Source: an uncultured Candidatus Cenarchaeum sp. (lineage in GTDB: Archaea > Thermoproteota > Nitrososphaeria > Nitrososphaerales > Nitrosopumilaceae). Taken from it: a stretch of 64,000 nt of DNA. Both the position numbers and the translations under genes were made by a program. Location: positions 1,534,161 through 1,598,160 of the forward strand of contig OY282369.1 in assembly GCA_958295735.1 (NCBI GenBank). The letters are read 5' to 3'. The notes under the pieces were generated by a model that was given only the letters and a program-made list of their open reading frames with translations, was not told the DNA's origin and did not search any database. Positions 1-64,000 of the stretch are shown piece by piece. Numbering within the stretch: the first letter of the stretch is position 1; each line of letters starts with the position of its first letter.

Positions 1-2
1 AG

Positions 3-725
3 TACGGCCGCATCTCGCTGGTGGCAGCGTTCCCGGAAAAGTACAGGTACCGCACGCTCGACTCGATGGTGGACGACTACGCGGAGCGGGGCAGGACGCT
101 CCGGATATCCTCCGAGTACCTGACCACGGCGTCCGCGTTCGTCAAAAAACTCCCCTCGTACGTGAAGCGCCACGGGGCCAAGTCGCCGCTCATAGTGACG
201 CCGTGGCTGCGCACCGGCACCAACCGCGCCGTGCAGATACACCTGTCGTTCGGGGCCACCGAGGCCAAGCCGCCGGACGACGTGGACGCGATCGTGGACG
301 TGACCGAGACGGGCACCACGCTGCGGCAGAACAAGCTGCGCATAGCGGACCGCGTCATGGAGTCCACGGCGCACCTCATAGCGAACCCCCGGTCGCTGCG
401 CGACACCGCGAAGCGCGGGAAAATATTCGACATCGTGACGCTGCTGCGCGGGGCGGTCCGCGGCCAGCGGTACCTCCACGTGTACCTGAACGTGGAGGGG
501 CGCAACCTCAAGAGGCTGCTCCGGGACCTCCCGTCGCTCAAGCGCCCCACCGTGAGCCCGCTGGCCGGCGAGGGCGGCGGCTGGTACGGGGTCAACACCG
601 TGATACTAAAGTCCGAGTACCACAAGGTGATACCGCGGCTGCGCAGGACGGCGCAGGGGCTCGTGGTCCACGAGCCCCGCCAGATACTGGATCTGGAGGA
701 GGTGAAGCGCGACGAGGAGAACTGA
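3..725 (+). CDS. hisG: ATP phosphoribosyltransferase, 5' end outside the window
   Basis: First step of histidine synthesis, joining ATP and PRPP. The frame is open from base 3 and the GTG at 21 is internal, since the preceding codons read YGRISLV as part of the fold, so the true start lies upstream. The PRPP-binding loop is visible as VDVTETGTTLRQNKLRIAD. The last ~80 residues (from KIFDIVTLLRGAVRGQ) match the C-terminal regulatory HisG_C domain, so this is the long, histidine-regulated form. It heads a tight his operon; hisD starts 33 bp after its stop. Confidence 0.93.
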   Translation, partial: YGRISLVAAFPEKYRYRTLDSMVDDYAERGRTLRISSEYLTTASAFVKKLPSYVKRHGAKSPLIVTPWLRTGTNRAVQIHLSFGATEAKPPDDVDAIVDVTETGTTLRQNKLRIADRVMESTAHLIANPRSLRDTAKRGKIFDIVTLLRGAVRGQRYLHVYLNVEGRNLKRLLRDLPSLKRPTVSPLAGEGGGWYGVNTVILKSEYHKVIPRLRRTAQGLVVHEPRQILDLEEVKRDEEN

Positions 726-758
726 CCCCGGGCGGGAACCCGCCGCCGCCGCCCCGCC

Positions 759-2045
759 ATGCCCGCGATGAGGGTGGTGCGGGTCGGCGACGCGGCGGGG
801 TTCGCCGCCTCGGCCCGCCCCGCGCCCAGGGAGGCCGACGAGCGGGCCGCCGCCGCCATCGTCGAGGCGGTCCGCAGGGGGGGCGACGCGGCGGTGCGCC
901 GGTACGAGCGCAGGTTCGGCGGCCGGGCGGCGGCGGCCCGCCCGCTCCGCCTGGGCCGGCGGGAGGTGGAGGAGGCCTACCGCGCGGCGCCCCCCCGCGC
1001 CCTCGCCGCCGTCCGCGAGGCGGCCAAGCGGCTGGCCCGCTCCGAGAGGGCGCTCCTCTCCGCCGTGCGCCGGCCCGTGGCGGTCGGCGCCGGCGGCGCC
1101 ACGGTGACCCGGCGGCTGGAGCCGCTGGCCAGCGCCGGCTGCTACGTGCCGGGGGGCCGGGCCTCCTACCCGAGCTCGGCCGTGATGACCGTGACCCCCG
1201 CCAGGGTCGCGGGGGTGGGCCGCATAGCCGTGGCGACCCCGCCCGCCGCCTCGGGCGGGGCCGATCCCCTCACCGTGGCGGCCGCCGACATGTGCGGCGC
1301 CACCGAGATATACCGCATGGGCGGCGCCCAGGCCGTGGCCGCGCTGGCCTACGGCACGGGGTCGGTGAGGCCGGTGGACAAGATAGCGGGGCCCGGCGGC
1401 CCGTTCGTCACGGCGGCCAAGGCGCTCGTCTCCCGCCACGTCGCCATAGACATGCTGGCGGGCCCGACCGAGCTGTGCATCGTGGCCGACTCGTCGGCGG
1501 ACGCCCGGCGCGCGGCCGCCGACGTGGTCTCGCAGGCGGAGCACGGCCCCGACGCGTTCTGCTGCGTCATAACCGACTCGGCGGAAAAGGCGGCCGAGAT
1601 AGCCGCCGAGGTGGACAGGGCGGCGGCGGCCGCGCGCCGCTCCGGCGACGTGCTGGCCAGCCTCCGCGGGAGCGGGTTCGTCGCGGTGTGCAGGGACATG
1701 GGGCACGCGGTGGAGCTCGCCAACCTGCTGGCCCCCGAGCACCTGCAGGTCTCGGCGCGGGGGGCGGCCGCGCTGGCGCGCCGCATCACGGCGGCCGGGC
1801 TGGTCCTGGTGGGGGAGCGCACGCCGTCGGCCGCCTCGGACTACCTGCTCGGGTCCAACCACGTGCTGCCCACGGGGGGCTCCGCCCGCGCCCGCGGGGC
1901 CCTGTCGGTGCTGGACTTTGTGAGGCTGGGCACGAGCGTGGCCGCCGCGCGCGGGTGCATGCGGGGGATCTCGCGGCACGCCGCGGCGCTGGCCGAGGCG
2001 GAGGGCCTGCCGGGGCACTACGGCGCGGTGGAGGCCAGGCTGTGA
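759..2045 (+). CDS. hisD: Histidinol dehydrogenase
   Basis: Catalyses the last two steps of histidine synthesis, histidinol to histidine with two NAD+. The 428 aa length is typical. Visible family motifs are the [14 protein letters not shown] / [15 protein letters not shown] stretch, the zinc-site segment [10 protein letters not shown] (Gln and His ligands) and [17 protein letters not shown] near the C-terminus. The ATG at 759 gives a full-length protein. Its TGA overlaps the hisC GTG by 4 bases (GTGA), implying translational coupling. Confidence 0.96.
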
Positions 2046-3163
2046 CGGCGGCCGGCCGCGGCGGCGGCGGCGGCGGGAGGGGCCGGCTGGACGCCAGGCT
2101 CGCCGCGCTCTCGGGGATGGCGGGGTACGAAAAGCCCGAGCCCCCGGGCGGGGGCGACGGCGGCAGCCTGAAGATGGACTCCAACGAGAACACGGTGGTG
2201 CCGCGGCAGGTGCAGGACGACCTGCTGTCGGCGGCCCGCCGCGCGTCGGACGTGCGGGAATACCCGCTGGGCGGCGCGGAGCGGCTCTCCGCGGCGATCG
2301 CCCGGCACCTCCGCGTGCCCGCCGCGTCGGTGGGGGTGGGCAGCGGCTCGGACCAGATACTGGACCTGCTGCTCGCGTGCTTCGCGTCGGCCCGCACCCC
2401 GGTGCTCACCACCGACCCCACGTTCTCGTTCTTCGTGGACCGGTGCAGGCTGCGCCGCGTGCCGGTGAGGAGCGTGCCGTTCTCGGACGGGATGACGCTG
2501 GACGCCGCGGACGTGGAGGCCGCCTCGGGAGGGGCGGGCATACTGTACATGGACACGCCGAACAACCCCACGGGGTTCCAGATGCCGAGGCGCGACATGG
2601 AGCGGCTGGTCCGCGGCTTCGACGGGCTGGTCATACTGGACGAGGCGTACGCCGAGTTCGGCGGCTACACGGCGATGCCCTGGGTGCGCAGGACGGACAA
2701 CCTGGTGGTGGTCAGGACGTTCTCCAAGTCGTTCGGGCTGGCGGGCCTGCGCCTGGGGTACTGCGCCGCGGGGGGCGGGATCGCCGAGGCCTTCAACCGC
2801 GTGGGCCAGTACCCGTACCCCGTGAGCTCGCTGGCCGTGGAGGCCGGCATCCTGGCGCTGGAAAAGGGGGCGCTGGAGCAGGTGCGCCGCTCCGTCGGGA
2901 TCGTGAAGGCCGAGCGCCGGCGGATCATAGCCGGGCTGCGGGCCCACGGCGCCTTCGAGGTATTCGACTCCAGCGCCAACTTCGTGCTGTTCGACGCGGG
3001 AGCCGGGGCGGACAGGCGCGTCCACGCGGCGCTGGCCGAGCAGGGCATACACGTGCGGCGGCTGGGCCGGATAGGGCGCCGCGGGGGGTGCCTGCGCGTG
3101 ACCGTGGGCACGAGGGAGGCCAACTCGCGGTTCCTGCTGGCTGTGCGGGACCTGCTCGGGTGA
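2042..3163 (+). CDS. hisC: Histidinol-phosphate aminotransferase
   Basis: PLP-dependent enzyme converting imidazole-acetol phosphate to histidinol phosphate. The start is GTG at 2042, inside the hisD stop (GTGA overlap); a Gly-rich stretch of about 10 residues follows before the conserved fold. Visible are [11 protein letters not shown] (substrate-binding N-terminus), [20 protein letters not shown] and the PLP-lysine motif [15 protein letters not shown]. The 373 aa length is normal. The next gene in the operon is a HAD phosphatase that could act on its product. Confidence 0.95.
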
Positions 3164-3217
3164 GCCGCGCTGGCCGGGGAGGGGGGCGGCCTGCGCGAGG
3201 CGGCCCCCGGCATACGC

Positions 3218-4204
3218 GTGTCGCCGGAGGGCCTGGGCCTGCTGCGCGCCGCGGACGCCATAATATTCGACTGCGACGGGGTGCTGGTGGACGTCTCCGA
3301 GTCGTACTATGCCGCGATACGGGAGACCGCGGCGCGCGCCCTCGGCGGCCGGGTGCGCGCCCCCCCCGTGTCCAGGTGGATGATAGACGGGTTCAAGGCG
3401 TCCGGCGGGTTCAACGACGAGGTGGATCTGGCGTACGCCGTGTCCCTGGCTATGGCCGCGGCCGCGCGCGCGGGCCTCGAGCCGGAGGGGCTGGTGCGGG
3501 ACGCCGCGGCGCGGGCCGGCGCGGACGGGCTGCCCTCCGTCAAGTCGTACTTGGCGGGGGCGGCCGGCGCCGATGCGGCCGCCGCCGCGGGGAGGCTGCT
3601 CGGCCCGCACCCCGGAACGGGCGGCGGCGCGAGCCCCTTCCGCCTCCTGTTCAACAGGCTCTTCTACGGCGCCGAGATGTTCGCCCGGATCCACGCGGGC
3701 GCGGACGCGCCGGACGGGCCCGAGGAGGGCCTCATAGAGAGGGACCGCCCCATCCTCGACGGGCCGCTGCTGGAGAGGCTGCGCGCCGCGGCGCCGGGCA
3801 GGATGGCGCTGGTCACGGGGCGCGGGCTGGAGTCCGCGAGGCGCACCCTGGGCGTCCTGCTGGACGGGTTCGACCTGTCCTGCTCGTTCTTCCTGGAGGA
3901 CGAGGACCGCTCCATGGCAAAGCCGGCCCCCGAGGCCCTGGAGCGGGCGATGGCCGGGCTGCGCTCGCGGCACTGCCTGTACGTGGGCGACTCCGCGGAG
4001 GACATGATCATGGCGGGCAGGGCCTCGTCGGGCGGCGGGCCGCGCGCCGCGTTCTGCGGGATAACGGGGACGAGCGCGGACCCCGGGAAAAAGCTGGAGG
4101 CGTTCGAGCGCGGCGGCGCGGCCGCGGTGCTGGACGGCGTGGGCCTCCTTCCGAATGCATTAAATCTAGCGGGCCGCGGCGCGGACTCCGCGTGGGCGCG
4201 GTGA
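3218..4204 (+). CDS. HAD-superfamily phosphatase in the his operon, candidate histidinol phosphatase
   Basis: HAD hydrolase of 328 aa. Motif I is [11 protein letters not shown] (nucleophile Asp18, Asp20), motif III lysine is in MAKPAP (~residue 232) and motif IV is VGDSAEDM (~255). A large cap of ~170 residues lies between motif I and the second half. GTG 3218 is the only standard start after the hisC stop in this frame. The gene sits between hisC and hisB and overlaps hisB by GTGA. No other histidinol-phosphate phosphatase is seen in the operon and HisB here lacks a phosphatase domain, so I infer that role; substrate is unproven. The alternative is a phosphoglycolate-type HAD. Confidence 0.85.
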
Positions 4205-4788
4205 GCAGGAAGGCGAGCGTGGAGAGGGCCACAAAGGAGACCTCGGTGGCCGCGTCCGTCAGCATCGACGGGACGGGCAGGGTCTCGGCGGAGACCGGCG
4301 TGGCGTTCGTCGACCACCTCATCTCCGCGCTGGGCCGCCACTCCATGTTCGACGTGGACGTGAAGGCCGAGTCGCTGGACGGCATAACGCACCACCTCAT
4401 AGAGGACGCGGCGATCGGGCTGGCATCGGCCATAGACGGGGCGCTGGGCGACCGCTCCGGCATACGCCGGTTCGGCCACGCCGCCGTTCCCATGGACGAG
4501 TCGCTCGCGGAGGCCTCGGTGGACCTGGTGAGGCGGCCCTTCCACAGGCTGGACCTGCCCCTGGACAGGCCGGAGGTGGAGGGGGTGCCCGCCGAGGACC
4601 TGCTGCACTTCTTCGACTCGCTCCTGCGGAACCTCAACTGCTGCGCGCACCTGTCGGTGAGGTACGGGACGAACGACCACCACAGGGCCGAGTCGGCCGC
4701 GAAGTCGCTGGCGGCCGCCCTGCGCGAGGCCGCCGCGCCCGACCCCGGGCGCGGGGGAGAGCCGCCCAGCACGAAGGGCACCATGTGA
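4201..4788 (+). CDS. hisB: Imidazoleglycerol-phosphate dehydratase
   Basis: Dehydrates imidazole-glycerol phosphate to imidazole-acetol phosphate. The Mn-binding His clusters are visible as [12 protein letters not shown] and, near the C-terminus, [16 protein letters not shown]. The 195 aa length is that of a stand-alone dehydratase, with no fused phosphatase domain. The start GTG 4201 overlaps the HAD stop by 4 bases; an in-frame GTG at 4192 is less likely. It ends 7 bp before hisH. Confidence 0.95.
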
Positions 4789-4795
4789 TGCGCGG

Positions 4796-5413
4796 ATGGC
4801 GCGCCTGGCGATATTCGACTACGGGGCGGGAAACATACTCAGCCTGAGGAACGCGCTGGAGCGGGCCGGCGCCGGCGCGGAGGTGATAACCGACGTGTCG
4901 CGCGCCGCGGAATACTCGGGGCTGCTGCTGCCCGGGGTGGGAAGCTTTGATCCCGCGGTGGGGCGGCTGCTGCCCGACGAGGGCGCCCGGGAGGCGTTCG
5001 CCGGCCTGCAGGGGACCGTCCCGGTGCTGGGCATATGCCTCGGGATGGAGGTCATGTTCGAGGGGAGCGACGAGGGGAGCGCCAGGGGCCTCGGGATCGT
5101 GGGCGGGCGCGTCGTCTCGCTTCCGGGGACGATGAGGGTGCCGCACATGGGGTGGAACGGCCTGCGGGTGAGGAGGCCCGGCCGCCTGCTGCGGGGGGTC
5201 GGCTCCGGCTCGTGGGCGTATTTCGTGCACTCGTACGCGGCGCGGCCGTCGGCGGAGGGCGCCGGCGCCGTGACGGCCGAGGCCGACTACGGGGAGCCGG
5301 TGCCGGCGGCCGTCGAGAGCGGCACGATGTTCGGCACGCAGTTCCACCCGGAAAAGTCCGGCGCGACCGGCCGCGCCATAATCGGCAACTTCGTCAGGGA
5401 GTGCTCCGCGTGA
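4796..5413 (+). CDS. hisH: Imidazole glycerol phosphate synthase, glutaminase subunit
   Basis: Class I glutamine amidotransferase that feeds ammonia to HisF. The nucleophile-elbow motif is GICLGMEVMF and the His-Glu part of the triad is QFHPEKSG near the C-terminus. The 205 aa length is typical. ATG 4796 lies 7 bp after hisB and the stop overlaps hisA by GTGA. HisH and HisF form the synthase heterodimer; both are present here with hisA between them. Confidence 0.95.
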   Translation: MARLAIFDYGAGNILSLRNALERAGAGAEVITDVSRAAEYSGLLLPGVGSFDPAVGRLLPDEGAREAFAGLQGTVPVLGICLGMEVMFEGSDEGSARGLGIVGGRVVSLPGTMRVPHMGWNGLRVRRPGRLLRGVGSGSWAYFVHSYAARPSAEGAGAVTAEADYGEPVPAAVESGTMFGTQFHPEKSGATGRAIIGNFVRECSA

Positions 5414-6129
5414 GGGTGATCCCGGCCATCGACGTGATGGGGGGGCAGGTGGTGCGCCTGCTGCGGGGGGATCCGGAGAAGAAGACCGTGTACAGCAGCA
5501 AGCCCCGGAAGGTGGCCGCGGCCTGGGAGGATGCCGGCGCGGACATGCTGCATATTGTGGACCTGGACGCCGCGATCGGCTCCGGCTCCAACCTCCCCCT
5601 GATACGGTCCATGTGCGGGCGGATATCCGTGCCGGTGCAGATCGCCGGCGGGCTGCGCACGGAAAGGCTGGCCTCCGGGGTCCTGGACGCGGTGGAGGGG
5701 AGCCGCGTGGTGCTGGGGACGATGGCCTTCCGCGAGCGCGACGTGCTGCGCGGCCTGGCCGCCAGGCACGGCGCCGCCAGGATCGTGGTGTCGGCCGACC
5801 ACTCGGGCGGCCGCGTCAAGGTGAACGGGTGGCAGAGCGACACGGGGATGAACGTGTACGACTCGATGCGGGGGTTCGCGGACGCCGGGTTCTCGGAGTT
5901 CCTGGTGACCGACGTGGGAAGGGACGGCACGATGGGGGGGCCGGACGTGGAGGGCGTGAAAAAGGCCTGCGCCGTGAGGGGGGCCAGGGTGCTGGCCAGC
6001 GGCGGCGTGTCGGCCGCCGCGGACGTGGCGCTGCTCGCGGATGCCGGCGCCGCGGGCGTCATACTGGGCAGGGCGCTGTACGAGAACCGCCTGACGGTGC
6101 GGGAGGCCAAGAAGGCGGCATGGCGCTGA
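5410..6129 (+). CDS. hisA: ProFAR isomerase
   Basis: (beta-alpha)8-barrel enzyme isomerising ProFAR to PRFAR. The N-terminus VIPAIDVMGGQVVRL carries the catalytic Asp on strand 1, QIAGGLRT and VTDVGRDGTMGG carry phosphate-binding and second catalytic residues, and LASGGVSAAADV is the late phosphate loop. GTG 5410 overlaps the hisH stop (GTGA). The 239 aa length is normal. Its 3' end overlaps hisF by 10 bp. Confidence 0.95.
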   Translation: MRVIPAIDVMGGQVVRLLRGDPEKKTVYSSKPRKVAAAWEDAGADMLHIVDLDAAIGSGSNLPLIRSMCGRISVPVQIAGGLRTERLASGVLDAVEGSRVVLGTMAFRERDVLRGLAARHGAARIVVSADHSGGRVKVNGWQSDTGMNVYDSMRGFADAGFSEFLVTDVGRDGTMGGPDVEGVKKACAVRGARVLASGGVSAAADVALLADAGAAGVILGRALYENRLTVREAKKAAWR

Positions 6130-6926
6130 CCAAGCGCGTGGTGCCGTGCCTGGACGTGGCCGGGGGGCGCGTCGTCAAGGGGACCAGGTTCGTGTCCACG
6201 CGGGACGCCGGCGATCCCGTCGCCCTGGCGGCGCGGTACGGCGCGGAGGGGGCCGACGAGCTCGTGTTCCTGGACATAACCGCGTCCCCGGAGGGGCGCG
6301 GGACGACGCTGGGCATGGTGCGGGACGTCTCGAGGGTGCTGGACATACCGTTCACGGTGGGGGGCGGCATCAGCACGCTGCAGCACGCGCGCGACATGCT
6401 GCTGAGCGGCGCGGACAAGGTGGCCATAAACACGGGCGCCGTGCGCGACCCGTCGGTGCTGACGGGGCTGATGGACCAGTTCGGCAGGCAGTGCGTGGTG
6501 GTGGCCATAGACGCCAAGAGGAACCGCGGCGGGGGCCCCGGGGGGAGCGCGCTCGAGGACGCCGGGGGGAGGTTCTGGTTCGAGGTGTACGTGTACGGCG
6601 GCAGGCGGGCCACCGGGCTCGACGCCGTGGAGTGGGCCGCCCGCGCCCAGGAGATGGGGGCCGGCGAGGTGCTGCTCACCAGCATAGACCGCGACGGCAC
6701 GGGGGACGGGTACGACCTGCCGCTGACGTCCGCGGTGGCCGACGCCGTCACGGTGCCCGTCGTGGCCTCGGGCGGATGCGGCGGGCCGGAGCACATGGCC
6801 GAGGTGCTCGCGGAGACCGGCGCGGGCGCGGCGCTGGCCGCCTCAATATTCCACTACGGCTCGCACGGCATACCGCGGGTGAAGCGGTTCCTGCTGGAGC
6901 GCGGCGTGCCGGTGCGCCCCCCCTAG
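6120..6926 (+). CDS. hisF: Imidazole glycerol phosphate synthase, cyclase subunit
   Basis: Barrel subunit that cyclises PRFAR with ammonia from HisH, giving IGP and AICAR. Motifs are KRVVPCLDVAGGRVVKG (catalytic Asp), FTVGGGIST, and LLTSIDRDGTGDGYD (second catalytic Asp). The 268 aa length is typical. ATG 6120 lies inside the end of hisA. The tightly packed operon ends here; a 90-bp miniature element separates it from hisI. Confidence 0.95.
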   Translation: MALTKRVVPCLDVAGGRVVKGTRFVSTRDAGDPVALAARYGAEGADELVFLDITASPEGRGTTLGMVRDVSRVLDIPFTVGGGISTLQHARDMLLSGADKVAINTGAVRDPSVLTGLMDQFGRQCVVVAIDAKRNRGGGPGGSALEDAGGRFWFEVYVYGGRRATGLDAVEWAARAQEMGAGEVLLTSIDRDGTGDGYDLPLTSAVADAVTVPVVASGGCGGPEHMAEVLAETGAGAALAASIFHYGSHGIPRVKRFLLERGVPVRPP

Positions 6927-6985
6927 GCGGCGCCGCCCCCGGCGCGGCGGCCCGCCCCGCGGCCGCGCCCGAAACCCGGGCCGCC

Positions 6986-7075
6986 GTGTAGGCTTGCGTC
7001 CAAACCGGAACCACGTAGCAACGGCAAGCCACCCCATGATCCCACGCCCAGATCGCGACGGACGCAAGTCCACAC
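6986..7075 (+). repeat. Miniature inverted-repeat element, family B copy 1
   Basis: The ends form a near-perfect 16-bp inverted repeat: GTGTAGGCTTGCGTCC at the left and GGACGCAAGTCCACAC at the right. The flanks GGGCCGCC (6978-6985) and GGGCCGCT (7076-7083) match at 7 of 8 bases, as a target duplication would. The interior shares AAACCGGAACCACG, AGCAACGGC and CAGATCGCGA with copies at 18268 and 52309. It has no coding capacity and lies between hisF and hisI. Confidence 0.85.
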
Positions 7076-7125
7076 GGGCCGCTTCCCGGCAAGCTCTATT
7101 ACGGGCTCCCGGCCCCCGCGCCCGC

Positions 7126-7476
7126 ATGCGGACGGGCGTGGACTCCATCGACTTCGAGAAGGGCGGCGGCCTGGTGCCCGTGGTGGTGCAGGACGCGTCG
7201 ACGAAGGAGGTGCTGACGCTGGCGTACGCCAGCAGGGAGTCGCTGGAGCTCACGAGGAAGACGGGCAACTCCTGGTTCTGGAGCAGGTCCAGGAACAGGC
7301 TGTGGATGAAGGGGGAGGAGTCGGGAAACACGCAGAGGGTCACGCGGATAATGGTGGACTGCGACTCGGATGCCGTGGTGTACGTGGCCGAGCCGTCGGG
7401 CCCCGCGTGCCACACGGGGGAGCGCACGTGCTTCCACAACGAGGTGGAGGTGGCGGGAGTCAGCACTCCTCGGTGA
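7126..7476 (+). CDS. hisI: Phosphoribosyl-AMP cyclohydrolase
   Basis: Opens the adenine ring of PR-AMP, third step of histidine synthesis. The family signature is visible: WSRSRNRLWMKGEESGN, VDCDSDAVVY (metal Asp residues) and PACHTGERTCF (zinc Cys). ATG 7126 gives 116 aa, the normal stand-alone length; an upstream in-frame start would read through the miniature element. A weak TATA-like patch (CTCTATTACGG) sits ~30 nt upstream, so hisI may now have its own promoter. No HisE domain is fused. It overlaps the convergent gene at 7460 tail to tail by 17 bp. Confidence 0.94.
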   Translation: MRTGVDSIDFEKGGGLVPVVVQDASTKEVLTLAYASRESLELTRKTGNSWFWSRSRNRLWMKGEESGNTQRVTRIMVDCDSDAVVYVAEPSGPACHTGERTCFHNEVEVAGVSTPR

Positions 7477-7903
7477 TGGTGTCCCCGGCCGACTCCACCC
7501 ACTCGCCGGTCACCCTGAACGGGAGGGGGGGATGCGCGCCGTCGGCGAACACGACCGCCCACACGCCGACCAGCTGCTCCGGCGTGCACACCCCGAGGGA
7601 CTCCTTGGTGTCCGGCAGGAAGTACTGGTTGAAGGACGTCTTTTCGGAGCCGTTGTAGTCGAACGACCTGTACAGGGTGCCGTTAGGCGTGAACACGCCG
7701 ATCTTCCCGGCCTCCCCCTGCCGCAGGCCGGCCACCGTCAGGTACACGCTCTCGCCCAGCCTGTGCTCGTACTGGGACACGCCGACCGGCCCCGAGTATA
7801 TCCAGGACGAGCCCGCCTCCTCGGCGGCCTCCGGCCAGGGAACGTTGGCCACCACCACCCCCGCGACTACCGCCGCGGCCGCCGCGGACGCCATGGGGAT
7901 CAT
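7460..7903 (-). CDS. Small exported protein, unknown function
   Basis: 147 aa with an N-terminal hydrophobic stretch (about residues 4-20, MASAAAAAVVAGVVVANV) that could be a signal peptide or anchor, followed by a likely beta-rich domain with YLTVAGLRQGE, GVFTPNGTLYRSFDY and CTPEQLVGVWAVV. It has two Cys (mid-domain and C-terminal). I recognise no named family; the composition resembles short exported beta-sandwich proteins of Thaumarchaeota. The 3' end overlaps hisI on the opposite strand. Confidence 0.75.
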   Translation of the reverse strand: MIPMASAAAAAVVAGVVVANVPWPEAAEEAGSSWIYSGPVGVSQYEHRLGESVYLTVAGLRQGEAGKIGVFTPNGTLYRSFDYNGSEKTSFNQYFLPDTKESLGVCTPEQLVGVWAVVFADGAHPPLPFRVTGEWVESAGDTITEEC

Positions 7904-7989
7904 CTTCGTGTTCAGCGGGCGCCCCCCCGCGCCCCGCCATACTAGCCTTCCCCAGCCCGCCCGCGCCGGGGCGGCGCCGCGAAAAACCC

Positions 7990-7999
7990 AATTAAATTA
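7990..7999 (+). promoter_or_regulatory. TATA box of the aldehyde dehydrogenase gene
   Basis: An A/T patch AATTAAATTA in otherwise GC-rich sequence, centred ~26 nt upstream of the GTG at 8020. That spacing puts the transcription start at the start codon, so the message is likely leaderless. Confidence 0.7.
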
Positions 8000-8019
8000 G
8001 GGCTGCCCGGCGGTCTTCC

Positions 8020-9414
8020 GTGGGCCAGCAGATCACCACCGTCAACCCCGCCACCGAGGAGCAGCTCGCCACGTACGACCCGATGGGCAGGGACCGCGTG
8101 CTGGGCATGGTCGACGTGGCGAAGAGGGCGTTCAACGGGTGGAAGAGGGACTACGAAAAGCGGCGCAGCTACGTGTACAACCTGGTGCAGTACATAAAGT
8201 CCAACAAGGAAAAGCTGGCGCTGACGGCCACCAGGGAGATGGGCAAGGTCCTCAAGGAGTCGATCGGCGAGGTGGAAAAGTGCGCCTGGGCGCTGGAGTT
8301 CTACGCGGACCACGCGGACAGCTTCCTGAACGAGGAGGTGCTCCACACGGACGCCCGCAAGAGCTTCCTCACGTTCGAGCCGCTGGGCGTGGTCGGCTCC
8401 ATAATGCCGTGGAACTTCCCGTACTGGCAGGCGCTGCGCTTCGCGGCCCCCTGCCTGATGGCCGGCAACACCATCGTCATGAAGCCCTCCCGCGTCACCA
8501 TGCAGTGCGGGCTGGAGATGGAAAAGGCGTTCGCCGAGTCCGGGTTCCCGGACGGGATATTCCAGACGGTGGTGGGCAGCGTCGACTCGGCCACCCACCT
8601 CATAGAGTCGGACGTGAGCGCCGTCACGTTCACCGGAAGCACCGAGGCGGGGGCGAAGGTGGCCCAGCTGGCGTCGGCCAACCTGAAAAAGTGCGTGCTC
8701 GAGCTGGGCGGCAGCGACCCGTTCATCGTGCTGGAGGATGCCAACATAGACAAGGCGGCGGACGGCGCGGTCAAGGGGCGCTTCATCAACTGCGGCCAGA
8801 GCTGCATAGCATCCAAGAGGTTCTTCGTGGCCAAGAACGTGGCGGACGAGTTCGTCGAAAAGTTCGCCAAAAAGGCGGCGCTGCTCAGGGTGGGCGACCC
8901 CGAGTCCGCCCAGACGGACGTCGGCCCCCTGTCCAGCAGGGACGGCCTGGAGTCCATATCGGGCATAGTGGACGACGCCGTCTCCAAAGGGGCGCAGGTG
9001 GTGCTGGGGGGCTCGCAGGCGTGGGACAGGGGCTACTTTTACAGCCCCACGATACTGACCGGGGTGACGCCGGACATGAGGATCGCCCGGGAGGAGACCT
9101 TCGGCCCCGTGGCTCCCATAACGGTGGTGGAGAACGAGAGCGAGGCGGTGCGCATGGCCAACGGCACCGAGTTCGGCCTGGGGGCCAGCGTGTGGTCGAC
9201 CGACTTGGCGAGGGCGGAGAGGCTGTCGCGCCGCGTCGAGTCGGGCATCGTGAGCGTGAACAACGTGGTGGTCTCCGACCCGCGCATCCCGTTCGGCGGG
9301 ATAAAGCACAGCGGGTTCGGCAGGGAGCTCTCGCGGTACGGCATGCTGGAGTTCGTCAACATAAAGTCCGTCCGGTTCTACGACAGCCTGGTGCACCACC
9401 ACTACGTCGAGTAA
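8020..9414 (+). CDS. NAD(P)-dependent aldehyde dehydrogenase, succinate-semialdehyde type
   Basis: 464 aa. MPWNFPYWQ holds the oxyanion-hole Asn, FTGSTEAG the cofactor loop, LELGGSDPF the general-base Glu and NCGQSCIASKR the nucleophilic Cys. It most resembles GabD/SSADH-type enzymes by these motifs and its short N-terminus. Ammonia-oxidising archaea handle succinic semialdehyde in the 3HP/4HB cycle, so a role near that cycle is possible, but the substrate cannot be read from sequence. GTG 8020 is fixed by the TATA spacing. Confidence 0.9.
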   Translation: MGQQITTVNPATEEQLATYDPMGRDRVLGMVDVAKRAFNGWKRDYEKRRSYVYNLVQYIKSNKEKLALTATREMGKVLKESIGEVEKCAWALEFYADHADSFLNEEVLHTDARKSFLTFEPLGVVGSIMPWNFPYWQALRFAAPCLMAGNTIVMKPSRVTMQCGLEMEKAFAESGFPDGIFQTVVGSVDSATHLIESDVSAVTFTGSTEAGAKVAQLASANLKKCVLELGGSDPFIVLEDANIDKAADGAVKGRFINCGQSCIASKRFFVAKNVADEFVEKFAKKAALLRVGDPESAQTDVGPLSSRDGLESISGIVDDAVSKGAQVVLGGSQAWDRGYFYSPTILTGVTPDMRIAREETFGPVAPITVVENESEAVRMANGTEFGLGASVWSTDLARAERLSRRVESGIVSVNNVVVSDPRIPFGGIKHSGFGRELSRYGMLEFVNIKSVRFYDSLVHHHYVE

Positions 9415-10192
9415 GGGCGGGGCCGCCGGCGGGCCGGGGCCTTCCACGCCGCGCGGCCGCGGCGAGAATGGAAGACGGGGCGAGGGTTCCTCCCGAACGC
9501 CGGCATGGGATGCCCGGAGCGATGCCGCGGGGGGCGGGGGGAGAGACGGACCCCGGGGAGGGCGACGGGCCGCACGCGCGCGTGCGGGGGGAGGAGTGCG
9601 GGACGGCGGCCGGGATCGGGGGGAGCCCCGACCGCGACAAGCCCACTATGTGCAAGCGGCTGATGCGCGCCCGGGCGGGGGGCGCGGGCGCGAGGCGCGG
9701 GCGCGGGGGGCGCGGGCGGGAGTGCCTGCCGGACGCGGACCGGCGCGGGCAACTCGCGGCGGATCTCGAGGGCCGCGGGCAGCGCGGCTTCGAGTCAGCC
9801 CCGCGGATCTCCGTCCTGGCCCGCGCGCGCAAAGAAAAACTCCGGCGTGGAGCACGGCAAGCCGGGGGTGTTTTCCCTCCCCACCGGGCTGCCCCGCGCG
9901 GGGGGGAAATAGCCCCCGGGCGGCCTCGGAAAAAAGCGGGACTGGGCGGGGGAGGGATCCCGGCGGCCCGCGGGGGAAAATGCCGGGCGGGGCTGCGCGG
10001 CGGCGGCGGGCCGTCCCGGCGCGGCCGGGCCGCCGCGTCCCCCCCCGCCCTGCGCGGCCGGGGAGGCGCGCCTCCCGGCCCCGCGTCCGAAAGGCCCGAT
10101 CCGCCCGCGCTGCCGCGCCCGGCCCTGCGCGGCCGCCCGCCAAGCGGCCGCCGGGCATCCGGGCCGAAGGCCCCGGCGCGGCCGGCCCCGCG
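9415..10192. other. GC-rich intergenic stretch, no gene seen
   Basis: About 780 bp at very high GC. Open frames exist on both strands only because stop codons are rare at this composition; none shows motifs, a promoter or sensible amino-acid composition (mostly Arg/Gly/Ala/Pro). I see no family A or B repeat and no RNA structure I can name. Confidence 0.5.
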
Positions 10193-10804
10193 TCAGCCGC
10201 GGCCGGCCCGCGGGCCTGGATCGCGCGGCCGGGGCGCCGCCGCGGCGTCCCGGATCTTCTTCACCAGCAGGAACCTCGGCCTGGCGGGATCGATGTCCCC
10301 GTGCATCTCCACGTTGCTGATTATCTTCACCCTCCGCCGCGACCACGCCTCGTACATGTTCCTTCCCCTGCCGTCCTCCCCGCCGGCCTCGAGCAGCTCG
10401 CAGCTTGCCGCGTACCTGCCGGCCACCCTGAGCACCTCGTCGATGCCCGCCTCCACCCCGCGGTCGTCGAGGTGGTTGAAGAACCCGTGGGTGAACACCA
10501 TGTCCACGGACGAGTCCCCGTACGGCATGCGCGTTGCGGCGCCCGCCGCGACCAGGGCCGCCGGCCCCAGCCTCGCCGCCGCGACGCGGGCTATCGCGGG
10601 ATTGTAGTCCAGCCCGACCGCCCTGGCCCGCCCCGCGAGCAGCCTCAGGTCGTTCCCCGCGTTGCAGCCCACCTCCAGGACGCCGCGGCATCTGAGCGAA
10701 ACGGCCAGGTCCCTGACGAACTCGGCGAACGCCCTGTTGTAGTTCGAGTCGGCCTCGCCGGCGTGGCGCTCCCAGCGCGAGTCGTCCGTGTGCCGGCGCC
10801 TCCC
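10193..10804 (-). CDS. Class I SAM-dependent methyltransferase, start codon not found
   Basis: The SAM-binding motif I reads LEVGCNAGND, followed by VGLDYNPAIARVAA (motif II) and a VFTHGFFNHLDD segment, so the Rossmann fold is clear; the substrate is unknown. The only standard start in frame is the GTG at 10672, in the middle of motif I, which would remove strand 1. Coding-like sequence continues upstream (DDSRWERHAGEADSNYNRAF and FAEFVRDLAVSL), but no ATG, GTG or TTG occurs before the frame meets the 60-aa gene at 10806. An unusual start, a sequencing indel or a frameshift fusion are the options; the 10804 boundary is a placeholder. Confidence 0.65.
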   Translation of the reverse strand, partial: GRRRHTDDSRWERHAGEADSNYNRAFAEFVRDLAVSLRCRGVLEVGCNAGNDLRLLAGRARAVGLDYNPAIARVAAARLGPAALVAAGAATRMPYGDSSVDMVFTHGFFNHLDDRGVEAGIDEVLRVAGRYAASCELLEAGGEDGRGRNMYEAWSRRRVKIISNVEMHGDIDPARPRFLLVKKIRDAAAAPRPRDPGPRAGRG

Positions 10805-10805
10805 C

Positions 10806-10988
10806 CTACGCGCCGCCGCCGCCGCGGTGGGCGCAGCCGCACTTCACCATCACGGTTCCGAAGGAGCAGTCGTGGGGCCCCTCGGAGCGCCCCTCGGTGG
10901 GCACCTCCACCATGCACTCGGAGCAGCGGCCCCTCCTGCAGAACCAGCAGGCGCCTTCCGACTCCTCCCCCGCGGCCACGGCGCTCAC
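10806..10988 (-). CDS. 60-aa cysteine-rich protein, possible metal-binding
   Basis: Starts at GTG 10988, overlapping the ilvE stop by GTGA, so probably translated with ilvE. Six Cys occur in 60 residues, in ACWFCRRGRCSECMVEVP and later CSF / KCGCAHRG, which could bind zinc or an Fe-S cluster. It has no hydrophobic segment. I do not recognise the family. Its end abuts the methyltransferase, suggesting an ilvE-small protein-methyltransferase operon. Confidence 0.7.
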   Translation of the reverse strand: MSAVAAGEESEGACWFCRRGRCSECMVEVPTEGRSEGPHDCSFGTVMVKCGCAHRGGGGA

Positions 10989-11908
10989 CGCGCGACCGGC
11001 GTGAGCCACGAGGCGAACCTCTCGTCCCGGCCGGTGGCCGCGCCGATGAACGACTTTTGCAGGGCGCGGGTCGCCTTGCCGGGGCGCCCGCCCGATATTC
11101 TCACGCGGTCTATCCTGGACACCGCCTTTACCTCGGCGGCCGTCCCCACCATGAAGACCTCGTCGGCCGCGTACAGGTCCTCCCTGTCCAGATCGGCCTC
11201 GGCCACGCTGCCCCCGTCCGCCTCTATTATCCGCATGACGCTGTCCCTGGTTATGCCCTCGAGTATGCCCGCGCTGGCCGGCGGCGTGGTCATGGCGCCG
11301 CCCCTCACCGCGAATATGTTCTCGGCGCTGCCCTCCGCCACCTTGCCCGCCGAGTTGAGCATTATGGCCTCGTCGTATCCCGCCTCCAGCGCCTCCGTCC
11401 TGGCCAGGGCCGCGTTGGCGTAGTTCGCGGATGCCTTGGCCCTGGCCGGCTGCGACCTCCCGTCGATCCTCGTCCAGCTCGACACCTTGCAGCTGGCCCC
11501 GGTGACCCTGCCCGCCTTCGACTCCCCCATCTTCCACTCCCAGCAGGCTATGGCGACGTCGACGCAGTTCCTCGGCGGGGTCAGCCCCATCTGCCCGTAC
11601 CCGTAGTACGCTATGGGCCGTATGTAGCACTCCTTGAGGCCGCTCGCCCTCACGGTGTCGGCCACCGCGTCCGCGATCTGCCTCCTCGTGTACGGGATCC
11701 GCATGGAGTACATGCCGGCCGACCTGAACAGGCGGTCCACGTGGTCGCCGAGGCGGAAGATCGACGGGCCCGTCCCCCGGGCGTTGTAGCAGCGCAGCCC
11801 CTCGAACACGGCCGTCGCGTAGTGCAGGGAGTGGGTCATCACGTGCACCTTTGCATCCCCGGACGGCACGAGCCTGCCGTTCATCCATATCCTGCCGCCC
11901 TCCTTCAT
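10985..11908 (-). CDS. ilvE: Branched-chain amino acid aminotransferase
   Basis: Fold type IV PLP enzyme, 307 aa, catalysing the last transamination of Ile/Leu/Val synthesis. Motifs are HSLHYATAVFEGLRCYN, the PLP-lysine segment KASANYANAALA, GYDEAIMLN, EGSAENIFAV and GITRDSVMRI. ATG 11908 is chosen because a TATA-like TCTAAATTA lies ~26 nt upstream; the longer frame runs through family A repeat sequence. A second paralogue lies at 60659-61588. Confidence 0.93.
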   Translation of the reverse strand: MKEGGRIWMNGRLVPSGDAKVHVMTHSLHYATAVFEGLRCYNARGTGPSIFRLGDHVDRLFRSAGMYSMRIPYTRRQIADAVADTVRASGLKECYIRPIAYYGYGQMGLTPPRNCVDVAIACWEWKMGESKAGRVTGASCKVSSWTRIDGRSQPARAKASANYANAALARTEALEAGYDEAIMLNSAGKVAEGSAENIFAVRGGAMTTPPASAGILEGITRDSVMRIIEADGGSVAEADLDREDLYAADEVFMVGTAAEVKAVSRIDRVRISGGRPGKATRALQKSFIGAATGRDERFASWLTPVAR

Positions 11909-12043
11909 GCCGGCGGCCTCCGATCCCGCTAATTTAGAGTTGCGACGCGCGGCGCCCCGGCCGGCCCCGGGATCCGCCCGCGCCCCCGCGCCCGCGCTTC
12001 CCCGGCCCCGCGGGCCGGCCGCGGCGCGCGGCAACCCGCCGAT

Positions 12044-12112
12044 CCATGCATGAGGTCACGCACCCGCCAGCCGCAGGCGTGAAAAAGACTTCGCTGATCC
12101 AGATTCGCGCAT
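12044..12112 (-). repeat. REP-like repeat family A, copy 1
   Basis: Read on the minus strand it has GCGCGAATCTGGATCAGCG, then CTTTTTCACGCCTGCGGC and an arm ending GTGACCTCATGC. It matches copies at 13874 and 30215 over ~65 bp. It lies between ilvE and the aspartate kinase terminator. Confidence 0.8.
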
Positions 12113-12125
12113 GGGGCGTGGGGGC

Positions 12126-12230
12126 GCTGACCTTATACCGATCTATATAGCACAAGCCTAAATAGCCATGCCGCGAGATACAAGCAGCGTGTTTTGGGTA
12201 ACGCCGGGGCTAACTCTAGATAAGGCCCAA
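12126..12230. other. AT-richer unexplained segment with TATA-like sites
   Basis: About 100 bp of clearly lower GC than its surroundings. It holds CTATATAG (12143-12150) and CCTAAATAG (12157-12165), which look like archaeal promoter elements, but no ORF starts at the expected distance on either strand. A small RNA or a remnant of lost genes is possible; I see no tRNA fold. Confidence 0.35.
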
Positions 12231-12276
12231 GAAAAAACCCGAGTTGGTGAGACTGGTGAAAATCCAGCTCTGCCAA
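12231..12276 (-). terminator. Terminator of the aspartate kinase gene
   Basis: Two bases after the kinase stop the minus strand forms a hairpin (TTGG, GAG, CTGG paired with CCAG, CTC, CCAA around loop ATTTTCA), followed by CTCGGG and six T residues. A stem plus T-run in this position is a good factor-independent terminator candidate and the clearest in the window. Confidence 0.6.
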
Positions 12277-12278
12277 CA

Positions 12279-13727
12279 TCATAATCGCGGGGGCGGCCCG
12301 TCCCCGCCGCCCATGCCGGCCCTCTCGTCGTGTATGGCCCGCACGGCGCGGGGCACGGCGTCCCCGCTGTCCTCCATGATTATGATTATGCGGGACGTCT
12401 CCTCCTGCGCATCCATGTTCAGTATGTTGATGCCCTCCTGCCCCAGCTTGGCGCTGCTGCGCGCCGCCACGTGGCGCGCCCTCCACATCCGGTCCCCTAT
12501 CAGCGTGACCACGCCGCGGCCGTACGTTGTGGTGGCCAGCGAGTCGAACCCGAGGAAGTACTTTTCGTTGCGCCGCACATAGTCCGCGTCGAGGAACAGC
12601 AGCCTGGTGAACTCGGCGCCGTCCCTCGTGAACGGCGAGAGCGTGACGAACTCGCCGTACCTCTTGTCCTTCTTCAGCGACACGAGGAGCCGCGCCGCCG
12701 CGTCGGCCTCCGCCCTGAATATCGCGCAGTTGCCCTTCCCGGTCACGATCTTGACGGGGTGGCCGCCGGCATCCGGCGGCGCCCTCTGGACCACGGTGGC
12801 CCTCGCCGGGCGGTTCATGTCCGTCACGGCGACCGGTATGTCCACCCCGTTCTCCAGTATCTCCTTTATGGCCACCGGGTCTATTATCTTCATGCCGAAC
12901 ATTCCCGCCAGCCGGGCCTCGTTGTACGAGAGGCTCGGCACGTCGCTCAGGCCCTCCGAGACCACCTTGGGGTCCGCCGAGACCACGGAGCTGTCCTTTT
13001 CCAGATCGATCCTGGCGTCGTACTTTTTGTGCAGCAGTATGCCCAGGTCCGCGGCCGTCCTGTCCGAGCCGCCCCTCTCGTACGTGGTGGCGGCCCCGCC
13101 GGCAGTCCTGCCGATGAACCCGCCCATCGTCACCACGTCGTTGCGCGCGAGCAGCTCCTCCAGGGGGCCCAGGCGCCTCGCGGACTCGGCCGCCAAGAAG
13201 TTGGCCGACTCTATGTTGGAGTCCGTTATTATGGGCCACGACTCGAAGGGCACGTGGGCCGACCTCATCCCGAGCCCCCCCAGCACGTGGTTCATCACTT
13301 GGGAGATGAGCAGCTCGCCGGAGAATGCCAGCGCGACGGAGCGCACCTCGTCGGCGAACTCGCGCTTCTCCCCCGCCGCGCGCAGGGCGGAGGCGGCCCT
13401 TTCGAGGCACGCGGCAACTGTCCGCCTGCACTCGTCCCGGCGGTCGGGCGCCACCGTCCCCGCTATCCTTTCGTACGCGGCCCTGATCCCCGCCATGTCC
13501 GCGTCCCTTCCGGACTCGGCGCGCGCGCCCAGGCCCAGCATTATGTCGGTGATGGAGCGCGGGGATCCCGCCTCCCCGTCCGCGGTGAGGGGAGCAGAGA
13601 ACACGCAGGCCACCTTGGCGTCCCTCTTCAGCTCCGCCACGCGCCGCACTATCGCCGGGATCGACAGCCCGTCCGGGCCGAGGGCGCTCCCGCCGAACTT
13701 GGCCACCACGAGCCTGCCGCCGGCCAT
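12279..13727 (-). CDS. lysC: Aspartate kinase
   Basis: Phosphorylates aspartate for the Lys/Thr/Met pathways. The N-terminal amino-acid-kinase domain has VVAKFGGSALG, SGELLISQVMN, GGFIGRTAGG and TYERGGSDRTAADLG. The C-terminal ~130 residues fit ACT regulatory domains (KIVTGKGNCAIF, GVVTLIGDRMW and a late EETSRIIIIMED), so feedback inhibition is likely. The 482 aa length is normal. ATG 13727 lies ~25 nt after the TATA-like TTTTAATAAAC, so it is probably leaderless. Confidence 0.94.
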   Translation of the reverse strand: MAGGRLVVAKFGGSALGPDGLSIPAIVRRVAELKRDAKVACVFSAPLTADGEAGSPRSITDIMLGLGARAESGRDADMAGIRAAYERIAGTVAPDRRDECRRTVAACLERAASALRAAGEKREFADEVRSVALAFSGELLISQVMNHVLGGLGMRSAHVPFESWPIITDSNIESANFLAAESARRLGPLEELLARNDVVTMGGFIGRTAGGAATTYERGGSDRTAADLGILLHKKYDARIDLEKDSSVVSADPKVVSEGLSDVPSLSYNEARLAGMFGMKIIDPVAIKEILENGVDIPVAVTDMNRPARATVVQRAPPDAGGHPVKIVTGKGNCAIFRAEADAAARLLVSLKKDKRYGEFVTLSPFTRDGAEFTRLLFLDADYVRRNEKYFLGFDSLATTTYGRGVVTLIGDRMWRARHVAARSSAKLGQEGINILNMDAQEETSRIIIIMEDSGDAVPRAVRAIHDERAGMGGGDGPPPRL

Positions 13728-13802
13728 GGCGGCCGCGCGGCCGCGTGTTTATTAAAACATGATCTCCCGCGGTCCGTGCGAGGCCGGAAACCCCGCTCCC
13801 TA

Positions 13803-13855
13803 GGCGCGGATCCGGATCAGCGAAGGCGTTTTCACGTTCACGGAGTTCATACGGC
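13803..13855 (+). repeat. REP-like repeat family A, copy 2 (internally shortened)
   Basis: Begins GGCGCGGATCCGGATCAGCG and continues AAGGCGTTTTCACG, identical to copy 3 only 71 bp away, then jumps to a TTCATACGGCG tail, so the middle of the arm appears deleted. Confidence 0.75.
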
Positions 13856-13873
13856 GAACAAAGGCCGCCGGCC

Positions 13874-13942
13874 GGCGCGGATCCGGATCAGCGAAGGCGT
13901 TTTCACGCCTGCGGCTGACGGGCGCGTGGCTTCATACCGCGG
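13874..13942 (+). repeat. REP-like repeat family A, copy 3
   Basis: One of the fullest copies: GGCGCGGATCCGGATCAGCG core, AAGGCGTTTTCACGCCT hairpin, then GCGGCTGACGGGCGCGTGG and a TTCATACCGCGG end. It lies upstream of aspartate kinase and downstream of the glycosyltransferase, between two minus-strand genes. Confidence 0.8.
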
Positions 13943-14054
13943 TCAGGCCCGGACCGCGCGGCCCGCGGGCCGGATCGGGGCGGCCGCGGGACGCGGCGGC
14001 GGCGGAAGGCGGGCGCGTACCGCCGCGCCGCGCCCCCCGGCATCCGCCCCCCCC

Positions 14055-15101
14055 CTACCCGCCCTCCAGAATCCTCCTGATCGTTCCGGCCGCCCTCTCG
14101 GCGCCCCCCAGATCCCCCGGCGCCCCCCTGCCCCGCGCGAGGCCGGCCCGGACGAGCTCCTCCAGGCGGCCCAGGTCGCCGCGGGAGAACCCCTCCTCGC
14201 GCGCGTTGTCCTCCTGCTCAAAGTGCCCCCCTATGGGGAGGAAGACGCCGGGCGTCCCGAACGCCCCGCACTCGTCAATGGTGGATCTCCCTGCCAGGGA
14301 GACGACCAGATCGGCCGCGAGGATCATCTCGTGCAGGTTGGGCACGAAGCCGGCGTCCCGCACGCCGCCGGCCGCCCCCTTTCCCCCGAGGCGCGGCCCC
14401 GCCGCGGCGACCGCGCGTATCCCGTCGGCCTCCAGGGCGGGCGCGATCCCCGCCACCGCCTCCAGGAGAAATCCCCCCGCGCCGGTTCCCCCGACGCACG
14501 CCAGCACGGTCGGCCCCGCGAACCCGAACGCCTCCCGCAGGGCGTCCCTGGGGCGTCCCGGGATCCGCACTATCGGCCCCGCGTACGAGACGTTCCCCTC
14601 CCCCCTCCCATTCTTTGGGACTATGACCGCCCCGCATCCCGCGGCTATCCGCCGCATGGACCGGTTGGCCTCCCGCTCCAGGATGCCGCCGATTCCGCGC
14701 GCGCCGAACCTGACCTCCGACACGTCGGTGATCAGGACCGTCCTGACGCCGGCATCCTGGGCCGCGGCCAGCGCCGCATAGTCCTCGTCGCCCACCACCA
14801 GATCCGGCCGGCGGTCCCGTATCAGCGCCGCCGCCCTCTTCTTGGACGTCCTGTAGTGCAGGGCGTACCTCCACAGCCAGGCGCCCGCCCCCCGCAGCCG
14901 GCCGTCCCTGACGTCAAAGTCCGGCATGGTGTACGCCTCTTCCACGTCCAGGCCGTGCGCCGCGAGGAGCCGCCCCGCCCCGCCCCCCGAGACGAACCTC
15001 GTGCGGGCGCCTTCCAGGCCGCGCGCCGCGCCGACGGCCGCGTCCCTCGACGCGTGGCCCAGCCCTACGGAGCTCGTGAAGAACAGTACGCCGCCGGACA
15101 C
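14055..15101 (-). CDS. MurG/GT28-like glycosyltransferase
   Basis: 348 aa from GTG 15101. The N-terminal donor-family glycine motif is FTSSVGLGHASRD, the middle has VLACVGGTGAGG, and the C-terminal nucleotide-sugar site reads SLAGRSTIDECGAFG followed by PGVFLPIGGHFEQEDNA, as in GT28 UDP-GlcNAc transferases. No signal peptide or membrane helix is seen. It likely acts in surface glycan or S-layer/lipid glycosylation; neither donor nor acceptor can be fixed. The GTG start was preferred to an upstream Arg/Gly-rich extension, with a weak TATA (CACAAAAG) ~25 nt before it. Confidence 0.85.
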   Translation of the reverse strand: MSGGVLFFTSSVGLGHASRDAAVGAARGLEGARTRFVSGGGAGRLLAAHGLDVEEAYTMPDFDVRDGRLRGAGAWLWRYALHYRTSKKRAAALIRDRRPDLVVGDEDYAALAAAQDAGVRTVLITDVSEVRFGARGIGGILEREANRSMRRIAAGCGAVIVPKNGRGEGNVSYAGPIVRIPGRPRDALREAFGFAGPTVLACVGGTGAGGFLLEAVAGIAPALEADGIRAVAAAGPRLGGKGAAGGVRDAGFVPNLHEMILAADLVVSLAGRSTIDECGAFGTPGVFLPIGGHFEQEDNAREEGFSRGDLGRLEELVRAGLARGRGAPGDLGGAERAAGTIRRILEGG

Positions 15102-15178
15102 GGCGCCCGCCCGCGCGCCCGCCTCTTTTGTGCCTTGCCCGCCGCCCGCCCGCCCGCCGCGGCCGGCCCCGCGATCCC

Positions 15179-16354
15179 TCAAAGTTTAAATGGATTTTTG
15201 CGGGGAGCGCGCCCGGGCTCATGGTCCAGATCGGTCATGACGTCGCCCTTACACGGCGAAGATCCGGGGTTCAAATCCCCGTGGGCCCACTGCCGACTCC
15301 CCAGCGCCCGCCGCGCCAGCCGCTCCTTGACGAAGTCGATGGCGCGCACCGGCGTGGGATCGATCCCGGACAGGGCGGCCCTGTACATGCTGGCATAGTC
15401 GAACAGGTACACCAGGCCGGCCACCTTGGTGAGTATGCCGCCCCCCGGCGAGTAGACCGTGTGGTACCCTATGCCCTCCTCCCCGAAGAACTCGCGCAGG
15501 ATCTCCCACCTCTCCTTGGTCTTGGGGTGGTCGTCGGCGCCCCTGACCATGACCGGCCTGTGCGTGCCGCCCGCCCCCGCGCCCCACGCGACTATCCCGT
15601 TGTGGCACGCCTCGATGACGTCCTCGACCATGGCGTGGATCTTGGCGTTCTCCTGCAGCGAGTTCTTGAGCCTCACGGCCGCGGCGCGCAGCCCCCACGG
15701 GTAGTACACCACGGCGGGGCCGGCGATCCACCGGGCGAGCTCGACGGCGGGGTTGGCCCCGCCGCCGGGGGCCCGCGAGGCGATCCTGGCCGCGAGCCGC
15801 CCCATCTCGGATATGGACTCCCGCACGTCGCCCTCCCTCACCGGCAGCGAGGGCCCGAGCGCCCCGAGCATCCCGTACAGGAATGCCGCGTAGGAGGCGC
15901 GCGGCGAGTGCCGCCCGGCCACCCCCACGTGGGGCATCCCGTTCCCGCGGCAGTACTCCTCCATCCTGCCGCCGTCCGAGAACGACACGGTCCTGCATCC
16001 CGCCCCGCGGGCGGCCGCGAGCACGCTCAGGGTCTCCTCGGTGTTGCCCGAGACGCTGGTGGCCACCACGAGGCTGCCGGGGCCGGCGGTCCTGGGGAGC
16101 AGGTAGCCCTTCACCACGTCGACGTGCACGCCGGTCCGCGACATGACGGCGGCCAGCGTGTCGCCCACGGCCCCGGAGCCGCCCATCCCGGCGAATACCA
16201 CGTGCCGCGCCCCGTCGGCGGCGCCGCCCGCGCTCTCCCCCCCCTCCTTTCCCTTCTCGTACTCCTCCGCGGCTATCCGCGGCCACGCGTCGTACACCTC
16301 GTGCATGCGGGACGCGTCGCTCCCGGCCAGTGCAGGGCGGGCCGCGTCGGCCAT
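15179..16354 (-). CDS. Bifunctional phosphoglucose/phosphomannose isomerase-like SIS protein
   Basis: SIS-domain sugar-phosphate isomerase, 391 aa as read. FAGMGGSGAVGDTL and VVATSVSGNTEETL are the two sugar-phosphate loops, and HNGIVAWGAG near residue 260 is the C-terminal-domain catalytic region. ATG 16354 follows a TATA-like ATATATTC by ~25 nt. The last ~37 codons run antisense through tRNA-Val, with the stop beyond it in the tRNA promoter, so the native C-terminus may be extended relative to the family. The enzyme links glucose, fructose and mannose phosphates, consistent with the neighbouring glycosyltransferase. Confidence 0.88.
   Translation of the reverse strand: MADAARPALAGSDASRMHEVYDAWPRIAAEEYEKGKEGGESAGGAADGARHVVFAGMGGSGAVGDTLAAVMSRTGVHVDVVKGYLLPRTAGPGSLVVATSVSGNTEETLSVLAAARGAGCRTVSFSDGGRMEEYCRGNGMPHVGVAGRHSPRASYAAFLYGMLGALGPSLPVREGDVRESISEMGRLAARIASRAPGGGANPAVELARWIAGPAVVYYPWGLRAAAVRLKNSLQENAKIHAMVEDVIEACHNGIVAWGAGAGGTHRPVMVRGADDHPKTKERWEILREFFGEEGIGYHTVYSPGGGILTKVAGLVYLFDYASMYRAALSGIDPTPVRAIDFVKERLARRALGSRQWAHGDLNPGSSPCKGDVMTDLDHEPGRAPRKNPFKL
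15184..15192 (+). promoter_or_regulatory. TATA box of tRNA-Val
   Basis: GTTTAAATG about 27 nt upstream of the mature 5' end at 15215. It also lies inside the antisense tail of the isomerase gene. Confidence 0.65.
15215..15289 (+). tRNA. tRNA-Val (anticodon TAC)
   Basis: Acceptor GGGCTCA pairs with TGGGCCC (one G-T pair). D stem GTC/GAC, anticodon stem TCGCC/GGCGA with loop CTTACAC giving anticodon TAC, T arm CGGGG-TTCAAAT-CCCCG, discriminator A. CCA is not encoded and no intron is present. It overlaps the minus-strand isomerase gene completely. Confidence 0.93.
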
Positions 16355-16448
16355 GCGGGCGGCGGCCCGCGGTCTGAATATATGTCATGGACGGGGGCGC
16401 CCATTCCCCGCCGCACACGTTATAACCGGCCCGGCGGCGGGGGCGCCG

Positions 16449-17543
16449 TTGGATCGGGGCGGCGCGGCGGCGGGGGATCCCGGCCTGAGGACCGTGGAGT
16501 GGAGGGACGGGGGGACCGTGGTGATGATAGACCAGACGCGGCTTCCCGGCCGGCTGTCGTTCGTGGAGTGCACCGGCCACTCGCAGGTGGCCGAGGCCAT
16601 ACGCGGGCTCGTGGTCAGGGGCGCGCCGGCCATCGGGGTCTCCGGCGCGTTCGGCCTGGCGCTCGCGGCCTCGCGCAGCGCCGCCGAGTCCAGGGGGGAG
16701 CTCCTCGCGGACCTGGACGCGGCGTACGAGGAGCTGCTGGGGACTAGGCCGACCGCCGTCAACCTCCGCTGGGCCCTGGACGCGGCCATGCGGGCGGCCA
16801 GGGATCCCTCCCTCTCCGCCGCCGGGGAGGTGAGGGCCGCGGTGGTGGAGGCGGCCAAGGCGATGGCCGAGGACGACGTCAGGACGAACATGGAGCTGGG
16901 CCGCCGCGGCGCGGAGCTGTTCCGCGACGGGGACACCGTGATGACGCACTGCAACGCCGGCGCGCTGGCCACCGTCGCGTACGGGACGGCCCTCGGGGTG
17001 GTGCGCGCCGCGCGGGACGGGGGCAAGGGCGTGCGCGTCATAGCGACCGAGACGCGCCCCGTCCAGCAGGGCTCGCGCCTCACCGCGTTCGAGCTCCAGC
17101 GGGACGGCATAGACGTCCGCCTCGTCCCGGACACGGCAGTCGGGTACTCCATGGCGGAGGGGCTGGTGGACCGCGTGGTGGTGGGCGCCGACCGCATCCT
17201 GCGGACCGGCCACGTGTACAACAAGATAGGCACGTACCAGGTGGCCGTCATGGCGGGGCGCCACGGCATCCCGTTCTACGTGGCCGCCCCGCTCTCGACG
17301 TTCGACATGGGCAGCAGCCCCGGCGACGTCACCATAGAGCAGAGGGGGCCGGACGAGGTGACCTCCGCGGGGGGCGCGCGGACCGCCCCCGTGGGGGTCG
17401 GGGCGATCAACCCCGCCTTTGACCTGACCCCTCCTGACCTGGTGACGGGGATAATCACCGAGCGCGGCGTGGCCGGGCCCCCGTACGAGGAGTCCATCGC
17501 GGGGCTGTTCGGGGCGGGGCCGGGCGGAGTTAATCAAAGCTAA
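16449..17543 (+). CDS. mtnA: MtnA/eIF2B-type isomerase (S-methyl-5-thioribose-1-phosphate isomerase-like)
   Basis: Aldose-ketose isomerase of the MtnA/eIF2B-alpha family, ~364 aa. Visible are VRGAPAIGVSGAFGLALA, NLRWALDAAMRAA, THCNAGALATVAYGTALG (catalytic Cys), ETRPVQQGSRLTAFEL, VGADRILRTGHVYNKIGT (catalytic Asp) and FYVAAPLSTFD. These favour MtnA over the ribose-1,5-bisphosphate isomerase group, but either is possible in archaea. TTG 16449 is chosen because TTATAA sits ~28 nt upstream; GTG 16494 is the alternative, close to the usual N-terminus. Confidence 0.88.
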   Translation: MDRGGAAAGDPGLRTVEWRDGGTVVMIDQTRLPGRLSFVECTGHSQVAEAIRGLVVRGAPAIGVSGAFGLALAASRSAAESRGELLADLDAAYEELLGTRPTAVNLRWALDAAMRAARDPSLSAAGEVRAAVVEAAKAMAEDDVRTNMELGRRGAELFRDGDTVMTHCNAGALATVAYGTALGVVRAARDGGKGVRVIATETRPVQQGSRLTAFELQRDGIDVRLVPDTAVGYSMAEGLVDRVVVGADRILRTGHVYNKIGTYQVAVMAGRHGIPFYVAAPLSTFDMGSSPGDVTIEQRGPDEVTSAGGARTAPVGVGAINPAFDLTPPDLVTGIITERGVAGPPYEESIAGLFGAGPGGVNQS

Positions 17544-17583
17544 CTTTTAGAAAGTTTTTATCCTTTTTTCATAACCCTGCCGC

Positions 17584-18246
17584 ATGGTGGCGGTCACGGC
17601 GGAGGCGGTGCGGGACTCGCTCCGGCAGTGCATGGACCCGGAGGTGCCCATCAACATAGTGGACATGGGCCTCGTGTACGGGATAGACGTGGCCGGCAAC
17701 AACGACGTCAGCATCCGCATGACGATGACCACGCGCGGCTGCCCCCTGCACGACACGCTCGTCTCGGACGTCACGCGGTACGCCAAGAGGGTGCCCGGCG
17801 TGAACGGCGTCAGCGTGGACGTGGTGTGGGATCCCCCGTGGACCATGGACAAGCTCTCCGAGGAGGCCAGGAAGACGCTGAAGAGCATGGGGGGGTCCGG
17901 CGGCGAGGGCCCCGCCCCGGTCAACTACGAGACGGCGATGCCGCAGGGCGTGGGCAAGCTGGTGCGCCAGGAGGACGGCTCCATGGTGCTCGCCAACGAG
18001 CACGACCAGGGCTTCATGGTGAACCAGGCGATCATAGACTTTTGGAAGTCGTGCAACGGCCAGCGCCGGATCACCGATCTGGTGGACGTCTTCGCGCGCC
18101 AGACCGGCATGCAGAGGGGCCAGGTCGAAAAGGAGGTCATGCAGCTGGTGAAGCAGCTGCGCGACGGGGGGCTCTTGGTGGTCCGCGACTCGCCGCCCGC
18201 GGCGGCGGCGGCCCCGCCGCCCCCGGCCGTCGGATCGGGCGCGTGA
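17584..18246 (+). CDS. DUF59/MIP18-family protein fused to a PqqD-like domain
   Basis: 220 aa in two parts. Residues ~1-100 are the MIP18/SufT-type domain (DPEVPINIVDMGLVYGIDV, TTRGCPLHDTL with the conserved Cys, VVWDPPWT). Residues ~120-200 resemble a PqqD-type winged helix (LANEHDQGFMVNQ, RRITDLVDVFARQTG). The tail is Ala/Pro-rich. MIP18 proteins help Fe-S cluster assembly or delivery, so a role in Fe-S maturation is inferred. ATG 17584 follows the A/T- and T-rich stretch 17542-17572, which may also end transcription of the preceding gene. Confidence 0.85.
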   Translation: MVAVTAEAVRDSLRQCMDPEVPINIVDMGLVYGIDVAGNNDVSIRMTMTTRGCPLHDTLVSDVTRYAKRVPGVNGVSVDVVWDPPWTMDKLSEEARKTLKSMGGSGGEGPAPVNYETAMPQGVGKLVRQEDGSMVLANEHDQGFMVNQAIIDFWKSCNGQRRITDLVDVFARQTGMQRGQVEKEVMQLVKQLRDGGLLVVRDSPPAAAAAPPPPAVGSGA

Positions 18247-18267
18247 GCCGGCGCCGGAAGCCGAAAG

Positions 18268-18359
18268 GTGTAGACTTACGTCCGTCGTGATCTGGGCGTG
18301 AGATCGCGGGGTGGCCTGCCGTTGCTAGGCGTGGTTTCGGTTTGGACGTAAGCCTGCGC
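18268..18359 (-). repeat. Miniature inverted-repeat element, family B copy 2
   Basis: 92 bp flanked by a perfect 8-bp direct repeat GCCGAAAG (18260-18267 and 18360-18367). The ends GTGTAGACTTACGTCC and GGACGTAAGCCTGCGC are inverted with a few mismatches. Its reverse complement aligns with copies 1 and 3 over the whole length, including AACCACGCCTAGCAACGGC. Confidence 0.88.
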
Positions 18360-18562
18360 GCCGAAAGCGCGCCGCCGCGCCCGGCAGCGGGGAGGCGCCT
18401 GCCGCCGTCCGCGCTCGCGCGGCCGACGATCCGCCCCGCGCGGGCGATCGTCGGGGCCACGCGGCGGGGCGGAGGCGCCGTTTCCGGCCGGGCGAGGCGG
18501 CCCATTCTCGGCCCCCGGCGCGCCCGCCGCCCGGGATGCCCCGGGACGGCGGCCGCGCGCGG

Positions 18563-19231
18563 TCAAAAGACGTGGCGCGACGAGGCGCCGTCAAAGTCTA
18601 TCACGGCGCCCGAGATGTACGAGACGCCGTTCTCCACTATGCCGCGCACGAGGCCGCCTATCTCCCGCGGATCCCCGAGCCTGCCCGACGGCAGCGTGGC
18701 CGCCAGCGCGGCCGGATCGTCGACGAGCTCCCTGGTGCGGTCGGTGTCGATGGGGCCGGGCGCTATGTTCACGCAGCTCACGCGCCGCGCCGCGTACTCC
18801 CTGCTGAGCACCTTGAAGACGCTGCTGAACGCCGACCTGTACGCGCCCGACACGACCAGCCTGGGATCCGGCTCCTTGACCACGGCGGAGCTTATGAGGA
18901 ACAGGTACCCGCCGTTCCTCACCGTTATGCCGCGCGCCAGGATGCAGAACCCGAGGAACAGCTGGTTGTGGTACTTTTCCCAGTCCGCCCTGGTGACCTC
19001 CTCGAACCGCATGGGGGGCGGCCCGCCTGTGTTGAGCACGAGCACGTCCGTCTCGGGATGCGCCGCGGCGAACCTCTCCACGCCGTCGAGGTCCGACGTG
19101 TCCACGTCCGCGCTGGATGCGGCGGTGACGCTGCAGCCCATGCCGCGGAGCGCCCCGGCGATCGCCGCGCCGATCCCCCGCGAGCCGCCGAGCACCACGG
19201 CCTCGGTCGCGCGGCCCCGCGGGGTGGTCAA
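18563..19231 (-). CDS. Short-chain dehydrogenase/reductase, atypical active site
   Basis: 222 aa Rossmann protein. GGSRGIGAAIAGAL is the cofactor glycine motif, VLNTGGPPP replaces the usual NAG, and NIAPGPIDTDRT is the PG motif. The catalytic segment reads SGAYRSAFSSVFK, so the YxxxK motif has Phe in place of Lys, as in divergent SDR subgroups; activity and substrate are uncertain. The TTG at 19231 overlaps the upstream gene's TGA (TTGA), suggesting coupled translation. Confidence 0.8.
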   Translation of the reverse strand: MTTPRGRATEAVVLGGSRGIGAAIAGALRGMGCSVTAASSADVDTSDLDGVERFAAAHPETDVLVLNTGGPPPMRFEEVTRADWEKYHNQLFLGFCILARGITVRNGGYLFLISSAVVKEPDPRLVVSGAYRSAFSSVFKVLSREYAARRVSCVNIAPGPIDTDRTRELVDDPAALAATLPSGRLGDPREIGGLVRGIVENGVSYISGAVIDFDGASSRHVF

Positions 19232-19479
19232 ACCTCGGTGATCCCCGTCACGGTCCCCGTGACGGAGTCCATGCGGAACACGGCCCTGGCCTCCCCCCGG
19301 CCCGCGTCCCAGCCCAGCGCCACGTACCAGTCGCCGGCATCGCCGTGGTACTTTGTCTCCAGGACCCTCGCCGAGGCCGCGGCGGCGCCGTGCCTCTTGG
19401 CCGCGGCCGAGAGGGCCAGGGAGACGGCGGACTCCTCGGTCTCCAGCCTCCTCTTCATGAGCCCTATCCCGGGAACCAC
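19228..19479 (-). CDS. Small conserved-looking protein, unknown
   Basis: About 83 aa. A helical half (KRRLETEESAVSLALSAAA) is followed by VLETKYHGDAGDWYVALGW and FRMDSVTGTVTGITEV, a beta pattern like PepSY-type modules, though I would not assign it. GTG 19479 is preferred because TATA-like CAATATATG lies ~28 nt upstream; ATG 19458 is also possible, and the ATG at 19503 falls inside the TATA box. It is coupled to the downstream SDR. Confidence 0.6.
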   Translation of the reverse strand: MVPGIGLMKRRLETEESAVSLALSAAAKRHGAAAASARVLETKYHGDAGDWYVALGWDAGRGEARAVFRMDSVTGTVTGITEV

Positions 19480-19652
19480 GCGCCGGCGCGCGCCGCGCGG
19501 CATATATTGATTTGGCGCGGCCGCGACGGCCGCGCCGAAGGGCCCGGAGGGCTTCGATCCCCCGGCCTGGCGGTCCGAAGCCGCCCGCACTGTCCGGACT
19601 GTGCAACGGGCCCGCGGGCAGGGTTTTAAAGCGGCGCAAATAATGCCTTGCG

Positions 19653-20861
19653 ATGCGGGTATCTGGGAGGGTGGCCGGCGTCGAGTACGCCATACGGGAC
19701 GTGGTGTCGGCCGCCGGGGAGCTGGAGGCCGCGGGGAGGAGCATAGACTACCTGAACATAGGCGATCCCGTCCAGTTCGGGTTCCAGCCGCCCCGCAACG
19801 TCAGGGAGGCGCTGGTGCGCGCGGTCCGGGAGGGCCAGAACTTCTACGCGGCCTCCGAGGGGCTGCCGGAGCTGCGCGAGGCCATAGCCGCCAAGGAGAG
19901 CGCCAAGGGGCTTCCCGCGTCCGGGGAGGACGTGCTGGTGACCAACGGCGTCTCCGAGGCGCTGGACATGGTGATCGCGTCCGTCGCGGAGGAGGGCGAC
20001 GAGGTGCTGCTCCAGGGCCCGTACTACCCGCCGTACGCCTCGTACGCGCGGCTCCACGGCGCCGTCCCCGTCGAGTTCGCCACGGATCCCGCCACCGGCG
20101 AGCCCGACGTGGACGACCTCCGCTCCAAGATAACGCCGCGGACCGTCGCCGTCTGCCTGATCAGCCCCGGCAACCCGACCGGCGCGGTCCTCTCCGCCTC
20201 CTCGATGCGGCGCGTCCTCGACGCCGCGGCCGAGCACGGCCTGTACGTCGTGTGCGACGAGATATACGACCGCATAACGTTCGAGGGGCGGTTCGAGGGG
20301 GTGGGCGCCGCCGCCTCGCCCGACTCGCCGGTCGTCCTGCTCAACGGCTTCTCGAAATCGCACCTCATGTCGGGCTGGCGCGCCGGGTACGTCTGCCTCA
20401 ACGGGGGCTGCGCCGCGCTGGACGGGCTGCGCGAGCATCTCCCGAAGCTCGCCCGCGTCCGCATATCGACCAGCCTGCCGGTCCAGCACGCGGCGCTCGA
20501 GTCGCTGAGGGGGCCGCAGGGGTACGTCGCCGCGTTCGTCTCGGAGATCAGGAAGAGGCGCGACCTCGTGGCGCGCCGGCTGGAGGGCATCCCCGGCGTG
20601 TCGTGCACGGTGCCGCGGGGCGCGTTCTACGCGTTCCCGCGCATAGACGACGCGGGGATCCGGGCGCGGTTCCGCTCGGACAGGGACTTTGTGCTCGGGC
20701 TCCTCCGCGAGAAGGGCGTCCTCGCGGTGCACGGATCGGGGTTCGGCGCGCGGTACGGCTCGTGGCACGTCCGCCTGGTCTTCCTCCCGGGCGAGGATGT
20801 CCTCGGGCGCGCCATGGACGGGCTGGAGGACTTTGTCCGCGAGGCCTCGCGCGCCCGCTAG
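19653..20861 (+). CDS. Class I/II PLP aminotransferase (aspartate/alanine type)
   Basis: 402 aa fold type I enzyme. Visible are YLNIGDPVQFGFQPP, NFYAASEGLPELREAIA, SPGNPTGAVLS, VCDEIYDRITFEG, the PLP-lysine motif NGFSKSHLMSGWRAGY, and a C-terminal VRLVFL with the substrate-carboxylate Arg. Motifs fit the AspC/AlaT group; the amino donor cannot be set. ATG 19653 is ~25 nt after TTTTAAAG. Confidence 0.9.
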   Translation: MRVSGRVAGVEYAIRDVVSAAGELEAAGRSIDYLNIGDPVQFGFQPPRNVREALVRAVREGQNFYAASEGLPELREAIAAKESAKGLPASGEDVLVTNGVSEALDMVIASVAEEGDEVLLQGPYYPPYASYARLHGAVPVEFATDPATGEPDVDDLRSKITPRTVAVCLISPGNPTGAVLSASSMRRVLDAAAEHGLYVVCDEIYDRITFEGRFEGVGAAASPDSPVVLLNGFSKSHLMSGWRAGYVCLNGGCAALDGLREHLPKLARVRISTSLPVQHAALESLRGPQGYVAAFVSEIRKRRDLVARRLEGIPGVSCTVPRGAFYAFPRIDDAGIRARFRSDRDFVLGLLREKGVLAVHGSGFGARYGSWHVRLVFLPGEDVLGRAMDGLEDFVREASRAR

Positions 20862-20882
20862 CCGCGGGCCCGCCCCGCGGCG

Positions 20883-21329
20883 TCAGTACCGCCACCGGGC
20901 GTACAGCCGCGGCTCGGGCGTGATCTCCACCACGCAGTCCGTCTCGGCGAGCAGCTCCGCGGCCGCCGGCTCCTCCAGGGATCCGTAGTAGCGCAGCAGT
21001 ATGCGCGAGGCCAGGTCCCTGACGCGCCCCGGCTCCGTTATGAGCGCGGCCGCGCCGGCGCCGCTGACGCCCTCTATGTCCGGCGAGGCCTCGCCCACGT
21101 CGACGCAAAAGGCGGCCCTGGCCCCCTCCCGCCGCAGGTTGCGGGCCTTTTTCGTGCGGGAGCCCGTCCCCACGTACACCTTTCCGCCCTCGTACATGTA
21201 CCAGACCGGCGCCACGTGGGGCTCGCCGCCGGGGCCGACGGTGGCCAGCCTGAGCATCTTGCACCGCCCGAGGAACCCCTCGCGCCAGGCCGCCCCGCCC
21301 GCGGGGTCAGCCGCGCCGCCTGATGTCAC
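20883..21329 (-). CDS. Pyridoxamine 5'-phosphate oxidase-fold flavoprotein
   Basis: 148 aa split-barrel protein: MLRLATVGPGGEPHVAPVWY is the typical first strand pair, followed by VYVGTGSRTKKARNLRR and AAFCVDVGE. This pattern occurs in PPOX proteins binding FMN, F420 or haem; which cofactor is unclear. The 5' end overlaps the small membrane gene by 23 bp, so the two are probably co-transcribed. Confidence 0.82.
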   Translation of the reverse strand: MTSGGAADPAGGAAWREGFLGRCKMLRLATVGPGGEPHVAPVWYMYEGGKVYVGTGSRTKKARNLRREGARAAFCVDVGEASPDIEGVSGAGAAALITEPGRVRDLASRILLRYYGSLEEPAAAELLAETDCVVEITPEPRLYARWRY

Positions 21330-21576
21330 CGCCCCTTCCCTCCTCCCCGCTCCTGAGCCCGATCGCCAGCAGGATGCAGCCGAACGCGATCATCCCCGCC
21401 GAGACCTTCTCGTTCGTGAACTCCGGGCTGACCAGGAACTCGGCCACAAAGTCGGGCGTCCACAGCACGAGCTGCCTGGCCATCACTATGGACGCGGACA
21501 CTATGAACAGCACGCCCATGGCCGTGTACCAGTTCCTCCCCCGCCGCGTGCGGCCGGCGCCGAGCCCGGGGCCCAC
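21307..21576 (-). CDS. Small membrane protein with two transmembrane helices
   Basis: 89 aa. Two hydrophobic segments (AMGVLFIVSASIVMA and AGMIAFGCILLAIGL) are separated by a ~20-residue loop, FVAEFLVSPEFTNEK, with basic residues before the first. The family is not recognised. It is 32 bp downstream of the F420-type reductase and overlaps the PPOX gene. Confidence 0.65.
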   Translation of the reverse strand: MGPGLGAGRTRRGRNWYTAMGVLFIVSASIVMARQLVLWTPDFVAEFLVSPEFTNEKVSAGMIAFGCILLAIGLRSGEEGRGGDIRRRG

Positions 21577-21608
21577 GCCTCACGCCACCGCCGCCAAAGC
21601 CGCCCATC

Positions 21609-22292
21609 CTAGACGATCTTTATCCCCGGGTTCCTGATGCCGTTCCTCGACATGGCGTTGAGGAGCAGCGGCGTGGCGATCTCCGCCATGTACGACAGGG
21701 AGCCGGGCCCGAGGCGCACGGGCCGGAGCCCCTCTATCTGCCTCACGAGATCGCACACCGCCTCGACGGCCTCCCTGCCGTCGCCGCAGACGAAGATGTC
21801 GCAGTCCAGGCTCCTCGACGGGTCGGCGAGCTTTTTCTCCGATATGACGTGGAACGCCGAGACCACCATGCTCCTGTCCCTGGCGTGGGCGGCCACTATG
21901 TCGTACGAGGAGGGCCTGCCGTCCTTCACGGGGATGAACTCAAAGCCCGCCTCGGTCCTCACCATGGGGACTATGGGGGACACCACGATGCAGTCCGGCC
22001 GCGCGGCCGGCAGGAGCTCCGCGCAGGCGGCCTCGGCGCCCTCGTACGGCACGGACAGCACCAGGACGTCGCTCCCGGCGGCCACCGACCGGTTGTCGGC
22101 CCCCGAGATGCTGCCCCGCACCGCCTCCGCGCCGTACGCCTCGGCCGCCGCCTTTGCGTACGCGGCCGCCGCCTCGGCCGCCCTGCCGCCGTCGCGCGAC
22201 CCCACGAGTATGTCGTTCTTCCTGCACCACCGCAGGGCGAACCCGCGGCCCATCCCGCCGGTGCCCCCTATTATGCCGATCGTCCTGCCCAC
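21609..22292 (-). CDS. F420-dependent NADP reductase-like protein
   Basis: 227 aa. The N-terminal RTIGIIGGTGGMGRGFALRW dinucleotide motif and LVGSRDGGRA, plus VLVLSVPYEGA and VVSAFHVISEKKLAD, match the NpdG/Fno group that moves hydride between F420H2 and NADP. GTG 22292 fits the TATA-like ATAATAATAAGA ~25 nt upstream, shared back to back with the gene at 22344. The PPOX protein downstream may also use F420. Confidence 0.82.
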   Translation of the reverse strand: MGRTIGIIGGTGGMGRGFALRWCRKNDILVGSRDGGRAAEAAAAYAKAAAEAYGAEAVRGSISGADNRSVAAGSDVLVLSVPYEGAEAACAELLPAARPDCIVVSPIVPMVRTEAGFEFIPVKDGRPSSYDIVAAHARDRSMVVSAFHVISEKKLADPSRSLDCDIFVCGDGREAVEAVCDLVRQIEGLRPVRLGPGSLSYMAEIATPLLLNAMSRNGIRNPGIKIV

Positions 22293-22307
22293 GGCCGGGG
22301 CCCCGAC

Positions 22308-22325
22308 AATCTTATTATTATCTCT
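22308..22325. promoter_or_regulatory. Divergent promoter region
   Basis: A single A/T-rich patch, ATCTTATTATTATCTCTA, is the only promoter-like sequence in the 51-bp gap between the F420-type reductase (minus) and the phosphomutase-like gene (plus). It gives ~25-30 nt spacing to both start codons. Confidence 0.6.
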
Positions 22326-22343
22326 ACTTGGGGCCCGGCCCGG

Positions 22344-23018
22344 ATGGGCCTGATAGTCTTTCTGAGGCACGGCCAGGCCAGAAACAACACCGAGAGGATC
22401 CTGGCCGGCAGGTCCCCGGGGGTGCGCCTCACCGAGGAGGGCGTGGAGCAGTCCAAGGCGGCGGCCGCGATGGCCGCCGGCATGGGCATATCGCGCATAT
22501 ACACGAGCCCGATGGAGCGGGCCGTCCAGACCGCGGGGATCGTCTCGGAGGCCATGGACGGGGGCGCCTCCGCCCCCGCCGTGCCGGACGATCGCCTCAT
22601 AGAGCTGGACATGGGAAAGTTCACCGGCATGGGGTACGACGACGTGCTCTCGCGGCACGGCAACGTCTTCCTGAAGTTCTACTCGGGCGACCTGGAGCTG
22701 GCCCACAACGGGGTGGAGACCTTCGGCATGGTGAAGAGGCGCGTGATGGGCATGGTGGAGGAGGTGGGGCGCGAGCACCCGGGCGAGAACGTCCTGCTGG
22801 TGACCCACATGGATCCCATAAAGGCGGCGCTCTCCGAGGCGGTGGATCCGGATCCGCGGTTCCTCTTGGAGCTGGTGGTGGCGAACGCCTCGCTCACGGT
22901 CTTCGACTGGGACGGCGGCGGCAACGGGAAGGGGGACGGCGCGCGCGGGGGCCGCGGGCCGCTCTTCCTCCGCGCGCTGAACGTCATGGATCCGTCGCGG
23001 CTCTCGCGGGCCTGGTAG
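22344..23018 (+). CDS. Histidine phosphatase / phosphoglycerate mutase-like protein
   Basis: 224 aa. IVFLRHGQARNN has the catalytic His, YTSPMERAVQTA the second Arg, DMGKFTGMGYDD the Glu/Asp region and LLVTHMDPIKA the second His. This is the dPGM/broad phosphatase branch; true mutase activity cannot be distinguished from phosphatase. ATG 22344 is ~30 nt after the TATA patch. It is followed by the cytochrome oxidase cluster, which has its own promoter. Confidence 0.85.
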   Translation: MGLIVFLRHGQARNNTERILAGRSPGVRLTEEGVEQSKAAAAMAAGMGISRIYTSPMERAVQTAGIVSEAMDGGASAPAVPDDRLIELDMGKFTGMGYDDVLSRHGNVFLKFYSGDLELAHNGVETFGMVKRRVMGMVEEVGREHPGENVLLVTHMDPIKAALSEAVDPDPRFLLELVVANASLTVFDWDGGGNGKGDGARGGRGPLFLRALNVMDPSRLSRAW

Positions 23019-23051
23019 GCGGGCCGAAAATCCGCCCGGCTACCTCCAAAC

Positions 23052-23061
23052 CCTTAAATAG
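23052..23061 (+). promoter_or_regulatory. Promoter of the cytochrome oxidase cluster
   Basis: CCTTAAATAG, ~30 nt upstream of the first oxidase ATG at 23090, in a gap after the phosphomutase-like gene. It probably drives all genes through ctaA, since later gaps are short and without TATA-like patches. Confidence 0.6.
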
Positions 23062-23089
23062 AATTTTCAGGCGAGCGGATCCGCTCGGC

Positions 23090-23353
23090 ATGAGGGGAAT
23101 CACTGCGCTGCTTGTGGCGGTCCTGGTTGCCGTGCCGCCGGCAACGGCCATGCAGGCGCACGCCGCGGGGGACGAGCCGGGCGAGTACCTGGACCGCAGG
23201 GTGGAGATATGGAACCTGTTCTTCCGGCTCATGGTGGTGGCGTTCACCATAGGGGCGATCGTGTCCGGGACCATGGTCTGGCAGGTGTGGCGGTTCCGCG
23301 AGTCCAACCCCAACGCAAAGCCCACCCCGTACGAGGAAAAGGGTGAATGGTAG
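23090..23353 (+). CDS. N-terminal membrane part of oxidase subunit II, separate ORF
   Basis: 87 aa: a signal-like N-terminus (ITALLVAVLVAVPPATAMQA) followed by one transmembrane helix (LMVVAFTIGAIVSGTMVWQV) and an acidic/basic tail ending GEW. It resembles the leader and first helix of cytochrome c oxidase subunit II. A TAG then occurs in frame and the CuA-bearing ORF follows at once in the same frame from TTG 23354, with no gap. Its partner gene makes the function clear, but whether the pair is translated as two proteins is not. Confidence 0.8.
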   Translation: MRGITALLVAVLVAVPPATAMQAHAAGDEPGEYLDRRVEIWNLFFRLMVVAFTIGAIVSGTMVWQVWRFRESNPNAKPTPYEEKGEW

Positions 23354-23785
23354 TTGGGAGGTCACTCGAACTGGCCGGAATGGGTGTACATCGGGGTGGT
23401 GGTGGCCCTCTTGGTGTGGGTGGGCGCCGAGGCCTGGAACGTGGAGAGGCTGGTGGAGCACGTCCCCGAGGACGCCGAGGTCATACGGGTGACCGGCCAG
23501 CAGTGGTTCTGGACGTTCGAGCACGAGGACGGCACCACCGAGGTGGGCGAGCTGCACGTGGAGGCCGGAAAGGCGTACAAGTTCGAGATAGTGTCCACGG
23601 ACGTGATACACTCGTTCAACATACACGACTACGTGGTCCTGATGGACGCCGTGCCGGGCCGCGTCAACACGGTGTGGTTCGCCCCGACCGAGGCCGGCGA
23701 GCACGACATACAGTGCAGGGAGTACTGCGGGCTCATACACTACAACATGCGGGCGACGCTGTACGTGGAGGAGCCGGCGGCATGA
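23354..23785 (+). CDS. coxB: Cytochrome c oxidase subunit II, CuA domain
   Basis: 143 aa. One transmembrane helix (YIGVVVALLVWVG) is followed by the cupredoxin domain: VTGQQWFWTFEHEDG aromatic patch, SFNIHDYVV with the first CuA His, and CREYCGLIHYNM with both Cys, the second His and the Met. All CuA ligands are therefore present. It lacks the first helix, encoded by the ORF directly upstream in the same frame. TTG 23354 is the codon immediately after that ORF's TAG. Confidence 0.93.
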   Translation: MGGHSNWPEWVYIGVVVALLVWVGAEAWNVERLVEHVPEDAEVIRVTGQQWFWTFEHEDGTTEVGELHVEAGKAYKFEIVSTDVIHSFNIHDYVVLMDAVPGRVNTVWFAPTEAGEHDIQCREYCGLIHYNMRATLYVEEPAA

Positions 23786-23831
23786 TGCCGCGAGCGGCGC
23801 CGGCCGGGCGGGGAGCCGGAGGGGGAGCGCA

Positions 23832-25358
23832 ATGACGCTGGAGATGCAGAGGCCGCGCCCCGTCTGGCAGATAATGTTCTCGACCCACCACACCGACGTG
23901 GGCCTCCTGTACCTGATAACCTCGCTGGCCTTCCTGTTCCTGGGCGGGGCCCTGGCCCTGGCCATACGCGTGGAGCTGTTCCTGCCGGGATCCCAGTTCA
24001 TAGCGGACTCGATGACCTTCAACCGCATATTCACCGTGCACGGGACCACGCTGATATTCCTGTTCATACTCCCGTTCGCCTCGGCCGTGGGCAACTACTT
24101 CGTGCCGATAATGGTGAGGTACAAGGACATGGCGTACCCCAAGCTCAACGCCATCGCCTTCTGGATGATCCCGCCCTCCGGCGCCCTCATCTGGCTCGGC
24201 TTCGCCGACTTTACTTGGTACGCGACCCCGCCCTACTCGATAATCAGCGCCCCGGGCCCGGCCGCCGACATGTGGATCTTCGGCCTCAAGATACTCGGGA
24301 TATCCTCCGTCCTGGGGGCGATCAACTTCGTGGTGACCATAATGAAGTGCAAGCACCCGGACATGTCCCTGGGCCAGGTCCCGCTGCTCGCCTGGTCGTT
24401 CCTGTCGTCCTCCCTGATAATACTGGTGGCCATACCCACGTTCGCGGCCGCCCTGCTGATGCTCCTCACCGACAGGCTGGGCGTCTCGGGGTTCTTCAAC
24501 CCGGCCATGGGCGGCGACCCCATCGCGTACGCCCACCTGTTCTGGTTCACGTTCCACCCCGAGGTGTACGTGCTGGTGATACCGGCCATCGGCATGATGT
24601 ACGAGATCATACCGCGCTTCTCGCGCAAGCCGATATTCAGCTACAACTCGGGGGTCTTCGCCTTCGTGCTGCTCGCCATAGTGGGGTTCTCGTCGTGGGC
24701 CCACCACATGTACGCGACCGGCATGTCGTTCACGGAAAAGACGGTGTTCATGGTCGGGACGCTGGCGGCGGTCCCGGCATCGGCCATGCACGTCTTCAAC
24801 TTCCTGGCCACCATGTGGAACGGCCGCATACGGTTCGCCACCCCCATGATGTGGTCGGTCGGCGGGATAGCGCTGTTCTTCTCGGCCGGCGCCGGCGGGG
24901 TGGTGAACGCGGCCATGCCGCTTGACTTTACCACGCACGACACCTACTGGGTGGTCGGCCACTTCCACCTGTTCGTGATGGGCACCATCGCGTTCGGCTC
25001 GATAGGCTACCTCTACTACATGTTCCCGTACGTGACCGGCCGCATGTACCACGAAAAGATGGGGCAGGCCCACTTTGTAATGTCGTTCATAGGGGCCGTC
25101 CTGGTGTTCTACACGCAGCACGTGCTGGGCCTGTACGGGATGCCGCGCCGCGTGTACGACTACCCGGCCATCCCGGAGTGGATAGCCATGAACCAGATCG
25201 CCACGGTGGGCGCGATGCTGATAGGCGTGAGCATGGTGCTGTTCCTGGCCAACATGATCCACTCGTCCGCGAAGGGCCGCCCCGCGGGCATGGACGATCC
25301 GTGGAAGCTCGGGGGCAAATACTATTATCCGTACCAGAACAAGAACCCGCAGCACTAG
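23832..25358 (+). CDS. coxA: Cytochrome c oxidase subunit I
   Basis: 508 aa, ~12 transmembrane helices, haem-copper catalytic subunit reducing O2. FTVHGTTLIFLF has the low-spin haem His, FHPEVYVLVIPA the CuB His and the cross-linked Tyr, SWAHHMYATG the two other CuB His, and VVGHFHLFVMG the haem ligands. The HPEVY motif is the A-type pattern. In ammonia oxidisers this is complex IV, fed by copper proteins, in keeping with the multi-cupredoxin gene directly downstream. No subunit III gene is seen nearby. Confidence 0.97.
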   Translation: MTLEMQRPRPVWQIMFSTHHTDVGLLYLITSLAFLFLGGALALAIRVELFLPGSQFIADSMTFNRIFTVHGTTLIFLFILPFASAVGNYFVPIMVRYKDMAYPKLNAIAFWMIPPSGALIWLGFADFTWYATPPYSIISAPGPAADMWIFGLKILGISSVLGAINFVVTIMKCKHPDMSLGQVPLLAWSFLSSSLIILVAIPTFAAALLMLLTDRLGVSGFFNPAMGGDPIAYAHLFWFTFHPEVYVLVIPAIGMMYEIIPRFSRKPIFSYNSGVFAFVLLAIVGFSSWAHHMYATGMSFTEKTVFMVGTLAAVPASAMHVFNFLATMWNGRIRFATPMMWSVGGIALFFSAGAGGVVNAAMPLDFTTHDTYWVVGHFHLFVMGTIAFGSIGYLYYMFPYVTGRMYHEKMGQAHFVMSFIGAVLVFYTQHVLGLYGMPRRVYDYPAIPEWIAMNQIATVGAMLIGVSMVLFLANMIHSSAKGRPAGMDDPWKLGGKYYYPYQNKNPQH

Positions 25359-25364
25359 GGGGAG

Positions 25365-26909
25365 ATGGCGGGCGTGAGCGGAGAGGGCGGGAGCGGGAGC
25401 GCCGCCCTGAGCGCGCCGGATCCCGTGTACAGGACGACGCCCGAGCGCACCGCCAAGATGATGGCCATAATGCTGGGCATATGCGTGGCCGGCGGCGGGA
25501 TATTCTTCGCCATGTGGGACTACTGGATATCGGCGCCGCCGCCGGTGGCCGAGATGATGGCCGGCGGCGAGGCCCTTGAGCCGGTGGACGTGGAGGAGAC
25601 GGGGACGGAGATACCGGTATCGTTCTCGTTCGTGGAGTCGGCCGACTTTAGGGTGATGGCGTTCAACGCGCTGCCGGGGGAGCCGGACAACAACCCGGTG
25701 ATACGCGCCGAACCGGGCGACAAGATCGTGTTCGACGTGGTGAACGACGGCACCCTGTTCCACGCGTTCGGGGTGACCCCGGCCGACTCGGGCATCGCGC
25801 CGGTGTACCCGGGATCCGAGGTGGGCACCGGGTCGAGCCCGCTGAACCCGGGGCAGGGCGGCGCGGCGGAGTTCGTCGCGCCCGAGGAGGGCGTGTTCTA
25901 CTACATCTGCACCGTCCAGGGCCACCGCCAGCAGGGGATGGAGGGCGTGATAATAGTGGGCGATGCCGAGGAGCCCGTGCGCGAGGCCGCGGCGCCGGCG
26001 GCCCCCGCGGAGCCGGCCCCCGTCCCCGCCGAGATGGAAGCGGTCCCGTACGACGGCCCCGTATCGCTGCCGGCAGGGTCGTCGGTGGCGGGTTGCGAGG
26101 CAGACGCGCTGTGCTACGTGCCCGCCCACGTGGAGGTGGCGCCCGGCACCGAGGTGGTGTGGTCCAACGACGACAACGCGGCCCACACAGTGACAGGCGG
26201 GCCGGCCCCGGCCCCGGGCGGCGAGTTCGACAGCGGCCTGTTCGTTGCGGGGGCCACGTTCTCGCACACCTTTGAGGAGCCGGGCACGTTCCCGTACATC
26301 TGCATCGTCCACCCGTGGATGACGGGCGCCGTTACCGTCACCGGAGCCGAAGGCGAGATGGCCGAGCCCGGGATGGAAGTCGACACGGAGCCCGGGATGG
26401 AAGGCGACACGGAGCCCGGGATGGCCGAGCCCGGGATGGAAGGCGACACGGAGCCCGGGATGGAAGGCGACACGGAGCCCGGGATGGAAGGCGACACGGA
26501 GCCCGGGATGGAAGGCGACACGGAGCCCGGGATGGAAGGCGACACGGAGCCCGGGATGGAAGGCGACACGGAGCCCGGGATGGAAGGCGACACGGAGCCC
26601 GGGATGGCCGAGCCCGTCACGGTATCCGTCCCGCAGGGAACTGCGATAAAGGGATGCGAGAGGGACGATGCCTGCTACATTCCCGCGCACGTGGAGGTGG
26701 CGCCGGGCACCGAGGTGGTGTGGTCCAACGACGACAGCGCGGCCCACACCGTGACGGGCGGGAACAACGTGGACGGCCCCGACGGGGAGATCGACAGCGG
26801 CCTGTTCATGGCAGGCACCACGTTCTCGCACACCTTCGAGTCGGCGGGCGAGTTCGACTACTACTGCATAGTGCACCCGTGGATGGTCGGCACGGTCACC
26901 GTGGGCTAG
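25365..26909 (+). CDS. Membrane-anchored three-domain cupredoxin with repeat linker
   Basis: 514 aa. One N-terminal helix (MAIMLGICVAGGGIFFAMW) anchors three type-1 copper domains outside the cell. Domain 1 (~75-200) has LFHAFGV and CTVQGHRQQGM; domain 2 (~225-325) AAHTVTGG and CIVHPWM; domain 3 (~420-514) AAHTVTGG and CIVHPWM. Each shows the His, Cys, His, Met ligand set. Domains 2 and 3 are joined by an acidic EPGMEGDT octapeptide array. It starts 7 bp after coxA, so an electron carrier to the oxidase is the natural inference. Confidence 0.9.
   Translation: MAGVSGEGGSGSAALSAPDPVYRTTPERTAKMMAIMLGICVAGGGIFFAMWDYWISAPPPVAEMMAGGEALEPVDVEETGTEIPVSFSFVESADFRVMAFNALPGEPDNNPVIRAEPGDKIVFDVVNDGTLFHAFGVTPADSGIAPVYPGSEVGTGSSPLNPGQGGAAEFVAPEEGVFYYICTVQGHRQQGMEGVIIVGDAEEPVREAAAPAAPAEPAPVPAEMEAVPYDGPVSLPAGSSVAGCEADALCYVPAHVEVAPGTEVVWSNDDNAAHTVTGGPAPAPGGEFDSGLFVAGATFSHTFEEPGTFPYICIVHPWMTGAVTVTGAEGEMAEPGMEVDTEPGMEGDTEPGMAEPGMEGDTEPGMEGDTEPGMEGDTEPGMEGDTEPGMEGDTEPGMEGDTEPGMEGDTEPGMAEPVTVSVPQGTAIKGCERDDACYIPAHVEVAPGTEVVWSNDDSAAHTVTGGNNVDGPDGEIDSGLFMAGTTFSHTFESAGEFDYYCIVHPWMVGTVTVG
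26364..26609 (+). repeat. In-frame 24-bp tandem repeat in the cupredoxin gene
   Basis: Units of GAGCCCGGGATGGAAGGCGA plus CACG encode EPGMEGDT. Two units, a shortened EPGMA unit, then seven identical uninterrupted units (26427-26594) and a final EPGMA. The identical DNA of the seven units points to recent expansion. Confidence 0.9.
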
Positions 26910-26932
26910 TTCGCCTGGCAGGCAGGCCGGCC

Positions 26933-27379
26933 ATGGCGCTAAAGTATCTGGCACTCTCGTCCCTCGTGGTGCTCTACTCTCTGATGTTCTTGGGCGGCTA
27001 CGTCTCGGCCGCCGGACTGGGGCTCACCTGCCCCGAATGGCCGCTGTGCCCCGACGGCCTGATGCCTGGCGAGGCCTACCTTGTGGAGTGGACGCACAGG
27101 CTGGTCGCCGCGGTGGCCGGCGCCATGATCGTGGCGACCGCCGTGTGCTCTTGGTTCAACAGGAACTCGTACCGCACGATCAGGGTCACCAGCGTCACCG
27201 CCGCCGCGCTCGTGGTGGTGCAGATAACCTTGGGCGCAGTGGTGATAGACACGCTGCTGCACGCGGTGCTGGTGGCCATACACTTGGGGATAGGAATACT
27301 CTTGTTTGCCATGATGCTGCTTACCACGCTGTTCGCGTTCAGGATAGACCGGCAACCGCCCATCAAGACCGAGGCGTGA
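26933..27379 (+). CDS. ctaA: Half-size haem A synthase (CtaA/Cox15-like)
   Basis: 148 aa with four transmembrane helices, about half the bacterial CtaA. GLTCPEWPLCPDGLMPG holds a conserved Cys pair in the extracellular loop, EWTHRLVAAVAG and LLHAVLVAIHLGIG carry the haem-ligand His. Four-helix CtaA forms are known from archaea such as Aeropyrum and are thought to act as dimers. It hydroxylates/oxidises haem O to haem A for subunit I; its place at the end of the oxidase cluster supports this. Confidence 0.88.
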   Translation: MALKYLALSSLVVLYSLMFLGGYVSAAGLGLTCPEWPLCPDGLMPGEAYLVEWTHRLVAAVAGAMIVATAVCSWFNRNSYRTIRVTSVTAAALVVVQITLGAVVIDTLLHAVLVAIHLGIGILLFAMMLLTTLFAFRIDRQPPIKTEA

Positions 27380-27406
27380 CCGCGTAGCCGGGGCGCGGGC
27401 CGGGGT

Positions 27407-27456
27407 GCCTGCGGGCCGCGGGCGCGAAAACGCCCCGGCTGATCCGCATTCGCGCC
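27407..27456 (-). repeat. REP-like repeat family A, copy 4
   Basis: On the minus strand: GGCGCGAATGCGGATCAGCC, GGGGCGTTTTCGCGCCCGCGG. The end arms GGCGCGAA and TTCGCGCC can pair. It lies between the convergent ends of ctaA and the exported protein gene. Confidence 0.75.
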
Positions 27457-27496
27457 GGCCGGGAGGGATGCGGGCGGCCCCGCGCCGGCCGGGGGA

Positions 27497-28030
27497 TCAG
27501 CGGCGCGCCGTCCGGCTCCCGCGCCCGAAGGCCCTCGGCAGGTAGATGTATCCCATTATGACGGCGAAGGTGGCCGCTCCCACCGTTATGGCGGCGAAAA
27601 AGATGTACCCGAACGGGCTCTGGGTGCCCACGTTGAACGTGTACGTGGTGATTCCGTCCCCGCCGCCCATCCCGTACAGGTCGACGTGGACTATGTGGTT
27701 TCCCGAGTTTTCGAACACGAACGCCGTTTCCCAGTGGCTGCCGCTCACGAACGTCGGGCTCACGGCGCTGATCTGCTCCCCGTGGTAGGTGAACCGCACG
27801 CCCATGGTGAACCCGTCGATCTCCTCGAACTCGGCATCGGTGATCCTCAGGAGTATCTTGGACTCCTCGCCGATCTGGGGGAACTCGGGCAGCGTGGCTA
27901 TCTGGACCCTGAACCCGCCGATGAACTCCTCGGCCGAGTTGAAGAGGGAGTGGGCGTGGGCCTGCCCCGGGGCGGCCGCCGCCAGCGCCGCCAGCGCCGC
28001 CGCGCCTGCCAACGTGGCCGCCCTTTCCAT
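27497..28030 (-). CDS. Exported membrane-anchored beta-domain protein
   Basis: 177 aa from ATG 28030: signal peptide (TLAGAAALAALAAAAPGQAHA), a ~110-residue domain with EEFIGGFRVQIATLPEFPQ, EESKILLRITDAE and GNHIVHVDLYGMGGGDG, then a C-terminal helix (FGYIFFAAITVGAATFAVI). The domain resembles YtkA/FixH-type folds, not proven. A location beside the oxidase cluster (convergent) could suggest copper or membrane-complex assembly; that is inference. TATA-like GTTATATTC lies ~25 nt upstream. Confidence 0.7.
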   Translation of the reverse strand: MERAATLAGAAALAALAAAAPGQAHAHSLFNSAEEFIGGFRVQIATLPEFPQIGEESKILLRITDAEFEEIDGFTMGVRFTYHGEQISAVSPTFVSGSHWETAFVFENSGNHIVHVDLYGMGGGDGITTYTFNVGTQSPFGYIFFAAITVGAATFAVIMGYIYLPRAFGRGSRTARR

Positions 28031-28107
28031 GCGTCCGCGCGCGGCAGGCGGGGAATATAACGTGACGTGTAGCGCCGGCGTACGATGCCGGCGACCCGCG
28101 CTCCGCA

Positions 28108-28173
28108 CGCACGAATACGGATCAACAAAAGCGCGTTCGCGCCAGTGACCAGCGGGCGGCCGACCTCGTACGC
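28108..28173 (+). repeat. REP-like repeat family A, copy 5
   Basis: Degenerate left end (GCACGAATACGGATCAACA), intact TTCGCGCC, then CAGCGGGCGGCCGACCTCG and TACGC, the same 3' arm as copy 6. It lies between two minus-strand exported-protein genes. Confidence 0.7.
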
Positions 28174-28407
28174 GCCGGCGCGGCTCCCCGGGATCGCGTG
28201 CGGGCGCGCAGCGCCGGCGCGGCGGCGCGATCGACTAGGCGCGGCCGGCTTTTTCTCGCGCGCGCGCCCGCCCCGCTTTTGGGCACGGTCCCGAATCCTG
28301 GACCGTTTGGAGCCGCGGCGGCCGCGGGGCGGGGAGGCGGGCGGGGAGTGCAGAACAACCGTGCGTTACGCTGCGGGCGCGCGCGGTGTTTTTCTGCGCA
28401 GAGCGGC

Positions 28408-28428
28408 GGTCGGTCGGTCGGTCGGTCG
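28408..28428 (+). repeat. Tetranucleotide repeat (GGTC)5
   Basis: Five perfect GGTC units in the gap just downstream of the 3' end of the membrane protein gene at 28439. Non-coding; the rest of 28174-28438 shows no gene. Confidence 0.8.
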
Positions 28429-28438
28429 GGCCGGCGCG

Positions 28439-29872
28439 TCACATGTCGCGGACGGCCTCGGCGCACACGGGCGACCCGCATCCGCACGCGGCATCGCACA
28501 GGCAGTGCGCCTGCATCTGGCAGTCGCACTCGTTCCCCGAGTCCGCCGAGGCCGCGCATCCGCACGCCGCGTCCTCCGCGGGCGCCGCCGCCGCGGGCGC
28601 CGCCGCCGCGGGCGGGGGCGCCTGCCGCGGGGGCTGCGCCTCGGCCGCATCGTACACGCTCCTGGTCTGCCTGTAGTCCGTGTCGTCGGCGAGCTGCGCC
28701 TCGCCCCTGTTGGTCCGGTACCCGCCGGCGCTGGCGCTCGTCTGGTACCCGGTGAGCCTCGCCGGGTCTATCCCGGTCTGGCCCTGGCCCGCCTCCTTCT
28801 TCAGCTGCCTGCTGCTGAACACGAAGAACGCCCCGCCCCCGACGGCGGCCAGCCCCGCCATCCCGTATATGATGGCCACCGGAAAGTCGCCCGTGGCCGT
28901 CTGGCCGTAGCCCTCCGGCGCGGTCGGGGTGACCCCGACTATCTCCAGGTCCCCCAGGCTGTCTATGACGGCGAGGCCTATTACCCTGAGGGTGGCCGAG
29001 TCGGAGGACTGCACGGTCCTCACGTCGTACTCCTTGTCGGAGGAGAACCCGCCGTGCAGCTCCACCTCCACCTGCCGCCCCTCCCTCAGGCTGCTCTCGC
29101 CCATCGTGTACGCGGACAGCACGAAGCCCTTTATGGTGTCGGACAGGCCGAACGTCCCGGCATCCGCGCCTATCCCGGTGGGGTCGAACAGGAAGTGCCA
29201 GTTGGCCAGCGGCTGGTCCCTTATGGCCTCGGCGTTCACGAGCGGGGTGCTCAGCACCTCCTCGGCCTCCGAGCCCCTCATCTGCGCGCGCAGCTCCGGC
29301 TCGTTCTCGGCTATGGCGGACATGGGCACGTTCACTTCCACGCCGCCTATCTCGACGGGGCCGCCCACGGAGAGGCCCCTCCACCCGAGGTCCACCAGCG
29401 TCTGGCCGCTCACCCCGCCGGCCTTGGCGATGTTGTAGTCCGCGAGCTCGCCGCTTATGACCAGCTTGTAGTCGATGGCGGCGTTGGTCTGCCTGCCCCT
29501 CATGTCGGCCGCGTATTCTACGGACATCTCGGCGATCCTGGCGCCGCTGCCGTCCGCGGCGATCTTGGCGTTGAGCGCGTCCCTGAAGGCCGCCACGTCG
29601 GTGTCGTTGGCGGACGACCCGGACGCGGCGTACGTCCACGAGCCGCCCCTGAGCATCTCGCCCACGCTGCCCTCCTCCCCGTACGTGACCAGCGCGGTCC
29701 TCTGGTACGTGACACGGAACTCGGAGGTCTCCTCGTTCGGGTTTATGACCGCGTCCAGCTGGGCCGCGCGGGCCTCGCCGGGGGCGGAGCCGGCGGCCAC
29801 GGCGATGCCGGCGAGCAGGATGCCGAGCGTGCAGGCCGCGGCGTTCACGCGCGCGCTGTTCCGGGAGGCCAT
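28439..29872 (-). CDS. Large exported membrane protein with Cys-rich C-terminus
   Basis: 477 aa. Signal peptide (NAAACTLGILLAGIAVAAG), a long beta-rich outer region (~30-350), one transmembrane helix (VAIIYGMAGLAAVGGGAFFVF, ~365-385) and a ~90-residue cytoplasmic tail that is Ala/Pro-rich and ends in a Cys cluster (ACGCAASADSG, CDCQMQAHCLCD, ACGCGSPVC) that could bind metal. The family is not recognised. ATG 29872 has a proper basic n-region, but the TATA-like GATATGTTATT is only ~10 nt away; GTG 29848 would fit leaderless spacing better. Confidence 0.75.
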   Translation of the reverse strand: MASRNSARVNAAACTLGILLAGIAVAAGSAPGEARAAQLDAVINPNEETSEFRVTYQRTALVTYGEEGSVGEMLRGGSWTYAASGSSANDTDVAAFRDALNAKIAADGSGARIAEMSVEYAADMRGRQTNAAIDYKLVISGELADYNIAKAGGVSGQTLVDLGWRGLSVGGPVEIGGVEVNVPMSAIAENEPELRAQMRGSEAEEVLSTPLVNAEAIRDQPLANWHFLFDPTGIGADAGTFGLSDTIKGFVLSAYTMGESSLREGRQVEVELHGGFSSDKEYDVRTVQSSDSATLRVIGLAVIDSLGDLEIVGVTPTAPEGYGQTATGDFPVAIIYGMAGLAAVGGGAFFVFSSRQLKKEAGQGQTGIDPARLTGYQTSASAGGYRTNRGEAQLADDTDYRQTRSVYDAAEAQPPRQAPPPAAAAPAAAAPAEDAACGCAASADSGNECDCQMQAHCLCDAACGCGSPVCAEAVRDM

Positions 29873-30214
29873 AATAACATATCCTTGCGGACGGAATGCA
29901 AAAGCCGACTCGGACGCGTCGCATTCCTCCGGCCGCAAACCCGCAGGCGCGCGCCCTGGGGCCGAGGCCCGGGGCGGCCGCGGCCTTGGCGCGGGGCGAC
30001 TTCCTGCCGCGCGGCGAGCTTTTGCTCCCGACGGCGCCGGCGGTCACGCGCGGCCGCGCTTTGCGTGAGGCGCGGCCAGCCGGCGCCGCATGCGGCCGGA
30101 CGGCCGGCGCTGCCCGCACGGCGCAGGCGCGCCTGCCGCCGCCCCGCCATGGAGGAACCGCGCGGCAGCGGGACTCATTGGCGCGCAAGTATGTGGTCAG
30201 CAACCCCCGCTCCC

Positions 30215-30281
30215 CAGGCGCGAATCCGGATCAGCGAAGGCGTTTCCGCGCCTGCGGCCAGCAGGTACGTGACCTCGTACG
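30215..30281 (+). repeat. REP-like repeat family A, copy 6
   Basis: Full copy: GGCGCGAATCCGGATCAGCG, AAGGCGTTTCCGCGCCTGCG, GCCAGCAGGTACGTGACCTC, GTACGCG. It ends ~14 bp before the TATA-like box of the next gene. Confidence 0.82.
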
Positions 30282-30323
30282 CGCAAAATCGCCAAACCTT
30301 TAAATCAAGACCGGGAAAGATGG

Positions 30324-30947
30324 TTGCCATTGGCAACAGCCAAGCGATCCATTGAGATCAGGGCGCCGATCAGCACAGTATTCACCTACTTTGCAAGGCC
30401 CGAGCATGTCTCGGATCAGATGAGCGACAAGGGCGTAGGCATGACCGTCATACCGATGGACATCAAGGACGGCATGGGGGTGGGCACCACGTTCCGCATC
30501 ATAGGGGACTTTGGCGGCAAGAGGCTGGAGTGGGACTGCAGGACGACCGAGTTCCTCCGCGAGGAGAGGATAGCGGCGGTGCAGATAGACGGCCCGTTCA
30601 AGAGGTGGGGCATCACCAACGTCTTTGAGGCGCTGGGCGAGAACATGACCAGGGTGACCATGACGGTGGACTATGAGATGCCGTTCGGCCCGCTGGGCGC
30701 CATACTCGACAAGGCAAAGTTCGCAAAGTCCGCCGAGCGCGGCATGGAGACCGCGCTGTACAAGGTGCGCGGCCTCTTGGAGGGAAGCGGCTCGATCCCC
30801 GTGTACATCACGCTGGACGCGTACCAGAAACTCCTGGCCGAAAAGAAGAAGATGAACAACGTCCCGGTCTCGGTGGTGCTCAGCGCCATACTGGAAAAGT
30901 ACGAGCAGGAGGCGGCCCCCGTGCCGCAGCCAAAGCGCGCCGCGTAG
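30324..30947 (+). CDS. SRPBCC (START-like) ligand-binding protein
   Basis: 207 aa. Residues ~5-150 fit a polyketide-cyclase/SRPBCC barrel (SIEIRAPISTVFTYFARPEH, DFGGKRLEWDC, RVTMTVDYEMPFGPLG); the C-terminal ~50 residues are helical and Lys-rich (AEKKKMNNVPVSVVLSAIL). Ligand unknown; the family binds lipids or other hydrophobic molecules. No ATG is available: TTG 30324 or TTG 30330 lie ~25 nt after CTTTAAAT, while the ATG at 30320 opens only an 11-codon frame. Confidence 0.82.
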   Translation: MPLATAKRSIEIRAPISTVFTYFARPEHVSDQMSDKGVGMTVIPMDIKDGMGVGTTFRIIGDFGGKRLEWDCRTTEFLREERIAAVQIDGPFKRWGITNVFEALGENMTRVTMTVDYEMPFGPLGAILDKAKFAKSAERGMETALYKVRGLLEGSGSIPVYITLDAYQKLLAEKKKMNNVPVSVVLSAILEKYEQEAAPVPQPKRAA

Positions 30948-30996
30948 TCCGGCGGCCAATCTCAACGTTAATAACAACTTCCGGCACCGTGCCCTC

Positions 30997-31073
30997 GGGT
31001 CTATGGCTCAGCCAGGTAGAGCACCGGACTCTTAATCCGGCTGTCGTGGGTTCGAATCCCACTAGACCCGCCA
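30997..31073 (+). tRNA. tRNA-Lys (anticodon CTT)
   Basis: Acceptor GGGTCTA/TAGACCC, D arm GCTC..GAGC, anticodon stem CCGGA/TCCGG with loop CTCTTAA (anticodon CTT), T arm GTGGG-TTCGAAT-CCCAC, discriminator G, and CCA encoded at 31071-31073. TATA-like GTTAATAAC ~28 nt upstream. No intron. Confidence 0.95.
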
Positions 31074-31093
31074 CAGTCACTGCCGCGCCGGGC

Positions 31094-31134
31094 CCGCCGG
31101 CGCGAAGACTCCCCCGCTGAACCGGGTTCGCGCC
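31094..31134 (-). repeat. REP-like repeat family A, copy 7
   Basis: On the minus strand GGCGCGAACCCGGTTCAGCG then GGGGAGTCTTCGCGCCGG. The arms GGCGCGAA and TTCGCGCC are a perfect 8-bp inverted pair. It lies just after tRNA-Lys. Confidence 0.7.
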
Positions 31135-31360
31135 AGGAGGACGGGGGGGGGGGGAGGGCGACCGACTCTGGAGGCGCGCATCGCCTGCCGGGCGGGGATG
31201 CGCCTCGGCGGCGCGCCGCTCGGCCGGGGGCATGCGGGGCGGCCTTTCGATCCCGGCATCGTACCGGCGAAGCCCCCCGAACTCGGCGCGCTCGTCCCCC
31301 GTCCTCGGCACCCGTGCGGAGGCCGGGTCACCGAACCCCGCCGGCCGCCGGCCCGGCGGG

Positions 31361-31467
31361 GGCTCCCGCCTCGCGCGGGCGATGCTCTTGATCCTGCGGG
31401 TGCGCCAAGCCGCCCTCCTAGCGCTTGCCGGGCTCCCGCCTCGCGCGGGCGATGCTCTTGACCCTGC
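31361..31467. repeat. Duplicated 3' end of the YwbE-like gene
   Basis: A 37-bp segment beginning GGCTCCCGCCTCGCGCGGGC occurs at 31361-31397 and again at 31431-31467 with one mismatch. The second copy is the coding end of the gene at 31418-31639; the first lies downstream of its stop and codes for nothing. Confidence 0.85.
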
Positions 31468-31639
31468 CCACCTGCCCGTCCCGCAGCCTGACCTTTATCC
31501 CGTGCGGGTGCGACCCGCCGCGCGTCAGGATCTCGGCCACCGCGCCCTCGGTGATCCTTCCGGTTCCCTGGTCGGCCTTGGTCACTATGCCGACCCTGGT
31601 TCCGGCGGCCAGCTGGCTCCTTGCGGGCGGATCGGCCAT
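31418..31639 (-). CDS. YwbE-family small protein
   Basis: 73 aa matching the conserved YwbE family of unknown function: GTRVGIVTKADQGTGRITEG, AVAEILTRGGSHPHGIKVRL, DGQVGRVKSIA. It is a small beta-barrel-like protein, often described as uncharacterised in bacteria and archaea. ATG 31639 is ~25 nt after TATA-like CTTAAATC. Its 3' end is duplicated just downstream. Confidence 0.85.
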   Translation of the reverse strand: MADPPARSQLAAGTRVGIVTKADQGTGRITEGAVAEILTRGGSHPHGIKVRLRDGQVGRVKSIARARREPGKR

Positions 31640-31900
31640 GCGCGCCGCCGGAGGCCCCCGATTTAAGCCAGCCGGCCCCGGCTCTCCCGCCTGCCGCGCC
31701 GCAGGATCGCCGCGCCTGCCGCGCGGGGCGTTCGCCTGGCCGCATTCGCGGCCGCCGGCCGCGGGAGCTTCGCGGCCGCGGCCGCGCCGGCCGCGCGTTG
31801 CCCCGAATGTGGCGCGCCCGGCCGCGGGCCCTGCCTGTCGCGGCCGGGCGCGCCGCCGCCCCGCCCCCGTACACACTTACCTCCCCCCCCCCTCCCGGCG

Positions 31901-32034
31901 CCCCCCGCGCGCCCGGGCTGCCCCGATCGGCGCGCGCCGCGCGATCGCGGCCGGAGCGGGGATCCTTCGGCGGGCGGGCGCCGCCCCCCGCGCGCCCGGG
32001 CTGCCCCGATCGGCGCGCGCCGCGCGATCGCGGC
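31901..32034. repeat. 51-bp direct repeat inside the IS end
   Basis: An identical 51-bp block starting CCCCCCGCGCGCCCGGGCTG occurs at 31901-31951 and 31984-32034, between the left terminal repeat and the transposase stop. It may be a subterminal transposase-binding repeat or a recent duplication. Confidence 0.85.
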
Positions 32035-32143
32035 AGGGTTCGGGGCATTTTCGGCGCGCGGCCGCCCCGGTACGGCGCTCCGTCCCGATGCCTGACGCGG
32101 GCTGACGCCGCCCGCGCGCGCCCGGCAGATCCGCTGGGGCCGG

Positions 32144-33874
32144 TCAGGCGGACGCCGCTGCCGGAGCCGGCGCCCGCCCCGCCGCGGAGCCGGGCGGGCG
32201 CACCAGCCCGGATGCGGGGTCATCGAAGACGCACCAGTCGGGCCCGGCCCACGGGCCGGGGTCGAACATTTTCCAGTCGCGATTGCGGGCGATCTCGGTG
32301 AAGGCCCTGCCCGGGAACATGCCGTTCATGCGGGCGGTGCCCCCGATCGTGACCAGCTCGGAGAACGTCTTGCGCCCCTCCGGCGTGGAGATCTTGTGGT
32401 GCGCATTGCGCTGCGTCACTATGAGGTCGCGTATGGCGAGCTCGGCGGGGTTGTTGTGGGGCGGCATGCCGCGGAATCCCATGAACGTGAGCACGTGCGG
32501 CTCGGCGTTGGCGAGGTGCGTCTTCAGCTTGCCGTCGGGGTACGCCGACACGGCGTCGTGGAACTCCTTGGCCAGGTACGTCACGGTGAACGGCGCCAGC
32601 GTCTTGATGCCGTGTATCTTGTGGTAGTACCCCTGCATCCAGTCGTGCCTCGCCTCGTCCCCCGGGTCGCCGTCCACGGCGACGGCCTCGCCCTTGGCGA
32701 GCAGGTGCCTGCAGCATCTCTGCAGATGCTGGAACCACGCGCGGTACGCCGGCAGCCCGTCGGCCACCACCGCCCTGCGGGACAGCCAGCCGAAGTGCTC
32801 CCTCAGGACCGCCGCCCCCCGGGTGGGCGCGAAGTGCACCCACACGGCGTTGCCCACGACGGCCACCCAGACGTAGCCGGTCTTGCCCAGCACGCCGATC
32901 TTGAACCCGGTCTCGTCCATGTGCACGAACATGCTCTCGCGGAACGCCCACTTGATGTCCTCCAGCTGCTTCTTTGACGCGCCCGCCATGGCCCTCCTGG
33001 CCTTCGCCACGGCCGCCTCCGAGATGCGGAAGTAGAACGTGGACTCGATAAAGCCGGCGATCCTCGCGTCCGTGCAGCCCATCTCGAACAGCGCCATTAT
33101 GAGGCCGAGCGCCCTCGGGCCGCACGAGGTGCCCTTCGGAAACGGCGCCTGGGCCTCGTAGTACTTCTCGCACTTGCCGCACCAGCCCGTCTCCACCTCG
33201 ATCATCGCGGTGACCACGCGCCAGAACTGATCGAAGTCGTTGACCAGCTTTCGCCACCTGTCGAACTTCTCCAGGGGGCCGCAGCACACGGGGCACGTCA
33301 GGATCCCGCACTTCATGGTGAACTCGGGCTTGTTGCAGTGCGAGACGCCCTTGTGCCCTTGGGGCGGGCCCATCTTGCGCGGGGCGCCGCCGTCCGGAGC
33401 GGGCTTGCCGTCGGATCCGGCCCCGTCGCTCCCCTTGTAGCCCCGCTCCTTGCGCCAGGCGTTCCGCCGGGGGCCGTACGTGGTGAGGGACGACGAGGGC
33501 GCGTTCGGGCCGTCGCACACGGCAAGCCTGACCGCCTGCTCGGCGGCCTTGGCCTTCAGCCCGGAGTTCTCGGCTTCCAGCCCGGCGATCTTTTCCAACG
33601 CGGCCGCCAGTTCCTTGCGCAGCAGCGCCTGCTCCGTGGACTTGGCCTTCAGCATCGCGATCTCGGCCGCCCGCTCCGCGGCCTCGGCTTCCAGCCCGGC
33701 GATCTTTTCGAGCGAGGCCGCAAGTTCCTTGCGCAGCAGCGCCTGCTCCGTGGACTTGGCCTTCAGCATCGCGATCTCGGCCGCCCGCTCCGCGGCCTCG
33801 GCTTCCAGCCCGGCGATCTTTTCCAACGCGGCCGCCAGTTCCTTGCGCAGCAGCGCCACCCCGGATTCCGCCAT
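32144..33874 (-). CDS. IS66-family transposase
   Basis: 576 aa. N-terminal coiled coil (~residues 5-105) built from a 38-residue repeat (LLRKELAA, LEKIAGLEAEAAERAAEIAM) present twice plus a partial copy, 114 bp apart in DNA. Then a zinc-binding region (LTCPVCCGPLEKF, GWCGKCEKYYEA) and the DDE core: FVHMDETGFKIG, VVADGLPAYRAWF and NNPAELAIRDLIVTQRNAHH. All three acidic residues are present, so the enzyme looks intact. ATG 33874 matches the start of the remnant copy and follows TATA-like TGTATAATTG by ~25 nt. Confidence 0.93.
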   Translation of the reverse strand: MAESGVALLRKELAAALEKIAGLEAEAAERAAEIAMLKAKSTEQALLRKELAASLEKIAGLEAEAAERAAEIAMLKAKSTEQALLRKELAAALEKIAGLEAENSGLKAKAAEQAVRLAVCDGPNAPSSSLTTYGPRRNAWRKERGYKGSDGAGSDGKPAPDGGAPRKMGPPQGHKGVSHCNKPEFTMKCGILTCPVCCGPLEKFDRWRKLVNDFDQFWRVVTAMIEVETGWCGKCEKYYEAQAPFPKGTSCGPRALGLIMALFEMGCTDARIAGFIESTFYFRISEAAVAKARRAMAGASKKQLEDIKWAFRESMFVHMDETGFKIGVLGKTGYVWVAVVGNAVWVHFAPTRGAAVLREHFGWLSRRAVVADGLPAYRAWFQHLQRCCRHLLAKGEAVAVDGDPGDEARHDWMQGYYHKIHGIKTLAPFTVTYLAKEFHDAVSAYPDGKLKTHLANAEPHVLTFMGFRGMPPHNNPAELAIRDLIVTQRNAHHKISTPEGRKTFSELVTIGGTARMNGMFPGRAFTEIARNRDWKMFDPGPWAGPDWCVFDDPASGLVRPPGSAAGRAPAPAAASA

Positions 33875-34015
33875 GCCGGCAGGCCCAAACTCGCCACAAT
33901 TATACAAATCGACCCTTAGGCCAGCCTAAGCTTGCGCGGCGCGCGGGCCCGCCCGGGCGGCCAAGTCGCGGCGGGAGGGGGGGGGGAGGTAAGTGTGTAC
34001 CCGCCCCCCACCGCA

Positions 34016-34348
34016 ATGCTAAAAAGCGCGGGCTCCGGACGTGACCCGTTGGCTAACAAGGTGCTGGTAGACTACAACAAGCTCGGATGGGCCGACGACA
34101 ACAAGTCCAAGATCGGCAGTGACTACGAGGTTGTCCTCCACGTGGGAAAGGACGGAAACCCGGAGCAGGACAGCCCCGACGACAAAATCCTCTCTTTCTG
34201 CCTAGACCGTTGCTGCGACCTGCTCACCGGCGACAAGCGGATCCACACGTCGCTCCTGCGGGACCGCCCGAACATGACCGTCCAGATCTCGCAGTTCGCA
34301 CTCGATGCAAAGTCGGGGCAACCGGTCTACCTGATCAAGTTCCTGTAG
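34016..34348 (+). CDS. Small protein of unknown function next to the IS
   Basis: About 100-110 aa: VLVDYNKLGWADDNKSKIG, EVVLHVGKDGNPEQDSPDD, LSFCLDRCCDLLTGDKRIHT, RPNMTVQISQFALDAKSG. Acidic, soluble, no recognised family. The start is unclear: ATG 34016 is only 15 bp from the IS end; TTG 34049 or GTG 34061 would be ~25-35 nt after a weak A/T patch (GCTAAAAAG). The IS insertion may have replaced its original promoter. Confidence 0.6.
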   Translation: MLKSAGSGRDPLANKVLVDYNKLGWADDNKSKIGSDYEVVLHVGKDGNPEQDSPDDKILSFCLDRCCDLLTGDKRIHTSLLRDRPNMTVQISQFALDAKSGQPVYLIKFL

Positions 34349-34378
34349 CCGCACGGCCGGGGCGGCATCCGCCCTCCC

Positions 34379-36757
34379 CTAGTTCAGCACTATGGACTTC
34401 ACCGCGGTGCGCAGGTCGTCCAGGCCGCTTATCACCATGAGGTTGTCCGTCACCGTGTACAGGTGGTCCTCTATGTACAGCGACCTGGACCGCGACGGGC
34501 TGTTCGCGTCGTGCTGTATGGCCCCGGCCAACTCGAACCCGCCGTCGCCGGTTATGTCGTACACGTAGAACCCGTCCCATGGCTCCCAGTGGCCCGGCGC
34601 CCACGGGGCCTTCCCCGGCTCGGCGGGGTACGCCGCGGGGTCCCCGTGGTGGACGGGCAGCGAGATCATCCCCCTGCCCTCGTCCACGAGCACCGCCCTG
34701 TGGTCGTGCTCCGCCTGCGAGTACGTCTCCGCGCTGCCTATCACCACCTCGCTGCGCAGGCTCGGGTTGCCGGGATCGGAGATGTCGAACATGGCGAGCT
34801 TGACGCCCCCGCCGGTGGGGCCGGGAGCTCCGTCCTCGCCGAGGTCCCGCCCTATGCCTATGATGCCGTCCCTCCCGTACGGGTGGAGGTACGTGGAGAA
34901 CCCGGGGATCTTCAGCTCGCCCAGTACCTCGGGGACCTTGCCGGAGAGCTCGATCACGAAGAACGGGTCGATCTGCCTGAACGTGACCAGGTACAGCCTG
35001 TCGCCCACGAACCGCGCCGAGTATATGCTCTCGCCCGGCGCTATGCCCTCCAGGCTGCTGCGGTGCTCCAGATCCCCGTCCAGAACGAAGACGCTGCTGT
35101 GGGCGGCCCCCGACTCGCCGACGCCGGTGGTGGCTACGCGGAACATGCCGCCGTGCTCGTCCATGGAGAACTGGTTCAGGACGCGCCCGGGCACCTCCGC
35201 CTCGGCCGCGTGCGCGAACGAGTGCAGCCCGCCGGGGCCGGCACGCAGGTCGATCTTGTGCACGGCCGTCCTCGGCTCGCCCAGCCCCAGATCGTCGCCG
35301 AACTGCCGCACGTGCCTCTCAAAGTCCGCCGCCTTGATGCGGCCCTGCCCCCCGGCGATCTCGTAGGTGTCGTGTATTATGTCGTATATCTCCTCCACCT
35401 GCCCTCCGGCCGGCATGCCGCTCGCCAGTATCTCGGACACCTCCCCCCTGTCGCTGCCGGACATGAAGCGCGCCGTGCTGCTGAGCAGCTCGCTGTCCAG
35501 GAGCTTTTCCAGCACCGCCCCCGGCGTCGGCCTGTCCAGATCGAACGTCAGGTAGATGCTGCCCTCGGAGACGTAGATCGCGTCGCCGTGCCCTGTGAGG
35601 TACGACTGCGCGGCGACGGCGCCCCCGGCGCCGTGGTCTGCCGCCAGGTCCACCGCCGACACCGTGGTGAGGACGGACGGGTCGACGCTGTCGAAATAGT
35701 AGACGTCGGGAACCGTGGGCGCGGCCGCGCCCTTTTGCGCCCCGCGCACCTCGGGGATCCCCGGCGCGCCGGGGTCGAGGTGGCTGTTCGTGACCACGTA
35801 GGCCGTCCCGCCGATCAGCCTCGCGCCGCGGTACGAGCCGTCGATGGAATACTCGCCGATCACCCGCGCCGCGTCCCTGTCGGACGCGTCGACGATCATG
35901 ACGCTCGTGGCGGCCGCCCTCACCGACCACGCCCTGGCCCCGCCGGACCCCGGCAACGGGACGGACTTGTGCACCTCGTCCTCGTAGATTATGGCCAGCC
36001 TGTCCCCGCTCAGCAGCATGTGCGCGTAGTAGCGCTTGCCGGGAGCGTCAAAGTCGGACTCGAAGACGACCCTCGCGTCGCCGGCCGGGTACGCGTCGAC
36101 TATGCTGAGCTCGTTTCCCACCAGCACGTACACGTGGTTCCCGTCGCTCTTCAGGAAGTCCGGCTCGTCGACGCCCTTCACCTGCACGTTGGTGGCGGAG
36201 TGCTCGGGGCCGCGCGCGTGGGCCGCCGAGGCGGGGGCGGGAGCGGGGGCGGCGCCCCCCGGCCCGCGTTGCGGCGCGCCCACGGCCTGGGCGAACACGC
36301 CGGCCCGCGCGCCTTCCAGCGTGCCGCCCTCCCGCAGGCTCGCGGGCTCCACGGGCGCCGGCCGCCCGCCGGCGGGCTCCTGCTGCCAGGCGCGCCGCTG
36401 GTACTCCTCCAAGAGGTACAAGTGCTCGTACTGGAGGAGATCCAGGATCTCCTCGGCCGTGGCGATCTTCCTCGGGCCGGCCTCCTGGCCCGCGTGCCTG
36501 GCCTTCCAGTCGCCGACGTCAAAGGGCGTCGCCGCCGCCAGCCCGAGCCTCTGCGCGGTGGTCTCCGTGACGCACGCGGGGGAGCCCCCGTGCCGGATCA
36601 CCAAGATGAGGCCCTCGTTGCACAGCACGTCCGCCGCCGCCGTGCCGGCCCTGAGCTGGGCAAGCGGGGGCGCATAGTCCGCGTGCGCCGCGCCCGCCCC
36701 AGCTCCGGCGAGGACGGCCAGCGCGAGCGCGGGCAGGACGGCGGCGCGGCTGATCAA
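34379..36757 (-). CDS. Exported beta-propeller domain protein
   Basis: 792 aa. Signal peptide (AVLPALALAVLAGAGAGAA), a short N-terminal domain with VLCNEGLILVIRHGGSPACV (~46-65), a linker, then from ~200 a large 'beta propeller domain' of the PF09826 kind (VKGVDEPDFLKSDGNHVYV, ESIYSARFVGDRLYLVTFRQ, PFFVIELSG, GRGMISLPVHHGD). These surface proteins have unknown function. TTG 36757 is ~28 nt after TATA-like CATATAGC. The N-terminal CNEGL domain recurs in the exported protein at 63755. Confidence 0.85.
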   Translation of the reverse strand: MISRAAVLPALALAVLAGAGAGAAHADYAPPLAQLRAGTAAADVLCNEGLILVIRHGGSPACVTETTAQRLGLAAATPFDVGDWKARHAGQEAGPRKIATAEEILDLLQYEHLYLLEEYQRRAWQQEPAGGRPAPVEPASLREGGTLEGARAGVFAQAVGAPQRGPGGAAPAPAPASAAHARGPEHSATNVQVKGVDEPDFLKSDGNHVYVLVGNELSIVDAYPAGDARVVFESDFDAPGKRYYAHMLLSGDRLAIIYEDEVHKSVPLPGSGGARAWSVRAAATSVMIVDASDRDAARVIGEYSIDGSYRGARLIGGTAYVVTNSHLDPGAPGIPEVRGAQKGAAAPTVPDVYYFDSVDPSVLTTVSAVDLAADHGAGGAVAAQSYLTGHGDAIYVSEGSIYLTFDLDRPTPGAVLEKLLDSELLSSTARFMSGSDRGEVSEILASGMPAGGQVEEIYDIIHDTYEIAGGQGRIKAADFERHVRQFGDDLGLGEPRTAVHKIDLRAGPGGLHSFAHAAEAEVPGRVLNQFSMDEHGGMFRVATTGVGESGAAHSSVFVLDGDLEHRSSLEGIAPGESIYSARFVGDRLYLVTFRQIDPFFVIELSGKVPEVLGELKIPGFSTYLHPYGRDGIIGIGRDLGEDGAPGPTGGGVKLAMFDISDPGNPSLRSEVVIGSAETYSQAEHDHRAVLVDEGRGMISLPVHHGDPAAYPAEPGKAPWAPGHWEPWDGFYVYDITGDGGFELAGAIQHDANSPSRSRSLYIEDHLYTVTDNLMVISGLDDLRTAVKSIVLN

Positions 36758-36831
36758 CGCCCGCGTCGCGGCGCTCAGCTATATGTGTGTGGCAGCCGCG
36801 GATGCGCGCCTGCCGCCCCTCCCCCCGCCGC

Positions 36832-36873
36832 GCGCGGCCGGATCGGCGGGGGCGTTCCCGCGCCGGCGGCCGG
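36832..36873 (+). repeat. REP-like repeat family A, copy 8
   Basis: GCGCGGCCGGATCGGCGGGG then GCGTTCCCGCGCCGGCGGCC. A GC-shifted, diverged copy between two minus-strand genes. Confidence 0.6.
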
Positions 36874-36910
36874 GGGGGGGGGGGAGGGGGGCGCGCCGCC
36901 CCGCGCCGGG

Positions 36911-37396
36911 TCACACGCGGTCCACCGCGCCGGAGAACCCGCCGTCGGTGTTTATCTTGATCACGCCCAGCCCGGCGCTGAGGCCGGCCTCCGCGTCGCT
37001 CGCGCTGTCGCCTATCATGTACGACGAGCTCGTGTCTATGTTCAGGTCGTACGCGGCATCGTCTATCATCCCGGTGCGCGGCTTGCGGCACCTGCATCCG
37101 TCCCCGGGCAGGTGGGGGCAAAAGTACACGCCCGCGAGCCTCACGTCCGACTCCGCGAGCTTCCGCTCCATGCGCGCGTGTATCCCGTCGAGCTCCGCCT
37201 CGGTGATTATCCCCCTCCCGACTGCCGACTGGTTGGTCACAACCACGAGCGCGTACCCCTTGTCCTGGAGCTTCCGCATGCCCGCGACCGCGTCCTCTAT
37301 GATGACCAGCTCTCCCGGGCTCTTCACGTAGTCGTCCCTCTTCACGTTGATCGTCCCGTCCCTGTCCAGGAACGCCGCCTTGATGGGGCGATTCAT
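36911..37396 (-). CDS. HAD-IIIA phosphatase, GmhB/HisB-N-like
   Basis: 161 aa. AAFLDRDGTINVKRDDYV is motif I (two Asp), VVTNQSAVGRG motif II, CPHLPGDGCRCRKPRTGM is the zinc loop plus motif III Lys, and YMIGDSASDAEAG motif IV. The Cys/His zinc loop is characteristic of D,D-heptose-1,7-bisphosphate phosphatases and histidinol-phosphatase domains. Either sugar-phosphate or histidinol phosphatase activity is possible; it is far from the his operon. ATG 37396 follows TATA-like TTTATGTC by ~27 nt. Confidence 0.88.
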   Translation of the reverse strand: MNRPIKAAFLDRDGTINVKRDDYVKSPGELVIIEDAVAGMRKLQDKGYALVVVTNQSAVGRGIITEAELDGIHARMERKLAESDVRLAGVYFCPHLPGDGCRCRKPRTGMIDDAAYDLNIDTSSSYMIGDSASDAEAGLSAGLGVIKINTDGGFSGAVDRV

Positions 37397-37473
37397 CGCG
37401 GCGCCGGCGCGCCGCCGCCGACATAAACATTTGCGTGCGCGCCGCGCGCGGAGCCGGCCGCCCCCCGCATCGG

Positions 37474-37513
37474 CCGCGGATCCGGTTCGGCCGGCGCGAA
37501 CCCGCGCCGCCGG
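37474..37513 (+). repeat. REP-like repeat family A, copy 9 (diverged)
   Basis: GCGGATCCGGTTCGGCCGGC then GCGAACCCGCGCCGCCGG keeps the order of the core but is weakly conserved. Confidence 0.45.
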
Positions 37514-37557
37514 GGAGGGCGCCCGCCGGCCGCCGGGGCGGTGCGGGGAGGGGGCGC

Positions 37558-38640
37558 CTACGGCGCGGCCGAGCACAGCACCAGGGCGTAGTGGCCGCGG
37601 GGGTCGCTCCACACCCTCCTGACGGACAGGCCGGCGCCGGCCATCATGCCGCGTATCTGCGGCAGGTCGTACTTGTGCGAGCTCTCGGTGTGTATGGTCT
37701 CGCCCCTGGACAGCTCCACGGTGATGCCCAGGCCGCGGACCGCCACCGCCTGGTCCTCCAGCGACCGGAGGCGCATCTCGACCCTGCGCTCGGACTCGTT
37801 GAACGCCGCGACGTGGGCGAACTTTGCGGGATCGAACTCGCCGCCGAGCTCCCTGTTTATGCGGCGCAGCACGTTGAGGTTGAACTGCGCGGTCACCCCC
37901 CGCGAGTCGTCGTAGGCCCTCTCCAGGATCCCCCTGTCCTTCACGAGGTCCATCCCGGCCAGGAACGCGTCGCCCCCGCCGCGCATGGCGCGCCGCACCC
38001 GCCGCAGCAGGTCGCGCGCCGCCCCGCCGTCCAGGTTGCCTATGCTGGATCCCAGGAACGCGATCAGGGTGCGCGCGCCGCCCCCCGCATCCCCCGCGAA
38101 CTCCAGCCCCCCCTGGTACGTGTCGATCACCCCCGTGACGCGCAGGCCGGGATAGTCGTCGAGGAGGCAGGCGCAGCTGCGGGCGAGCGTGTCGGAGACG
38201 TCGATCGGGACGTACTCGATGCCGCCCCGCGCGCGGGCCAGCGCATCGAGGATGAGCCGCGTCTTGCAGGACGAGCCGCTGCCCAGCTCGACCAGCCTCG
38301 CGCCGGGCCCGGCGATCTCCGCGATCTCGGGCGCCGCCCGCTCCAGCAGCCCCGCCTCCAGCCGCGTCAGGTAGTACTCGGGAAGCTCGCATATGCGCTC
38401 GAACAGCTCCGAGCCGCGGTCGTCGTAGAAGAACCGCGGGCTGAGTGACTTTTCGCCCCCCCTGCCGCGCCCCAGCCCGGCCGCCACGGCCTGCGCGAAC
38501 GTCTGCTCCTCCCCGCCGCCGAGCGGCCTGTAGCAGGCCATCCTCGGCCCCACCGCGCTGCGCTCGTACCCGGGGCGCGCCGCCTCGGCCCACGCCGCCC
38601 GGCCCCCGTCTAGCACCGCCCTGCCGGCCGGGGGGCTCAC
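37558..38640 (-). CDS. egtD: EgtD-like L-histidine N-alpha-methyltransferase
   Basis: 360 aa. SPRFFYDDRGSELFERICEL and PEYYLTRLEAGLL are characteristic of EgtD, VELGSGSSCKTRLILDAL is the SAM site, VPIDVSDTLA and FLGSSIGNLD follow, and the C-terminus has ETIHTESSHKYDLPQIRGMM with the substrate-binding residues. EgtD makes hercynine, the ergothioneine precursor. No EgtB is in the window. GTG 38640 overlaps the stop of a 17-codon frame starting at an ATG ~25 nt after TATA-like GGTTAAATC; that short frame may be a leader or chance. Confidence 0.87.
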   Translation of the reverse strand: MSPPAGRAVLDGGRAAWAEAARPGYERSAVGPRMACYRPLGGGEEQTFAQAVAAGLGRGRGGEKSLSPRFFYDDRGSELFERICELPEYYLTRLEAGLLERAAPEIAEIAGPGARLVELGSGSSCKTRLILDALARARGGIEYVPIDVSDTLARSCACLLDDYPGLRVTGVIDTYQGGLEFAGDAGGGARTLIAFLGSSIGNLDGGAARDLLRRVRRAMRGGGDAFLAGMDLVKDRGILERAYDDSRGVTAQFNLNVLRRINRELGGEFDPAKFAHVAAFNESERRVEMRLRSLEDQAVAVRGLGITVELSRGETIHTESSHKYDLPQIRGMMAGAGLSVRRVWSDPRGHYALVLCSAAP

Positions 38641-38820
38641 CGCAACACCGCCCGCCCGCCGCCCGCGCCGGCGGTGGAAGCCGACAGCATGGGCGCCGCC
38701 CGCCGGGAGCCTGATTTAACCCCACCGCCGTCCCGCGCGCCGGAACGGCATCCGCGCAACCCCGTCCCGGCGCCCCCCGCGGATCCGTGCCGGCGCGCGC
38801 CGGGAGGGCGGCGCGCGCTG

Positions 38821-39231
38821 CTACGCCAGGCTGCCCTTGCGCCCGCCGGCCATCTCGGCCACTAGATCGGTGGAGGTGACTATCCCGATGATCTCGTCCC
38901 CTTCCACCACGGCGAGCTTTCTTATCCTCTTGGCGGTCATCTCCGCCGCCGCCTCCGCGAGCGTCTTGCTTCCGTCTATGACGATGAGCGGGTACGACGC
39001 GACGCGGCCGACCGCCGTGTCGGCGGCGATCCTGTCCACCGCCACGCGGATCGCGTAGTCCCTGTCCGTGATGATCCCCGCCGGGACGCCGTCCTTCTTC
39101 ACCAGGACGGCGCCTATGCCGCCCTGCTCCATCATCTTTGCTACTTGGAACACGGTCGTGGACGGGTCCACGGAGATGAGCGCCCTGCTCATGGCATCCC
39201 GCACCGTCCTGCCTCCGCCAGCGGCCTCCAT
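38821..39231 (-). CDS. Two-CBS-domain protein
   Basis: 136 aa with paired CBS domains: RDAMSRALISVDPSTTVFQV and GGIGAVLVKKDGVPAGIITD (domain 1), then YPLIVIDGSKTLAEAAAEM and KLAVVEGDEIIGIVTSTDL (domain 2). Such stand-alone pairs bind adenosyl ligands and often regulate partner proteins; the partner is unknown. ATG 39231 is ~25 nt after TATA-like GTTATAAC. Confidence 0.9.
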   Translation of the reverse strand: MEAAGGGRTVRDAMSRALISVDPSTTVFQVAKMMEQGGIGAVLVKKDGVPAGIITDRDYAIRVAVDRIAADTAVGRVASYPLIVIDGSKTLAEAAAEMTAKRIRKLAVVEGDEIIGIVTSTDLVAEMAGGRKGSLA

Positions 39232-39261
39232 GCGCGCCGGAGGGGGCGCGCAAGTTATAAC

Positions 39262-39763
39262 ACTTTGGGCGGGCCCGGGGTGCGGGGTCGGCCGATCTTT
39301 GCCTTTTTGCGGAAAGCCGCAATCCGGCCGCCGCCGCGCGCATCAGACACCGGCACGGGCTGGCGCGAGACGCGCGGGGATCCGGAGGCGGCGCCGGGGG
39401 CGGCCCGCCGCGGCGCGGCCGAGCGGAAAGCCGAGTGCCGCGGGCCGGATTCCGAGCGCGCCGAGCTTGCCCGCGCGCGCGGCCGCGCGCAGGCGGATTG
39501 ATGCGCTGGCCGGGAGGATGCCGAACTGCGGGAACGCCGACCCGCCCCCCGTCCGGCTCGCCGGAACGGAAGAAGAAAGAGGCCGCCGCCCGCGGGAGCG
39601 GCGGCGGGCCGTGGCGGAAGGGGCCGGGGGGCGGGAAGGGCCGCAGGGGAACGGCGCGAAAGCGCGGCCCGGCGCGCGCCCAGCGCCGCGGGTCCGGGGG
39701 CGCCCCGCCCGCTCCGCGCGGACGGGCGCCGCCTGCCGGCGGGGCGCGCCGCGCCGGCCCCCG
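39262..39763. other. GC-rich intergenic stretch, no gene seen
   Basis: About 500 bp between the CBS gene promoter and the hypothetical gene. Open frames are Arg/Pro/Gly-rich and lack promoters or motifs. No family A or B repeat is recognised here. Confidence 0.5.
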
Positions 39764-40213
39764 CTACCCGCCCGCCCGGCCCCCGCCCGGCCCCGCCAGG
39801 AGCCTCCGCCCCGGCGCGAGCGCGCGCTCCCGCCACAGCAGGTGCGACTTGTACAGCTTTGGATCGTGCCCCTCGTTGTCCCGCAGGCATCCCATCTGCA
39901 TCAGCTCGGCCTCGGCCTCCGGATCCTCGGCCTCGCAGTCCATCCCGTCCAGGAACGCGCGCGCCTCCCACATCCTGCACTCCGCGATGCTCGAGGATGC
40001 GGCCGCGTACGCCAGGTGGAGGACGCCCAGATGCCTGCGCCGCATGCCGGAGGGCTCGTCCCCGCCGGCCGACCAGTCGTCGAGGAGGCGGCCCAGGTAC
40101 GACATTCCCCTCGCGGTGGGCGCGTGGTCGAGCAGCCGCGGATAGTCCGCGGCGGCGACGGGATGGAACGGGTTCTCCGACACCGCCCTCACGAACTCGC
40201 CGCACCAGCTCAC
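39764..40213 (-). CDS. Hypothetical helical protein
   Basis: About 149 aa, mostly helical with several aromatic and acidic residues: FVRAVSENPFHPVAAADYPR, MSYLGRLLDDWSAGG, HLGVLHLAYAAASSSIAECR, MDCEAEDPEAEAELMQMG. No family recognised. GTG 40213 is favoured by the A/T-richer GCATAAGG ~25 nt upstream; the composition of the frame (balanced residues until a Gly/Arg tail) argues that it is coding. Confidence 0.6.
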   Translation of the reverse strand: MSWCGEFVRAVSENPFHPVAAADYPRLLDHAPTARGMSYLGRLLDDWSAGGDEPSGMRRRHLGVLHLAYAAASSSIAECRMWEARAFLDGMDCEAEDPEAEAELMQMGCLRDNEGHDPKLYKSHLLWRERALAPGRRLLAGPGGGRAGG

Positions 40214-40373
40214 GCCGTACTGTCGCCGCGGCCCCTTATGCGCGGCCTTGTCTAAACTTGTGCACAAGCAGCCCGGCTCCGCGGCGCGATCGCCCGGCCG
40301 GGCGCGGGGCCGGGCGCCTCCGCCGATCCGGCCCCGCGCCGGGCGCGGGGCCGGCGGCCCCCCCTTCTCCGCG

Positions 40374-40432
40374 GGCGCGGATCCGGATCGGCGGGGGCGT
40401 TTCCGCTCCCGCGGCCGGCGGGCGCCCGGCCC
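40374..40432 (+). repeat. REP-like repeat family A, copy 10
   Basis: GGCGCGGATCCGGATCGGCG, GGGGCGTTTCCGCTCCCGCG, GCCGGCGGGCG. It ends ~12 bp before the hisS TATA box, the same placement as copy 6. Confidence 0.75.
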
Positions 40433-40443
40433 GCCCGCAAAAT

Positions 40444-40450
40444 CTTAAAT
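40444..40450 (+). promoter_or_regulatory. TATA box of hisS
   Basis: CTTAAAT in very GC-rich sequence, ~26 nt before the GTG start at 40473. Confidence 0.65.
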
Positions 40451-40472
40451 CGGCGCGCCGGGGCCCGCGGGC

Positions 40473-41795
40473 GTGGATCTGCCGCGCGGCATGAGGGACA
40501 TCTGGGAGGACGACTTTGCGGGGATCGAGGCGGTGCGGGAGGGGTTCATGCGCACGGCGGAACTGTTCTCGTTCAGGCTGGTCGACCCGTCCCCGATCGA
40601 GTCCCTCTCCACGCTGGAGGCAAAGTCGGGGCCGGCCATACGCGAGGAGGTGTACCATTTCGAGGACAAGGGGGGGAGGGACGTGGCGCTCCGGTTCGAC
40701 TTCACGGTGGGGCTGACGCGGCACGTGGCCGCCAGCCGCTCCATGGCGATGCCGGCCGCCCTGGCCTCGTTCGGCGGGGTGTTCCGGTACGACGAGCCGC
40801 AGCGGGGGCGGTACAGGTTCTTCCACCAGTGGAACGTCGAGGTATTCGGCCCGCCCACCGTCGAGTCCGAGGCCGAGGTGATCGAGTTCGCCTCCTCGCT
40901 GTACGGGTCGCTGGGGCTGGACGGGATCCGCATCGAGGTGAGCCACCGCGGCCTGGCGGAGGCGTTCGTCCGGGACGAGTACCCGTGGTCCGGCGAGGGG
41001 GAGGAGGCCAGGGCGCGCGTGCTGGCCGACTCCCTCCGGCTGGTGGACAAGTCCGCGAAGAGGCCCAGGGCGGCGCTGCTGGAAGAGTACTCGCACATGC
41101 CGGGGGGCTACGCGGAGTCGCTGCTGGACTTTGCATCCGTGCGGGGCTCGCCGGACGATGCCGCGGCCGCCGTCCCCTCGGCCTCCGGCCCGTGGGGCCG
41201 CGTGCGGGAGCTGTGGGACGCGCTGCGCAGCCGCTCCGTGGGGGGGGTCGAGGTCAACCTGGGGATAGTGCGCGGGCTGGACTACTATTCGGGCGCGGTC
41301 TTCGAGGCGATCGATCCGGGCTCGGGGGAGGGGGCGCTGGCCGGGGGCGGCCGGTACGACGCGCTGGCGGCCGCGCTCGGGCGCCCCGACCTGGGGGCGG
41401 CGGGGGCCGCCGGCGGCGTCGAGCGCACCGCGCTGGCGATGTCGAGGCGCGGGCGCGCCGCGCCCCTCGCCGCGCGCCGGCGGGAATCGGTCTCCGTGCT
41501 GCACACGGGGGGCGGGGCCCAGAGGGCGGCCGCGGCCGCCCTGGCCTCGGGGCTGCGCGCCGCCGGCGTCCCCGCCAGGATCGACCTCGCGGGCAGGCCC
41601 CTCCGGAAGCAGATGGCGGCGGCCGCCTCCTGGGGCTCGGGGATCTCGATCACCGTGGGCCCCCGGGAGACGGAGCGCAACGCCGCGACGGTGAGGCGCA
41701 TGGACGACGGCTCCGAGACGGAGGTGGGCATGCCCGCCCTGCTGGGCGACCCGCGCGGCGCGCTGGGGCTGCGCGGCGGCGGGGGCCCCGGCTAG
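40473..41795 (+). CDS. hisS: Histidyl-tRNA synthetase
   Basis: Class II synthetase, 440 aa. DLPRGMRDIWEDD opens the protein, FRYDEPQRGRYRFFHQWNVE is motif 2, LGIVRGLDYYSGAVFEA is the histidine-specific HisA motif, AGGGRYDALAAALG follows and GGVERTALAMS is motif 3. The C-terminal ~100 residues form the anticodon-binding domain (VPARIDLAGRPLRKQM). The start is set by the TATA spacing. The 3' end overlaps aIF6 tail to tail by 4 bp. Confidence 0.95.
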   Translation: MDLPRGMRDIWEDDFAGIEAVREGFMRTAELFSFRLVDPSPIESLSTLEAKSGPAIREEVYHFEDKGGRDVALRFDFTVGLTRHVAASRSMAMPAALASFGGVFRYDEPQRGRYRFFHQWNVEVFGPPTVESEAEVIEFASSLYGSLGLDGIRIEVSHRGLAEAFVRDEYPWSGEGEEARARVLADSLRLVDKSAKRPRAALLEEYSHMPGGYAESLLDFASVRGSPDDAAAAVPSASGPWGRVRELWDALRSRSVGGVEVNLGIVRGLDYYSGAVFEAIDPGSGEGALAGGGRYDALAAALGRPDLGAAGAAGGVERTALAMSRRGRAAPLAARRRESVSVLHTGGGAQRAAAAALASGLRAAGVPARIDLAGRPLRKQMAAAASWGSGISITVGPRETERNAATVRRMDDGSETEVGMPALLGDPRGALGLRGGGGPG

Positions 41796-42460
41796 CCGGC
41801 GAAGGCCCTGGTCATCATCATTATCTCGGGGCCGCTGGTGAACGTCCCGGCCACGACGCTCCTCCCGTTGGCCAGCACCCCGGACGAGACGAACGGCACC
41901 CCGCCGTTCACGGTCGCCGGCTCCACCCCCGCCCCGAGCACCTCGGCCATCGTCCGGACGTCCTCCTCGGCCGTCTCCGGGTGCACTATGGCGCCGCGCG
42001 CCGTGGCGGCCATCATGGAGCCCGCCTGGTTGTACCCCGCTATCTTCAGCCGCACCACCTCCACGTCCAGCGCGTCGGCGGCCTTTTCGGCCTCGGCCTT
42101 TTCCACGACGGGCGAGACGACGCCCCCCCTGTCGTTGGCCCCTATCATGTTGCCCAGCGCCGTGTACTTTGTGCCCAGCACCTCCACGTTGAGGCCCGTC
42201 CGGCTCCTGAAAAAGGCCACCTCCTCGTCGGTCGCGGTGCGCGGGAGGAGCAGCCCGTGGTTGTTGGCCACCATGAGCGCGCCCAGCAGCCGCGTGTTGG
42301 CCACCGAGGCGTAGAGCGCCTCGGCCCCCAAGAACCCCTCGAGCTTGGCCGCCTTTGACCGCGCGAACCCCCTGGGCAGGAAGACGTGGCCGTCGTTGGC
42401 CCGCGCGTACACGCCGACGTTGGGCCCCCCGTACACGTCGAACTTGAATATGTCTACCAT
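41792..42460 (-). CDS. Translation initiation factor aIF6
   Basis: 222 aa, the archaeal length, made of five ~45-residue pseudo-repeats. FKFDVYGGPNVGVYARAND, HVFLPRGFARSKAAKLEGFL, VANNHGLLLPRTATDEEV and GNMIGANDRGGVVSP are family signatures. aIF6 binds the large ribosomal subunit and prevents premature joining. ATG 42460 faces the ferredoxin gene across a shared A/T patch. Confidence 0.95.
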   Translation of the reverse strand: MVDIFKFDVYGGPNVGVYARANDGHVFLPRGFARSKAAKLEGFLGAEALYASVANTRLLGALMVANNHGLLLPRTATDEEVAFFRSRTGLNVEVLGTKYTALGNMIGANDRGGVVSPVVEKAEAEKAADALDVEVVRLKIAGYNQAGSMMAATARGAIVHPETAEEDVRTMAEVLGAGVEPATVNGGVPFVSSGVLANGRSVVAGTFTSGPEIMMMTRAFAG

Positions 42461-42499
42461 TCTCCCGCCGGCCCCCGCACGCCGCCCCCGCGCGCCCTA

Positions 42500-42510
42500 G
42501 CTTTAAATAT
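42500..42510. promoter_or_regulatory. Shared divergent TATA region of aIF6 and ferredoxin
   Basis: GCTTTAAATAT between the divergent aIF6 and ferredoxin genes; ~25 nt to the ferredoxin GTG (42531) and ~40 nt to the aIF6 ATG. Confidence 0.6.
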
Positions 42511-42512
42511 GA

Positions 42513-43034
<522 letters not shown>

Positions 43035-43090
43035 CCGGGGCCCCGCGCGGCGGCGCGTTGCCGCCGTTTAGCCCGAACTAATTTTGCCTA

Positions 43091-43100
43091 GATATAAATA
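43091..43100 (+). promoter_or_regulatory. TATA box of the second ferredoxin
   Basis: GATATAAATA, ~27 nt before ATG 43123. It shows that the second ferredoxin has its own promoter and is not simply co-transcribed with the first. Confidence 0.7.
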
Positions 43101-43122
43101 CGAACCATCGGGTGGGGGGCGC

Positions 43123-43659
43123 ATGCCAATTGACGAAAAATTCGTCGAGAACTTGGAGGTAGCCGGCCAGACCAACCACTCTGACGGCGAGAACAAGCAC
43201 TTCATCTGGGGCGCCGGCAAGACCGACGGCGCCGCGTTCTCCAACGAGCAGGTAAAGGCCGCGTACGCGGAGCACGGGGAGGAGCAGGTGCCCCTGGGAA
43301 TCCACGGCACGACGGTGGCCGTGGACTGGGACGACTGCACCGCCCAGGGCTCGTGCATGAGCGTGTGCCCCGTGCAGACCTTCCAGTGGTACCGCACCGA
43401 AAAGGACGTCTCTGCCGACAAGTGCATGGGCGAGACCTTCGACGGGACCGGAAACACTGAGCAGGACGAGCGCCTGGACTACTCGGACAAGTCGCAGCCC
43501 ATAAGGGAGCACGACTGCACCCAGTGCATGGCGTGCCAGGAGGCCTGCCCGGAAAAGGCGATCCTCATAGAGCCCTCGTACCAAGAGCACCACGAAAAGG
43601 CCGACGGAACGTACGTTAAGATGAGTTCGGGCTCGGTAAACCCGCACGCGCACGACTAG
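43123..43659 (+). CDS. Zinc-type dicluster ferredoxin, paralogue 2
   Basis: 178 aa, tandem duplicate of the preceding gene. HSDGENKHFIWG, CTAQGSCMSVCPVQTFQWYR and CTQCMACQEACPEKAILIE give the same zinc, 3Fe-4S-like and 4Fe-4S pattern. The tail differs (VKMSSGSVNPHAHD) and codon GC is a little lower than in paralogue 1. Two promoters suggest different expression. Paralogues may serve different partners, for example the ferredoxin reductase-like protein at 62411. Confidence 0.9.
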   Translation: MPIDEKFVENLEVAGQTNHSDGENKHFIWGAGKTDGAAFSNEQVKAAYAEHGEEQVPLGIHGTTVAVDWDDCTAQGSCMSVCPVQTFQWYRTEKDVSADKCMGETFDGTGNTEQDERLDYSDKSQPIREHDCTQCMACQEACPEKAILIEPSYQEHHEKADGTYVKMSSGSVNPHAHD

Positions 43660-43725
43660 GCGCCGATCGCCTGTCCCTTTTTCAAGCAGCCCGCGGGGAC
43701 GGGGCGCGCGCCCCTGCCGCGCGGC

Positions 43726-44397
43726 CTATTCGGGCGGGCCCGCTATGCGGCCGCGCTGCAGGTCGGCGCGGGGCCGCGAGCCCTCCTGGCGCAGGAGCGG
43801 GAACGCCCCTGCCGATCCGCCCCCGCGCCCGGCGGGGGGCGCCCGGCGGCTATACGCCCGCTGGCGGAGGACCGAGTACACCGAGCGGCTCGCGTCGGAT
43901 GCCGCGCCCAGCGACAGGCATATCCCGTCGACGAGCGTGACGCTGCTCGCCTCCGTGAGCCGCCCGGCGGCCGCCGCGCCCAGCGTCCGGCGTATCTCCC
44001 TGATGATCGGGATGTCGTCCGGCTCCGCGGGCGGCCCGCGGCTCCCGGCGCGCGCCGTGCCTCCCTTCCGCGGCTTGTTCCCGGGGCCCGGCCCGCCGCC
44101 CCGGCGCCCGCCGGCCCCCTCCCCGCCCGCCGGGCCTCCCTTCCGCGGCTTGTTCCCGGGGCCCGGCCCGCCGCCCCGGCGCCCGCCGGCCCCCTCCCCG
44201 CCCGCCGGGCCTCCCTTCCGCGGCTTGTTCCCGGGGCCCTCGTAGCGCGACAGCCTCCTGGCCAGCGCATCGGCGAGCCTCTCCAGGCGCTCGATCTCGC
44301 GGGCGTCCTCGGCGCGCCTGGACTCGAACTCGCGGATCCTGCCGACGCACGCATCCAGGGCCTCCACCAGTTCCATCACGGAGGTGCTCCGGGCCAC
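43726..44397 (-). CDS. Protein with Gly/Lys repeat linker, unknown function
   Basis: 223 aa from GTG 44397 (TATA-like TTTTTTATACGC ~26 nt upstream; ATG 44376 also possible). Residues ~8-52 form an acidic/basic helix (GRIREFESRRAEDAREIERL). Residues ~53-115 are a 25-residue repeat, GPGNKPRKGGPAGGEGAGG plus RRGGGP, present 2.5 times. Residues ~120-175 form a folded-looking domain (DDIPIIREIRRTLGAAAAG, VTLVDGICLSLGAAS). The C-terminus is translated family A repeat. Basic linkers like this are common in nucleic-acid-binding proteins; function unknown. Confidence 0.65.
   Translation of the reverse strand: MARSTSVMELVEALDACVGRIREFESRRAEDAREIERLERLADALARRLSRYEGPGNKPRKGGPAGGEGAGGRRGGGPGPGNKPRKGGPAGGEGAGGRRGGGPGPGNKPRKGGTARAGSRGPPAEPDDIPIIREIRRTLGAAAAGRLTEASSVTLVDGICLSLGAASDASRSVYSVLRQRAYSRRAPPAGRGGGSAGAFPLLRQEGSRPRADLQRGRIAGPPE
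43788..43829 (-). repeat. REP-like repeat family A, copy 11, within a reading frame
   Basis: On the minus strand GGCGCGGGGGCGGATCGGCA, GGGGCGTTCCCGCTCCTGCG, CC. The only copy inside an apparent gene; it encodes the GGGSAGAFPLLRQE part of the tail at 43726. Confidence 0.65.
44059..44237 (-). repeat. In-frame 75-bp tandem repeat
   Basis: The same 75-bp unit starts at 44059, 44134 and 44209 (shared start GCCTCCCTTCCGCGGCTTGT), two full units and one partial, nearly identical in DNA. It encodes the 25-residue Gly/Lys linker repeat. Confidence 0.88.
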
Positions 44398-44453
44398 GCG
44401 GGGGGCCCCGCGCGCGCGTATAAAAAATTCGGGATCGCCCCCCGGCGCGCGGC

Positions 44454-47400
44454 CTAGAGGGCGCCGGCGTCGGCTATGAGGTAGCGCAACGCGCCCAGCA
44501 TCTCCGAGTCGCCAAGCAGGCCGTCGCCCCACCACGCGTACAGCCTCTTCACCCACTGCGGGACCGACGCGCCGGCCCCCTCCCCGCCGGACCCGGGCAG
44601 GAGGCCCGCCCCGGCCATGTCGCGCAGCGATGCGCGCACCTCGGCGTCCGAGACGTGCTCGCCGCGTAGCATGGCTACCTGCCGCACCCATTCCGGGACC
44701 GGGACGGGGGCGAGCTCGAACGAGGCCGAGCCCGCGCGCTCGCCGCCGCGCGACGCGTCCACGCGGTACTCGCCTGGCGCTGCCCCGGGCCGCAGGACGA
44801 CGACCGCCTCGAACCGGCCGGCCGCGTCCGGGACGGCCTCCAGCAGCACGGGCGGGCCCGCGGGGCCCGCGACCGATATGGCGACTGGAGGCGCGCCGCC
44901 GGGGGCGGCCGGCCCGCCGCCCGCGCGCCCGGACACGCGCACCTCTGCCGTCGCGCCGGGGGCCGGCGATGCCAGGCCCCCTGGCGCGTCCAGGCGCAGC
45001 GGGTACTCCGGCTGCCGCCCGGGCTGCCCGGGCTGCGCGGGCTGCCGCCCCCCGGCCGAGGCGCTCACCGCGCTGGGGTTGCCGCTGCCGTCGAGGAAGT
45101 CGTAGTATTTCGCGTCCACCCTGCCGCCGGCCGGCGAGACCAGCCTGGTGCCGTCCTCGCTGCATATGCGGGAGGGCATCTTGAAGGAGCCCTCGAAGAC
45201 CCCCGTGGCGGGGCCCGTCTCGACCAGCGCGAAGCCGGTGGATCCCAGGCCGCCGTGCGACACGCCGTCCGCGGTGGTGCACCCGCGGTACCTGTGCCCC
45301 TTTATGGTGACCTCCAGGAGGATCCCGCCGCCCGGCGCGCCCACCGCGTCCGTGGCCTCGGATGCCGCGTACGACTCCACCGTCCCGCCGTCCGTGTTCA
45401 GGTCGGGATCGCGGAGCGTCACGGTGACGGGCTGGCCGAACCGGTATGAGGGCGATCCGAGGCTGACCGCCCCCGAATGCGTGCCGGACGCGAGCCCCGC
45501 GGCGACGGGCCCCCGTTCCCCCGCCCCGCCCGCCGCGTCGGCGTACGATACGGTGATCTCGTCCGATCCCGCCCCCGCGCCGGCGGCGAACCTCACCTCG
45601 TCGCCGTGCGTGCGCAACGAGGCGACGAAGGCGGGATCGGCGGCGTCCCCGGGGCCCATGACCGCGCGCTCCACGGTCCCCGCGAACACCCCCGTGCTCC
45701 TGCCCGTCTCCTCCATCTCCACGCGGTACGCCGCGTTGCTGCCCCAGCTGCCCGCGCCGAACGAGGCCACGTCCAGCACTACGGGCATCGCGCCGCCCGC
45801 CGCGGTTCCCTCCCCGTCCCCGCCCAGCCTTACCACGATGAACGCCGCGCCCGATCCCGCCGCGTAGGCCGGGGGATCGGGGATGCGCGCGAGGCCCCTC
45901 CCGTCCCCGGGGATGCCGTCCAGCAGCACGACGGCCCCCGGATCGCCCGGGCTGCCGAACGCCACGCTGACCGAGGATGCCGGCAGGTCAGCCCCCGCCG
46001 ACCCGAGCGCGGCGCGCAGGTCGTAGTTCAGCCAGTTGGTGCCCGAGCCGGCGTCCGCCAGGACGGCGCGCAGGTCGGCGGCCGAATACCCCGCATCCAC
46101 CACCATGGCGTACGGGGCCGGGCCCGGGTCCGCGACCGTCAGCCTGCCGTCGGCCCCGGCGGAGTGGGCCGCCCGCGCCGCGGCCTCCCCGTCCCGGACA
46201 ATCTCGACGCCGGCGGCGCCGGCCAGCGTCAGCGGGGATCCGATCCGGACGACGGGCACGGACTTCACGGCCGGGTCCGAGGAGTCCAGCACGTCCCTCT
46301 TCGCCGCGTTGAGGTCCAGGTCCGCATCGCGCAACTCCACGCGGACCGGGGTGCCCGGGGGGACTGCCGCCGCCCCGCCCGCGATCGCCGGGGCGGCCGC
46401 CGCCCCGAGCGAGACGGAGGCGCCGGAGGGGCCGGTCACCGCGGACAGCGTCGACTCGCCGTAGCGGAACGCCGCCGCGTTCCCCCTCGGCGCGCCGGGC
46501 AGCACGTGGACGGTCGACGACTTTGCCCCGTCGTGGCTCTCGAATACCCCCGTATTGCGGCCCGTCTCGGCCAGCGTGACCAGATCCGAGTACCGCGCGG
46601 CGCCGGCGGAGAGCGACGCTGACGGCTGGTTCGCGTTCGGCTTGAAGCCCAGTATGCTGGGCCTGCCGGCCTCCCCGTCTAGCACCTCGAGCAGCCCCTC
46701 CCCGTCCTCGAACCCGAGCCGCCCGAGGTGCGGGGCGAGGTCGGGCGATCCCCGCCCGCCGAACGCCATGTAGAAGGCGGCCGGCCCGCCGGGCCCCGTC
46801 CCGAACGTCCAGCGGTCCTCGTCGGTCGGATCCAGGCCGAGCTGCGCGTCGGCCACGGAGACGAAGACCTCGGCGCCGGCGGGGTACCTCTCCCTGTCCA
46901 GCGCCAGCGCGGGCTCGGGCATCTCGCCGTACTCCAGCCTCGCCTCGCCCCCGCCCCCGCCGCCCCTCTCGTACCTTACCGCGGCATCGCCCCCCTTGAA
47001 CAGCTGCACGGCGGGCCAAGCGCCGGGATCCAGGCCTATCTGCCCGGGGGGGACTGCCGGGTTCTCGTTCATCGCGGCCGGGCGCCTCACCACGCTGTTC
47101 AGCGCGGCGCCCCACCCGCCGCCGGCCGGGCCCGAGCAGGCCGCGGGCCGGCCGGGCCCGTCCGTCCCGCCGCCCCCGCCCCGCGGCACGGCCACCGCGT
47201 CGGCCCCGCCGAACGACGCGCCGAGGGCCGATGCGGGGGTGGACGGGGAGCAGAAGCGCCCAAAGTCGGGGCCGCCCCCGCCGGCCGCCGCGAGTCCGTC
47301 CGCGTACAGCGCGGCGTCCGCGTCCGCAAAGTACGCGTACCACGCGCCGTCGGCCCCCTGCACCATCCGGAGCGGGGAGCCGCCCACCGTGACGTCCGGC

Positions 47401-47636
47401 TCCCCCACCGGCCCGCCGGTGTCGCGCAGGTCCGGATCCCTCACCACCACCTCCACGACCATCGCCCCCGCAAAGTGCCCCGCGGCCGCCCGGCCGTCGG
47501 GGCCCGCCGCGGACACGTACAGGTACGGCGATCCGCTGCCGCCCTGCTGGCCCGCGGCGGCGGGGGCCGCCAGCGCGGCCGCGGCGACCGCGGCCAGGAC
47601 GGCGGCCGCGTAAAGCGCCGCTCTCCCCGCCCGCAT
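44454..47636 (-). CDS. Large exported surface protein, S-layer-like modules
   Basis: 1060 aa. Signal peptide (ALYAAAVLAAVAAAALAAPA), then beta-sandwich modules marked by the repeated phrase ETG-x-x-TGVF at ~362, ~646 and ~810 and by VTLRDPDLNTDGG / VRDPDLRDTGG-type segments. The last ~90 residues carry two copies of the helical motif VPEWVRQVAMLRG and VPQWVKRLYAWWGDG, common at the C-termini of thaumarchaeal surface proteins. An S-layer or S-layer-associated role is inferred; no transmembrane anchor is seen. ATG 47636 follows TATA-like CATATTAG by ~25 nt. Confidence 0.8.
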   Translation of the reverse strand: MRAGRAALYAAAVLAAVAAAALAAPAAAGQQGGSGSPYLYVSAAGPDGRAAAGHFAGAMVVEVVVRDPDLRDTGGPVGEPDVTVGGSPLRMVQGADGAWYAYFADADAALYADGLAAAGGGGPDFGRFCSPSTPASALGASFGGADAVAVPRGGGGGTDGPGRPAACSGPAGGGWGAALNSVVRRPAAMNENPAVPPGQIGLDPGAWPAVQLFKGGDAAVRYERGGGGGGEARLEYGEMPEPALALDRERYPAGAEVFVSVADAQLGLDPTDEDRWTFGTGPGGPAAFYMAFGGRGSPDLAPHLGRLGFEDGEGLLEVLDGEAGRPSILGFKPNANQPSASLSAGAARYSDLVTLAETGRNTGVFESHDGAKSSTVHVLPGAPRGNAAAFRYGESTLSAVTGPSGASVSLGAAAAPAIAGGAAAVPPGTPVRVELRDADLDLNAAKRDVLDSSDPAVKSVPVVRIGSPLTLAGAAGVEIVRDGEAAARAAHSAGADGRLTVADPGPAPYAMVVDAGYSAADLRAVLADAGSGTNWLNYDLRAALGSAGADLPASSVSVAFGSPGDPGAVVLLDGIPGDGRGLARIPDPPAYAAGSGAAFIVVRLGGDGEGTAAGGAMPVVLDVASFGAGSWGSNAAYRVEMEETGRSTGVFAGTVERAVMGPGDAADPAFVASLRTHGDEVRFAAGAGAGSDEITVSYADAAGGAGERGPVAAGLASGTHSGAVSLGSPSYRFGQPVTVTLRDPDLNTDGGTVESYAASEATDAVGAPGGGILLEVTIKGHRYRGCTTADGVSHGGLGSTGFALVETGPATGVFEGSFKMPSRICSEDGTRLVSPAGGRVDAKYYDFLDGSGNPSAVSASAGGRQPAQPGQPGRQPEYPLRLDAPGGLASPAPGATAEVRVSGRAGGGPAAPGGAPPVAISVAGPAGPPVLLEAVPDAAGRFEAVVVLRPGAAPGEYRVDASRGGERAGSASFELAPVPVPEWVRQVAMLRGEHVSDAEVRASLRDMAGAGLLPGSGGEGAGASVPQWVKRLYAWWGDGLLGDSEMLGALRYLIADAGAL

Positions 47637-47664
47637 TCTACGCGTGCAGCGCGCCGCTCTAATA

Positions 47665-48149
47665 TGTGGTGTCTGTTGCGTGCGCCGCCGCCAAGAACGC
47701 GCGCCGCGGGCGGGCGGGGGGCAGAAACGGCAGGCGCCCGCAGCCCGCAGCCGCGCATCCAAAATTGCCGCATCGTCCGGCACGGAGCAGGCGCCGGTTG
47801 GAGTTCGCGGCCTGCGCGTCCCCGCCGATCGGCGCGGCAGGAGCATCCGTTGCCACGGAATGCGGGAATGGCGGGAGATGCCGACGGCGGCGGCGCGCCT
47901 CATGCGGCAGTTCGCATCGCGGCCGCTGGCGCGGATCGTCGTTCCCAAAGCGTCCAGGCATTGGGCCGCAGCCGCCGCAGTGGGTCTGGTTTTGGAATGC
48001 GGAAAGGCTTGGTGCACAAGCGCGAATGTGCCTAGGCTGGACAGGACAGAATGCGCTACGAACCTGCCGCTCGGGGCCAAGGGCCGGCGTGGTTCACGCG
48101 GCAAGCCGCGGCACACGGCTGAGCGGCCGGCGCCGGGACGCGCCGGCGC
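47665..48149. other. Intergenic stretch at the island border, no gene seen
   Basis: About 480 bp in which GC falls gradually towards the low-GC HD gene. No convincing ORF, RNA or repeat. The border with the HD gene has no visible direct repeat or attachment site. Confidence 0.45.
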
Positions 48150-49460
48150 CTAGTCTTGGTACGAGATGATCCTCACTGGTACTCGCAGCCTCTCGGCGAT
48201 CTTGTCTGCTATTTTTCTCCTCGTGCCGGAGTCTCCGGGCCCGTACACCAGATACCTGATCACCAAGGACTTCGCAGTGATCGGGGAATACTGGGACAGG
48301 CTCATCACATCCTCTTTTCTTATGACCTGGATAGAATCGCCGCCGTACAGCTTTATGCCGATCTCGGCCTTTAAGAATATCACTTGATGCGCTTCCAAGC
48401 CGAGCTCGCCTGCGACCTCGCGGGCCATGCTGTCAAAGTCATCCTGCTCCATTTTCACGAGTTTCCTGTCGACGCCCGCATTCCTCATGAGTTCCATTGA
48501 CGTAAAGTCGCAGGCACGCTTCAGTAGCCGCCGGTGCCTGACGTCTTGTAGGATCTTCTTGCTCATGCTGTCTGAATTGTGGCGCATGATCATCTCATAG
48601 ATCGAACTGTCGTCCAAACTCTTGTAGAATTTCAGAAATTCACTGTCGTCGCCGTCCTGTCCGCGCTTCAAGAAGTTCTCGTCTATGACTCCCTCGTCAA
48701 GCGCCGCGTTGAGCGCCTGTAGGAACATCTTGTCCGCCACCAATCTGGCGTGGTGGTGGTATACCTGCACATGCAGGAGGTGCCTCCCGAGGCGGTAGCC
48801 CTCCACCGCGTCCTTGCCCCTGATGTCGACGCAGACGGTATCGTCCTCCGGGTTTTTTCGTATGGTGTGCAGTATGCGGTCCAGGTCGAATCTACCATAG
48901 GATACTCCAATGTGGTGAGAGTCGCGCAACATGTAGTCGAGCTTGTCCGCATCTAGGCTGCCGGACACAATGCTGGAAGCGAGAGCGTCTTCCTCGGGCG
49001 CGGACTTGCCCAAGATCTCTGCTACTCGATGCCTCCTCTCCCCCAGCACGCGCGCTACATCTTCGTCTTCCTCTATCATCACGCGCGATATGGCCTCGTG
49101 CGAGCTATCGATGCCGTGATTGCGCTTGTCTACCACTCCTTCGAAGAGGTGGGAAAACGGTCCGTGTCCTATGTCGTGCAGCAGCGCAGCCAGCCGCACT
49201 AACTCCTTTGCCTCTTTGTCCATGTTCAACTCGTCGCACATGCGACTTGCCACATCCATGCACCCAAGCGAGTGTTCGAAGCGCGTGTGGACGGCGCTCG
49301 GGTATGCGATGAATGTGTGGGCCAGCTGCTTTATTCTGTGCAGCCGCCGGAACGCTGGCGTGTCGATCAGCCGTGTTTCAATTTCAGACAGGCCGATGAA
49401 CCCGTACAACGGATCGCGTATGGCCTTGTGCCGAAAGTGGCGCTGGCCGTCACTTGTCAA
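48150..49460 (-). CDS. HD-domain dNTP triphosphohydrolase-like protein (YwfO/SAMHD1-type)
   Basis: 436 aa. The metal site is complete: HTRFEHSLG (first His), AALLHDIGHGPFSHLFE (HD plus His) and SLDADKLDYMLRDS (last Asp). The start DPLYGFIGLSEIETRLIDTP and a C-terminal ~150-residue region match the YwfO-like branch related to SAMHD1 and other dNTPases. It may hydrolyse dNTPs in the cytoplasm. Its GC and codon use are well below the neighbours, suggesting acquisition. TTG 49460 overlaps the YwgA-like gene by 11 bp, so the two form one transcript. Confidence 0.88.
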   Translation of the reverse strand: MTSDGQRHFRHKAIRDPLYGFIGLSEIETRLIDTPAFRRLHRIKQLAHTFIAYPSAVHTRFEHSLGCMDVASRMCDELNMDKEAKELVRLAALLHDIGHGPFSHLFEGVVDKRNHGIDSSHEAISRVMIEEDEDVARVLGERRHRVAEILGKSAPEEDALASSIVSGSLDADKLDYMLRDSHHIGVSYGRFDLDRILHTIRKNPEDDTVCVDIRGKDAVEGYRLGRHLLHVQVYHHHARLVADKMFLQALNAALDEGVIDENFLKRGQDGDDSEFLKFYKSLDDSSIYEMIMRHNSDSMSKKILQDVRHRRLLKRACDFTSMELMRNAGVDRKLVKMEQDDFDSMAREVAGELGLEAHQVIFLKAEIGIKLYGGDSIQVIRKEDVMSLSQYSPITAKSLVIRYLVYGPGDSGTRRKIADKIAERLRVPVRIISYQD

Positions 49461-49989
49461 GGCGCAGTTTTTTGAGCAGGTCTATGCCGGTCCTAGCATC
49501 CTTGTCGGATATGCGCCAGTTCAGGTCCTTGCCGCCGCTCCTTACGTTGTCTACCGTGTATTCGCCCCCGCCTTGTTTGGCCACTATGTAGTGGCATTTT
49601 GCGGCATACGAGAGCGGCGCCGGCTTTAGCTCGCAGAACGCCTTGCATGTTCTCACCGTCTCATCAATCTGTTTGTTCTCTTCTGGAAACTCACTTGACG
49701 CTGCCTCAGCGTACTTACTGCCTTCTTCCGTCATCTCGTACGCGTAGCCCTCGTGGAATCTTGGATGCGCGATCTCGTTTACGAATGCGAACGCGGACAG
49801 GTCGTACAGGGCGGATGCCACCACCCTGCTGAACGGCCCGTAATAGTGGTGCGTGTAATGTGGGGAGAACTCTTTTATGTTGATGGTGTGAAAGTACACC
49901 AGTTTTTGTACAGTCACCCTGCCGTTCAAGGTGCCCCCGCAACTGCTGATGGTGAGGAGTATAGCATCGTGGGAGTCAAAACCCAGCAT
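49450..49989 (-). CDS. YwgA-like protein
   Basis: About 179 aa. ILLTISSCGGTLNGRVTVQK, LVYFHTINIKEFSPHYTHHY and YGPFSRVVASALYDLSAF give the winged-helix-like pattern of the YwgA family (unknown function), often beside YwfO-type HD genes in bacteria. ATG 49989 is preferred: TATA-like TTTAAATT lies ~25 nt upstream, inside the first codons of the longer frame (ATG 50028). Low GC like its partner. A regulator or partner of the HD enzyme is inferred. Confidence 0.75.
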   Translation of the reverse strand: MLGFDSHDAILLTISSCGGTLNGRVTVQKLVYFHTINIKEFSPHYTHHYYGPFSRVVASALYDLSAFAFVNEIAHPRFHEGYAYEMTEEGSKYAEAASSEFPEENKQIDETVRTCKAFCELKPAPLSYAAKCHYIVAKQGGGEYTVDNVRSGGKDLNWRISDKDARTGIDLLKKLRLDK

Positions 49990-50166
49990 TTCAGCGATAG
50001 AGATATGTTCCAATTTAAACCATTGCATTCCACCAGCGGTACACACTTACCTTCCCCCCGCTGCGCCTTGTGCCGCCCTAGCGGGCCTGCACGCCGCGTA
50101 GTCTTAGCTTGGCCTAAGTAACCCTAGGTTGATTGGTGCTAGTACGGCGGATTTGCTCCTGCCGGC

Positions 50167-51057
50167 ATGGCGGAATCGGAGACGGCGCCGCTGTGTAAAG
50201 AACTGGTGGCCGCGTTCGAAAAGATCGCGGCGCTGGAAGCCGGGACCGCGGAGCGGGATTCCGGGACCGCGTGGCTGGAAGCCAAGATCGCGGCGCTGGA
50301 AGCCAAGCTTGCCGTGTGCGGCGGCCCGAACGCACCCTCGTTGACCCTCTCCACGTACAACCCACGGCGGAATGCCTAGTGCAAGCAGGGGGGCTACCTG
50401 GGAGCGACAGGGCCGGATCTGACGGCGAGCCCGCGCCCCCGGGCAGGGCAACGCCTCGCGCAAGATGGGCCCGCTCGCAGGGCACAAGGGTTGCTGTGGG
50501 CGCTGACGCGGCTGGCCGGCAGTCCCCGCCGTGCGCATCATCAATGAGGCCGCGCGCCGCGTTGCTGTGGGCGCTGACGCGGCTGGCCGGCAGTCCGCTC
50601 GAGATATGGTCGGTGGCGGCGCTTGCGGCGGAGTTGCTGTGGGCGCTGACGCGGCTGGCCGGCGGTCAGGCCGCGCAAGATGGGCCCGCTCGCAGGGCAC
50701 AAGGTCGTCTCGCACCGCAACAAGCTCTAGTTCACCAGGGCGTGCGGGATCCTGGCGTGCCACGGATGCTACGGCCCGCTGGAGAAGATCACTAGCTGGC
50801 AAAAACTGGTCAACGACTTCGATCGGAACTGGCGCGTGGTCGACGCGATGATCGAGGTGGAAAAGGACTGGTGCTACAAGTGCGATGAGTTCTCCGAGGC
50901 CCGGGCGCCGTTTCCTAAGAGCACATCGTTCGACCCCAAGTCGATCTGTCTCATCATTGAGCTCTTCTTGCTGGGCGGCACGGACGCGAGGATCGCGCGC
51001 TTTTTCGAGGCCATGTACCACTTCTGCGTTTCGGAGGCGGCCATAGCAACCTGGAGG
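50167..51057 (+). pseudogene. Decayed IS66-family transposase
   Basis: Starts like the intact transposase (MAESETAPLCKELVAAFEKI) but has a TAG after ~70 codons, a frame-disrupting internal insertion (50490-50704) and a truncated end. The recognisable parts are KLAVCGGPNAPSLTLSTYNP early and KLVNDFDRNWRVVDAMIEVE, WCYKCDEFSEARAPFPKSTS, GGTDARIARFFEAMYHFCVS later. The catalytic DDE region is absent. Only one coiled-coil unit is present against two to three in the intact gene. Confidence 0.88.
50458..50704 (+). repeat. Tandem repeat insertion within the transposase remnant
   Basis: A ~36-bp block GTTGCTGTGGGCGCTGACGC / GGCTGGCCGGC occurs at 50490, 50561 and 50633 (71-72 bp apart). The array is bracketed by a 32-bp direct repeat containing GCAAGATGGGCCCGCTCGCA at 50458-50489 and ~50673-50704. 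The bracket matches transposase sequence; the array does not. Confidence 0.8.
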
Positions 51058-51173
51058 GAGCGCGGCGCGGCCGGCAGGCCGCGGGCGCGCCGCCCCGATC
51101 CCGCAGCGGCGCCGCGCGCCCGCCCCCGAGGGGCGGCCGAACGAATTTTAACGCGGCGCCTCATCCTCCCCCC

Positions 51174-51257
51174 GCAGAGGTCGCCTAGCCTGGTAGGGCG
51201 CGGGCCTTGAGAGCCTGTGCGAGAGATCGCGCGGGGGTTCGAATCCCCCCCTCTGCG
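51174..51257 (+). tRNA. tRNA-Ser (anticodon TGA)
   Basis: Acceptor GCAGAGG/CCTCTGC, anticodon stem CGGGC/GCCTG with loop CTTGAGA (anticodon TGA), a long variable arm (TGCGAGAGATCGCG) as expected for serine, T arm GGGGG-TTCGAAT-CCCCC, discriminator G. CCA not encoded. TATA-like GAATTTTAACG ~25-30 nt upstream. Confidence 0.93.
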
Positions 51258-51293
51258 CTCGCGCGGCCGGCGCCGAAACCGGCGCCGGCCGCG

Positions 51294-52259
51294 CTATCTG
51301 GATGCGCCCAGCCGCCCGAGCTCGGCCAGCATGGCCGTGAGCTGTATCTCGGGGCTGGACCCCGCCAGGATCCTGTAGTCGTACTTGGCCATGGCCTCCA
51401 GAACCTCCCCCATGTTGGGCGGCGCCGCCCTGTACACGGCCCCGCAGGCGTACTTTAGGAAGTCCGACTCGGACATGCCGTACACCTTTACGAGCTCCAC
51501 CATGCCCTCCCTGGCCTTGGCCAGGTTCCCGCCCATGGCCGCCTTGACCACTCCTTCCACGCTGTCGGCGCGCGCCAGGCCGGCCGCCGCCCTGATGTTG
51601 TCGGCCGTCACCTTGCCGGAACCGGTGGCCGCCGCCGCCTGCAGTATGTTGATGGCGTGCCTCAGGTCGCCCTCGGCCTGGTCGTAGATCTCCTCCAGGC
51701 TCTTCCTGTCCGCGGCCACCTTCTCGGCCTTGGCCAGCCGCCCCAGGTGGGCGACGAGATCCCCCTTTGGTATGGCGGTGAACTTGAACACGGCGCACCT
51801 GCTCTGGATGGGATCTATTATCTTGGATATGTTGTTGGCCACCAGTATGAACCTGCACACCCTGGCGGCGTCCTCTATGGTGCGGCGCAGGGCCGTCTGG
51901 GCGTCCGCGGTCATCTCGTCCGCCTCGTCGAGTATGATTATCTTGAACGGCACGTCCGCGAACGCCGCGTAGTTGGAGAAGCGCTTGACCTTGTCGCGCA
52001 CCATGCCTATGCCGCGCTCGTCAGAGGCGTTGAGCTCCAGCAGGTGGTCCCTCATGTGGTCCCCGAGCACCTGCCGCGCTATGCACAGCGCGGTGGTGGT
52101 CTTGCCCACCCCCGCCGACCCGGAGAACATCAGGTGCGGCATCTCGGCCGGCCTCTCCAGCAGTGCCCGTATGCTACCTATCGCCTCTGCCTGCCCCACC
52201 ACCTCGGACAGTTTCGCGGGCCTGTGCTTTTCCACCCACATGACGCCGCCTCCGGCCAT
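51294..52259 (-). CDS. rfcS: Replication factor C small subunit
   Basis: 321 aa clamp-loader ATPase that loads PCNA. WVEKHRPAKLSEVVGQ, FSGSAGVGKTTTALC (Walker A), LDEADEMTADAQTALRRTIE (Walker B/DEAD) and SRCAVFKF (Arg-finger Ser-Arg-Cys motif) are all present, followed by the C-terminal collar domain. ATG 52259 is ~25 nt after TATA-like TTTATTTAG. It converges on tRNA-Ser with a 36-bp gap. Confidence 0.96.
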   Translation of the reverse strand: MAGGGVMWVEKHRPAKLSEVVGQAEAIGSIRALLERPAEMPHLMFSGSAGVGKTTTALCIARQVLGDHMRDHLLELNASDERGIGMVRDKVKRFSNYAAFADVPFKIIILDEADEMTADAQTALRRTIEDAARVCRFILVANNISKIIDPIQSRCAVFKFTAIPKGDLVAHLGRLAKAEKVAADRKSLEEIYDQAEGDLRHAINILQAAAATGSGKVTADNIRAAAGLARADSVEGVVKAAMGGNLAKAREGMVELVKVYGMSESDFLKYACGAVYRAAPPNMGEVLEAMAKYDYRILAGSSPEIQLTAMLAELGRLGASR

Positions 52260-52308
52260 GCGCGCCGTCGGCGGCGGCCGCTAAATAAACCACGGCATGG
52301 GAGCGCGG

Positions 52309-52400
52309 GTGTAGGCTTGCGTCCAAACCGGAACCACGCCTAGCAACGGCGGACCACTCCCCGACCCCGCGCCTAGATCGCGATGGATGTGGGCCTACAC
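52309..52400 (+). repeat. Miniature inverted-repeat element, family B copy 3
   Basis: 92 bp from GTGTAGGCTTGCGTCC to GGATGTGGGCCTACAC. Flanks GAGCGCGG (52301-52308) and GGGCGCGG (52401-52408) match at 7 of 8. The interior agrees with copy 2 reversed (AACCACGCCTAGCAACGGC). It lies upstream of rfcS, just beyond its promoter. Confidence 0.87.
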
Positions 52401-52535
52401 GGGCGCGGCGCGGGCCCGGGCCCGGGGAGCGGCCCGTTGCCGGGCCCGGGCTCGGCTTGCCGGAGCCTGCCCGCTCCCGGCCGTCCGGCTCGCTGCCCGC
52501 CAGATTTTATATCCGGGCCGCCCCGCGCGCGCCCG

Positions 52536-53228
52536 ATGGCTGTCGAGGCAGGAGGGCGATTCCCCGGCCCCGCCGTGGGCAGGCGGCCTCCCGGGATGGT
52601 GGAGAAGCAGGTGGACGAGGCGCTGCCCGACCTGTTCGGGGGGGAATACGGGAGCGTCCTGTACGTGGGGGCCAACCGCCGCCGCCAGCACTTTCTGGAC
52701 GACTTCGTGGCGTCGTGCGGGGAGGTGGTCGTGCTGGAGGCGCACAGGGAGAACGCCGAGTACATCCGGGAGATGTACGAGCGCGGGGACGCGGCCAAGG
52801 GCGCGGCGGCCAGGAGCTCCCGCCGCCCGGGGAAGGGGGCGAGGGTGAGCGTGGTGCTGGGGGACGTGCGGGCGGCGGCCGCCGCGGTTCCGAGGCGGTT
52901 CGACGCGTGCTTTTTCTGGCACGGCCCCGAGCACCTGTCGCGCGACGAGGCGCCCGGCGTGCTGCGCATGCTCGAGTCCATGGCGGACAGGCTGGTGGTG
53001 CTGGGCATGCCGTACGGCAGGTACGAGCAGGGGGCCGAGTACGGCAACGAGTACGAGGCCCACCTGTGGCACATGTACCCGGAGGACGCCAGGAGGCTGG
53101 GCTACGAGGTCAGCACCGTGGGCCGGCCGGACGACGATCAGGCCAACATGATGGCGTGGAAGAGGATGCGGCCCGCCGGGGGAGTGGAGGGGCGGGGGCG
53201 GCCGGGCCCCGGCCCTACCTCCCCGTAG
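52536..53228 (+). CDS. Methyltransferase-fold protein, divergent
   Basis: 230 aa. SVLYVGANRRRQHFLDDFV resembles a degenerate SAM motif I, VVVLEAHRENAEYIREMY motif II, and DACFFWHGPEHLSRDEAPGV a motif IV region with post-motif helix; LVVLGMPYGRYEQGAEYGNE and AHLWHMYPEDARRLG follow. Fits a class I methyltransferase-like fold, substrate unknown, activity not assured because motif I lacks the GxGxG pattern. ATG 52536 is ~27 nt after TTTTATATC. Confidence 0.75.
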   Translation: MAVEAGGRFPGPAVGRRPPGMVEKQVDEALPDLFGGEYGSVLYVGANRRRQHFLDDFVASCGEVVVLEAHRENAEYIREMYERGDAAKGAAARSSRRPGKGARVSVVLGDVRAAAAAVPRRFDACFFWHGPEHLSRDEAPGVLRMLESMADRLVVLGMPYGRYEQGAEYGNEYEAHLWHMYPEDARRLGYEVSTVGRPDDDQANMMAWKRMRPAGGVEGRGRPGPGPTSP

Positions 53229-53411
53229 GGCGGCTCCCGCGGCCGCGGATCCGGCCGGGCCCGCCCCCGCCCCCGCGGGCCGCGCCGGCGCCGCGCCAAG
53301 CCGTGTGGGGCCGGCTGCCTCCCTTGTCCGCTCCAACGGCAGGACGAATCCGGCCGGGCCCGCCACGCGCCCACGCGGCGGCCGGGCTGCTTCGCGGCAC
53401 CCTTGCGCGCC

Positions 53412-53885
53412 TTACCGACCCGCCCTACCGAAGGACGGGCCATCCAGGCGTCGGCCTGGCCGCTTCGCGGCACCCTTGCGCGCCCCGCGGGGAACCTTGA
53501 AGATCTTCGTGCCGCCGATCGCGTGCTCGATCCTCGCCAAGTTCCCGCCGATCTTCACGTCCTCCTCCCTTCGGGCCGGAGTCGGCTCCTCGGCCTTCTT
53601 GGCGGGATGCGCGAGAACCGTTCCGGCGCCTGTCCCGTGAGGCAAGCGGGGGCTTGCCGCTCTCGTGATGCCGTCCGGCGCCCCGAGCTCGTGCGCGGGC
53701 GCGGGATCGCTGCGCGCGAGCCAGTCTTCGGCGGCCGGTGACCTTCTGAGCGCGCGCTCGCGCCTCAGCTCCGTCTCCGGCCGCCTGTTCGCGTTCAATA
53801 GTGCGGCAACCTGCCGCCTGCGCGGTTTGGCATGCCGTAGTATCGCGCGCGGGGCCTTGCCTGTCACGTCAGCATATTTGACCAT
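53412..53885 (-). CDS. Possible basic protein, weak evidence
   Basis: 157 aa, Arg/Lys-rich. It opens MVKYADVTGKAPRAILRHAK and ends with EDVKIGGNLARIEHAIGGTK, which reads like real protein, while the middle has low-complexity composition. A TATA-like TCAAATAACG lies ~28 nt upstream. Two copies of GCTTCGCGGCACCCTTGCGC at 53392 and 53460 cover its stop region. It could be a real small nucleic-acid-binding protein or a chance frame. Confidence 0.4.
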   Translation of the reverse strand: MVKYADVTGKAPRAILRHAKPRRRQVAALLNANRRPETELRRERALRRSPAAEDWLARSDPAPAHELGAPDGITRAASPRLPHGTGAGTVLAHPAKKAEEPTPARREEDVKIGGNLARIEHAIGGTKIFKVPRGARKGAAKRPGRRLDGPSFGRAGR

Positions 53886-53925
53886 TTAGTCAAAAACAGC
53901 CTCAACTGTAGGCGTTATTTGACCT
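53872..53925. promoter_or_regulatory. AT-rich region with repeated TATTTGACC
   Basis: TATTTGACC occurs at 53874 and 53917 in the same orientation, and TTTGAC-N7-GTCAAA forms a short inverted repeat at the first. GC is unusually low. It could be a divergent promoter with an operator, upstream of the 33-bp repeat array. Confidence 0.45.
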
Positions 53926-53972
53926 CGAGACTATGTGACATGGGCCGGCGCATGCCAGACTGGGAACCGGGC

Positions 53973-54137
53973 GAGGTGCCGGGAGCGCCCGCATGTGCGG
54001 CGGACGAGGTGCCGGGAGCGCCCGCATGTGCGGCGGACGAGGTGCCGGGAGCGCCCGCATGTGCGGCGGACGAGGTGCCGGGAGCGCCCGCATGTGCGGC
54101 GGACGAGGTGCCGGGAGCGCCCGCATGTGCGGCGGAC
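53973..54137 (+). repeat. Five perfect 33-bp tandem repeats
   Basis: Unit GAGGTGCCGGGAGCGCCCGC plus ATGTGCGGCGGAC, five identical copies (165 bp). Each contains the palindrome CCGCA-TG-TGCGG. There are no spacers, so it is not CRISPR. It can be read in frame as an 11-residue repeat (EVPGAPACAAD) in an open frame from TTG 53919 to 54395, but the rest of that frame does not look like protein. Confidence 0.95.
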
Positions 54138-54396
54138 GAGGTGACATCCGTGTATGGAAACACATTTATCCTTATGACAAAGTACCAGTACTGTAAACTA
54201 CCTTTGAACAATTATAATACACGCGGGAAGTTCGATCGTTGCGACAGGCGCCGGATCCGCTTGGCGCGCGGCCCGCGCAACGCCTGGCACGCCTGCGGGG
54301 GATCGGGCCGCGCGCGGCTGGAAAAGCCGGCGGCGAGGATCGGGATGACCATGCCGGCCATCGCGCAGCGCCGCGGGCGGGGGGGCCTGGCGTAAG
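54138..54396 (+). promoter_or_regulatory. Upstream region of the GINS-MCM operon
   Basis: 54145-54225 is AT-rich, with TATA-like ACATTTATCC (~54163) and CAATTATAATAC (~54207). If the second is the GINS promoter, the message has an unusually long leader (~170 nt) for this genome; no start codon in the GINS frame lies closer. Confidence 0.45.
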
Positions 54397-54936
54397 TTGT
54401 GGCGCGCCGACAGCGTGGAGCGGGCCCACGCGGCGGAATTCGAGATGGAGGACGTGAAGTTCACCTTCGTGCGCGACGTCGCGGTCAGCGTAGGGGAAAT
54501 CCGCATCGAGGCCAAGGAGGGCGAGATGATGAATGTCCCGCGGTACGCGGCCACCGTGCTGGAAGAGCAGAAGGCCGGCAAGATCCAAGACACGGACATG
54601 GTGGTCGAGCTCAAGCAGGCCAGCGTGAAGGAGAACGCGCAGGGCGAGTTCGCCCTGGCCACGCTCGAGGACCACTTTTACATCCGGCTCAAGGCGTACG
54701 TGAAAAAGCTGCCCGAGCAGGACCGCGACAAGGTGAATAGCATGCTGAACACGCTGATGCGCAAGAGGCGCGGCAAGATAGTCCGCCTGGCCGACGCGTC
54801 AAAGCTCACGGCCGACCTCTCCGCCAGGCTCACCGTGGAGGAGCGCCTGTTCTACACGGGCCTGCACGAGATAAGCTCCGCGTTCGCCGACCGCATAATG
54901 GGCGGCGCCGGCGGGGACGGGGAGGGACGGCAGTGA
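54397..54936 (+). CDS. GINS complex protein (Gins51/Gins15-like)
   Basis: 179 aa. Predicted to join MCM in the replicative CMG-like helicase. EFEMEDVKFTFVRDVAVSVG and YAATVLEEQKAGKI begin it, and the alpha-helical A domain follows (LATLEDHFYIRLKAYVKKLP, VNSMLNTLMRKRRGKIVRLA, LTVEERLFYTGLHEI). Start options are TTG 54397, GTG 54415 or ATG 54445; none has a TATA at the usual distance. The stop overlaps mcm by GTGA, giving a GINS-MCM operon as in other archaea. Confidence 0.88.
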   Translation: MWRADSVERAHAAEFEMEDVKFTFVRDVAVSVGEIRIEAKEGEMMNVPRYAATVLEEQKAGKIQDTDMVVELKQASVKENAQGEFALATLEDHFYIRLKAYVKKLPEQDRDKVNSMLNTLMRKRRGKIVRLADASKLTADLSARLTVEERLFYTGLHEISSAFADRIMGGAGGDGEGRQ

Positions 54937-57050
54937 GCCAGGCGGCAGCCGAGGCGCCCCCCGGGCCGGGCGAGGCGGGATCCCCGATGACCGACTCGGC
55001 GGTGTCCGAGGTGGTGCGCACGTTCCTGGTGGGGCAGAAGGGCGGGGACGGCCGGTACAAGTACGTGGAGCAGATCGACCGGATGATGCCCAAGGCGGCA
55101 AAGTACATCGCGGTGGACTACAACGATCTGGTGTCGTTCCCCGAGATAGACGCGCGGTTCGGCGAGGATCCCGACGGCGTGCTGGATGCGTTTTCCAGCG
55201 CCATCAGGGAGGTCCTGCAGGAGAGGTTCCCGCGGTACTCGGCCAAGATAAGGGACGAGATCCGCGCCCGCATCGTCAACTATCCTGTGGAGCGCGGCCT
55301 GAGGCAGATCAACGCCGAGATAATCAACCGCGCGACCAGCGTGTCCGGGATGGTCGTGCGCGCCTCGGAGGTCAAGCCGCTGGCCCGGGAGCTCGTCTAC
55401 GTCTGCCCACAGGGCCACCGCACCGTGCTCGTCCTGAGCAGGGGCATGAGCATCCGCCCCCCCACCAAGTGCTCCGATCCCAAGTGCGCCATGCGGGAGC
55501 TGGAAGTGGTGCCCGACGTGAGCCGGTTCATCGACTTCCAGATACTGAGGCTGCAGGAGCTGCCGGAGAACCTCCCCCCGGGCCAGCTGCCGCACTACAT
55601 AGACGTGGCCATAAAGCAGGACCTGGTGGACGGCGCACGGCCCGGCGACCGCATCATACTCACGGGGATAGTGCGCATAGAGCAGGAGCAGATCGCCGGC
55701 GTGGCGAAGGGCAGCAGCGCCCTGTACCGGCTGCGCATAGACGGCAACAACGTGGAGTTCCTGGGCGGGCGCGGCTCCAAGTCGTCGCGCCGCACGGAGC
55801 GGGAGGAGATATCGCCGGAGGAGGAGAAGACGATAAAGTCGCTCGCGGGCGACGAGGGAATATACCAAAAGCTGATAGACTCGTTCGCCCCGCACATACG
55901 CGGCCAGGAGGTCATAAAGGAGGCCATACTGCTGCTGATGGTCGGGTCCACGCAGCGGATCCTGCAGGACGGCAGCAAGATACGCGGCGACATCAACGTG
56001 TTCCTGGTGGGCGACCCCGGGACGGCCAAGAGCGAGATGCTCAAGTTCTGCGCCAGGGTGGCCCCGAGGGGCTTGTACACGTCGGGGCGCGGCTCGACGG
56101 CCGCCGGGCTCACGGCGGCGGTGGTGCGCGACAAGTCCGGGATAATGATGCTGGAGGCCGGCGCCGTGGTGCTCGGCGACCAGGGGCTCGTGTGCATAGA
56201 CGAGTTCGACAAGATGAAGCCGGAGGACCGGAGCGCGCTGCACGAGGTGATGGAACAGCAGTCGGCAAGCATAGCGAAGGGCGGGATAGTGGCGACCCTG
56301 AACGCCCGCACCTCCATACTGGCAGCGGCCAACCCCATGTACGGCAAGTACGACCCGTTCAAGAACATAACGGAGAACGTGAACCTGCCGGTGCCGCTGC
56401 TCACGAGGTTCGACCTCATATTCGTCGTGCGGGACATCCCGTCCAAGGAGAAGGACCGCAAGATCGCCAAGCACATCATAGACCTGCACGCCCCCGTCGG
56501 GGCCGAGAGCCGCTCGCTCATAGACGCGGACATGCTCACCAAGTACCTGGCGTACGCCAAGAGGTTCAACCCCGGCCTGACCCCCGAGGCCGAGGAGAAG
56601 ATCATCGACTACTACATGAAGATGCGCAACGTGGACTCGGAGGAGATGATAACGGTCACGCCGCGCCAGCTGGAGGGGCTCATACGGCTGGCCACCGCCA
56701 GGGCCAGGCTGCTCATGAAGGACACGGTGGAGGGGGAGGACGCCCAGAGGGCCATCGACCTCATGCAGAGCATGCTGCAGGACGCCGGCGTGGACGTGAA
56801 CACGGGCAAGGTGGACCTCGGCGTGCTGCAGGGCAAGCCGCGCAGCGAGGTCTCCCGGATGCAGCTGTTCATGGACGTGCTCAAGTCGCTGGAGGGGGAG
56901 AACCGCGCGGCGGTGGAGGAGAGGGAGTTCGTGAAGGAGCTGGAGCGCTCCGGCAAGTTCTCCGAGGAGGATGCCCGCAACTTTATCAGGCGCATGCTGC
57001 GCGAGGCGTCTATATACGAGTCCAAGCCGGGCCACTACAACAGGGTGTGA
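54933..57050 (+). CDS. mcm: Replicative DNA helicase MCM
   Basis: 705 aa. N-terminal domain to ~250 with a zinc-like site (VCPQGHRT, CSDPKCAMRE), then the AAA+ core: GDPGTAKSEMLKF (Walker A), GLVCIDEFDKM (Walker B), TLNARTSILAAANP (sensor 1) and LTRFDLIFVV (Arg finger region), ending in a C-terminal winged helix (VSRMQLFMDVLKSLEG). All catalytic motifs are intact. GTG 54933 is coupled to the GINS gene. Confidence 0.97.
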   Translation: MSQAAAEAPPGPGEAGSPMTDSAVSEVVRTFLVGQKGGDGRYKYVEQIDRMMPKAAKYIAVDYNDLVSFPEIDARFGEDPDGVLDAFSSAIREVLQERFPRYSAKIRDEIRARIVNYPVERGLRQINAEIINRATSVSGMVVRASEVKPLARELVYVCPQGHRTVLVLSRGMSIRPPTKCSDPKCAMRELEVVPDVSRFIDFQILRLQELPENLPPGQLPHYIDVAIKQDLVDGARPGDRIILTGIVRIEQEQIAGVAKGSSALYRLRIDGNNVEFLGGRGSKSSRRTEREEISPEEEKTIKSLAGDEGIYQKLIDSFAPHIRGQEVIKEAILLLMVGSTQRILQDGSKIRGDINVFLVGDPGTAKSEMLKFCARVAPRGLYTSGRGSTAAGLTAAVVRDKSGIMMLEAGAVVLGDQGLVCIDEFDKMKPEDRSALHEVMEQQSASIAKGGIVATLNARTSILAAANPMYGKYDPFKNITENVNLPVPLLTRFDLIFVVRDIPSKEKDRKIAKHIIDLHAPVGAESRSLIDADMLTKYLAYAKRFNPGLTPEAEEKIIDYYMKMRNVDSEEMITVTPRQLEGLIRLATARARLLMKDTVEGEDAQRAIDLMQSMLQDAGVDVNTGKVDLGVLQGKPRSEVSRMQLFMDVLKSLEGENRAAVEEREFVKELERSGKFSEEDARNFIRRMLREASIYESKPGHYNRV

Positions 57051-57053
57051 CGG

Positions 57054-59429
57054 GTGGCGAAATCCGGGGAGGCGGGCAGGATGGCGGTGGCCGGGCTGGC
57101 CGGCCGGATCGCCGGAGCCTTCGGTCGGACGAGCGCCCAGGAGGCGGGCAGGATGGCGGTGGCCGGGCTGGCCGGGCTGCCGCCGGCGGCCAAGCGGTTC
57201 CTGGAGTCGCAGGGGTACGTCTCGCTGTACCCGCCGCAGGGGGACAGCGTGGAGGCGGGCCTGCTGGACGGCGAGAGCCTGCTGGTCTCGGCGCCCACCG
57301 CCAGCGGGAAGACGCTCGTGGCCATGATGGCCATAATGGCGCACCTGGCGGCCGGCAGGGCCGGCAAGGCCGTCTACCTGAGCCCGCTCAGGGCCCTGGC
57401 GTCGGAGAAGTTCGCCGAGCTCAAAAAACTGGAGGGGGTGGAGGGCCTCCTGCGGAAGGAAAAGGGGATGCCGCGGCGGCCCGTAAAGGTGCGCATCTCC
57501 ACGGGCGACCGGGGCGGCTCGGGCGGCCGCCTGATGGACGCGGACGTGCTGGTGCTGACCAACGAGAGGATGGACGCGCTGATGCGCAACAGCCAGGAGT
57601 GGGAGGATGCCGTGGGCCTGGTGGTGGCGGACGAGATCCACTTGGTGGGCGACCCGACCCGCGGCCCCACGCTGGAGACCGTGCTGACCAAGCTCCGGAT
57701 GGCCGGGGGGCGCCCGCAGCTGGTGGGGCTGAGCGCGACGGTCACCAACGCGGCGAAGATAGCGGACTGGATGGGCGCCACGCTGGTGAGCAGCAGGTGG
57801 AGGCCGGTCCCCCTCCGCGAGGGGGTGTACGACGGCAGGACGGTGTGGATGGCAGGCGGGAAGAGCCGCGACGTGAAGAAGACGCAGCGCGGGGCCCCCG
57901 TGGACCTGGGGGCGGACTCGGTCAGGGAGGGCGGCCAGGCGCTCCTGTTCGCCGAGACCCGCCTCCGGTCGGCGTCCATGGCGGCCAAGGCGGCGGGCGC
58001 CGTCTCCGACATGCTGGACGAGGGCGAGCGGAAGGGGCTGGCGCGGGCATCGGAGAAGATACTCGGGTCCGGCGAGGGCACCGAGATGGTGAAAACCCTG
58101 GCCAAGCTCGTGGCCGACGGCGTCGCCTTCCACCACGCGGGCCTAGACCAGGCCTGCCGGGAGGTGGTGGAGTCGGAGTTCCGCGCGGGGCGCGTAAAGA
58201 TACTGGCCTCCACGCCCACGCTGGCCGCGGGAGTCAACCTGCCGGCCAGGAGGGTGGTCGTCTCCAGCATCAGCAGGTACGACGCGGCGGCGGGGATCAG
58301 CATGCCGATAAGCGTCCTGGAGTACAAGCAGCTGTGCGGCAGGGCGGGGAGGCCGCAGTACGACCGGTTCGGCGAGGCCGTCATAGTTGCAGGCAGCCAC
58401 GATGCGGACGAGGTCGCCGCCCGCTACATACGCGGCAGGCCGGAGCCCGTGACGTCCAAGATAACCGAGGAGAGGCCCATGCGCGTGCACCTGCTCGGCC
58501 TGGTGTCTTCGTCTGACGGCATAAGCGGCGGCGCCGCGACCGAGTTCTTCATGGAGACGCTGGGCGGAAGGCAGTCCACGGCGCGGTCCGTCTCCCGCTC
58601 GGTCGACGACACCGTCGGCTTTCTGGCCTCGTCCGGGATGATCCGGAAGGGCGGAGGCGGGCTGCTGGCGGCCACCCCGCTGGGAAGAAAGGTCTCCTCG
58701 CTGTACATGGATCCGACGACGGCGGTGCGGTTCGTGCACGCCCTGCGCGCGGCCTCCCGCGGCGGGAAAAGGCACACGCTGGGATTCCTCAACCTGCTGT
58801 CGCAGTGCGACGAGTTCTACCCGCGGCTGTACATGCGCGAGCAGGATCACGAGCTCATGAGAGACCTGCTGGACGGCCGGCGCCGCGAGATGCTGGACGC
58901 GCCGCGGCGCTACGGCAGCCCCGACTACCACGGGCCCAACAGGAGCCTCCTGGCCCTGAACGGCTGGATAGAGGAGGCCGGCGAGCTGTGGATGTCCCAG
59001 AACCTCAAGGTGGAGTCGGGGGACATGCACCGCATGGCCGAGACGGCCGACTGGCTCCTGCGCTGCCTGCGGGAGCTGGCGGGGAGGCCGTGGGGCGCCG
59101 ACGCCGCCGCGGCCGTCTCCATGAGCGACGATTTCTACGACGGCGACGACGACGACGACGATGCCGACTACGGGGTCGACGATGCGCTGCTGGCCGAGCT
59201 GGACGCGCTCCGGCGGCGCGTCGCGTACGGCGTGAAGGAGGACCTGCTGGATCTGGTGCGCCTCAGGGGGGTGGGGCGGGTGAGGGCCCGCAGGCTGCGC
59301 AGGGCCGGCTTTGCCACGCTGGACGATCTGGCGGCGGCCCCGCAGAGCAGGATAGCCGCCGTCGCCCGGATCGGCCCCACCATAGCGGCAAGCATAAAGG
59401 ACCAGCTGATCGCCCGCCGGCGCTCCTGA
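57054..59429 (+). CDS. Hel308-family DNA helicase
   Basis: 791 aa superfamily 2 helicase. APTASGKTLVAMMA (motif I), VVADEIHLVG (DEIH box), GLSATVTN (III), LASTPTLAAGVNLPARRVVV (V) and EYKQLCGRAGRPQYDRFGEA (VI), then the winged-helix/ratchet and a C-terminal helix-hairpin-helix (LRGVGRVRARRLRRAGFATL). Unusual: the first ~40 residues contain EAGRMAVAGLAG twice, and an Asp run (DGDDDDDDADYG) lies near 700. Acts at stalled forks; 3 bp after mcm, so co-transcribed. Confidence 0.93.
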   Translation: MAKSGEAGRMAVAGLAGRIAGAFGRTSAQEAGRMAVAGLAGLPPAAKRFLESQGYVSLYPPQGDSVEAGLLDGESLLVSAPTASGKTLVAMMAIMAHLAAGRAGKAVYLSPLRALASEKFAELKKLEGVEGLLRKEKGMPRRPVKVRISTGDRGGSGGRLMDADVLVLTNERMDALMRNSQEWEDAVGLVVADEIHLVGDPTRGPTLETVLTKLRMAGGRPQLVGLSATVTNAAKIADWMGATLVSSRWRPVPLREGVYDGRTVWMAGGKSRDVKKTQRGAPVDLGADSVREGGQALLFAETRLRSASMAAKAAGAVSDMLDEGERKGLARASEKILGSGEGTEMVKTLAKLVADGVAFHHAGLDQACREVVESEFRAGRVKILASTPTLAAGVNLPARRVVVSSISRYDAAAGISMPISVLEYKQLCGRAGRPQYDRFGEAVIVAGSHDADEVAARYIRGRPEPVTSKITEERPMRVHLLGLVSSSDGISGGAATEFFMETLGGRQSTARSVSRSVDDTVGFLASSGMIRKGGGGLLAATPLGRKVSSLYMDPTTAVRFVHALRAASRGGKRHTLGFLNLLSQCDEFYPRLYMREQDHELMRDLLDGRRREMLDAPRRYGSPDYHGPNRSLLALNGWIEEAGELWMSQNLKVESGDMHRMAETADWLLRCLRELAGRPWGADAAAAVSMSDDFYDGDDDDDDADYGVDDALLAELDALRRRVAYGVKEDLLDLVRLRGVGRVRARRLRRAGFATLDDLAAAPQSRIAAVARIGPTIAASIKDQLIARRRS

Positions 59430-59438
59430 GCCGCGGCG

Positions 59439-59711
59439 TCACAGGTGCCAGGGCTCGGCCCCGGACGTTATCTTTTCGGGCAGCGACCCGCGGTGGTCCT
59501 TCAGGAACCCGATGTCCGAGTCCCTGTCCCTGAGATCGTCGGGGAGCATCACCGGTATGCCCTCCATTATGGGGTAGAACCTGGAGCATTTCGGGCAGTA
59601 TATGGCGCCCGCGTCCACGCCGCCCCCCTTCTCGGCCGCGCACTCGAAGAGCTCCAGCGGGGCGTGCTTGTCCATCGGGCACGCCAGAATCTCCATCATG
59701 TCCCTGTCCAT
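59439..59711 (-). CDS. Trm112-like zinc-ribbon protein
   Basis: 90 aa: MEILACPMDKHAPLELFE and IYCPKCSRFYPIMEGIPVML give the paired Cys zinc ribbon and conserved end of the Trm112/DUF343 family, which activates tRNA/rRNA/protein methyltransferases as a partner subunit. ATG 59711 lies within the end of the oxidoreductase gene (16-bp overlap). Its methyltransferase partner is not identified here. It converges with hel308. Confidence 0.88.
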   Translation of the reverse strand: MDRDMMEILACPMDKHAPLELFECAAEKGGGVDAGAIYCPKCSRFYPIMEGIPVMLPDDLRDRDSDIGFLKDHRGSLPEKITSGAEPWHL

Positions 59712-60655
59712 CTCAGATCCAGATAGATCGGGGCGCCGCTGCGCCCTGATAAAAGTGCCGCTTGGACCGCGCCCGCCACGCACGAGGCCTGCCCCGCCCC
59801 CCTGATGCCGCCGTCCAGCGCGCCGCCGCCGGCGGCGGCCACGAAGGCGCGGAGCTCGTCCTCCCGCGGATCGCCCTCCTCCACCCCGACCGCCTCCGCC
59901 GGCCCCCCGCCGATCGGCTCCGCGCGGGCGGTGCGGGCGACGAGGTCGGCGCTCACTACCGCCTCCGCGCACGTGGCCCGCAGCTCCAGGGATCTCCGGC
60001 CCCCCGCGCCGGCCGACGTGATCACCGCCACCCCCTCCTCGCCGAACCCCGCCACGACGGCGGAGGCGTCGGCGGCCGCGGCGGGGGCTCCCTCCCCGCC
60101 GCCCCCCCGCCTCGCATCCCTCGCGAACACCACGGACGGGGCGCGGCCGAACAGCCATGCGGCCGTGTCGACGTCGCGGCCGAACAGCCGGGCGGCCGCG
60201 TCGGCGTCGCGGCCGGGCGCCCCCGCCCTGCGCACCTCCAGCATGGCCAGGCGCCCCCGCCTGCCCGATGCGATCTCGCGCCTCGCGGCGCGCGCCGCGG
60301 GCTCGAACCTGTCCGTGCCGCCGAACGCCAGGACCACCCTCCTCCTCGCGGCCCGCGCGCCGAGCTCCTCCGCCCAGGGCAGGGCGCCGGCGCCGTCCCA
60401 GTCCACCATCACGTGCTTTCCGGCCCTGACCAGCCGCGAGGCCGCGCCGGCGCATTCGTCCGGCCCCGCGCACACCAGGGCGGAGTCGAACCCGCCGGAC
60501 TCCAGCGCGGCGTCGAGCGAGCCGTGGGCGCGCCCGCCGCCGGCCGCCGCGCCCTCCCCGGCCGCGGGGCACGAGGCGGCGAGCGCGCCGATGCGCCCGA
60601 GCGCGCGGCCCGCCTCGCCGGCCCCGCCGCCCGAGCCGGCCAGCAGCACCCCCAC
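59696..60655 (-). CDS. Gfo/Idh/MocA-like oxidoreductase, divergent
   Basis: 319 aa. The N-terminus GVLLAGSGGGAGEAGRALG, SALVCAGPDECAGAASRLVR and AGKHVMVDWDGAGALPWAEE give the Gfo/Idh NAD(P)-binding fold; the C-terminal half has the expected beta sheet but low conservation. A 33-bp duplication gives two copies of AARLFGRD / AAWLFGRA around residue 160. The usual catalytic EKP is replaced by VDWDG, so dehydrogenase activity is doubtful. It starts 3 bp after ilvE-2. Confidence 0.7.
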   Translation of the reverse strand: MGVLLAGSGGGAGEAGRALGRIGALAASCPAAGEGAAAGGGRAHGSLDAALESGGFDSALVCAGPDECAGAASRLVRAGKHVMVDWDGAGALPWAEELGARAARRRVVLAFGGTDRFEPAARAARREIASGRRGRLAMLEVRRAGAPGRDADAAARLFGRDVDTAAWLFGRAPSVVFARDARRGGGGEGAPAAAADASAVVAGFGEEGVAVITSAGAGGRRSLELRATCAEAVVSADLVARTARAEPIGGGPAEAVGVEEGDPREDELRAFVAAAGGGALDGGIRGAGQASCVAGAVQAALLSGRSGAPIYLDLRWTGT

Positions 60656-60658
60656 GCG

Positions 60659-61588
60659 TCAGTACACCCCGGTGAGCCAGCGCGCGTACCTGCGGTCGCG
60701 GCCGTTCACGATGTCCGAGTACGCCCCCATCACGGCGGCGGTGGCCTCCCCCACCTTCCCGTCGCCCACCTTCGCGCCGTCTATCCTGGTGATCGGGGTT
60801 ATCTCGGCGGCCGTTCCCGTCAGGAAGGCCTCGTCGGCCCCGCGCAGCTGCCTCCTCGTTATGCGGCGCACCTCCGCGCGGCGCCCCGAGTCCTTCGCGA
60901 TCCTGAGCACGGTGTCGCGCGTTATCCCGTCCAGGGCCGAGGAGGAGAGCGGCGGGGTCGCGAGCCTGCCGCCCTTCACTATGAAGACGTTCTCGCCCGG
61001 CGCCTCGCTCACGCACTCGCCCCCGCTCCCGGAGTCGAGCAGTATGGCCTCGTCGGCCCCCCTCCTCCTGGCGTCGCGCGTGGCTATTATCGAGTTGAGG
61101 TAGTTGCCGCCCATCTTGGCCTGCGTGGGGGTCGTCGCGTCGGAGAACTTTCTCCACCGCGAGACGACGGCGGAGATCCCGCCGCCGCCGAACAGTCTCC
61201 CCATCGGGAACGCAAAGGCCGCCGCGTGCGTCTCCGCGGCACCGGTCACGTCGAGGCTTATCCCGTGCCGGCCCACGAAGCAGAACGGCCTCACGTAGCA
61301 CGGCTCCCTGATGCGGTTCTTCCTGCACAGGCCGGTCACCGCCTCCGCCACCTGCGCGTCCGTGAAGCGCAGCCTCATGGAGTAGCGCCGGGCGGACCTG
61401 CGCAGCCGCCTGACGTGGTCCCCCAGCCTGAACACGCTGAGCTGCCCCGAGTTCCAGTACGCGCGGATCCCCTCGAAGGCCGACGTGCCGTAGTGTATGG
61501 CGTGGGTGGTCAGGGGCACCAGCGCCCTCTCGCGCCGGACGAACCTCCCGTCAAACCACACGAACCGCGCGACCTCGGCCCCCTCCAC
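60659..61588 (-). CDS. Branched-chain aminotransferase paralogue (IlvE-2)
   Basis: 309 aa fold type IV PLP enzyme. THAIHYGTSAFEGIRAYWNS, AKMGGNYLNSIIATRDARRR (PLP Lys), GADEAILLDSGSGG, SEAPGENVFIV and GITRDTVLRI align along the whole length with the IlvE at 10985, but the substrate loop differs (FVGRHGISLDVTGAAETHAA). It could be a true IlvE, a D-amino-acid or a specialised transaminase. TATA-like GTTTAACTG ~25 nt upstream of ATG 61588. Confidence 0.88.
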   Translation of the reverse strand: MEGAEVARFVWFDGRFVRRERALVPLTTHAIHYGTSAFEGIRAYWNSGQLSVFRLGDHVRRLRRSARRYSMRLRFTDAQVAEAVTGLCRKNRIREPCYVRPFCFVGRHGISLDVTGAAETHAAAFAFPMGRLFGGGGISAVVSRWRKFSDATTPTQAKMGGNYLNSIIATRDARRRGADEAILLDSGSGGECVSEAPGENVFIVKGGRLATPPLSSSALDGITRDTVLRIAKDSGRRAEVRRITRRQLRGADEAFLTGTAAEITPITRIDGAKVGDGKVGEATAAVMGAYSDIVNGRDRRYARWLTGVY

Positions 61589-61628
61589 GGCGCGCCCGCC
61601 CCCGCTCCTCAGTTAAACCATGCCCCGG

Positions 61629-62243
61629 CTACCTGTACCCCTCCCTCGGGAACTTCATCCCCGCCACCTTCACCGTCCTGTCCTCGGCGCGGGCGAACTT
61701 TTCCACGGTATCCCAGTTCTCGCGTATGATTCCGGCGACCCCGGGCGGGACGCCCTCCCTCCACGCCGCCCCGCCGGGCCCCTCGCCGCCCGGCGCGGCC
61801 GCCTCGTACAGGCGGTCCTTCACGGACGAGGCCGACAGATCCCTCCTCCTGCCCACCCTGGGCCGCAGGAAGTACACGCGCAGCATGTAGCCCTCCGCCC
61901 TGTCCCCGGTGTACGTGAAATAGTCGCCCTCCACGCCCTCAAGTATGCTCCTCCTGAGGCCCCACGACTTTGGCGAGAGGAGCGGCGGCATGTACCTGGA
62001 GAACGGGGCGCGGAACGTGTAGTTGCGGGACACCTCGACGGACCCGCCGAACACGGACGAGAGCATCCTGCTCCGCGCCTCGAAGCCGAACGGGAAGCTC
62101 CTGCTGGTGACCTCCCCGCCCTCCCCCATGAACACCACCGGCATGACCCTCACCGCATCTGCCTGGGACATTAGCTCCCGTATTATCTCGGCGTGCGCCT
62201 CGGTCACCGGGTTCAGGTGGGCCAGGTACAGCGCGGTGGTCAA
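61629..62243 (-). CDS. Nucleotidyltransferase-fold protein (NMNAT-like)
   Basis: About 204 aa. YLAHLNPVTEAHAEII matches the cytidylyltransferase/NMNAT (H/T)xGH region with HLNP, and RRRDLSASSVKDRLYEAA the late ISxxxxR-type motif. Members join nucleotides to small phosphates; the substrate is unknown and the first motif is atypical. ATG 62267 lies inside the TATA-like TTGAAATATGG, so TTG 62243, ~27 nt downstream, is the better leaderless start. It runs toward ilvE-2 on the same strand. Confidence 0.75.
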   Translation of the reverse strand: MTTALYLAHLNPVTEAHAEIIRELMSQADAVRVMPVVFMGEGGEVTSRSFPFGFEARSRMLSSVFGGSVEVSRNYTFRAPFSRYMPPLLSPKSWGLRRSILEGVEGDYFTYTGDRAEGYMLRVYFLRPRVGRRRDLSASSVKDRLYEAAAPGGEGPGGAAWREGVPPGVAGIIRENWDTVEKFARAEDRTVKVAGMKFPREGYR

Positions 62244-62281
62244 GCGCGGGTGACGCGCCCGGGCCATATTTCAATCATGAG

Positions 62282-62355
62282 TGGGAACGATGGGATTTGA
62301 ACCCACGATCTCCAGCGCCCGAGGCTGGCAGTATGCCATGCTAACCTACGTCCCC
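62282..62355 (-). tRNA. tRNA-Pro (anticodon CGG)
   Basis: On the minus strand acceptor GGGGACG/CGTTCCC (one G-T), anticodon stem CCAGC/GCTGG with loop CTCGGGC (anticodon CGG), variable AGATC, T arm GTGGG-TTCAAAT-CCCAT, discriminator A. CCA not encoded. TATA-like AAGAAATAATACC upstream. No intron. Confidence 0.93.
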
Positions 62356-62410
62356 GGCTGCCGTCGCGGGCGGCCGGTATTATTTCTTTAAGGCGCCCGC
62401 CCCGGCGGCG

Positions 62411-63256
62411 CTAGCCGTACGACTCGTCCTTTACCTCGAAACTGCCGTCGTCGCGCTTGTCCCGCATGGTGACGAAGCCCTTGGGCTTCAGGAAGTCCAT
62501 CACGCCGTCGATGGTCCCCTGCCAGCCGCAGACGTAGAATATGGTGTTGTCCTTTGTGATCTTTTCGCCCACCAGCCTCTCCAGCGGGGAGATCTCGTCG
62601 TACTTTGGCCTCAGGAACGTCTCGACGCGGCCCGTCTGCCCGCCCCACGAGCGGTTGAACCACTCCTGCGGCCTGCTTATCGTGGCCCTGTACCTGAAGT
62701 TCCACTCGCCCTTCCCGCGGTCGATGCTGTCGTATTCCAGCCTCGTGAAGAGGTTCTTGTACGCGAGCTCGTCCACGTAGCTGGCCCCGTGCAGGACGAC
62801 CACCTCCCTCTTGTCGCCCCGGGCGTGGAGGTGCTGCGCCATGCTCACGAACGGCGCTATCCCGGTCCCCCCGCCCATGCAGACGATCCTCCTCCCGTCG
62901 GGGCTGCCGTCGGGCAGCTTTTCGTTCACGAGGAGCGCCATGCCGGTGGGGTTGAGCCACCCCACCTCGTCGCCTTCCCTTATGTTGAACAGCTCGGTGG
63001 TCAGGCGCCCCGGCACCGGCTTCCTGACCCACCTGATGAACAGCTCCACGTACTTGCGGTTCTCGGGGTGCGATGCGATGGAGTACGCCCTCCTGATGAT
63101 CTTGCCGTTCTCGCTCTTGACGGGGAGCCCCAGCGTGACGAACTGGCCCGCCTTGTACTGCGGGACCTCGCCCTCGGCGGGCACGAAGCGCATTACCATG
63201 AGATCCTCCTTGAGGAGCTGCACGTAGGTGACCCTTCCCTTTTTGTCTTGTACCAA
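62411..63256 (-). CDS. Ferredoxin/flavodoxin-NADP reductase-like oxidoreductase
   Basis: 281 aa. IRRAYSIASHPENRKYVELF is the FAD-binding RxYS motif, PGRLTTELFNIREGDEV the phosphate loop, VCMGGGTGIAPFVSMAQ the NAD(P) GGGxGxAP motif, and IFYVCGWQGTIDGVMDFL the late Cys-Gly motif. Family: FNR-type, moving electrons between ferredoxin and NAD(P)H. The dicluster ferredoxins at 42531 and 43123 are possible partners. TTG 63256 follows TATA-like CATTTAAGC by ~26 nt. Confidence 0.92.
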   Translation of the reverse strand: MVQDKKGRVTYVQLLKEDLMVMRFVPAEGEVPQYKAGQFVTLGLPVKSENGKIIRRAYSIASHPENRKYVELFIRWVRKPVPGRLTTELFNIREGDEVGWLNPTGMALLVNEKLPDGSPDGRRIVCMGGGTGIAPFVSMAQHLHARGDKREVVVLHGASYVDELAYKNLFTRLEYDSIDRGKGEWNFRYRATISRPQEWFNRSWGGQTGRVETFLRPKYDEISPLERLVGEKITKDNTIFYVCGWQGTIDGVMDFLKPKGFVTMRDKRDDGSFEVKDESYG

Positions 63257-63300
63257 TTTCGCAAGTCCGCGCCCAATGCTTAAATGTCTTGTGTAGCGCC

Positions 63301-63382
63301 TAGCCCGTTCTCACAACTCGAAGTTTAGGCGCGAAAAACTGCCCCGCCGCGGCCGCCGCGGGCGCGGTTGTGAGACGGGCTG
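63301..63382. repeat. Possible miniature element, family C
   Basis: The ends AGCCCGTTCTCACAAC (63302-63317) and GTTGTGAGACGGGCT (63367-63381) are inverted with one deleted base. GTAGCGCC directly flanks both sides (63293-63300 and 63383-63390), an 8-bp target-duplication pattern. No coding capacity. The sequence of the ends differs from family B and from the IS66-like element. Confidence 0.65.
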
Positions 63383-63487
63383 GTAGCGCCCGGCCCGCCC
63401 CCCGGCCGCGCCGGGAGGCCGCCCGTCCCGCATCGGCCGCCGCATCGGGGAGGCTTTTCCGGCGGCGGGGACCGGGGGCCGGCCCGG

Positions 63488-63565
63488 CGGGACTCCCGCG
63501 GCGCGGGGACCGGAGGGCGGCGGGGCGGGACTCCCGCGGCGCGGGGACCGGAGGGCGGCGGGGCG
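63488..63565 (+). repeat. Two-copy 38-40 bp tandem repeat
   Basis: GGGACTCCCGCGGCGCGGGG / ACCGGAGGGCGGCGGGGC is present twice in tandem, with a partial third unit on the left. Non-coding, in the 500-bp gap before the last gene. Confidence 0.75.
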
Positions 63566-63636
63566 GGACCGCGGGGGGACGCATTCCGCGTGCCGCAAAA
63601 AGCGGCCGGGATGAGCGGCCGGGATGAGCTGCCGCG

Positions 63637-63680
63637 CGCCGCAGGCGCGAGAACGCTTCTGCCGATCTGGGATTCGCGCC
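63637..63680 (-). repeat. REP-like repeat family A, copy 12
   Basis: On the minus strand GGCGCGAATCCCAGATCGGC, AGAAGCGTTCTCGCGCCTGC, GGCG. The GGCGCG/CGCGCC arms are intact. It lies ~40 bp before the TATA box of the last gene. Confidence 0.72.
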
Positions 63681-63721
63681 CGCGGAGGGGGCTGCCGACC
63701 CCGCGCGCCGCCGTTATAGCA

Positions 63722-63731
63722 ATTGATAAAT
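63722..63731 (+). promoter_or_regulatory. TATA box of the terminal exported-protein gene
   Basis: ATTGATAAAT, ~27 nt before ATG 63755, in a local drop of GC. Confidence 0.6.
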
Positions 63732-63754
63732 ACCTGCCGTCGACAGCCGTTGCG

Positions 63755-64000
63755 ATGTCGGCCCGCGGCACGCCACTTTTGCTTTCCGGTATAGCCGTAG
63801 CGTTGCTGATCGCCGTCGCCGGCCAGCCTGCTGCTTCGGCCGCACCGTCCCCCCTGATGCAGTCGAGCGAGAACGTTCCGGCCTCCCAGACGGTGTGCAA
63901 CGAGGGGCTAGTCCTGATCATACGCAACGCGGGAGGCGATCCGGCGTGCGTTACCCCCGGCACCATGGCCACCTTGGTGGCGAGGGGATGGGGCTCGGAA
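63755..64000 (+). CDS. Exported protein with CNEGL domain, 3' end outside the window
   Basis: 82 codons visible. Signal peptide (LLLSGIAVALLIAVAGQPAA), then VCNEGLVLIIRNAGGDPACV and TPGTMATLVARGWG. The CNEGL-x-L-x-IR...PACV segment is the same as near the N-terminus of the beta-propeller protein at 34379, with a conserved Cys pair likely to form a disulfide outside the cell. The frame is still open at the window end. Function unknown. Confidence 0.8.
   Translation, partial: MSARGTPLLLSGIAVALLIAVAGQPAASAAPSPLMQSSENVPASQTVCNEGLVLIIRNAGGDPACVTPGTMATLVARGWGSE

Follow-up and report, generated by a model that had tools for sequence, protein, structure and literature searches.

The analysed window, a 64,000-nucleotide stretch of archaeal genome, holds three copies of a short repeat (family B), which raises the questions of whether the repeat is a transposon, what moves it and what decides where it lands. 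By coxI homology (93% at best) the host belongs to the Nitrosopumilaceae, an ammonia-oxidiser family; it represents a high-GC lineage, with a genome of 71% GC. An earlier note on this DNA had placed the three copies correctly in position and strand (Table 1), and the sequence agrees with its description of 16-bp inverted ends and of flanks that match in all eight bases at copy 2 and in seven of eight at copies 1 and 3. The window copies are 90-92 bp long and non-coding, being too short for a gene.

Table 1. Coordinates of the repeats, their target duplications and neighbouring predicted features, numbered from the first base of the window
Feature	Position	Strand	Details
Copy 1 left target duplication	6978..6985		GGGCCGCC; 7/8 against 7076-7083
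MITE copy 1, family B	6986..7075	+	90 bp
Copy 1 right target duplication	7076..7083		GGGCCGCT
Putative BRE-like AA (7091-7092) and TATA-like TCTATTA (7095-7101)	7091..7101	+	Just past copy 1; from sequence and the offset rule
Predicted gene	7126..7476	+	ATG 51 bp from copy 1 edge
Family A MITE copy	12048..12138	+	Duplication 7/8; TATA heptamer on one side
Copy 2 target duplication, first side	18260..18267		GCCGAAAG on + strand; 8/8
MITE copy 2, family B	18268..18359	-	92 bp; convergent genes on either side; exception, no promoter
Copy 2 target duplication, second side	18360..18367		GCCGAAAG on + strand; 8/8
Family A MITE copy	28080..28171	-	Perfect duplication GCGCCGGC; one-sided TATA heptamer; start codon at 50 bp
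Family A MITE copy	30189..30278	-	Duplication 7/8; TATA heptamer on one side
IS66-like element C9 of group C	31869..34000	-	Ends GTACACACTTACCTCC; perfect 8-bp duplication CCGCCCCC; one-sided TATA heptamer; nearest start codon at 61 bp
Replication factor C (RFC) subunit gene	51294..52259	-	ATG 50 bp from copy 3 edge
RFC gene TATA box	52282..52289	-	TTTATTTA, 22 bases before ATG
Copy 3 left target duplication	52301..52308		GAGCGCGG; 7/8
MITE copy 3, family B	52309..52400	+	92 bp
Copy 3 right target duplication	52401..52408		GGGCGCGG

The repeat is far more frequent than chance predicts, with five end motifs in the window (at most three mismatches) against 0.65 expected, and 101 genome-wide matches to a 19-nt core at the same tolerance against one for a reversed-pattern control. 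A profile with a threshold of at least 40 bits gave 122 matches in the DNA sampled, or 121 once overlaps were merged; two copies with internal expansions count as two matches each, and we estimate about 120 elements. The count of flanking duplications that the earlier note had proposed, made here on the sampled DNA, found duplications of eight of eight bases at 51 of the 122 matches and of seven of eight at a further 11, hence at least seven of eight at 62. Pairing flanks across different copies yielded 0.1 perfect duplications on average and at most two in 200 shuffles, and the identity between left and right flanks peaked at lag 8 only (114 matches). Family B is therefore a true MITE that transposed with 8-bp target duplications, a strongly supported conclusion that upholds the note's reading. 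If the repeat were instead a regulatory or RNA element that the host retains for its function, the fixed positions before many core genes described below would be explained, yet perfect 8-bp duplications and an IS with the same ends would not. The repeat also had no match in 60 relatives, the same genus included, its low-scoring copies decay GC-ward, and Rfam returned no match at the three window copies, all of which make such an element extremely unlikely.

As the note had anticipated, the likely mobiliser lies elsewhere: full-length IS carrying family B ends were found outside the window. These IS66-like elements of 2.3-2.4 kb (group A) have ends identical to those of family B over 17 bp on the left and 20 bp on the right, and their ORF is intact in two of four copies. 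The transposase of this likely mobiliser matches PF03050 (E=1e-20; 74.8 bits, cut-off 23.1), but it scores 131 bits against the NCBIfam IS66 equivalog, under its cut-off of 180. Judged from these sequences, the mobiliser of family B is likely itself an IS66-family element, and group A transposases would mobilise family B in trans. The group A IS copies seen have only 17-20 terminal bp in common with family B, so we rejected a simple internal deletion of them as the origin of its interior. The note's statement that the ends of the window's own IS66-like element (C9) do not match was only partly right, because 12 of 16 terminal bases are common when counted by eye, although that element is indeed only a distant relative with a transposase 31% identical.

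Among the IS66-like copies, 8-bp duplications were perfect at A2, B1 and 10 of 11 group C copies and matched in seven of eight bases at A1, whereas flanks of A3, A4, B2, B3, B4 and C10 had no matching 8-bp duplication; groups A and B together thus have perfect duplications in only two of eight IS. A scan of the contig collection for related loci with the transposase as query found no relative. The elements share with the IS66 family and with IS-derived MITEs an IS66-type DDE transposase, an 8-bp duplication, terminal inverted repeats and a small, non-coding relative that carries the same ends. They differ from the IS66 family in the single large transposase ORF seen here, in ends that begin GTG or GTA and in a tight, promoter-anchored choice of target. 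Canonical IS66 ends begin GTAA, and single-ORF IS66 relatives exist (ISBst12 type).

The main point, absent from the earlier note, is that family B occupies a fixed position relative to predicted promoters. Of the 52 duplication-flanked solitary sites, 40 have a TATA (A/T) heptamer at one fixed offset from the element, compared to 5.2% of random positions and 8.8% of random intergenic positions (binomial p ~5e-32 versus intergenic); it is missing at the other 12, window copy 2 among them. The heptamer is present on one side only in 39 of the 40 and on both sides in one, and by the stronger signal it lies to the left of the element in 20 and to the right in 20. Element orientation is random and the promoter side is fixed. 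With promoters and start codons predicted by a home-made codon model trained on seven genes, 37 of the 40 sites have a gene start no more than 150 bp away on the TATA side and three have one on the far side, all of these in addition to one on the TATA side; three sites have neither. The nearest start codon is 48-52 bp away in 31 of the 62 sites (p ~2e-40) and outside that range in the other half, and random intergenic positions have one at 46-52 bp in 1.4% of cases. At 163 genes without an element, TATA and a weaker BRE-like AA, two to three bases before TATA, occur at the same positions, and 15 of 20 downstream ORFs tested (from 39 listed) match Pfam families.

These positions suggest that most intact family B copies sit just upstream of the BRE and TATA of predicted leaderless genes and leave the promoter intact, with the duplicated 8 bp in most cases about 41-48 bases before the putative start codon and directly upstream of BRE and TATA. 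Insertion between TATA and the transcription start was considered and dropped, as the gene model puts the gene on the TATA side. In the comparison with relatives that the note had proposed, a same-genus orthologue of the RFC gene has an identical TATA box and spacing and no element, but an exact empty site was not found in that genome, where the flanks fail to align base by base. Orthologues of the genes flanking copy 2 overlap end to end there. That most intact insertions lie at one promoter spot suggests targeting through the transcription machinery or a promoter signal.

The heptamer is the strongest signal and is rare at random, as expected if the transposase alone, with no help from TBP or TFB, had a preference for short stretches of bendable, A/T-rich DNA at 10-11 bp from where it cuts; promoters would then be hit because TATA boxes are among the few A/T-rich stretches at 71% GC. 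We regard this as possible but rather doubtful. The heptamer is near-symmetric, yet genes start on the TATA side, as counted above, which places the element on the upstream side of the promoter, and the BRE-position AA occurs, more weakly, also at promoters that carry no element. Moreover, the same position is used in the same-genus genome, where two IS66 copies lie at the promoter position and the fetched locus is 57% GC (two of four PF03050 matches were examined, the other two being fragments or broken).

The rule extends, with exceptions, to IS66-like groups A-C, to a second MITE family and to these two same-genus copies. The heptamer accompanies 10 of 11 group C copies examined, a sample that leaves out C11 (87.7% identical) and further listed copies; the one without it, C6, apparently lies within a coding stretch, as judged by eye. 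It accompanies five of eight IS in groups A and B, on both sides in one of them, and 14 of 27 MITEs of the second family (family A) follow the rule. In a more distant relative, one IS66 copy has the same position among seven places scanned. That scan for ends and duplications covered 10 locus ids at seven distinct places (G010, G016, G101, G220, G015, G136 and G118) and gave a clear fit at G010, a rough fit at G016 and an ambiguous picture at G101; G220 offered only an implausible end pair, and G015, G136 and G118 had no ends. As a within-family negative control, group D IS66 elements, a separate branch in the transposase tree, were at TATA in zero of six copies, despite perfect 8-bp duplications in all six with recognised ends (six of the eight taken from 11 PF03050 matches listed for the genome) and transposases 99-100% identical. 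For a control from outside IS66 we rejected the TATAGCGCCGTC element, which gave too few end matches (10), and chose PF01609 IS instead. Of these, one in 16 copies with recognised ends (four groups, from 30 loci) was at the IS66 gap, with a weak, diffuse A/T-heptamer excess at gaps 8-16 that reached at most five of 16.

These groups also bear on whether insertion was random, with selection sparing only those copies that lie immediately upstream of promoters. No predicted gene contains any of the 40 TATA sites, and insertions further downstream would split promoter from gene, as such selection would have it. However, selection is unlikely to fix spacing within a few bp, and group C insertions, which must be recent given the 99.0-99.8% identity to C1 among the copies compared, are already in place in 10 of 11 cases; group D, with transposases just as uniform, is not at TATA. 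We therefore consider selection alone very unlikely.

Later insertions go into the same 8 bp as earlier ones, and elements stack. The younger member is nearer the promoter in 18 of 23 pairs and the opposite holds in five. Tandem duplication of one element together with its target duplication, in place of repeated insertion, probably did occur in a stack at 928 kb, because two neighbours there are 98.9% identical and neither is as close to anything else. As a general origin of stacks it is highly improbable: at 911 kb, one copy matches another, 486 kb distant, at 100% identity and its own neighbour at only 89%, stacks intermix families A, B and IS, and same-family neighbours have opposite orientation in four of nine cases.

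Together our results point to a model that we consider probable: family B, a non-autonomous MITE, would be moved in trans by the IS66-like DDE transposases of group A, the elements whose ends it copies, and the transposase of this IS66 clade would be steered to the upstream boundary of the archaeal core promoter. Guidance would most likely come from a touch on promoter-bound TBP/TFB, or alternatively from direct reading of BRE/TATA. Insertion duplicates 8 bp, in most intact sites those directly upstream of the predicted BRE/TATA, and later insertions take the same 8 bp again, building a stack that is usually younger towards the promoter. Such a safe-harbour strategy would spare the neighbouring gene. 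For the more specific proposal that TBP and TFB target this archaeal clade and its MITEs, with the transposition complex docking from upstream on TBP and TFB bound at the promoter, we see even chances.

Eukaryotic retrotransposons are known to choose integration targets through complexes that contain TBP. Archaeal TBP is a homologue of TBP, and archaeal TFB of TFIIB/Brf1, so that the two would offer a simple two-factor system for testing directly how a pre-initiation complex is read by a transposase. Searches of open-access literature listings yielded no mention of promoter-anchored targeting for IS66 and no report of TBP-complex-targeted integration in archaea. Yeast Ty3 uses TFIIIB to integrate 1-4 bp upstream of the points where tRNA transcription starts, and in vitro its integrase, TBP and Brf1 are required and Bdp1 enhances the reaction (PMC5911963). 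The family B case resembles Ty3 in its fixed distance from (here predicted) promoters, but Ty3 is a retrotransposon at Pol III genes whereas these are archaeal DNA transposons and MITEs upstream of protein-gene TATA boxes, with a guiding factor that is proposed. Dictyostelium TRE5 has a distance nearly equal to that found here; it is a non-LTR retrotransposon inserted in one orientation, unlike the random orientation and 8-bp duplication of family B. Group D of the same genome is alike in transposase family and duplications and unlike in its targets. If TBP/TFB targeting is correct, prokaryotes would have in these elements a counterpart to Ty3 and TRE5, and each promoter would act as a time-ordered recorder of insertions. 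For a genome that lacks transcription data, the elements would also show where promoters and leaderless start codons lie. Stacks allow relative dating of insertions, and the roughly 120 decaying copies keep a record of GC-ward substitution bias in a high-GC lineage.

The three family B copies described in the window by an earlier note, with inverted ends and 8-bp flanking repeats, were all found as claimed, and the family proved to be dispersed through the host genome (a single contig of 3,166,131 bp). Homology of coxI identifies the host as a Nitrosopumilaceae archaeon. A 19-base core with up to 3 mismatches gave 101 matches compared to 1 for the reversed control, and a family profile applied to DNA fetched around these matches gave 130 hits, 122 at 40 bits or more (121 once overlaps are merged, two expanded copies counting as two hits each); copies were picked by internal sequence, and the sample spans part of the genome. 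With a fixed boundary, the flanking 8-mers proposed as target duplications are identical in 51 of the 122 hits and share 7 of 8 bases in 11, against a mean of 0.1 matches for shuffled pairing. Duplications were kept in 42/60 high-scoring versus 20/62 low-scoring hits, as expected under decay. Judged by these flanks, family B insertion is staggered by 8 bp. DNA searches found the element in none of 60 relatives, the same-genus genome among them.

The same note had placed the mobilising transposase elsewhere than in the window's IS66-like element. Searching for the ends without the MITE left interior yielded inverted pairs 2.3-2.4 kb apart, four of which were fetched (A1-A4); A1 has the same termini as the MITE, with 17 bp identical at one end and 20 bp at the other. 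An intact open frame of ~690 codons is present in A1 and A2 (98.4% identical); the other two, A3 and A4, are either broken or divergent. The frame encodes an IS66-type transposase (PF03050, E=1e-20) with 65 matches in the host genome, which fall into groups A (the elements just described), B and C. By sequence comparison the ends are common to MITE and IS, and we infer that family B is mobilised in trans by the group A transposase. Group C copies are 99.0-99.8% identical to copy C1, except C11 (87.7%), and the IS66 family profile detected a further host group, D. In an unrooted transposase tree, a support-1.0 branch parts group D and relatives' copies G101, G220, G015 and G136 from groups A, B and C, G010, G016, G118 and the same-genus copies.

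When 52 solitary family B sites whose duplications match in 7 or 8 of the 8 bases were aligned, an A/T-rich, TATA-like box emerged 11-17 bp beyond the 8-bp target. Scored at this fixed offset, with nothing fitted, as a heptamer containing six or more A/T, it is present at 40 of the 52. The left side carries the stronger match in 20 of these and the right side in the other 20, and 1 of the 40 has the heptamer on both sides; 5.2% of random positions in the same DNA and 8.8% of intergenic ones have such a heptamer. The offset profile is sharp (33/52 and 32/52 at the two central offsets), falling to 3/52 or fewer at -23 and farther and at -11 and nearer.

Seven window genes with family matches served to train the codon-usage model that supplied gene starts, and promoters and start codons are predictions throughout. 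At 37 of the 40 sites a predicted gene start, directed away from the element, lies no more than 150 bp off on the TATA side (3 of these have one on the far side too); the other 3 have none. The TATA-side start is 46-54 bp from the element at 27/40 sites, and the nearest start codon lies at 48-52 bp in 31 of 62 family B sites, compared to a start codon at 46-52 bp for 1.4% of random intergenic positions. Aligning 39 such genes at the start codon places the 8-bp target roughly between -48 and -41, AA at -34/-33 and the TATA box at -30 to -24; 163 element-free genes have TATA at the same positions and a weaker A preference. The predicted positions match the known archaeal layout of BRE plus TATA in which transcripts begin at the start codon or close to it. 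Pfam domains were found in 15 of 20 downstream ORFs tested out of 39, among them citrate synthase, ketol-acid reductoisomerase, S-adenosylhomocysteine hydrolase, anthranilate synthase, dihydroorotate dehydrogenase and replication factor C (RFC). Window copies 1 (51 bp) and 3 (50 bp) fit the spacing, and copy 2, flanked by convergent genes, departs from the promoter rule. In the same-genus genome, the promoter of RFC shows an identical TTTATTTAG box at identical spacing to the ATG, without the element. At most intact sites, position and side are fixed relative to the predicted promoter and gene.

Several related groups occupy a similar position, though not in every copy. Among 11 group C copies examined, 10 are flanked by perfect duplications and 10 carry a one-sided heptamer; for groups A and B together the counts are 2/8 and 5/8 (one of the latter on both sides), and a start codon lies 47-50 bp away in 7/19 IS of the three groups, these samples being partial. 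The family A MITE has the heptamer at the same offset in 14 of 27 distinct sites, on both sides in none, and a start codon 47-51 bp away in 10/23; its duplication count is inflated because element boundaries were optimised. Both same-genus IS66 copies examined (2 of 4 matches) have an 8-bp duplication, one after a 1-bp shift of the right end, with TATA at the same offset by eye and ATG at 51 bp (a TTG also present at 42) and 59 bp. In a more distant relative, an element whose transposase is 38% identical (L256) has TTATAAA at the same offset. Group D has the heptamer in 0/6 copies, although perfect duplications are found in 6/6 (Fisher p=0.0006 against group C for TATA), and 16 PF01609 IS of four groups have it at the IS66 gap in 1/16, with a weak, diffuse excess closer to the element; both controls are small. 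Selection alone is an unlikely source of the promoter-edge positions, as it would hardly yield such precision of spacing and leaves the group D pattern unexplained.

We propose that the transposase recognises promoter-bound TBP/TFB, although it could possibly read BRE and TATA directly. As described in one paper (PMC5911963), Ty3 inserts 1-4 bp upstream of tRNA starts via TFIIIB, and TRE5 40-54 bp upstream, its ORF1 interacting with TBP, Brf1 and Bdp1. IS66/MITE targeting in the host would work alike, whereas Ty3 and TRE5 are retrotransposons and the elements here an IS66-type DNA transposon and its MITEs. Open-access literature searches returned nothing on point for MITEs in Cenarchaeum or Thaumarchaeota, IS66 target choice or TATA-guided transposition in archaea.

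With a target set by distance from the promoter, every further insertion would restore the same 8 bp at that distance, and stacks with repeated 8 bp would form. Elements are often adjacent, separated by an identical or similar 8-bp spacer. Stack order was assessed from 20 chains in which A and B elements lie 5-11 bp apart; the promoter side was clear in 17, and 3 were left out. Age was ranked by score within each family, and the promoter-proximal member is younger in 18 of 23 adjacent pairs (p=0.011) and in 7/9 same-family pairs. Tandem duplication probably produced two of three copies at 928 kb, but it cannot explain stacks that combine different families or a 911-kb copy that is identical to a distant copy yet only 89% identical to its neighbour. 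The stacks show that the insertion site is reused.

Elements and stacks in the host genome (kb and G000:C1 positions are genome coordinates)
Feature	Position	Description
Family A MITE	genome-wide; window 12048-12138, 28080-28171, 30189-30278	~92 bp; ends GTATGAGGTCA
Group A		ends matching family B MITE; reference transposase
Group B		transposase 43-55% identical to group A; ends GTGTGGACTCACGTCC
Group C		transposase about 31% identical to group A; ends GTACACACTTACCTCC; includes the window's IS66-like element
Clearest stack	910796-911186	A, A, B, B; CCGGAGGC in each gap; ages in order
Mixed stack	2909 kb	MITE and group B IS
Mixed stacks	1634 kb and 23 kb	group C IS and MITE
Mixed stack	694-698 kb	group C and group B IS
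Expanded family B copies	G000:C1:143568-143756, 316801-316924	internal expansion of a ~33 bp unit, with the element's repeated CACGCCTAG-like stretch at its bounds
Repeated ~1 kb units	G000:C1:2295500-2299600	each a repetitive charged ORF and MITE copy; in two, a stretch resembling a transposase follows (PF01609 matched weakly at 2297727)
Small element	G000:C1:758430-758520	group-B-like left end (GTGTGGAC...ACTTGCC); ACCTGCTG spacer in common with adjoining family B copy
PF01609 IS	L282-L297, L292-L304	ends CAGTTAACGCAAAAG and TAGTCTATCTCATAA; tend to be near TATA boxes at other, looser spacings

Copies of families A and B are stacked together at shared 8-bp sites. Family A may be moved by a fourth IS66 lineage, since an IS66 of the relative G016 has ends (GTATGAGGTCAGC) nearly equal to its own. 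Copies at 208, 698, 817 and 2753 kb have one flank in common and the other different, the latter an outer element with TATAGCGCCGTCAAAAAGT ends, which suggests recombination between MITE copies.

Excerpts of a study of sponge Thaumarchaeota (PMC7848895) describe symbionts with a wider variety of transposases and elevated GC, and in these excerpts there is no mention of MITEs or targets. GC of the window is ~71%. Across the inverted ends of 121 copies, decay runs strongly toward GC: when young copies and the group A IS are taken to carry the ancestral ends, A/T became G/C in 619/1919 cells and G/C became A/T in 39/1929. The decaying MITE ends offer a natural record of the bias behind this genome's high GC.

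What the first reader, a model, noticed from the sequence alone, without database searches (positions are those of the whole stretch)
48150..50046. Low-GC island with an HD dNTPase-like gene coupled to a YwgA-like gene
Seen: two genes overlapping by 11 bp, with GC content and codon choice far below the surrounding ~70% GC DNA, one promoter, and an IS66-like remnant at the upstream edge. The HD protein has all metal ligands of the YwfO/SAMHD1 group. Known: SAMHD1 and bacterial dGTPases restrict viruses by depleting dNTPs; ywfO and ywgA are neighbours in Bacillus. Inferred: a horizontally acquired two-gene module, possibly antiviral or nucleotide-pool control, with YwgA as sensor, inhibitor or partner. 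I know of no characterised archaeal system of this type.
Basis: partly seen in the sequence, partly recalled or inferred. Interest (0 to 1): 0.7.

Follow-up and report, generated by a model that had tools for sequence, protein, structure and literature searches.

The report
dNTP-destroying enzyme with antitoxin-like partner
In a marine archaeon, a horizontally acquired two-gene module pairs a SAMHD1-type enzyme, predicted to destroy the building blocks of DNA, with a protein folded like a known antitoxin domain; the same pair recurs in other archaea, bacteria and virus-like contigs, so it is probably a mobile, self-restrained growth-arrest or antiviral device.

Summary
Two minus-strand genes, YW (49450-49989, 179 aa) and HD (48150-49460, 436 aa), overlap by 11 bp behind one TATA-like box, at 55% GC in a genome sampled at 70%. 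HD has the SAMHD1 fold and every metal and catalytic residue. YW is homologous to Bacillus YwgA; its high-confidence model significantly matches only one solved structure, the C-terminal domain of the antitoxin DarG, and its family grades into the Panacea antitoxin domain. The pair is an insertion: its flanks (clamp-loader gene, tRNA-Ser, a ~180-aa gene) are contiguous in four relatives. Eight other Nitrosopumilaceae of 250 carry the pair or its remains. It also occurs in other archaea, several bacterial phyla and 7 distinct virus-like contigs, in both gene orders. HD is broken beside an intact YW in five places; one genome has HD without YW. Most likely YW restrains a toxic dNTPase, toxin-antitoxin style, with release on infection or stress; this is inferred, not shown. 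Main rival: nucleotide-pool control, as the stable Bacillales ywfO-ywgA pair suggests.

The parts
49450..49989 (-). YW gene: 179-aa YwgA-like protein with DarG C-terminal-domain fold (the ORF is open to a GTG at 50046; the ATG at 49989 is preferred from family starts and the TATA box)
48150..49460 (-). HD gene: 436-aa SAMHD1/EF1143-type HD phosphohydrolase, all metal and catalytic residues present
49450..49460 (-). 11-base overlap of the YW stop and the HD TTG start, suggesting translational coupling; overlaps of 13-17 bases in several relatives
50012..50019 (-). TATA-like box TTTAAATT at -30 to -23 from the YW ATG
50167..51069 (+). decayed IS66-family transposase remnant at the upstream edge (boundaries approximate)
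43660..51173 (.). interval that separates two genes contiguous (with the tRNA) in four relatives: the inserted segment, at most; it also holds a large secreted-protein gene
51174..51258 (+). tRNA-Ser(TGA), conserved flank
51294..52259 (-). replication factor C small-subunit gene, conserved flank
43084..43659 (+). conserved ~180-aa flanking gene on the other side of the insertion

Best explanation
The pair is a mobile, toxin-antitoxin-like module. YW (DarG C-terminal-domain / Panacea-like fold) is made first and binds the SAMHD1-type HD enzyme translated from the overlapping gene, keeping it inactive. When the balance is upset, for example by virus infection or loss of YW, the freed HD enzyme hydrolyses dNTPs, starving replication and arresting cell and virus together. 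Shown: operon structure, folds, catalytic residues, insertion, recurrent pairing, occurrence on virus-like contigs. Inferred: dNTP as substrate, direct inhibition by YW, toxicity, virus-triggered release.
For: HD matches SAMHD1 over the whole chain and keeps H63, H95, D96, D172 (metal) and H99, H121 (catalytic). YW has the fold of the DarG C-terminal domain, which blocks DarT directly, and aligns with Panacea antitoxins; one YW beside an HD passes Pfam's Panacea cut-off. The order antitoxin-then-toxin with overlap is conserved in the archaeal clade. Pair recurs in distant hosts and in 7 distinct viral contigs, one beside an integrase. Some archaeal YW-like genes pair with PIN/DUF3368 proteins instead. 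HD is broken beside intact YW in five places. Patchy, inserted, low GC. In Clover a dGTPase toxic on its own is restrained by its partner (PMC12265719).
Against: G048 has an intact accessory HD and no YW; many Bacillota have the HD without YwgA, so HD is not always lethal alone. In Bacillales the pair lies among ordinary chromosomal-type genes. Some HD breaks may be assembly errors (L111 above all). No complex could be modelled, and no activity, toxicity or defence was tested. Defence-gene neighbours are clear only in a few loci.
Confidence: 0.5

Rival explanations
1. Nucleotide-pool homeostasis: YW is an allosteric or oligomerisation partner that activates or tunes a dNTPase used in normal growth or quiescence, as the ywfO-ywgA pair of Bacillales may be; transfer simply spread a useful metabolic pair.
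For: Stable-looking HD-YW pair among ordinary genes in Bacillales; HD without YW in G048 and many Bacillota; per PMC12186491, bacterial dNTPases such as EF1143 are themselves activated by dNTPs.
Against: The archaeon already has a housekeeping HD without a partner; the paired HD is patchy, inserted and mobile-looking; the partner's only significant structural match is an antitoxin domain.
Confidence: 0.27
2. The HD enzyme is coupled to YW but acts on another substrate (for example a modified or signalling nucleotide), so the module is toxin-antitoxin-like or regulatory without general dNTP depletion.
For: HD-superfamily enzymes vary in substrate; substrate was not tested. The Clover effector is strict for dGTP, so specificity can be narrow.
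Against: All SAMHD1 metal and catalytic residues and the Q-L-R pocket residues are conserved and the fold match is to dNTPases.
Confidence: 0.12
3. YW is mainly a winged-helix transcription regulator of its own operon, not an inhibitor of the enzyme.
For: Below the DarG hits, the fold search lists weak winged-helix regulators (MarR, PadR); in archaea YW comes first in the operon.
Against: Those matches are all above E 0.05 and only the DarG domain matches along the whole chain. Many bacterial and viral relatives encode YW after HD.
Confidence: 0.08

Closest known systems
Bacillus ywfO-ywgA neighbouring genes (Bacillales HD protein + YwgA)
   Same: Both proteins homologous and adjacent on one strand
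   Different: Opposite gene order; apparently stable chromosomal-type context; YwgA only ~20-24% identical to YW; no function established for the pair
SAMHD1 / EF1143-type dNTP triphosphohydrolases
   Same: Whole-chain fold, metal ligands, catalytic histidines
   Different: No SAM domain; genetically coupled to YW; activity and allosteric activation untested
DarTG (DarG C-terminal domain)
   Same: YW fold and sequence profile match the DarT-blocking C-terminal domain of DarG
   Different: No macrodomain or NADAR domain on YW; partner is an HD dNTPase, not a DarT ADP-ribosyltransferase
Panacea (DUF4065/PF13274) antitoxin-toxin pairs
   Same: Profile kinship, QK-Y/GP-S motifs, small antitoxin-like gene overlapping a partner
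   Different: The window YW itself does not pass the Pfam model; no HD dNTPase toxin is named in the main text of the Panacea paper
Clover (CloA dGTPase + CloB)
   Same: Two-gene system, HD dNTPase effector restrained by its partner (PMC12265719)
   Different: CloB is a nucleotidyltransferase making an inhibitory nucleotide; YW has no such domain. L263 shows an HD + nucleotidyltransferase arrangement separately

Membership tests
SAMHD1/EF1143-type HD dNTPase | Fold and sequence similarity over the catalytic core | tested here: met
   Profile to PDB SAMHD1 and relatives; Foldseek TM 0.78 to 9mr6
SAMHD1/EF1143-type HD dNTPase | Metal ligands H167, H206, D207, D311 and catalytic H210, H233 (SAMHD1 numbering) | tested here: met
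   H63, H95, D96, D172, H99, H121 present
SAMHD1/EF1143-type HD dNTPase | dNTP triphosphohydrolase activity | not testable with these tools
   needs purified protein
DarTG | DarG with macrodomain or NADAR plus C-terminal domain | tested here: not met
   YW is only the C-terminal-domain part; 179 aa, match to DarG 188-311/338
DarTG | DarT partner | tested here: not met
   partner is an HD protein
Panacea antitoxin domain (PF13274) | Pfam match over cut-off | tested here: not met
   window YW: no Pfam match; but a YW beside HD in G290 passes and profiles align
Type II toxin-antitoxin system | Small gene next to and overlapping its partner, co-transcribed | tested here: met
   overlap, single upstream TATA-like box, recurrent pairing
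Type II toxin-antitoxin system | Toxin lost or broken more readily than antitoxin | tested here: inconclusive
   five broken HDs beside intact YW, but one intact HD without YW and many Bacillota HDs without YwgA
Type II toxin-antitoxin system | HD toxic alone; neutralised by direct binding of YW | not testable with these tools
   needs expression and binding experiments
Clover | CloB nucleotidyltransferase partner | tested here: not met
   YW has no nucleotidyltransferase match
YwfO-YwgA pair | Homologues of both proteins adjacent on one strand | tested here: met
   Priestia and four other Bacillales

The most novel reading that the evidence does not exclude
A previously undescribed, widespread class of toxin-antitoxin or abortive-infection module in archaea, bacteria and proviruses, in which a SAMHD1-type dNTPase is the toxin and a DarG-C-terminal/Panacea-superfamily protein is its directly binding antitoxin; it would explain what YwgA does and show SAMHD1-type enzymes as defence effectors in archaea.
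Probability: 0.4. Interest if true: 0.78.

Novelty: new variant of a known kind. Interest (0 to 1): 0.62.

Why it matters
SAMHD1 restricts HIV by draining dNTPs, and bacteria use dGTPases against phages (dGTPase defence, Clover). A mobile SAMHD1-type enzyme with an antitoxin-fold partner, found in archaea, bacteria and virus-like contigs, would link three fields: innate-immunity dNTPases, the Panacea/DarG antitoxin superfamily, and the unexplained Bacillus genes ywfO and ywgA. It turns a vague pairing into testable claims: the enzyme arrests growth, the partner binds and restrains it, and the pair blocks viruses. If the rival is right, it still identifies YwgA as a likely regulator of a dNTPase.

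Tried and rejected
Plasmid and phage records searched with YW: no match. Viral contigs searched with the window YW alone: nothing; the pairs appeared only with the HD alignment. A PDB match of YW to HitA (0.005) was dropped as chance once profile and fold pointed to DarG. An early alignment (A1) wrongly included an out-of-frame ORF from G048 as a YW; re-checking showed G048 has none, so the tree label for L057 is wrong and G048 counts as a counterexample. An alignment meant to co-fold YW and HD of L109 as one chain misaligned and was abandoned. Integration at the tRNA was considered: the insertion lies on the 5' side of tRNA-Ser, not at the usual 3' integration site, and no convincing flanking direct repeat was found, so an integrase origin is not claimed. 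Adjacency to the RFC small-subunit gene in both the window and G015/G032 looked like shared synteny, but orientation differs and the other neighbours do not match; treated as coincidence or two insertions near the same gene.

Full report
What is there. The minus strand of 48150-49989 carries two genes. YW (49450-49989, 179 aa) comes first and HD (48150-49460, 436 aa) follows, sharing 11 bases. A TATA-like TTTAAATT sits 23-30 bases before the YW ATG, the position expected for a leaderless archaeal transcript, and similar AT-rich boxes precede YW in many relatives. GC is 55% against a genome sample of 70.3 +/- 5.4%; 1.8% of sampled windows are as low, so the genome has other such islands. A decayed IS66-family transposase lies at the upstream edge, one of 33 matching places in the genome.

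Where it sits. The genome is a 3.17-Mb, one-contig member of a family that fits Nitrosopumilaceae; its only same-genus relative held (G001, 2,045,086 bases) matches, from memory, the size of Cenarchaeum symbiosum A. In G001, G003, G045 and G008 the clamp-loader small-subunit gene, a tRNA-Ser(TGA) and a ~180-aa gene are contiguous; in the window 7.5 kb separates the tRNA from that gene, and the pair is in it. The pair is therefore most simply an insertion on this lineage, not an ancestral locus.

HD. Pfam gives HD and HD-associated domains. A profile search of the PDB finds Aquifex O67745 (2hek), fungal SAMHD1 (9mr6), Bacteroides 2q14, human SAMHD1 and E. faecalis 2o6i (EF1143; species and names of 2q14 and 2o6i from memory). 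An AlphaFold2 model (pLDDT 91) matches SAMHD1 along the whole chain (E 3.8e-23, TM 0.78). The metal ligands and catalytic residues known for SAMHD1 (PMC7045340) and the Q-L-R pocket residues (roles from memory) are all present, in this HD and in the other accessory or partnered HDs aligned with it. The genome also has a housekeeping HD, 40% identical; 118 of 119 good-quality family genomes have an HD homologue. In the tree the window HD lies in a supported clade of archaeal YW-then-HD proteins (97*), sister to bacterial HD-then-YW proteins (96*) and apart from the archaeal clade that holds the housekeeping HDs (99*) (a quick tree; the L057 label there is wrong, see below).

YW. No Pfam family matches. 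DarG models of NCBIfam and PADLOC match at 6.5e-7 and 2.7e-8, on DarG's C-terminal part. The YW profile finds 7yk3_B, the DarG C-terminal domain in the M. tuberculosis DarTG complex (6.4e-5). The model (pLDDT 95) matches that domain at 9e-6 with probability 1.00, and nothing else in the PDB reaches 1e-3. DarG's C-terminal domain occludes the DarT active site (PMC11481870). YW is also homologous to the protein next to the YwfO-like HD in Priestia (5e-10). Archaeal Panacea proteins align with the YW profile at 96.6-98.4% probability, a reversed control at 0.2%, and one YW beside an HD (G290) passes Pfam's Panacea cut-off. Panacea is a promiscuous antitoxin domain (PMC8832971). Some archaeal YW-like genes sit beside PIN/DUF3368 proteins.

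How general the pairing is. Among 250 family genomes, the pair or its remains occur in nine including this one, at different loci. Among the 80 best HD loci from a collection of 84,980 species genomes, YW is adjacent on the same strand in 8, plus L111 whose HD is frameshifted, and occurs nowhere else in those stretches: Nitrososphaeria, an uncultured archaeon, Zipacnadia, Coatesbacteria and Bacillales. Among 30 HD loci on viral contigs, 8 (7 distinct) have it, one next to a phage integrase; such contigs can include host flanks, so this supports rather than proves viral carriage. Both gene orders occur. In L109 the next gene matches PD-T4-4_A/AriA defence models; the other neighbourhoods are mixed.

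Loss pattern. HD is truncated, stopped or frameshifted while YW is intact in G013 (two loci), G198 (second locus), G290 and L111. YW stands alone in several genomes; G001 has eight or more, seven in tandem. Against this, G048 keeps an intact accessory HD with a peroxiredoxin-like gene (by eye) where YW would be and no YW found in the genome, and many Bacillota have the HD without YwgA. The pattern leans towards an antitoxin but is not decisive.

How it most likely works. YW is synthesised first and holds the HD enzyme inactive; infection or stress frees the enzyme, which destroys dNTPs and halts replication. The closest worked example of this logic is Clover, where a dGTPase that is toxic alone is restrained by its partner, there through a nucleotide signal (PMC12265719). 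Here the partner has an antitoxin-domain fold, so direct binding is the more likely route. Substrate, inhibition and trigger are all inferred. The main alternative is ordinary nucleotide-pool control.

Novelty. Searches of the open literature found no description of this pair, and 'HD domain' does not occur in the main texts of the Panacea and NetFlax papers; most subscription papers and their supplements were out of reach. I rate it a new variant of a known kind (self-restrained nucleotide-depleting, toxin-antitoxin-like modules).

Noticed in passing
L065:7081-12335 (G001:C1, about 1992-1997 kb): Seven YW-family genes in tandem without any HD partner in the same-genus relative, plus single copies elsewhere, all lower in GC than the genome; looks like an array of orphan antitoxin-like genes.
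   Followed up: partly
L263:4842-6935 (viral contig): An HD gene followed directly by a nucleotidyltransferase (PF01909; PADLOC candidate PDC-M70A 8.8e-55): a Clover-like arrangement.
   Followed up: partly
L258:4569-6644, L259:4615-6575, L260:4628-6593: SAMHD1-like HD genes on viral contigs preceded by a ~120-aa gene of no known family: possibly a third kind of partner.
   Followed up: no
L090:1390-2593, L098:1396-2587, L101:673-1761: YwgA/Panacea-like genes followed by PIN/DUF3368-type proteins in other Thermoproteota: apparent toxin-antitoxin pairs.
   Followed up: partly
L054:11486-15150, L062:5931-9717, L106:7976-10805: Rad50-like (and Mre11-like) genes are recurrent neighbours of the pair in three archaeal loci; whether these are the housekeeping copies was not checked.
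   Followed up: no
window 32144-33907 and 33 places in G000: The genome carries many near-identical copies of an IS66-family transposase, none found in the five relatives searched.
   Followed up: partly
window 44454-47638, minus strand: A large, 77% GC secreted-type protein gene lies in the same interval that is absent from the corresponding site in four relatives.
   Followed up: no
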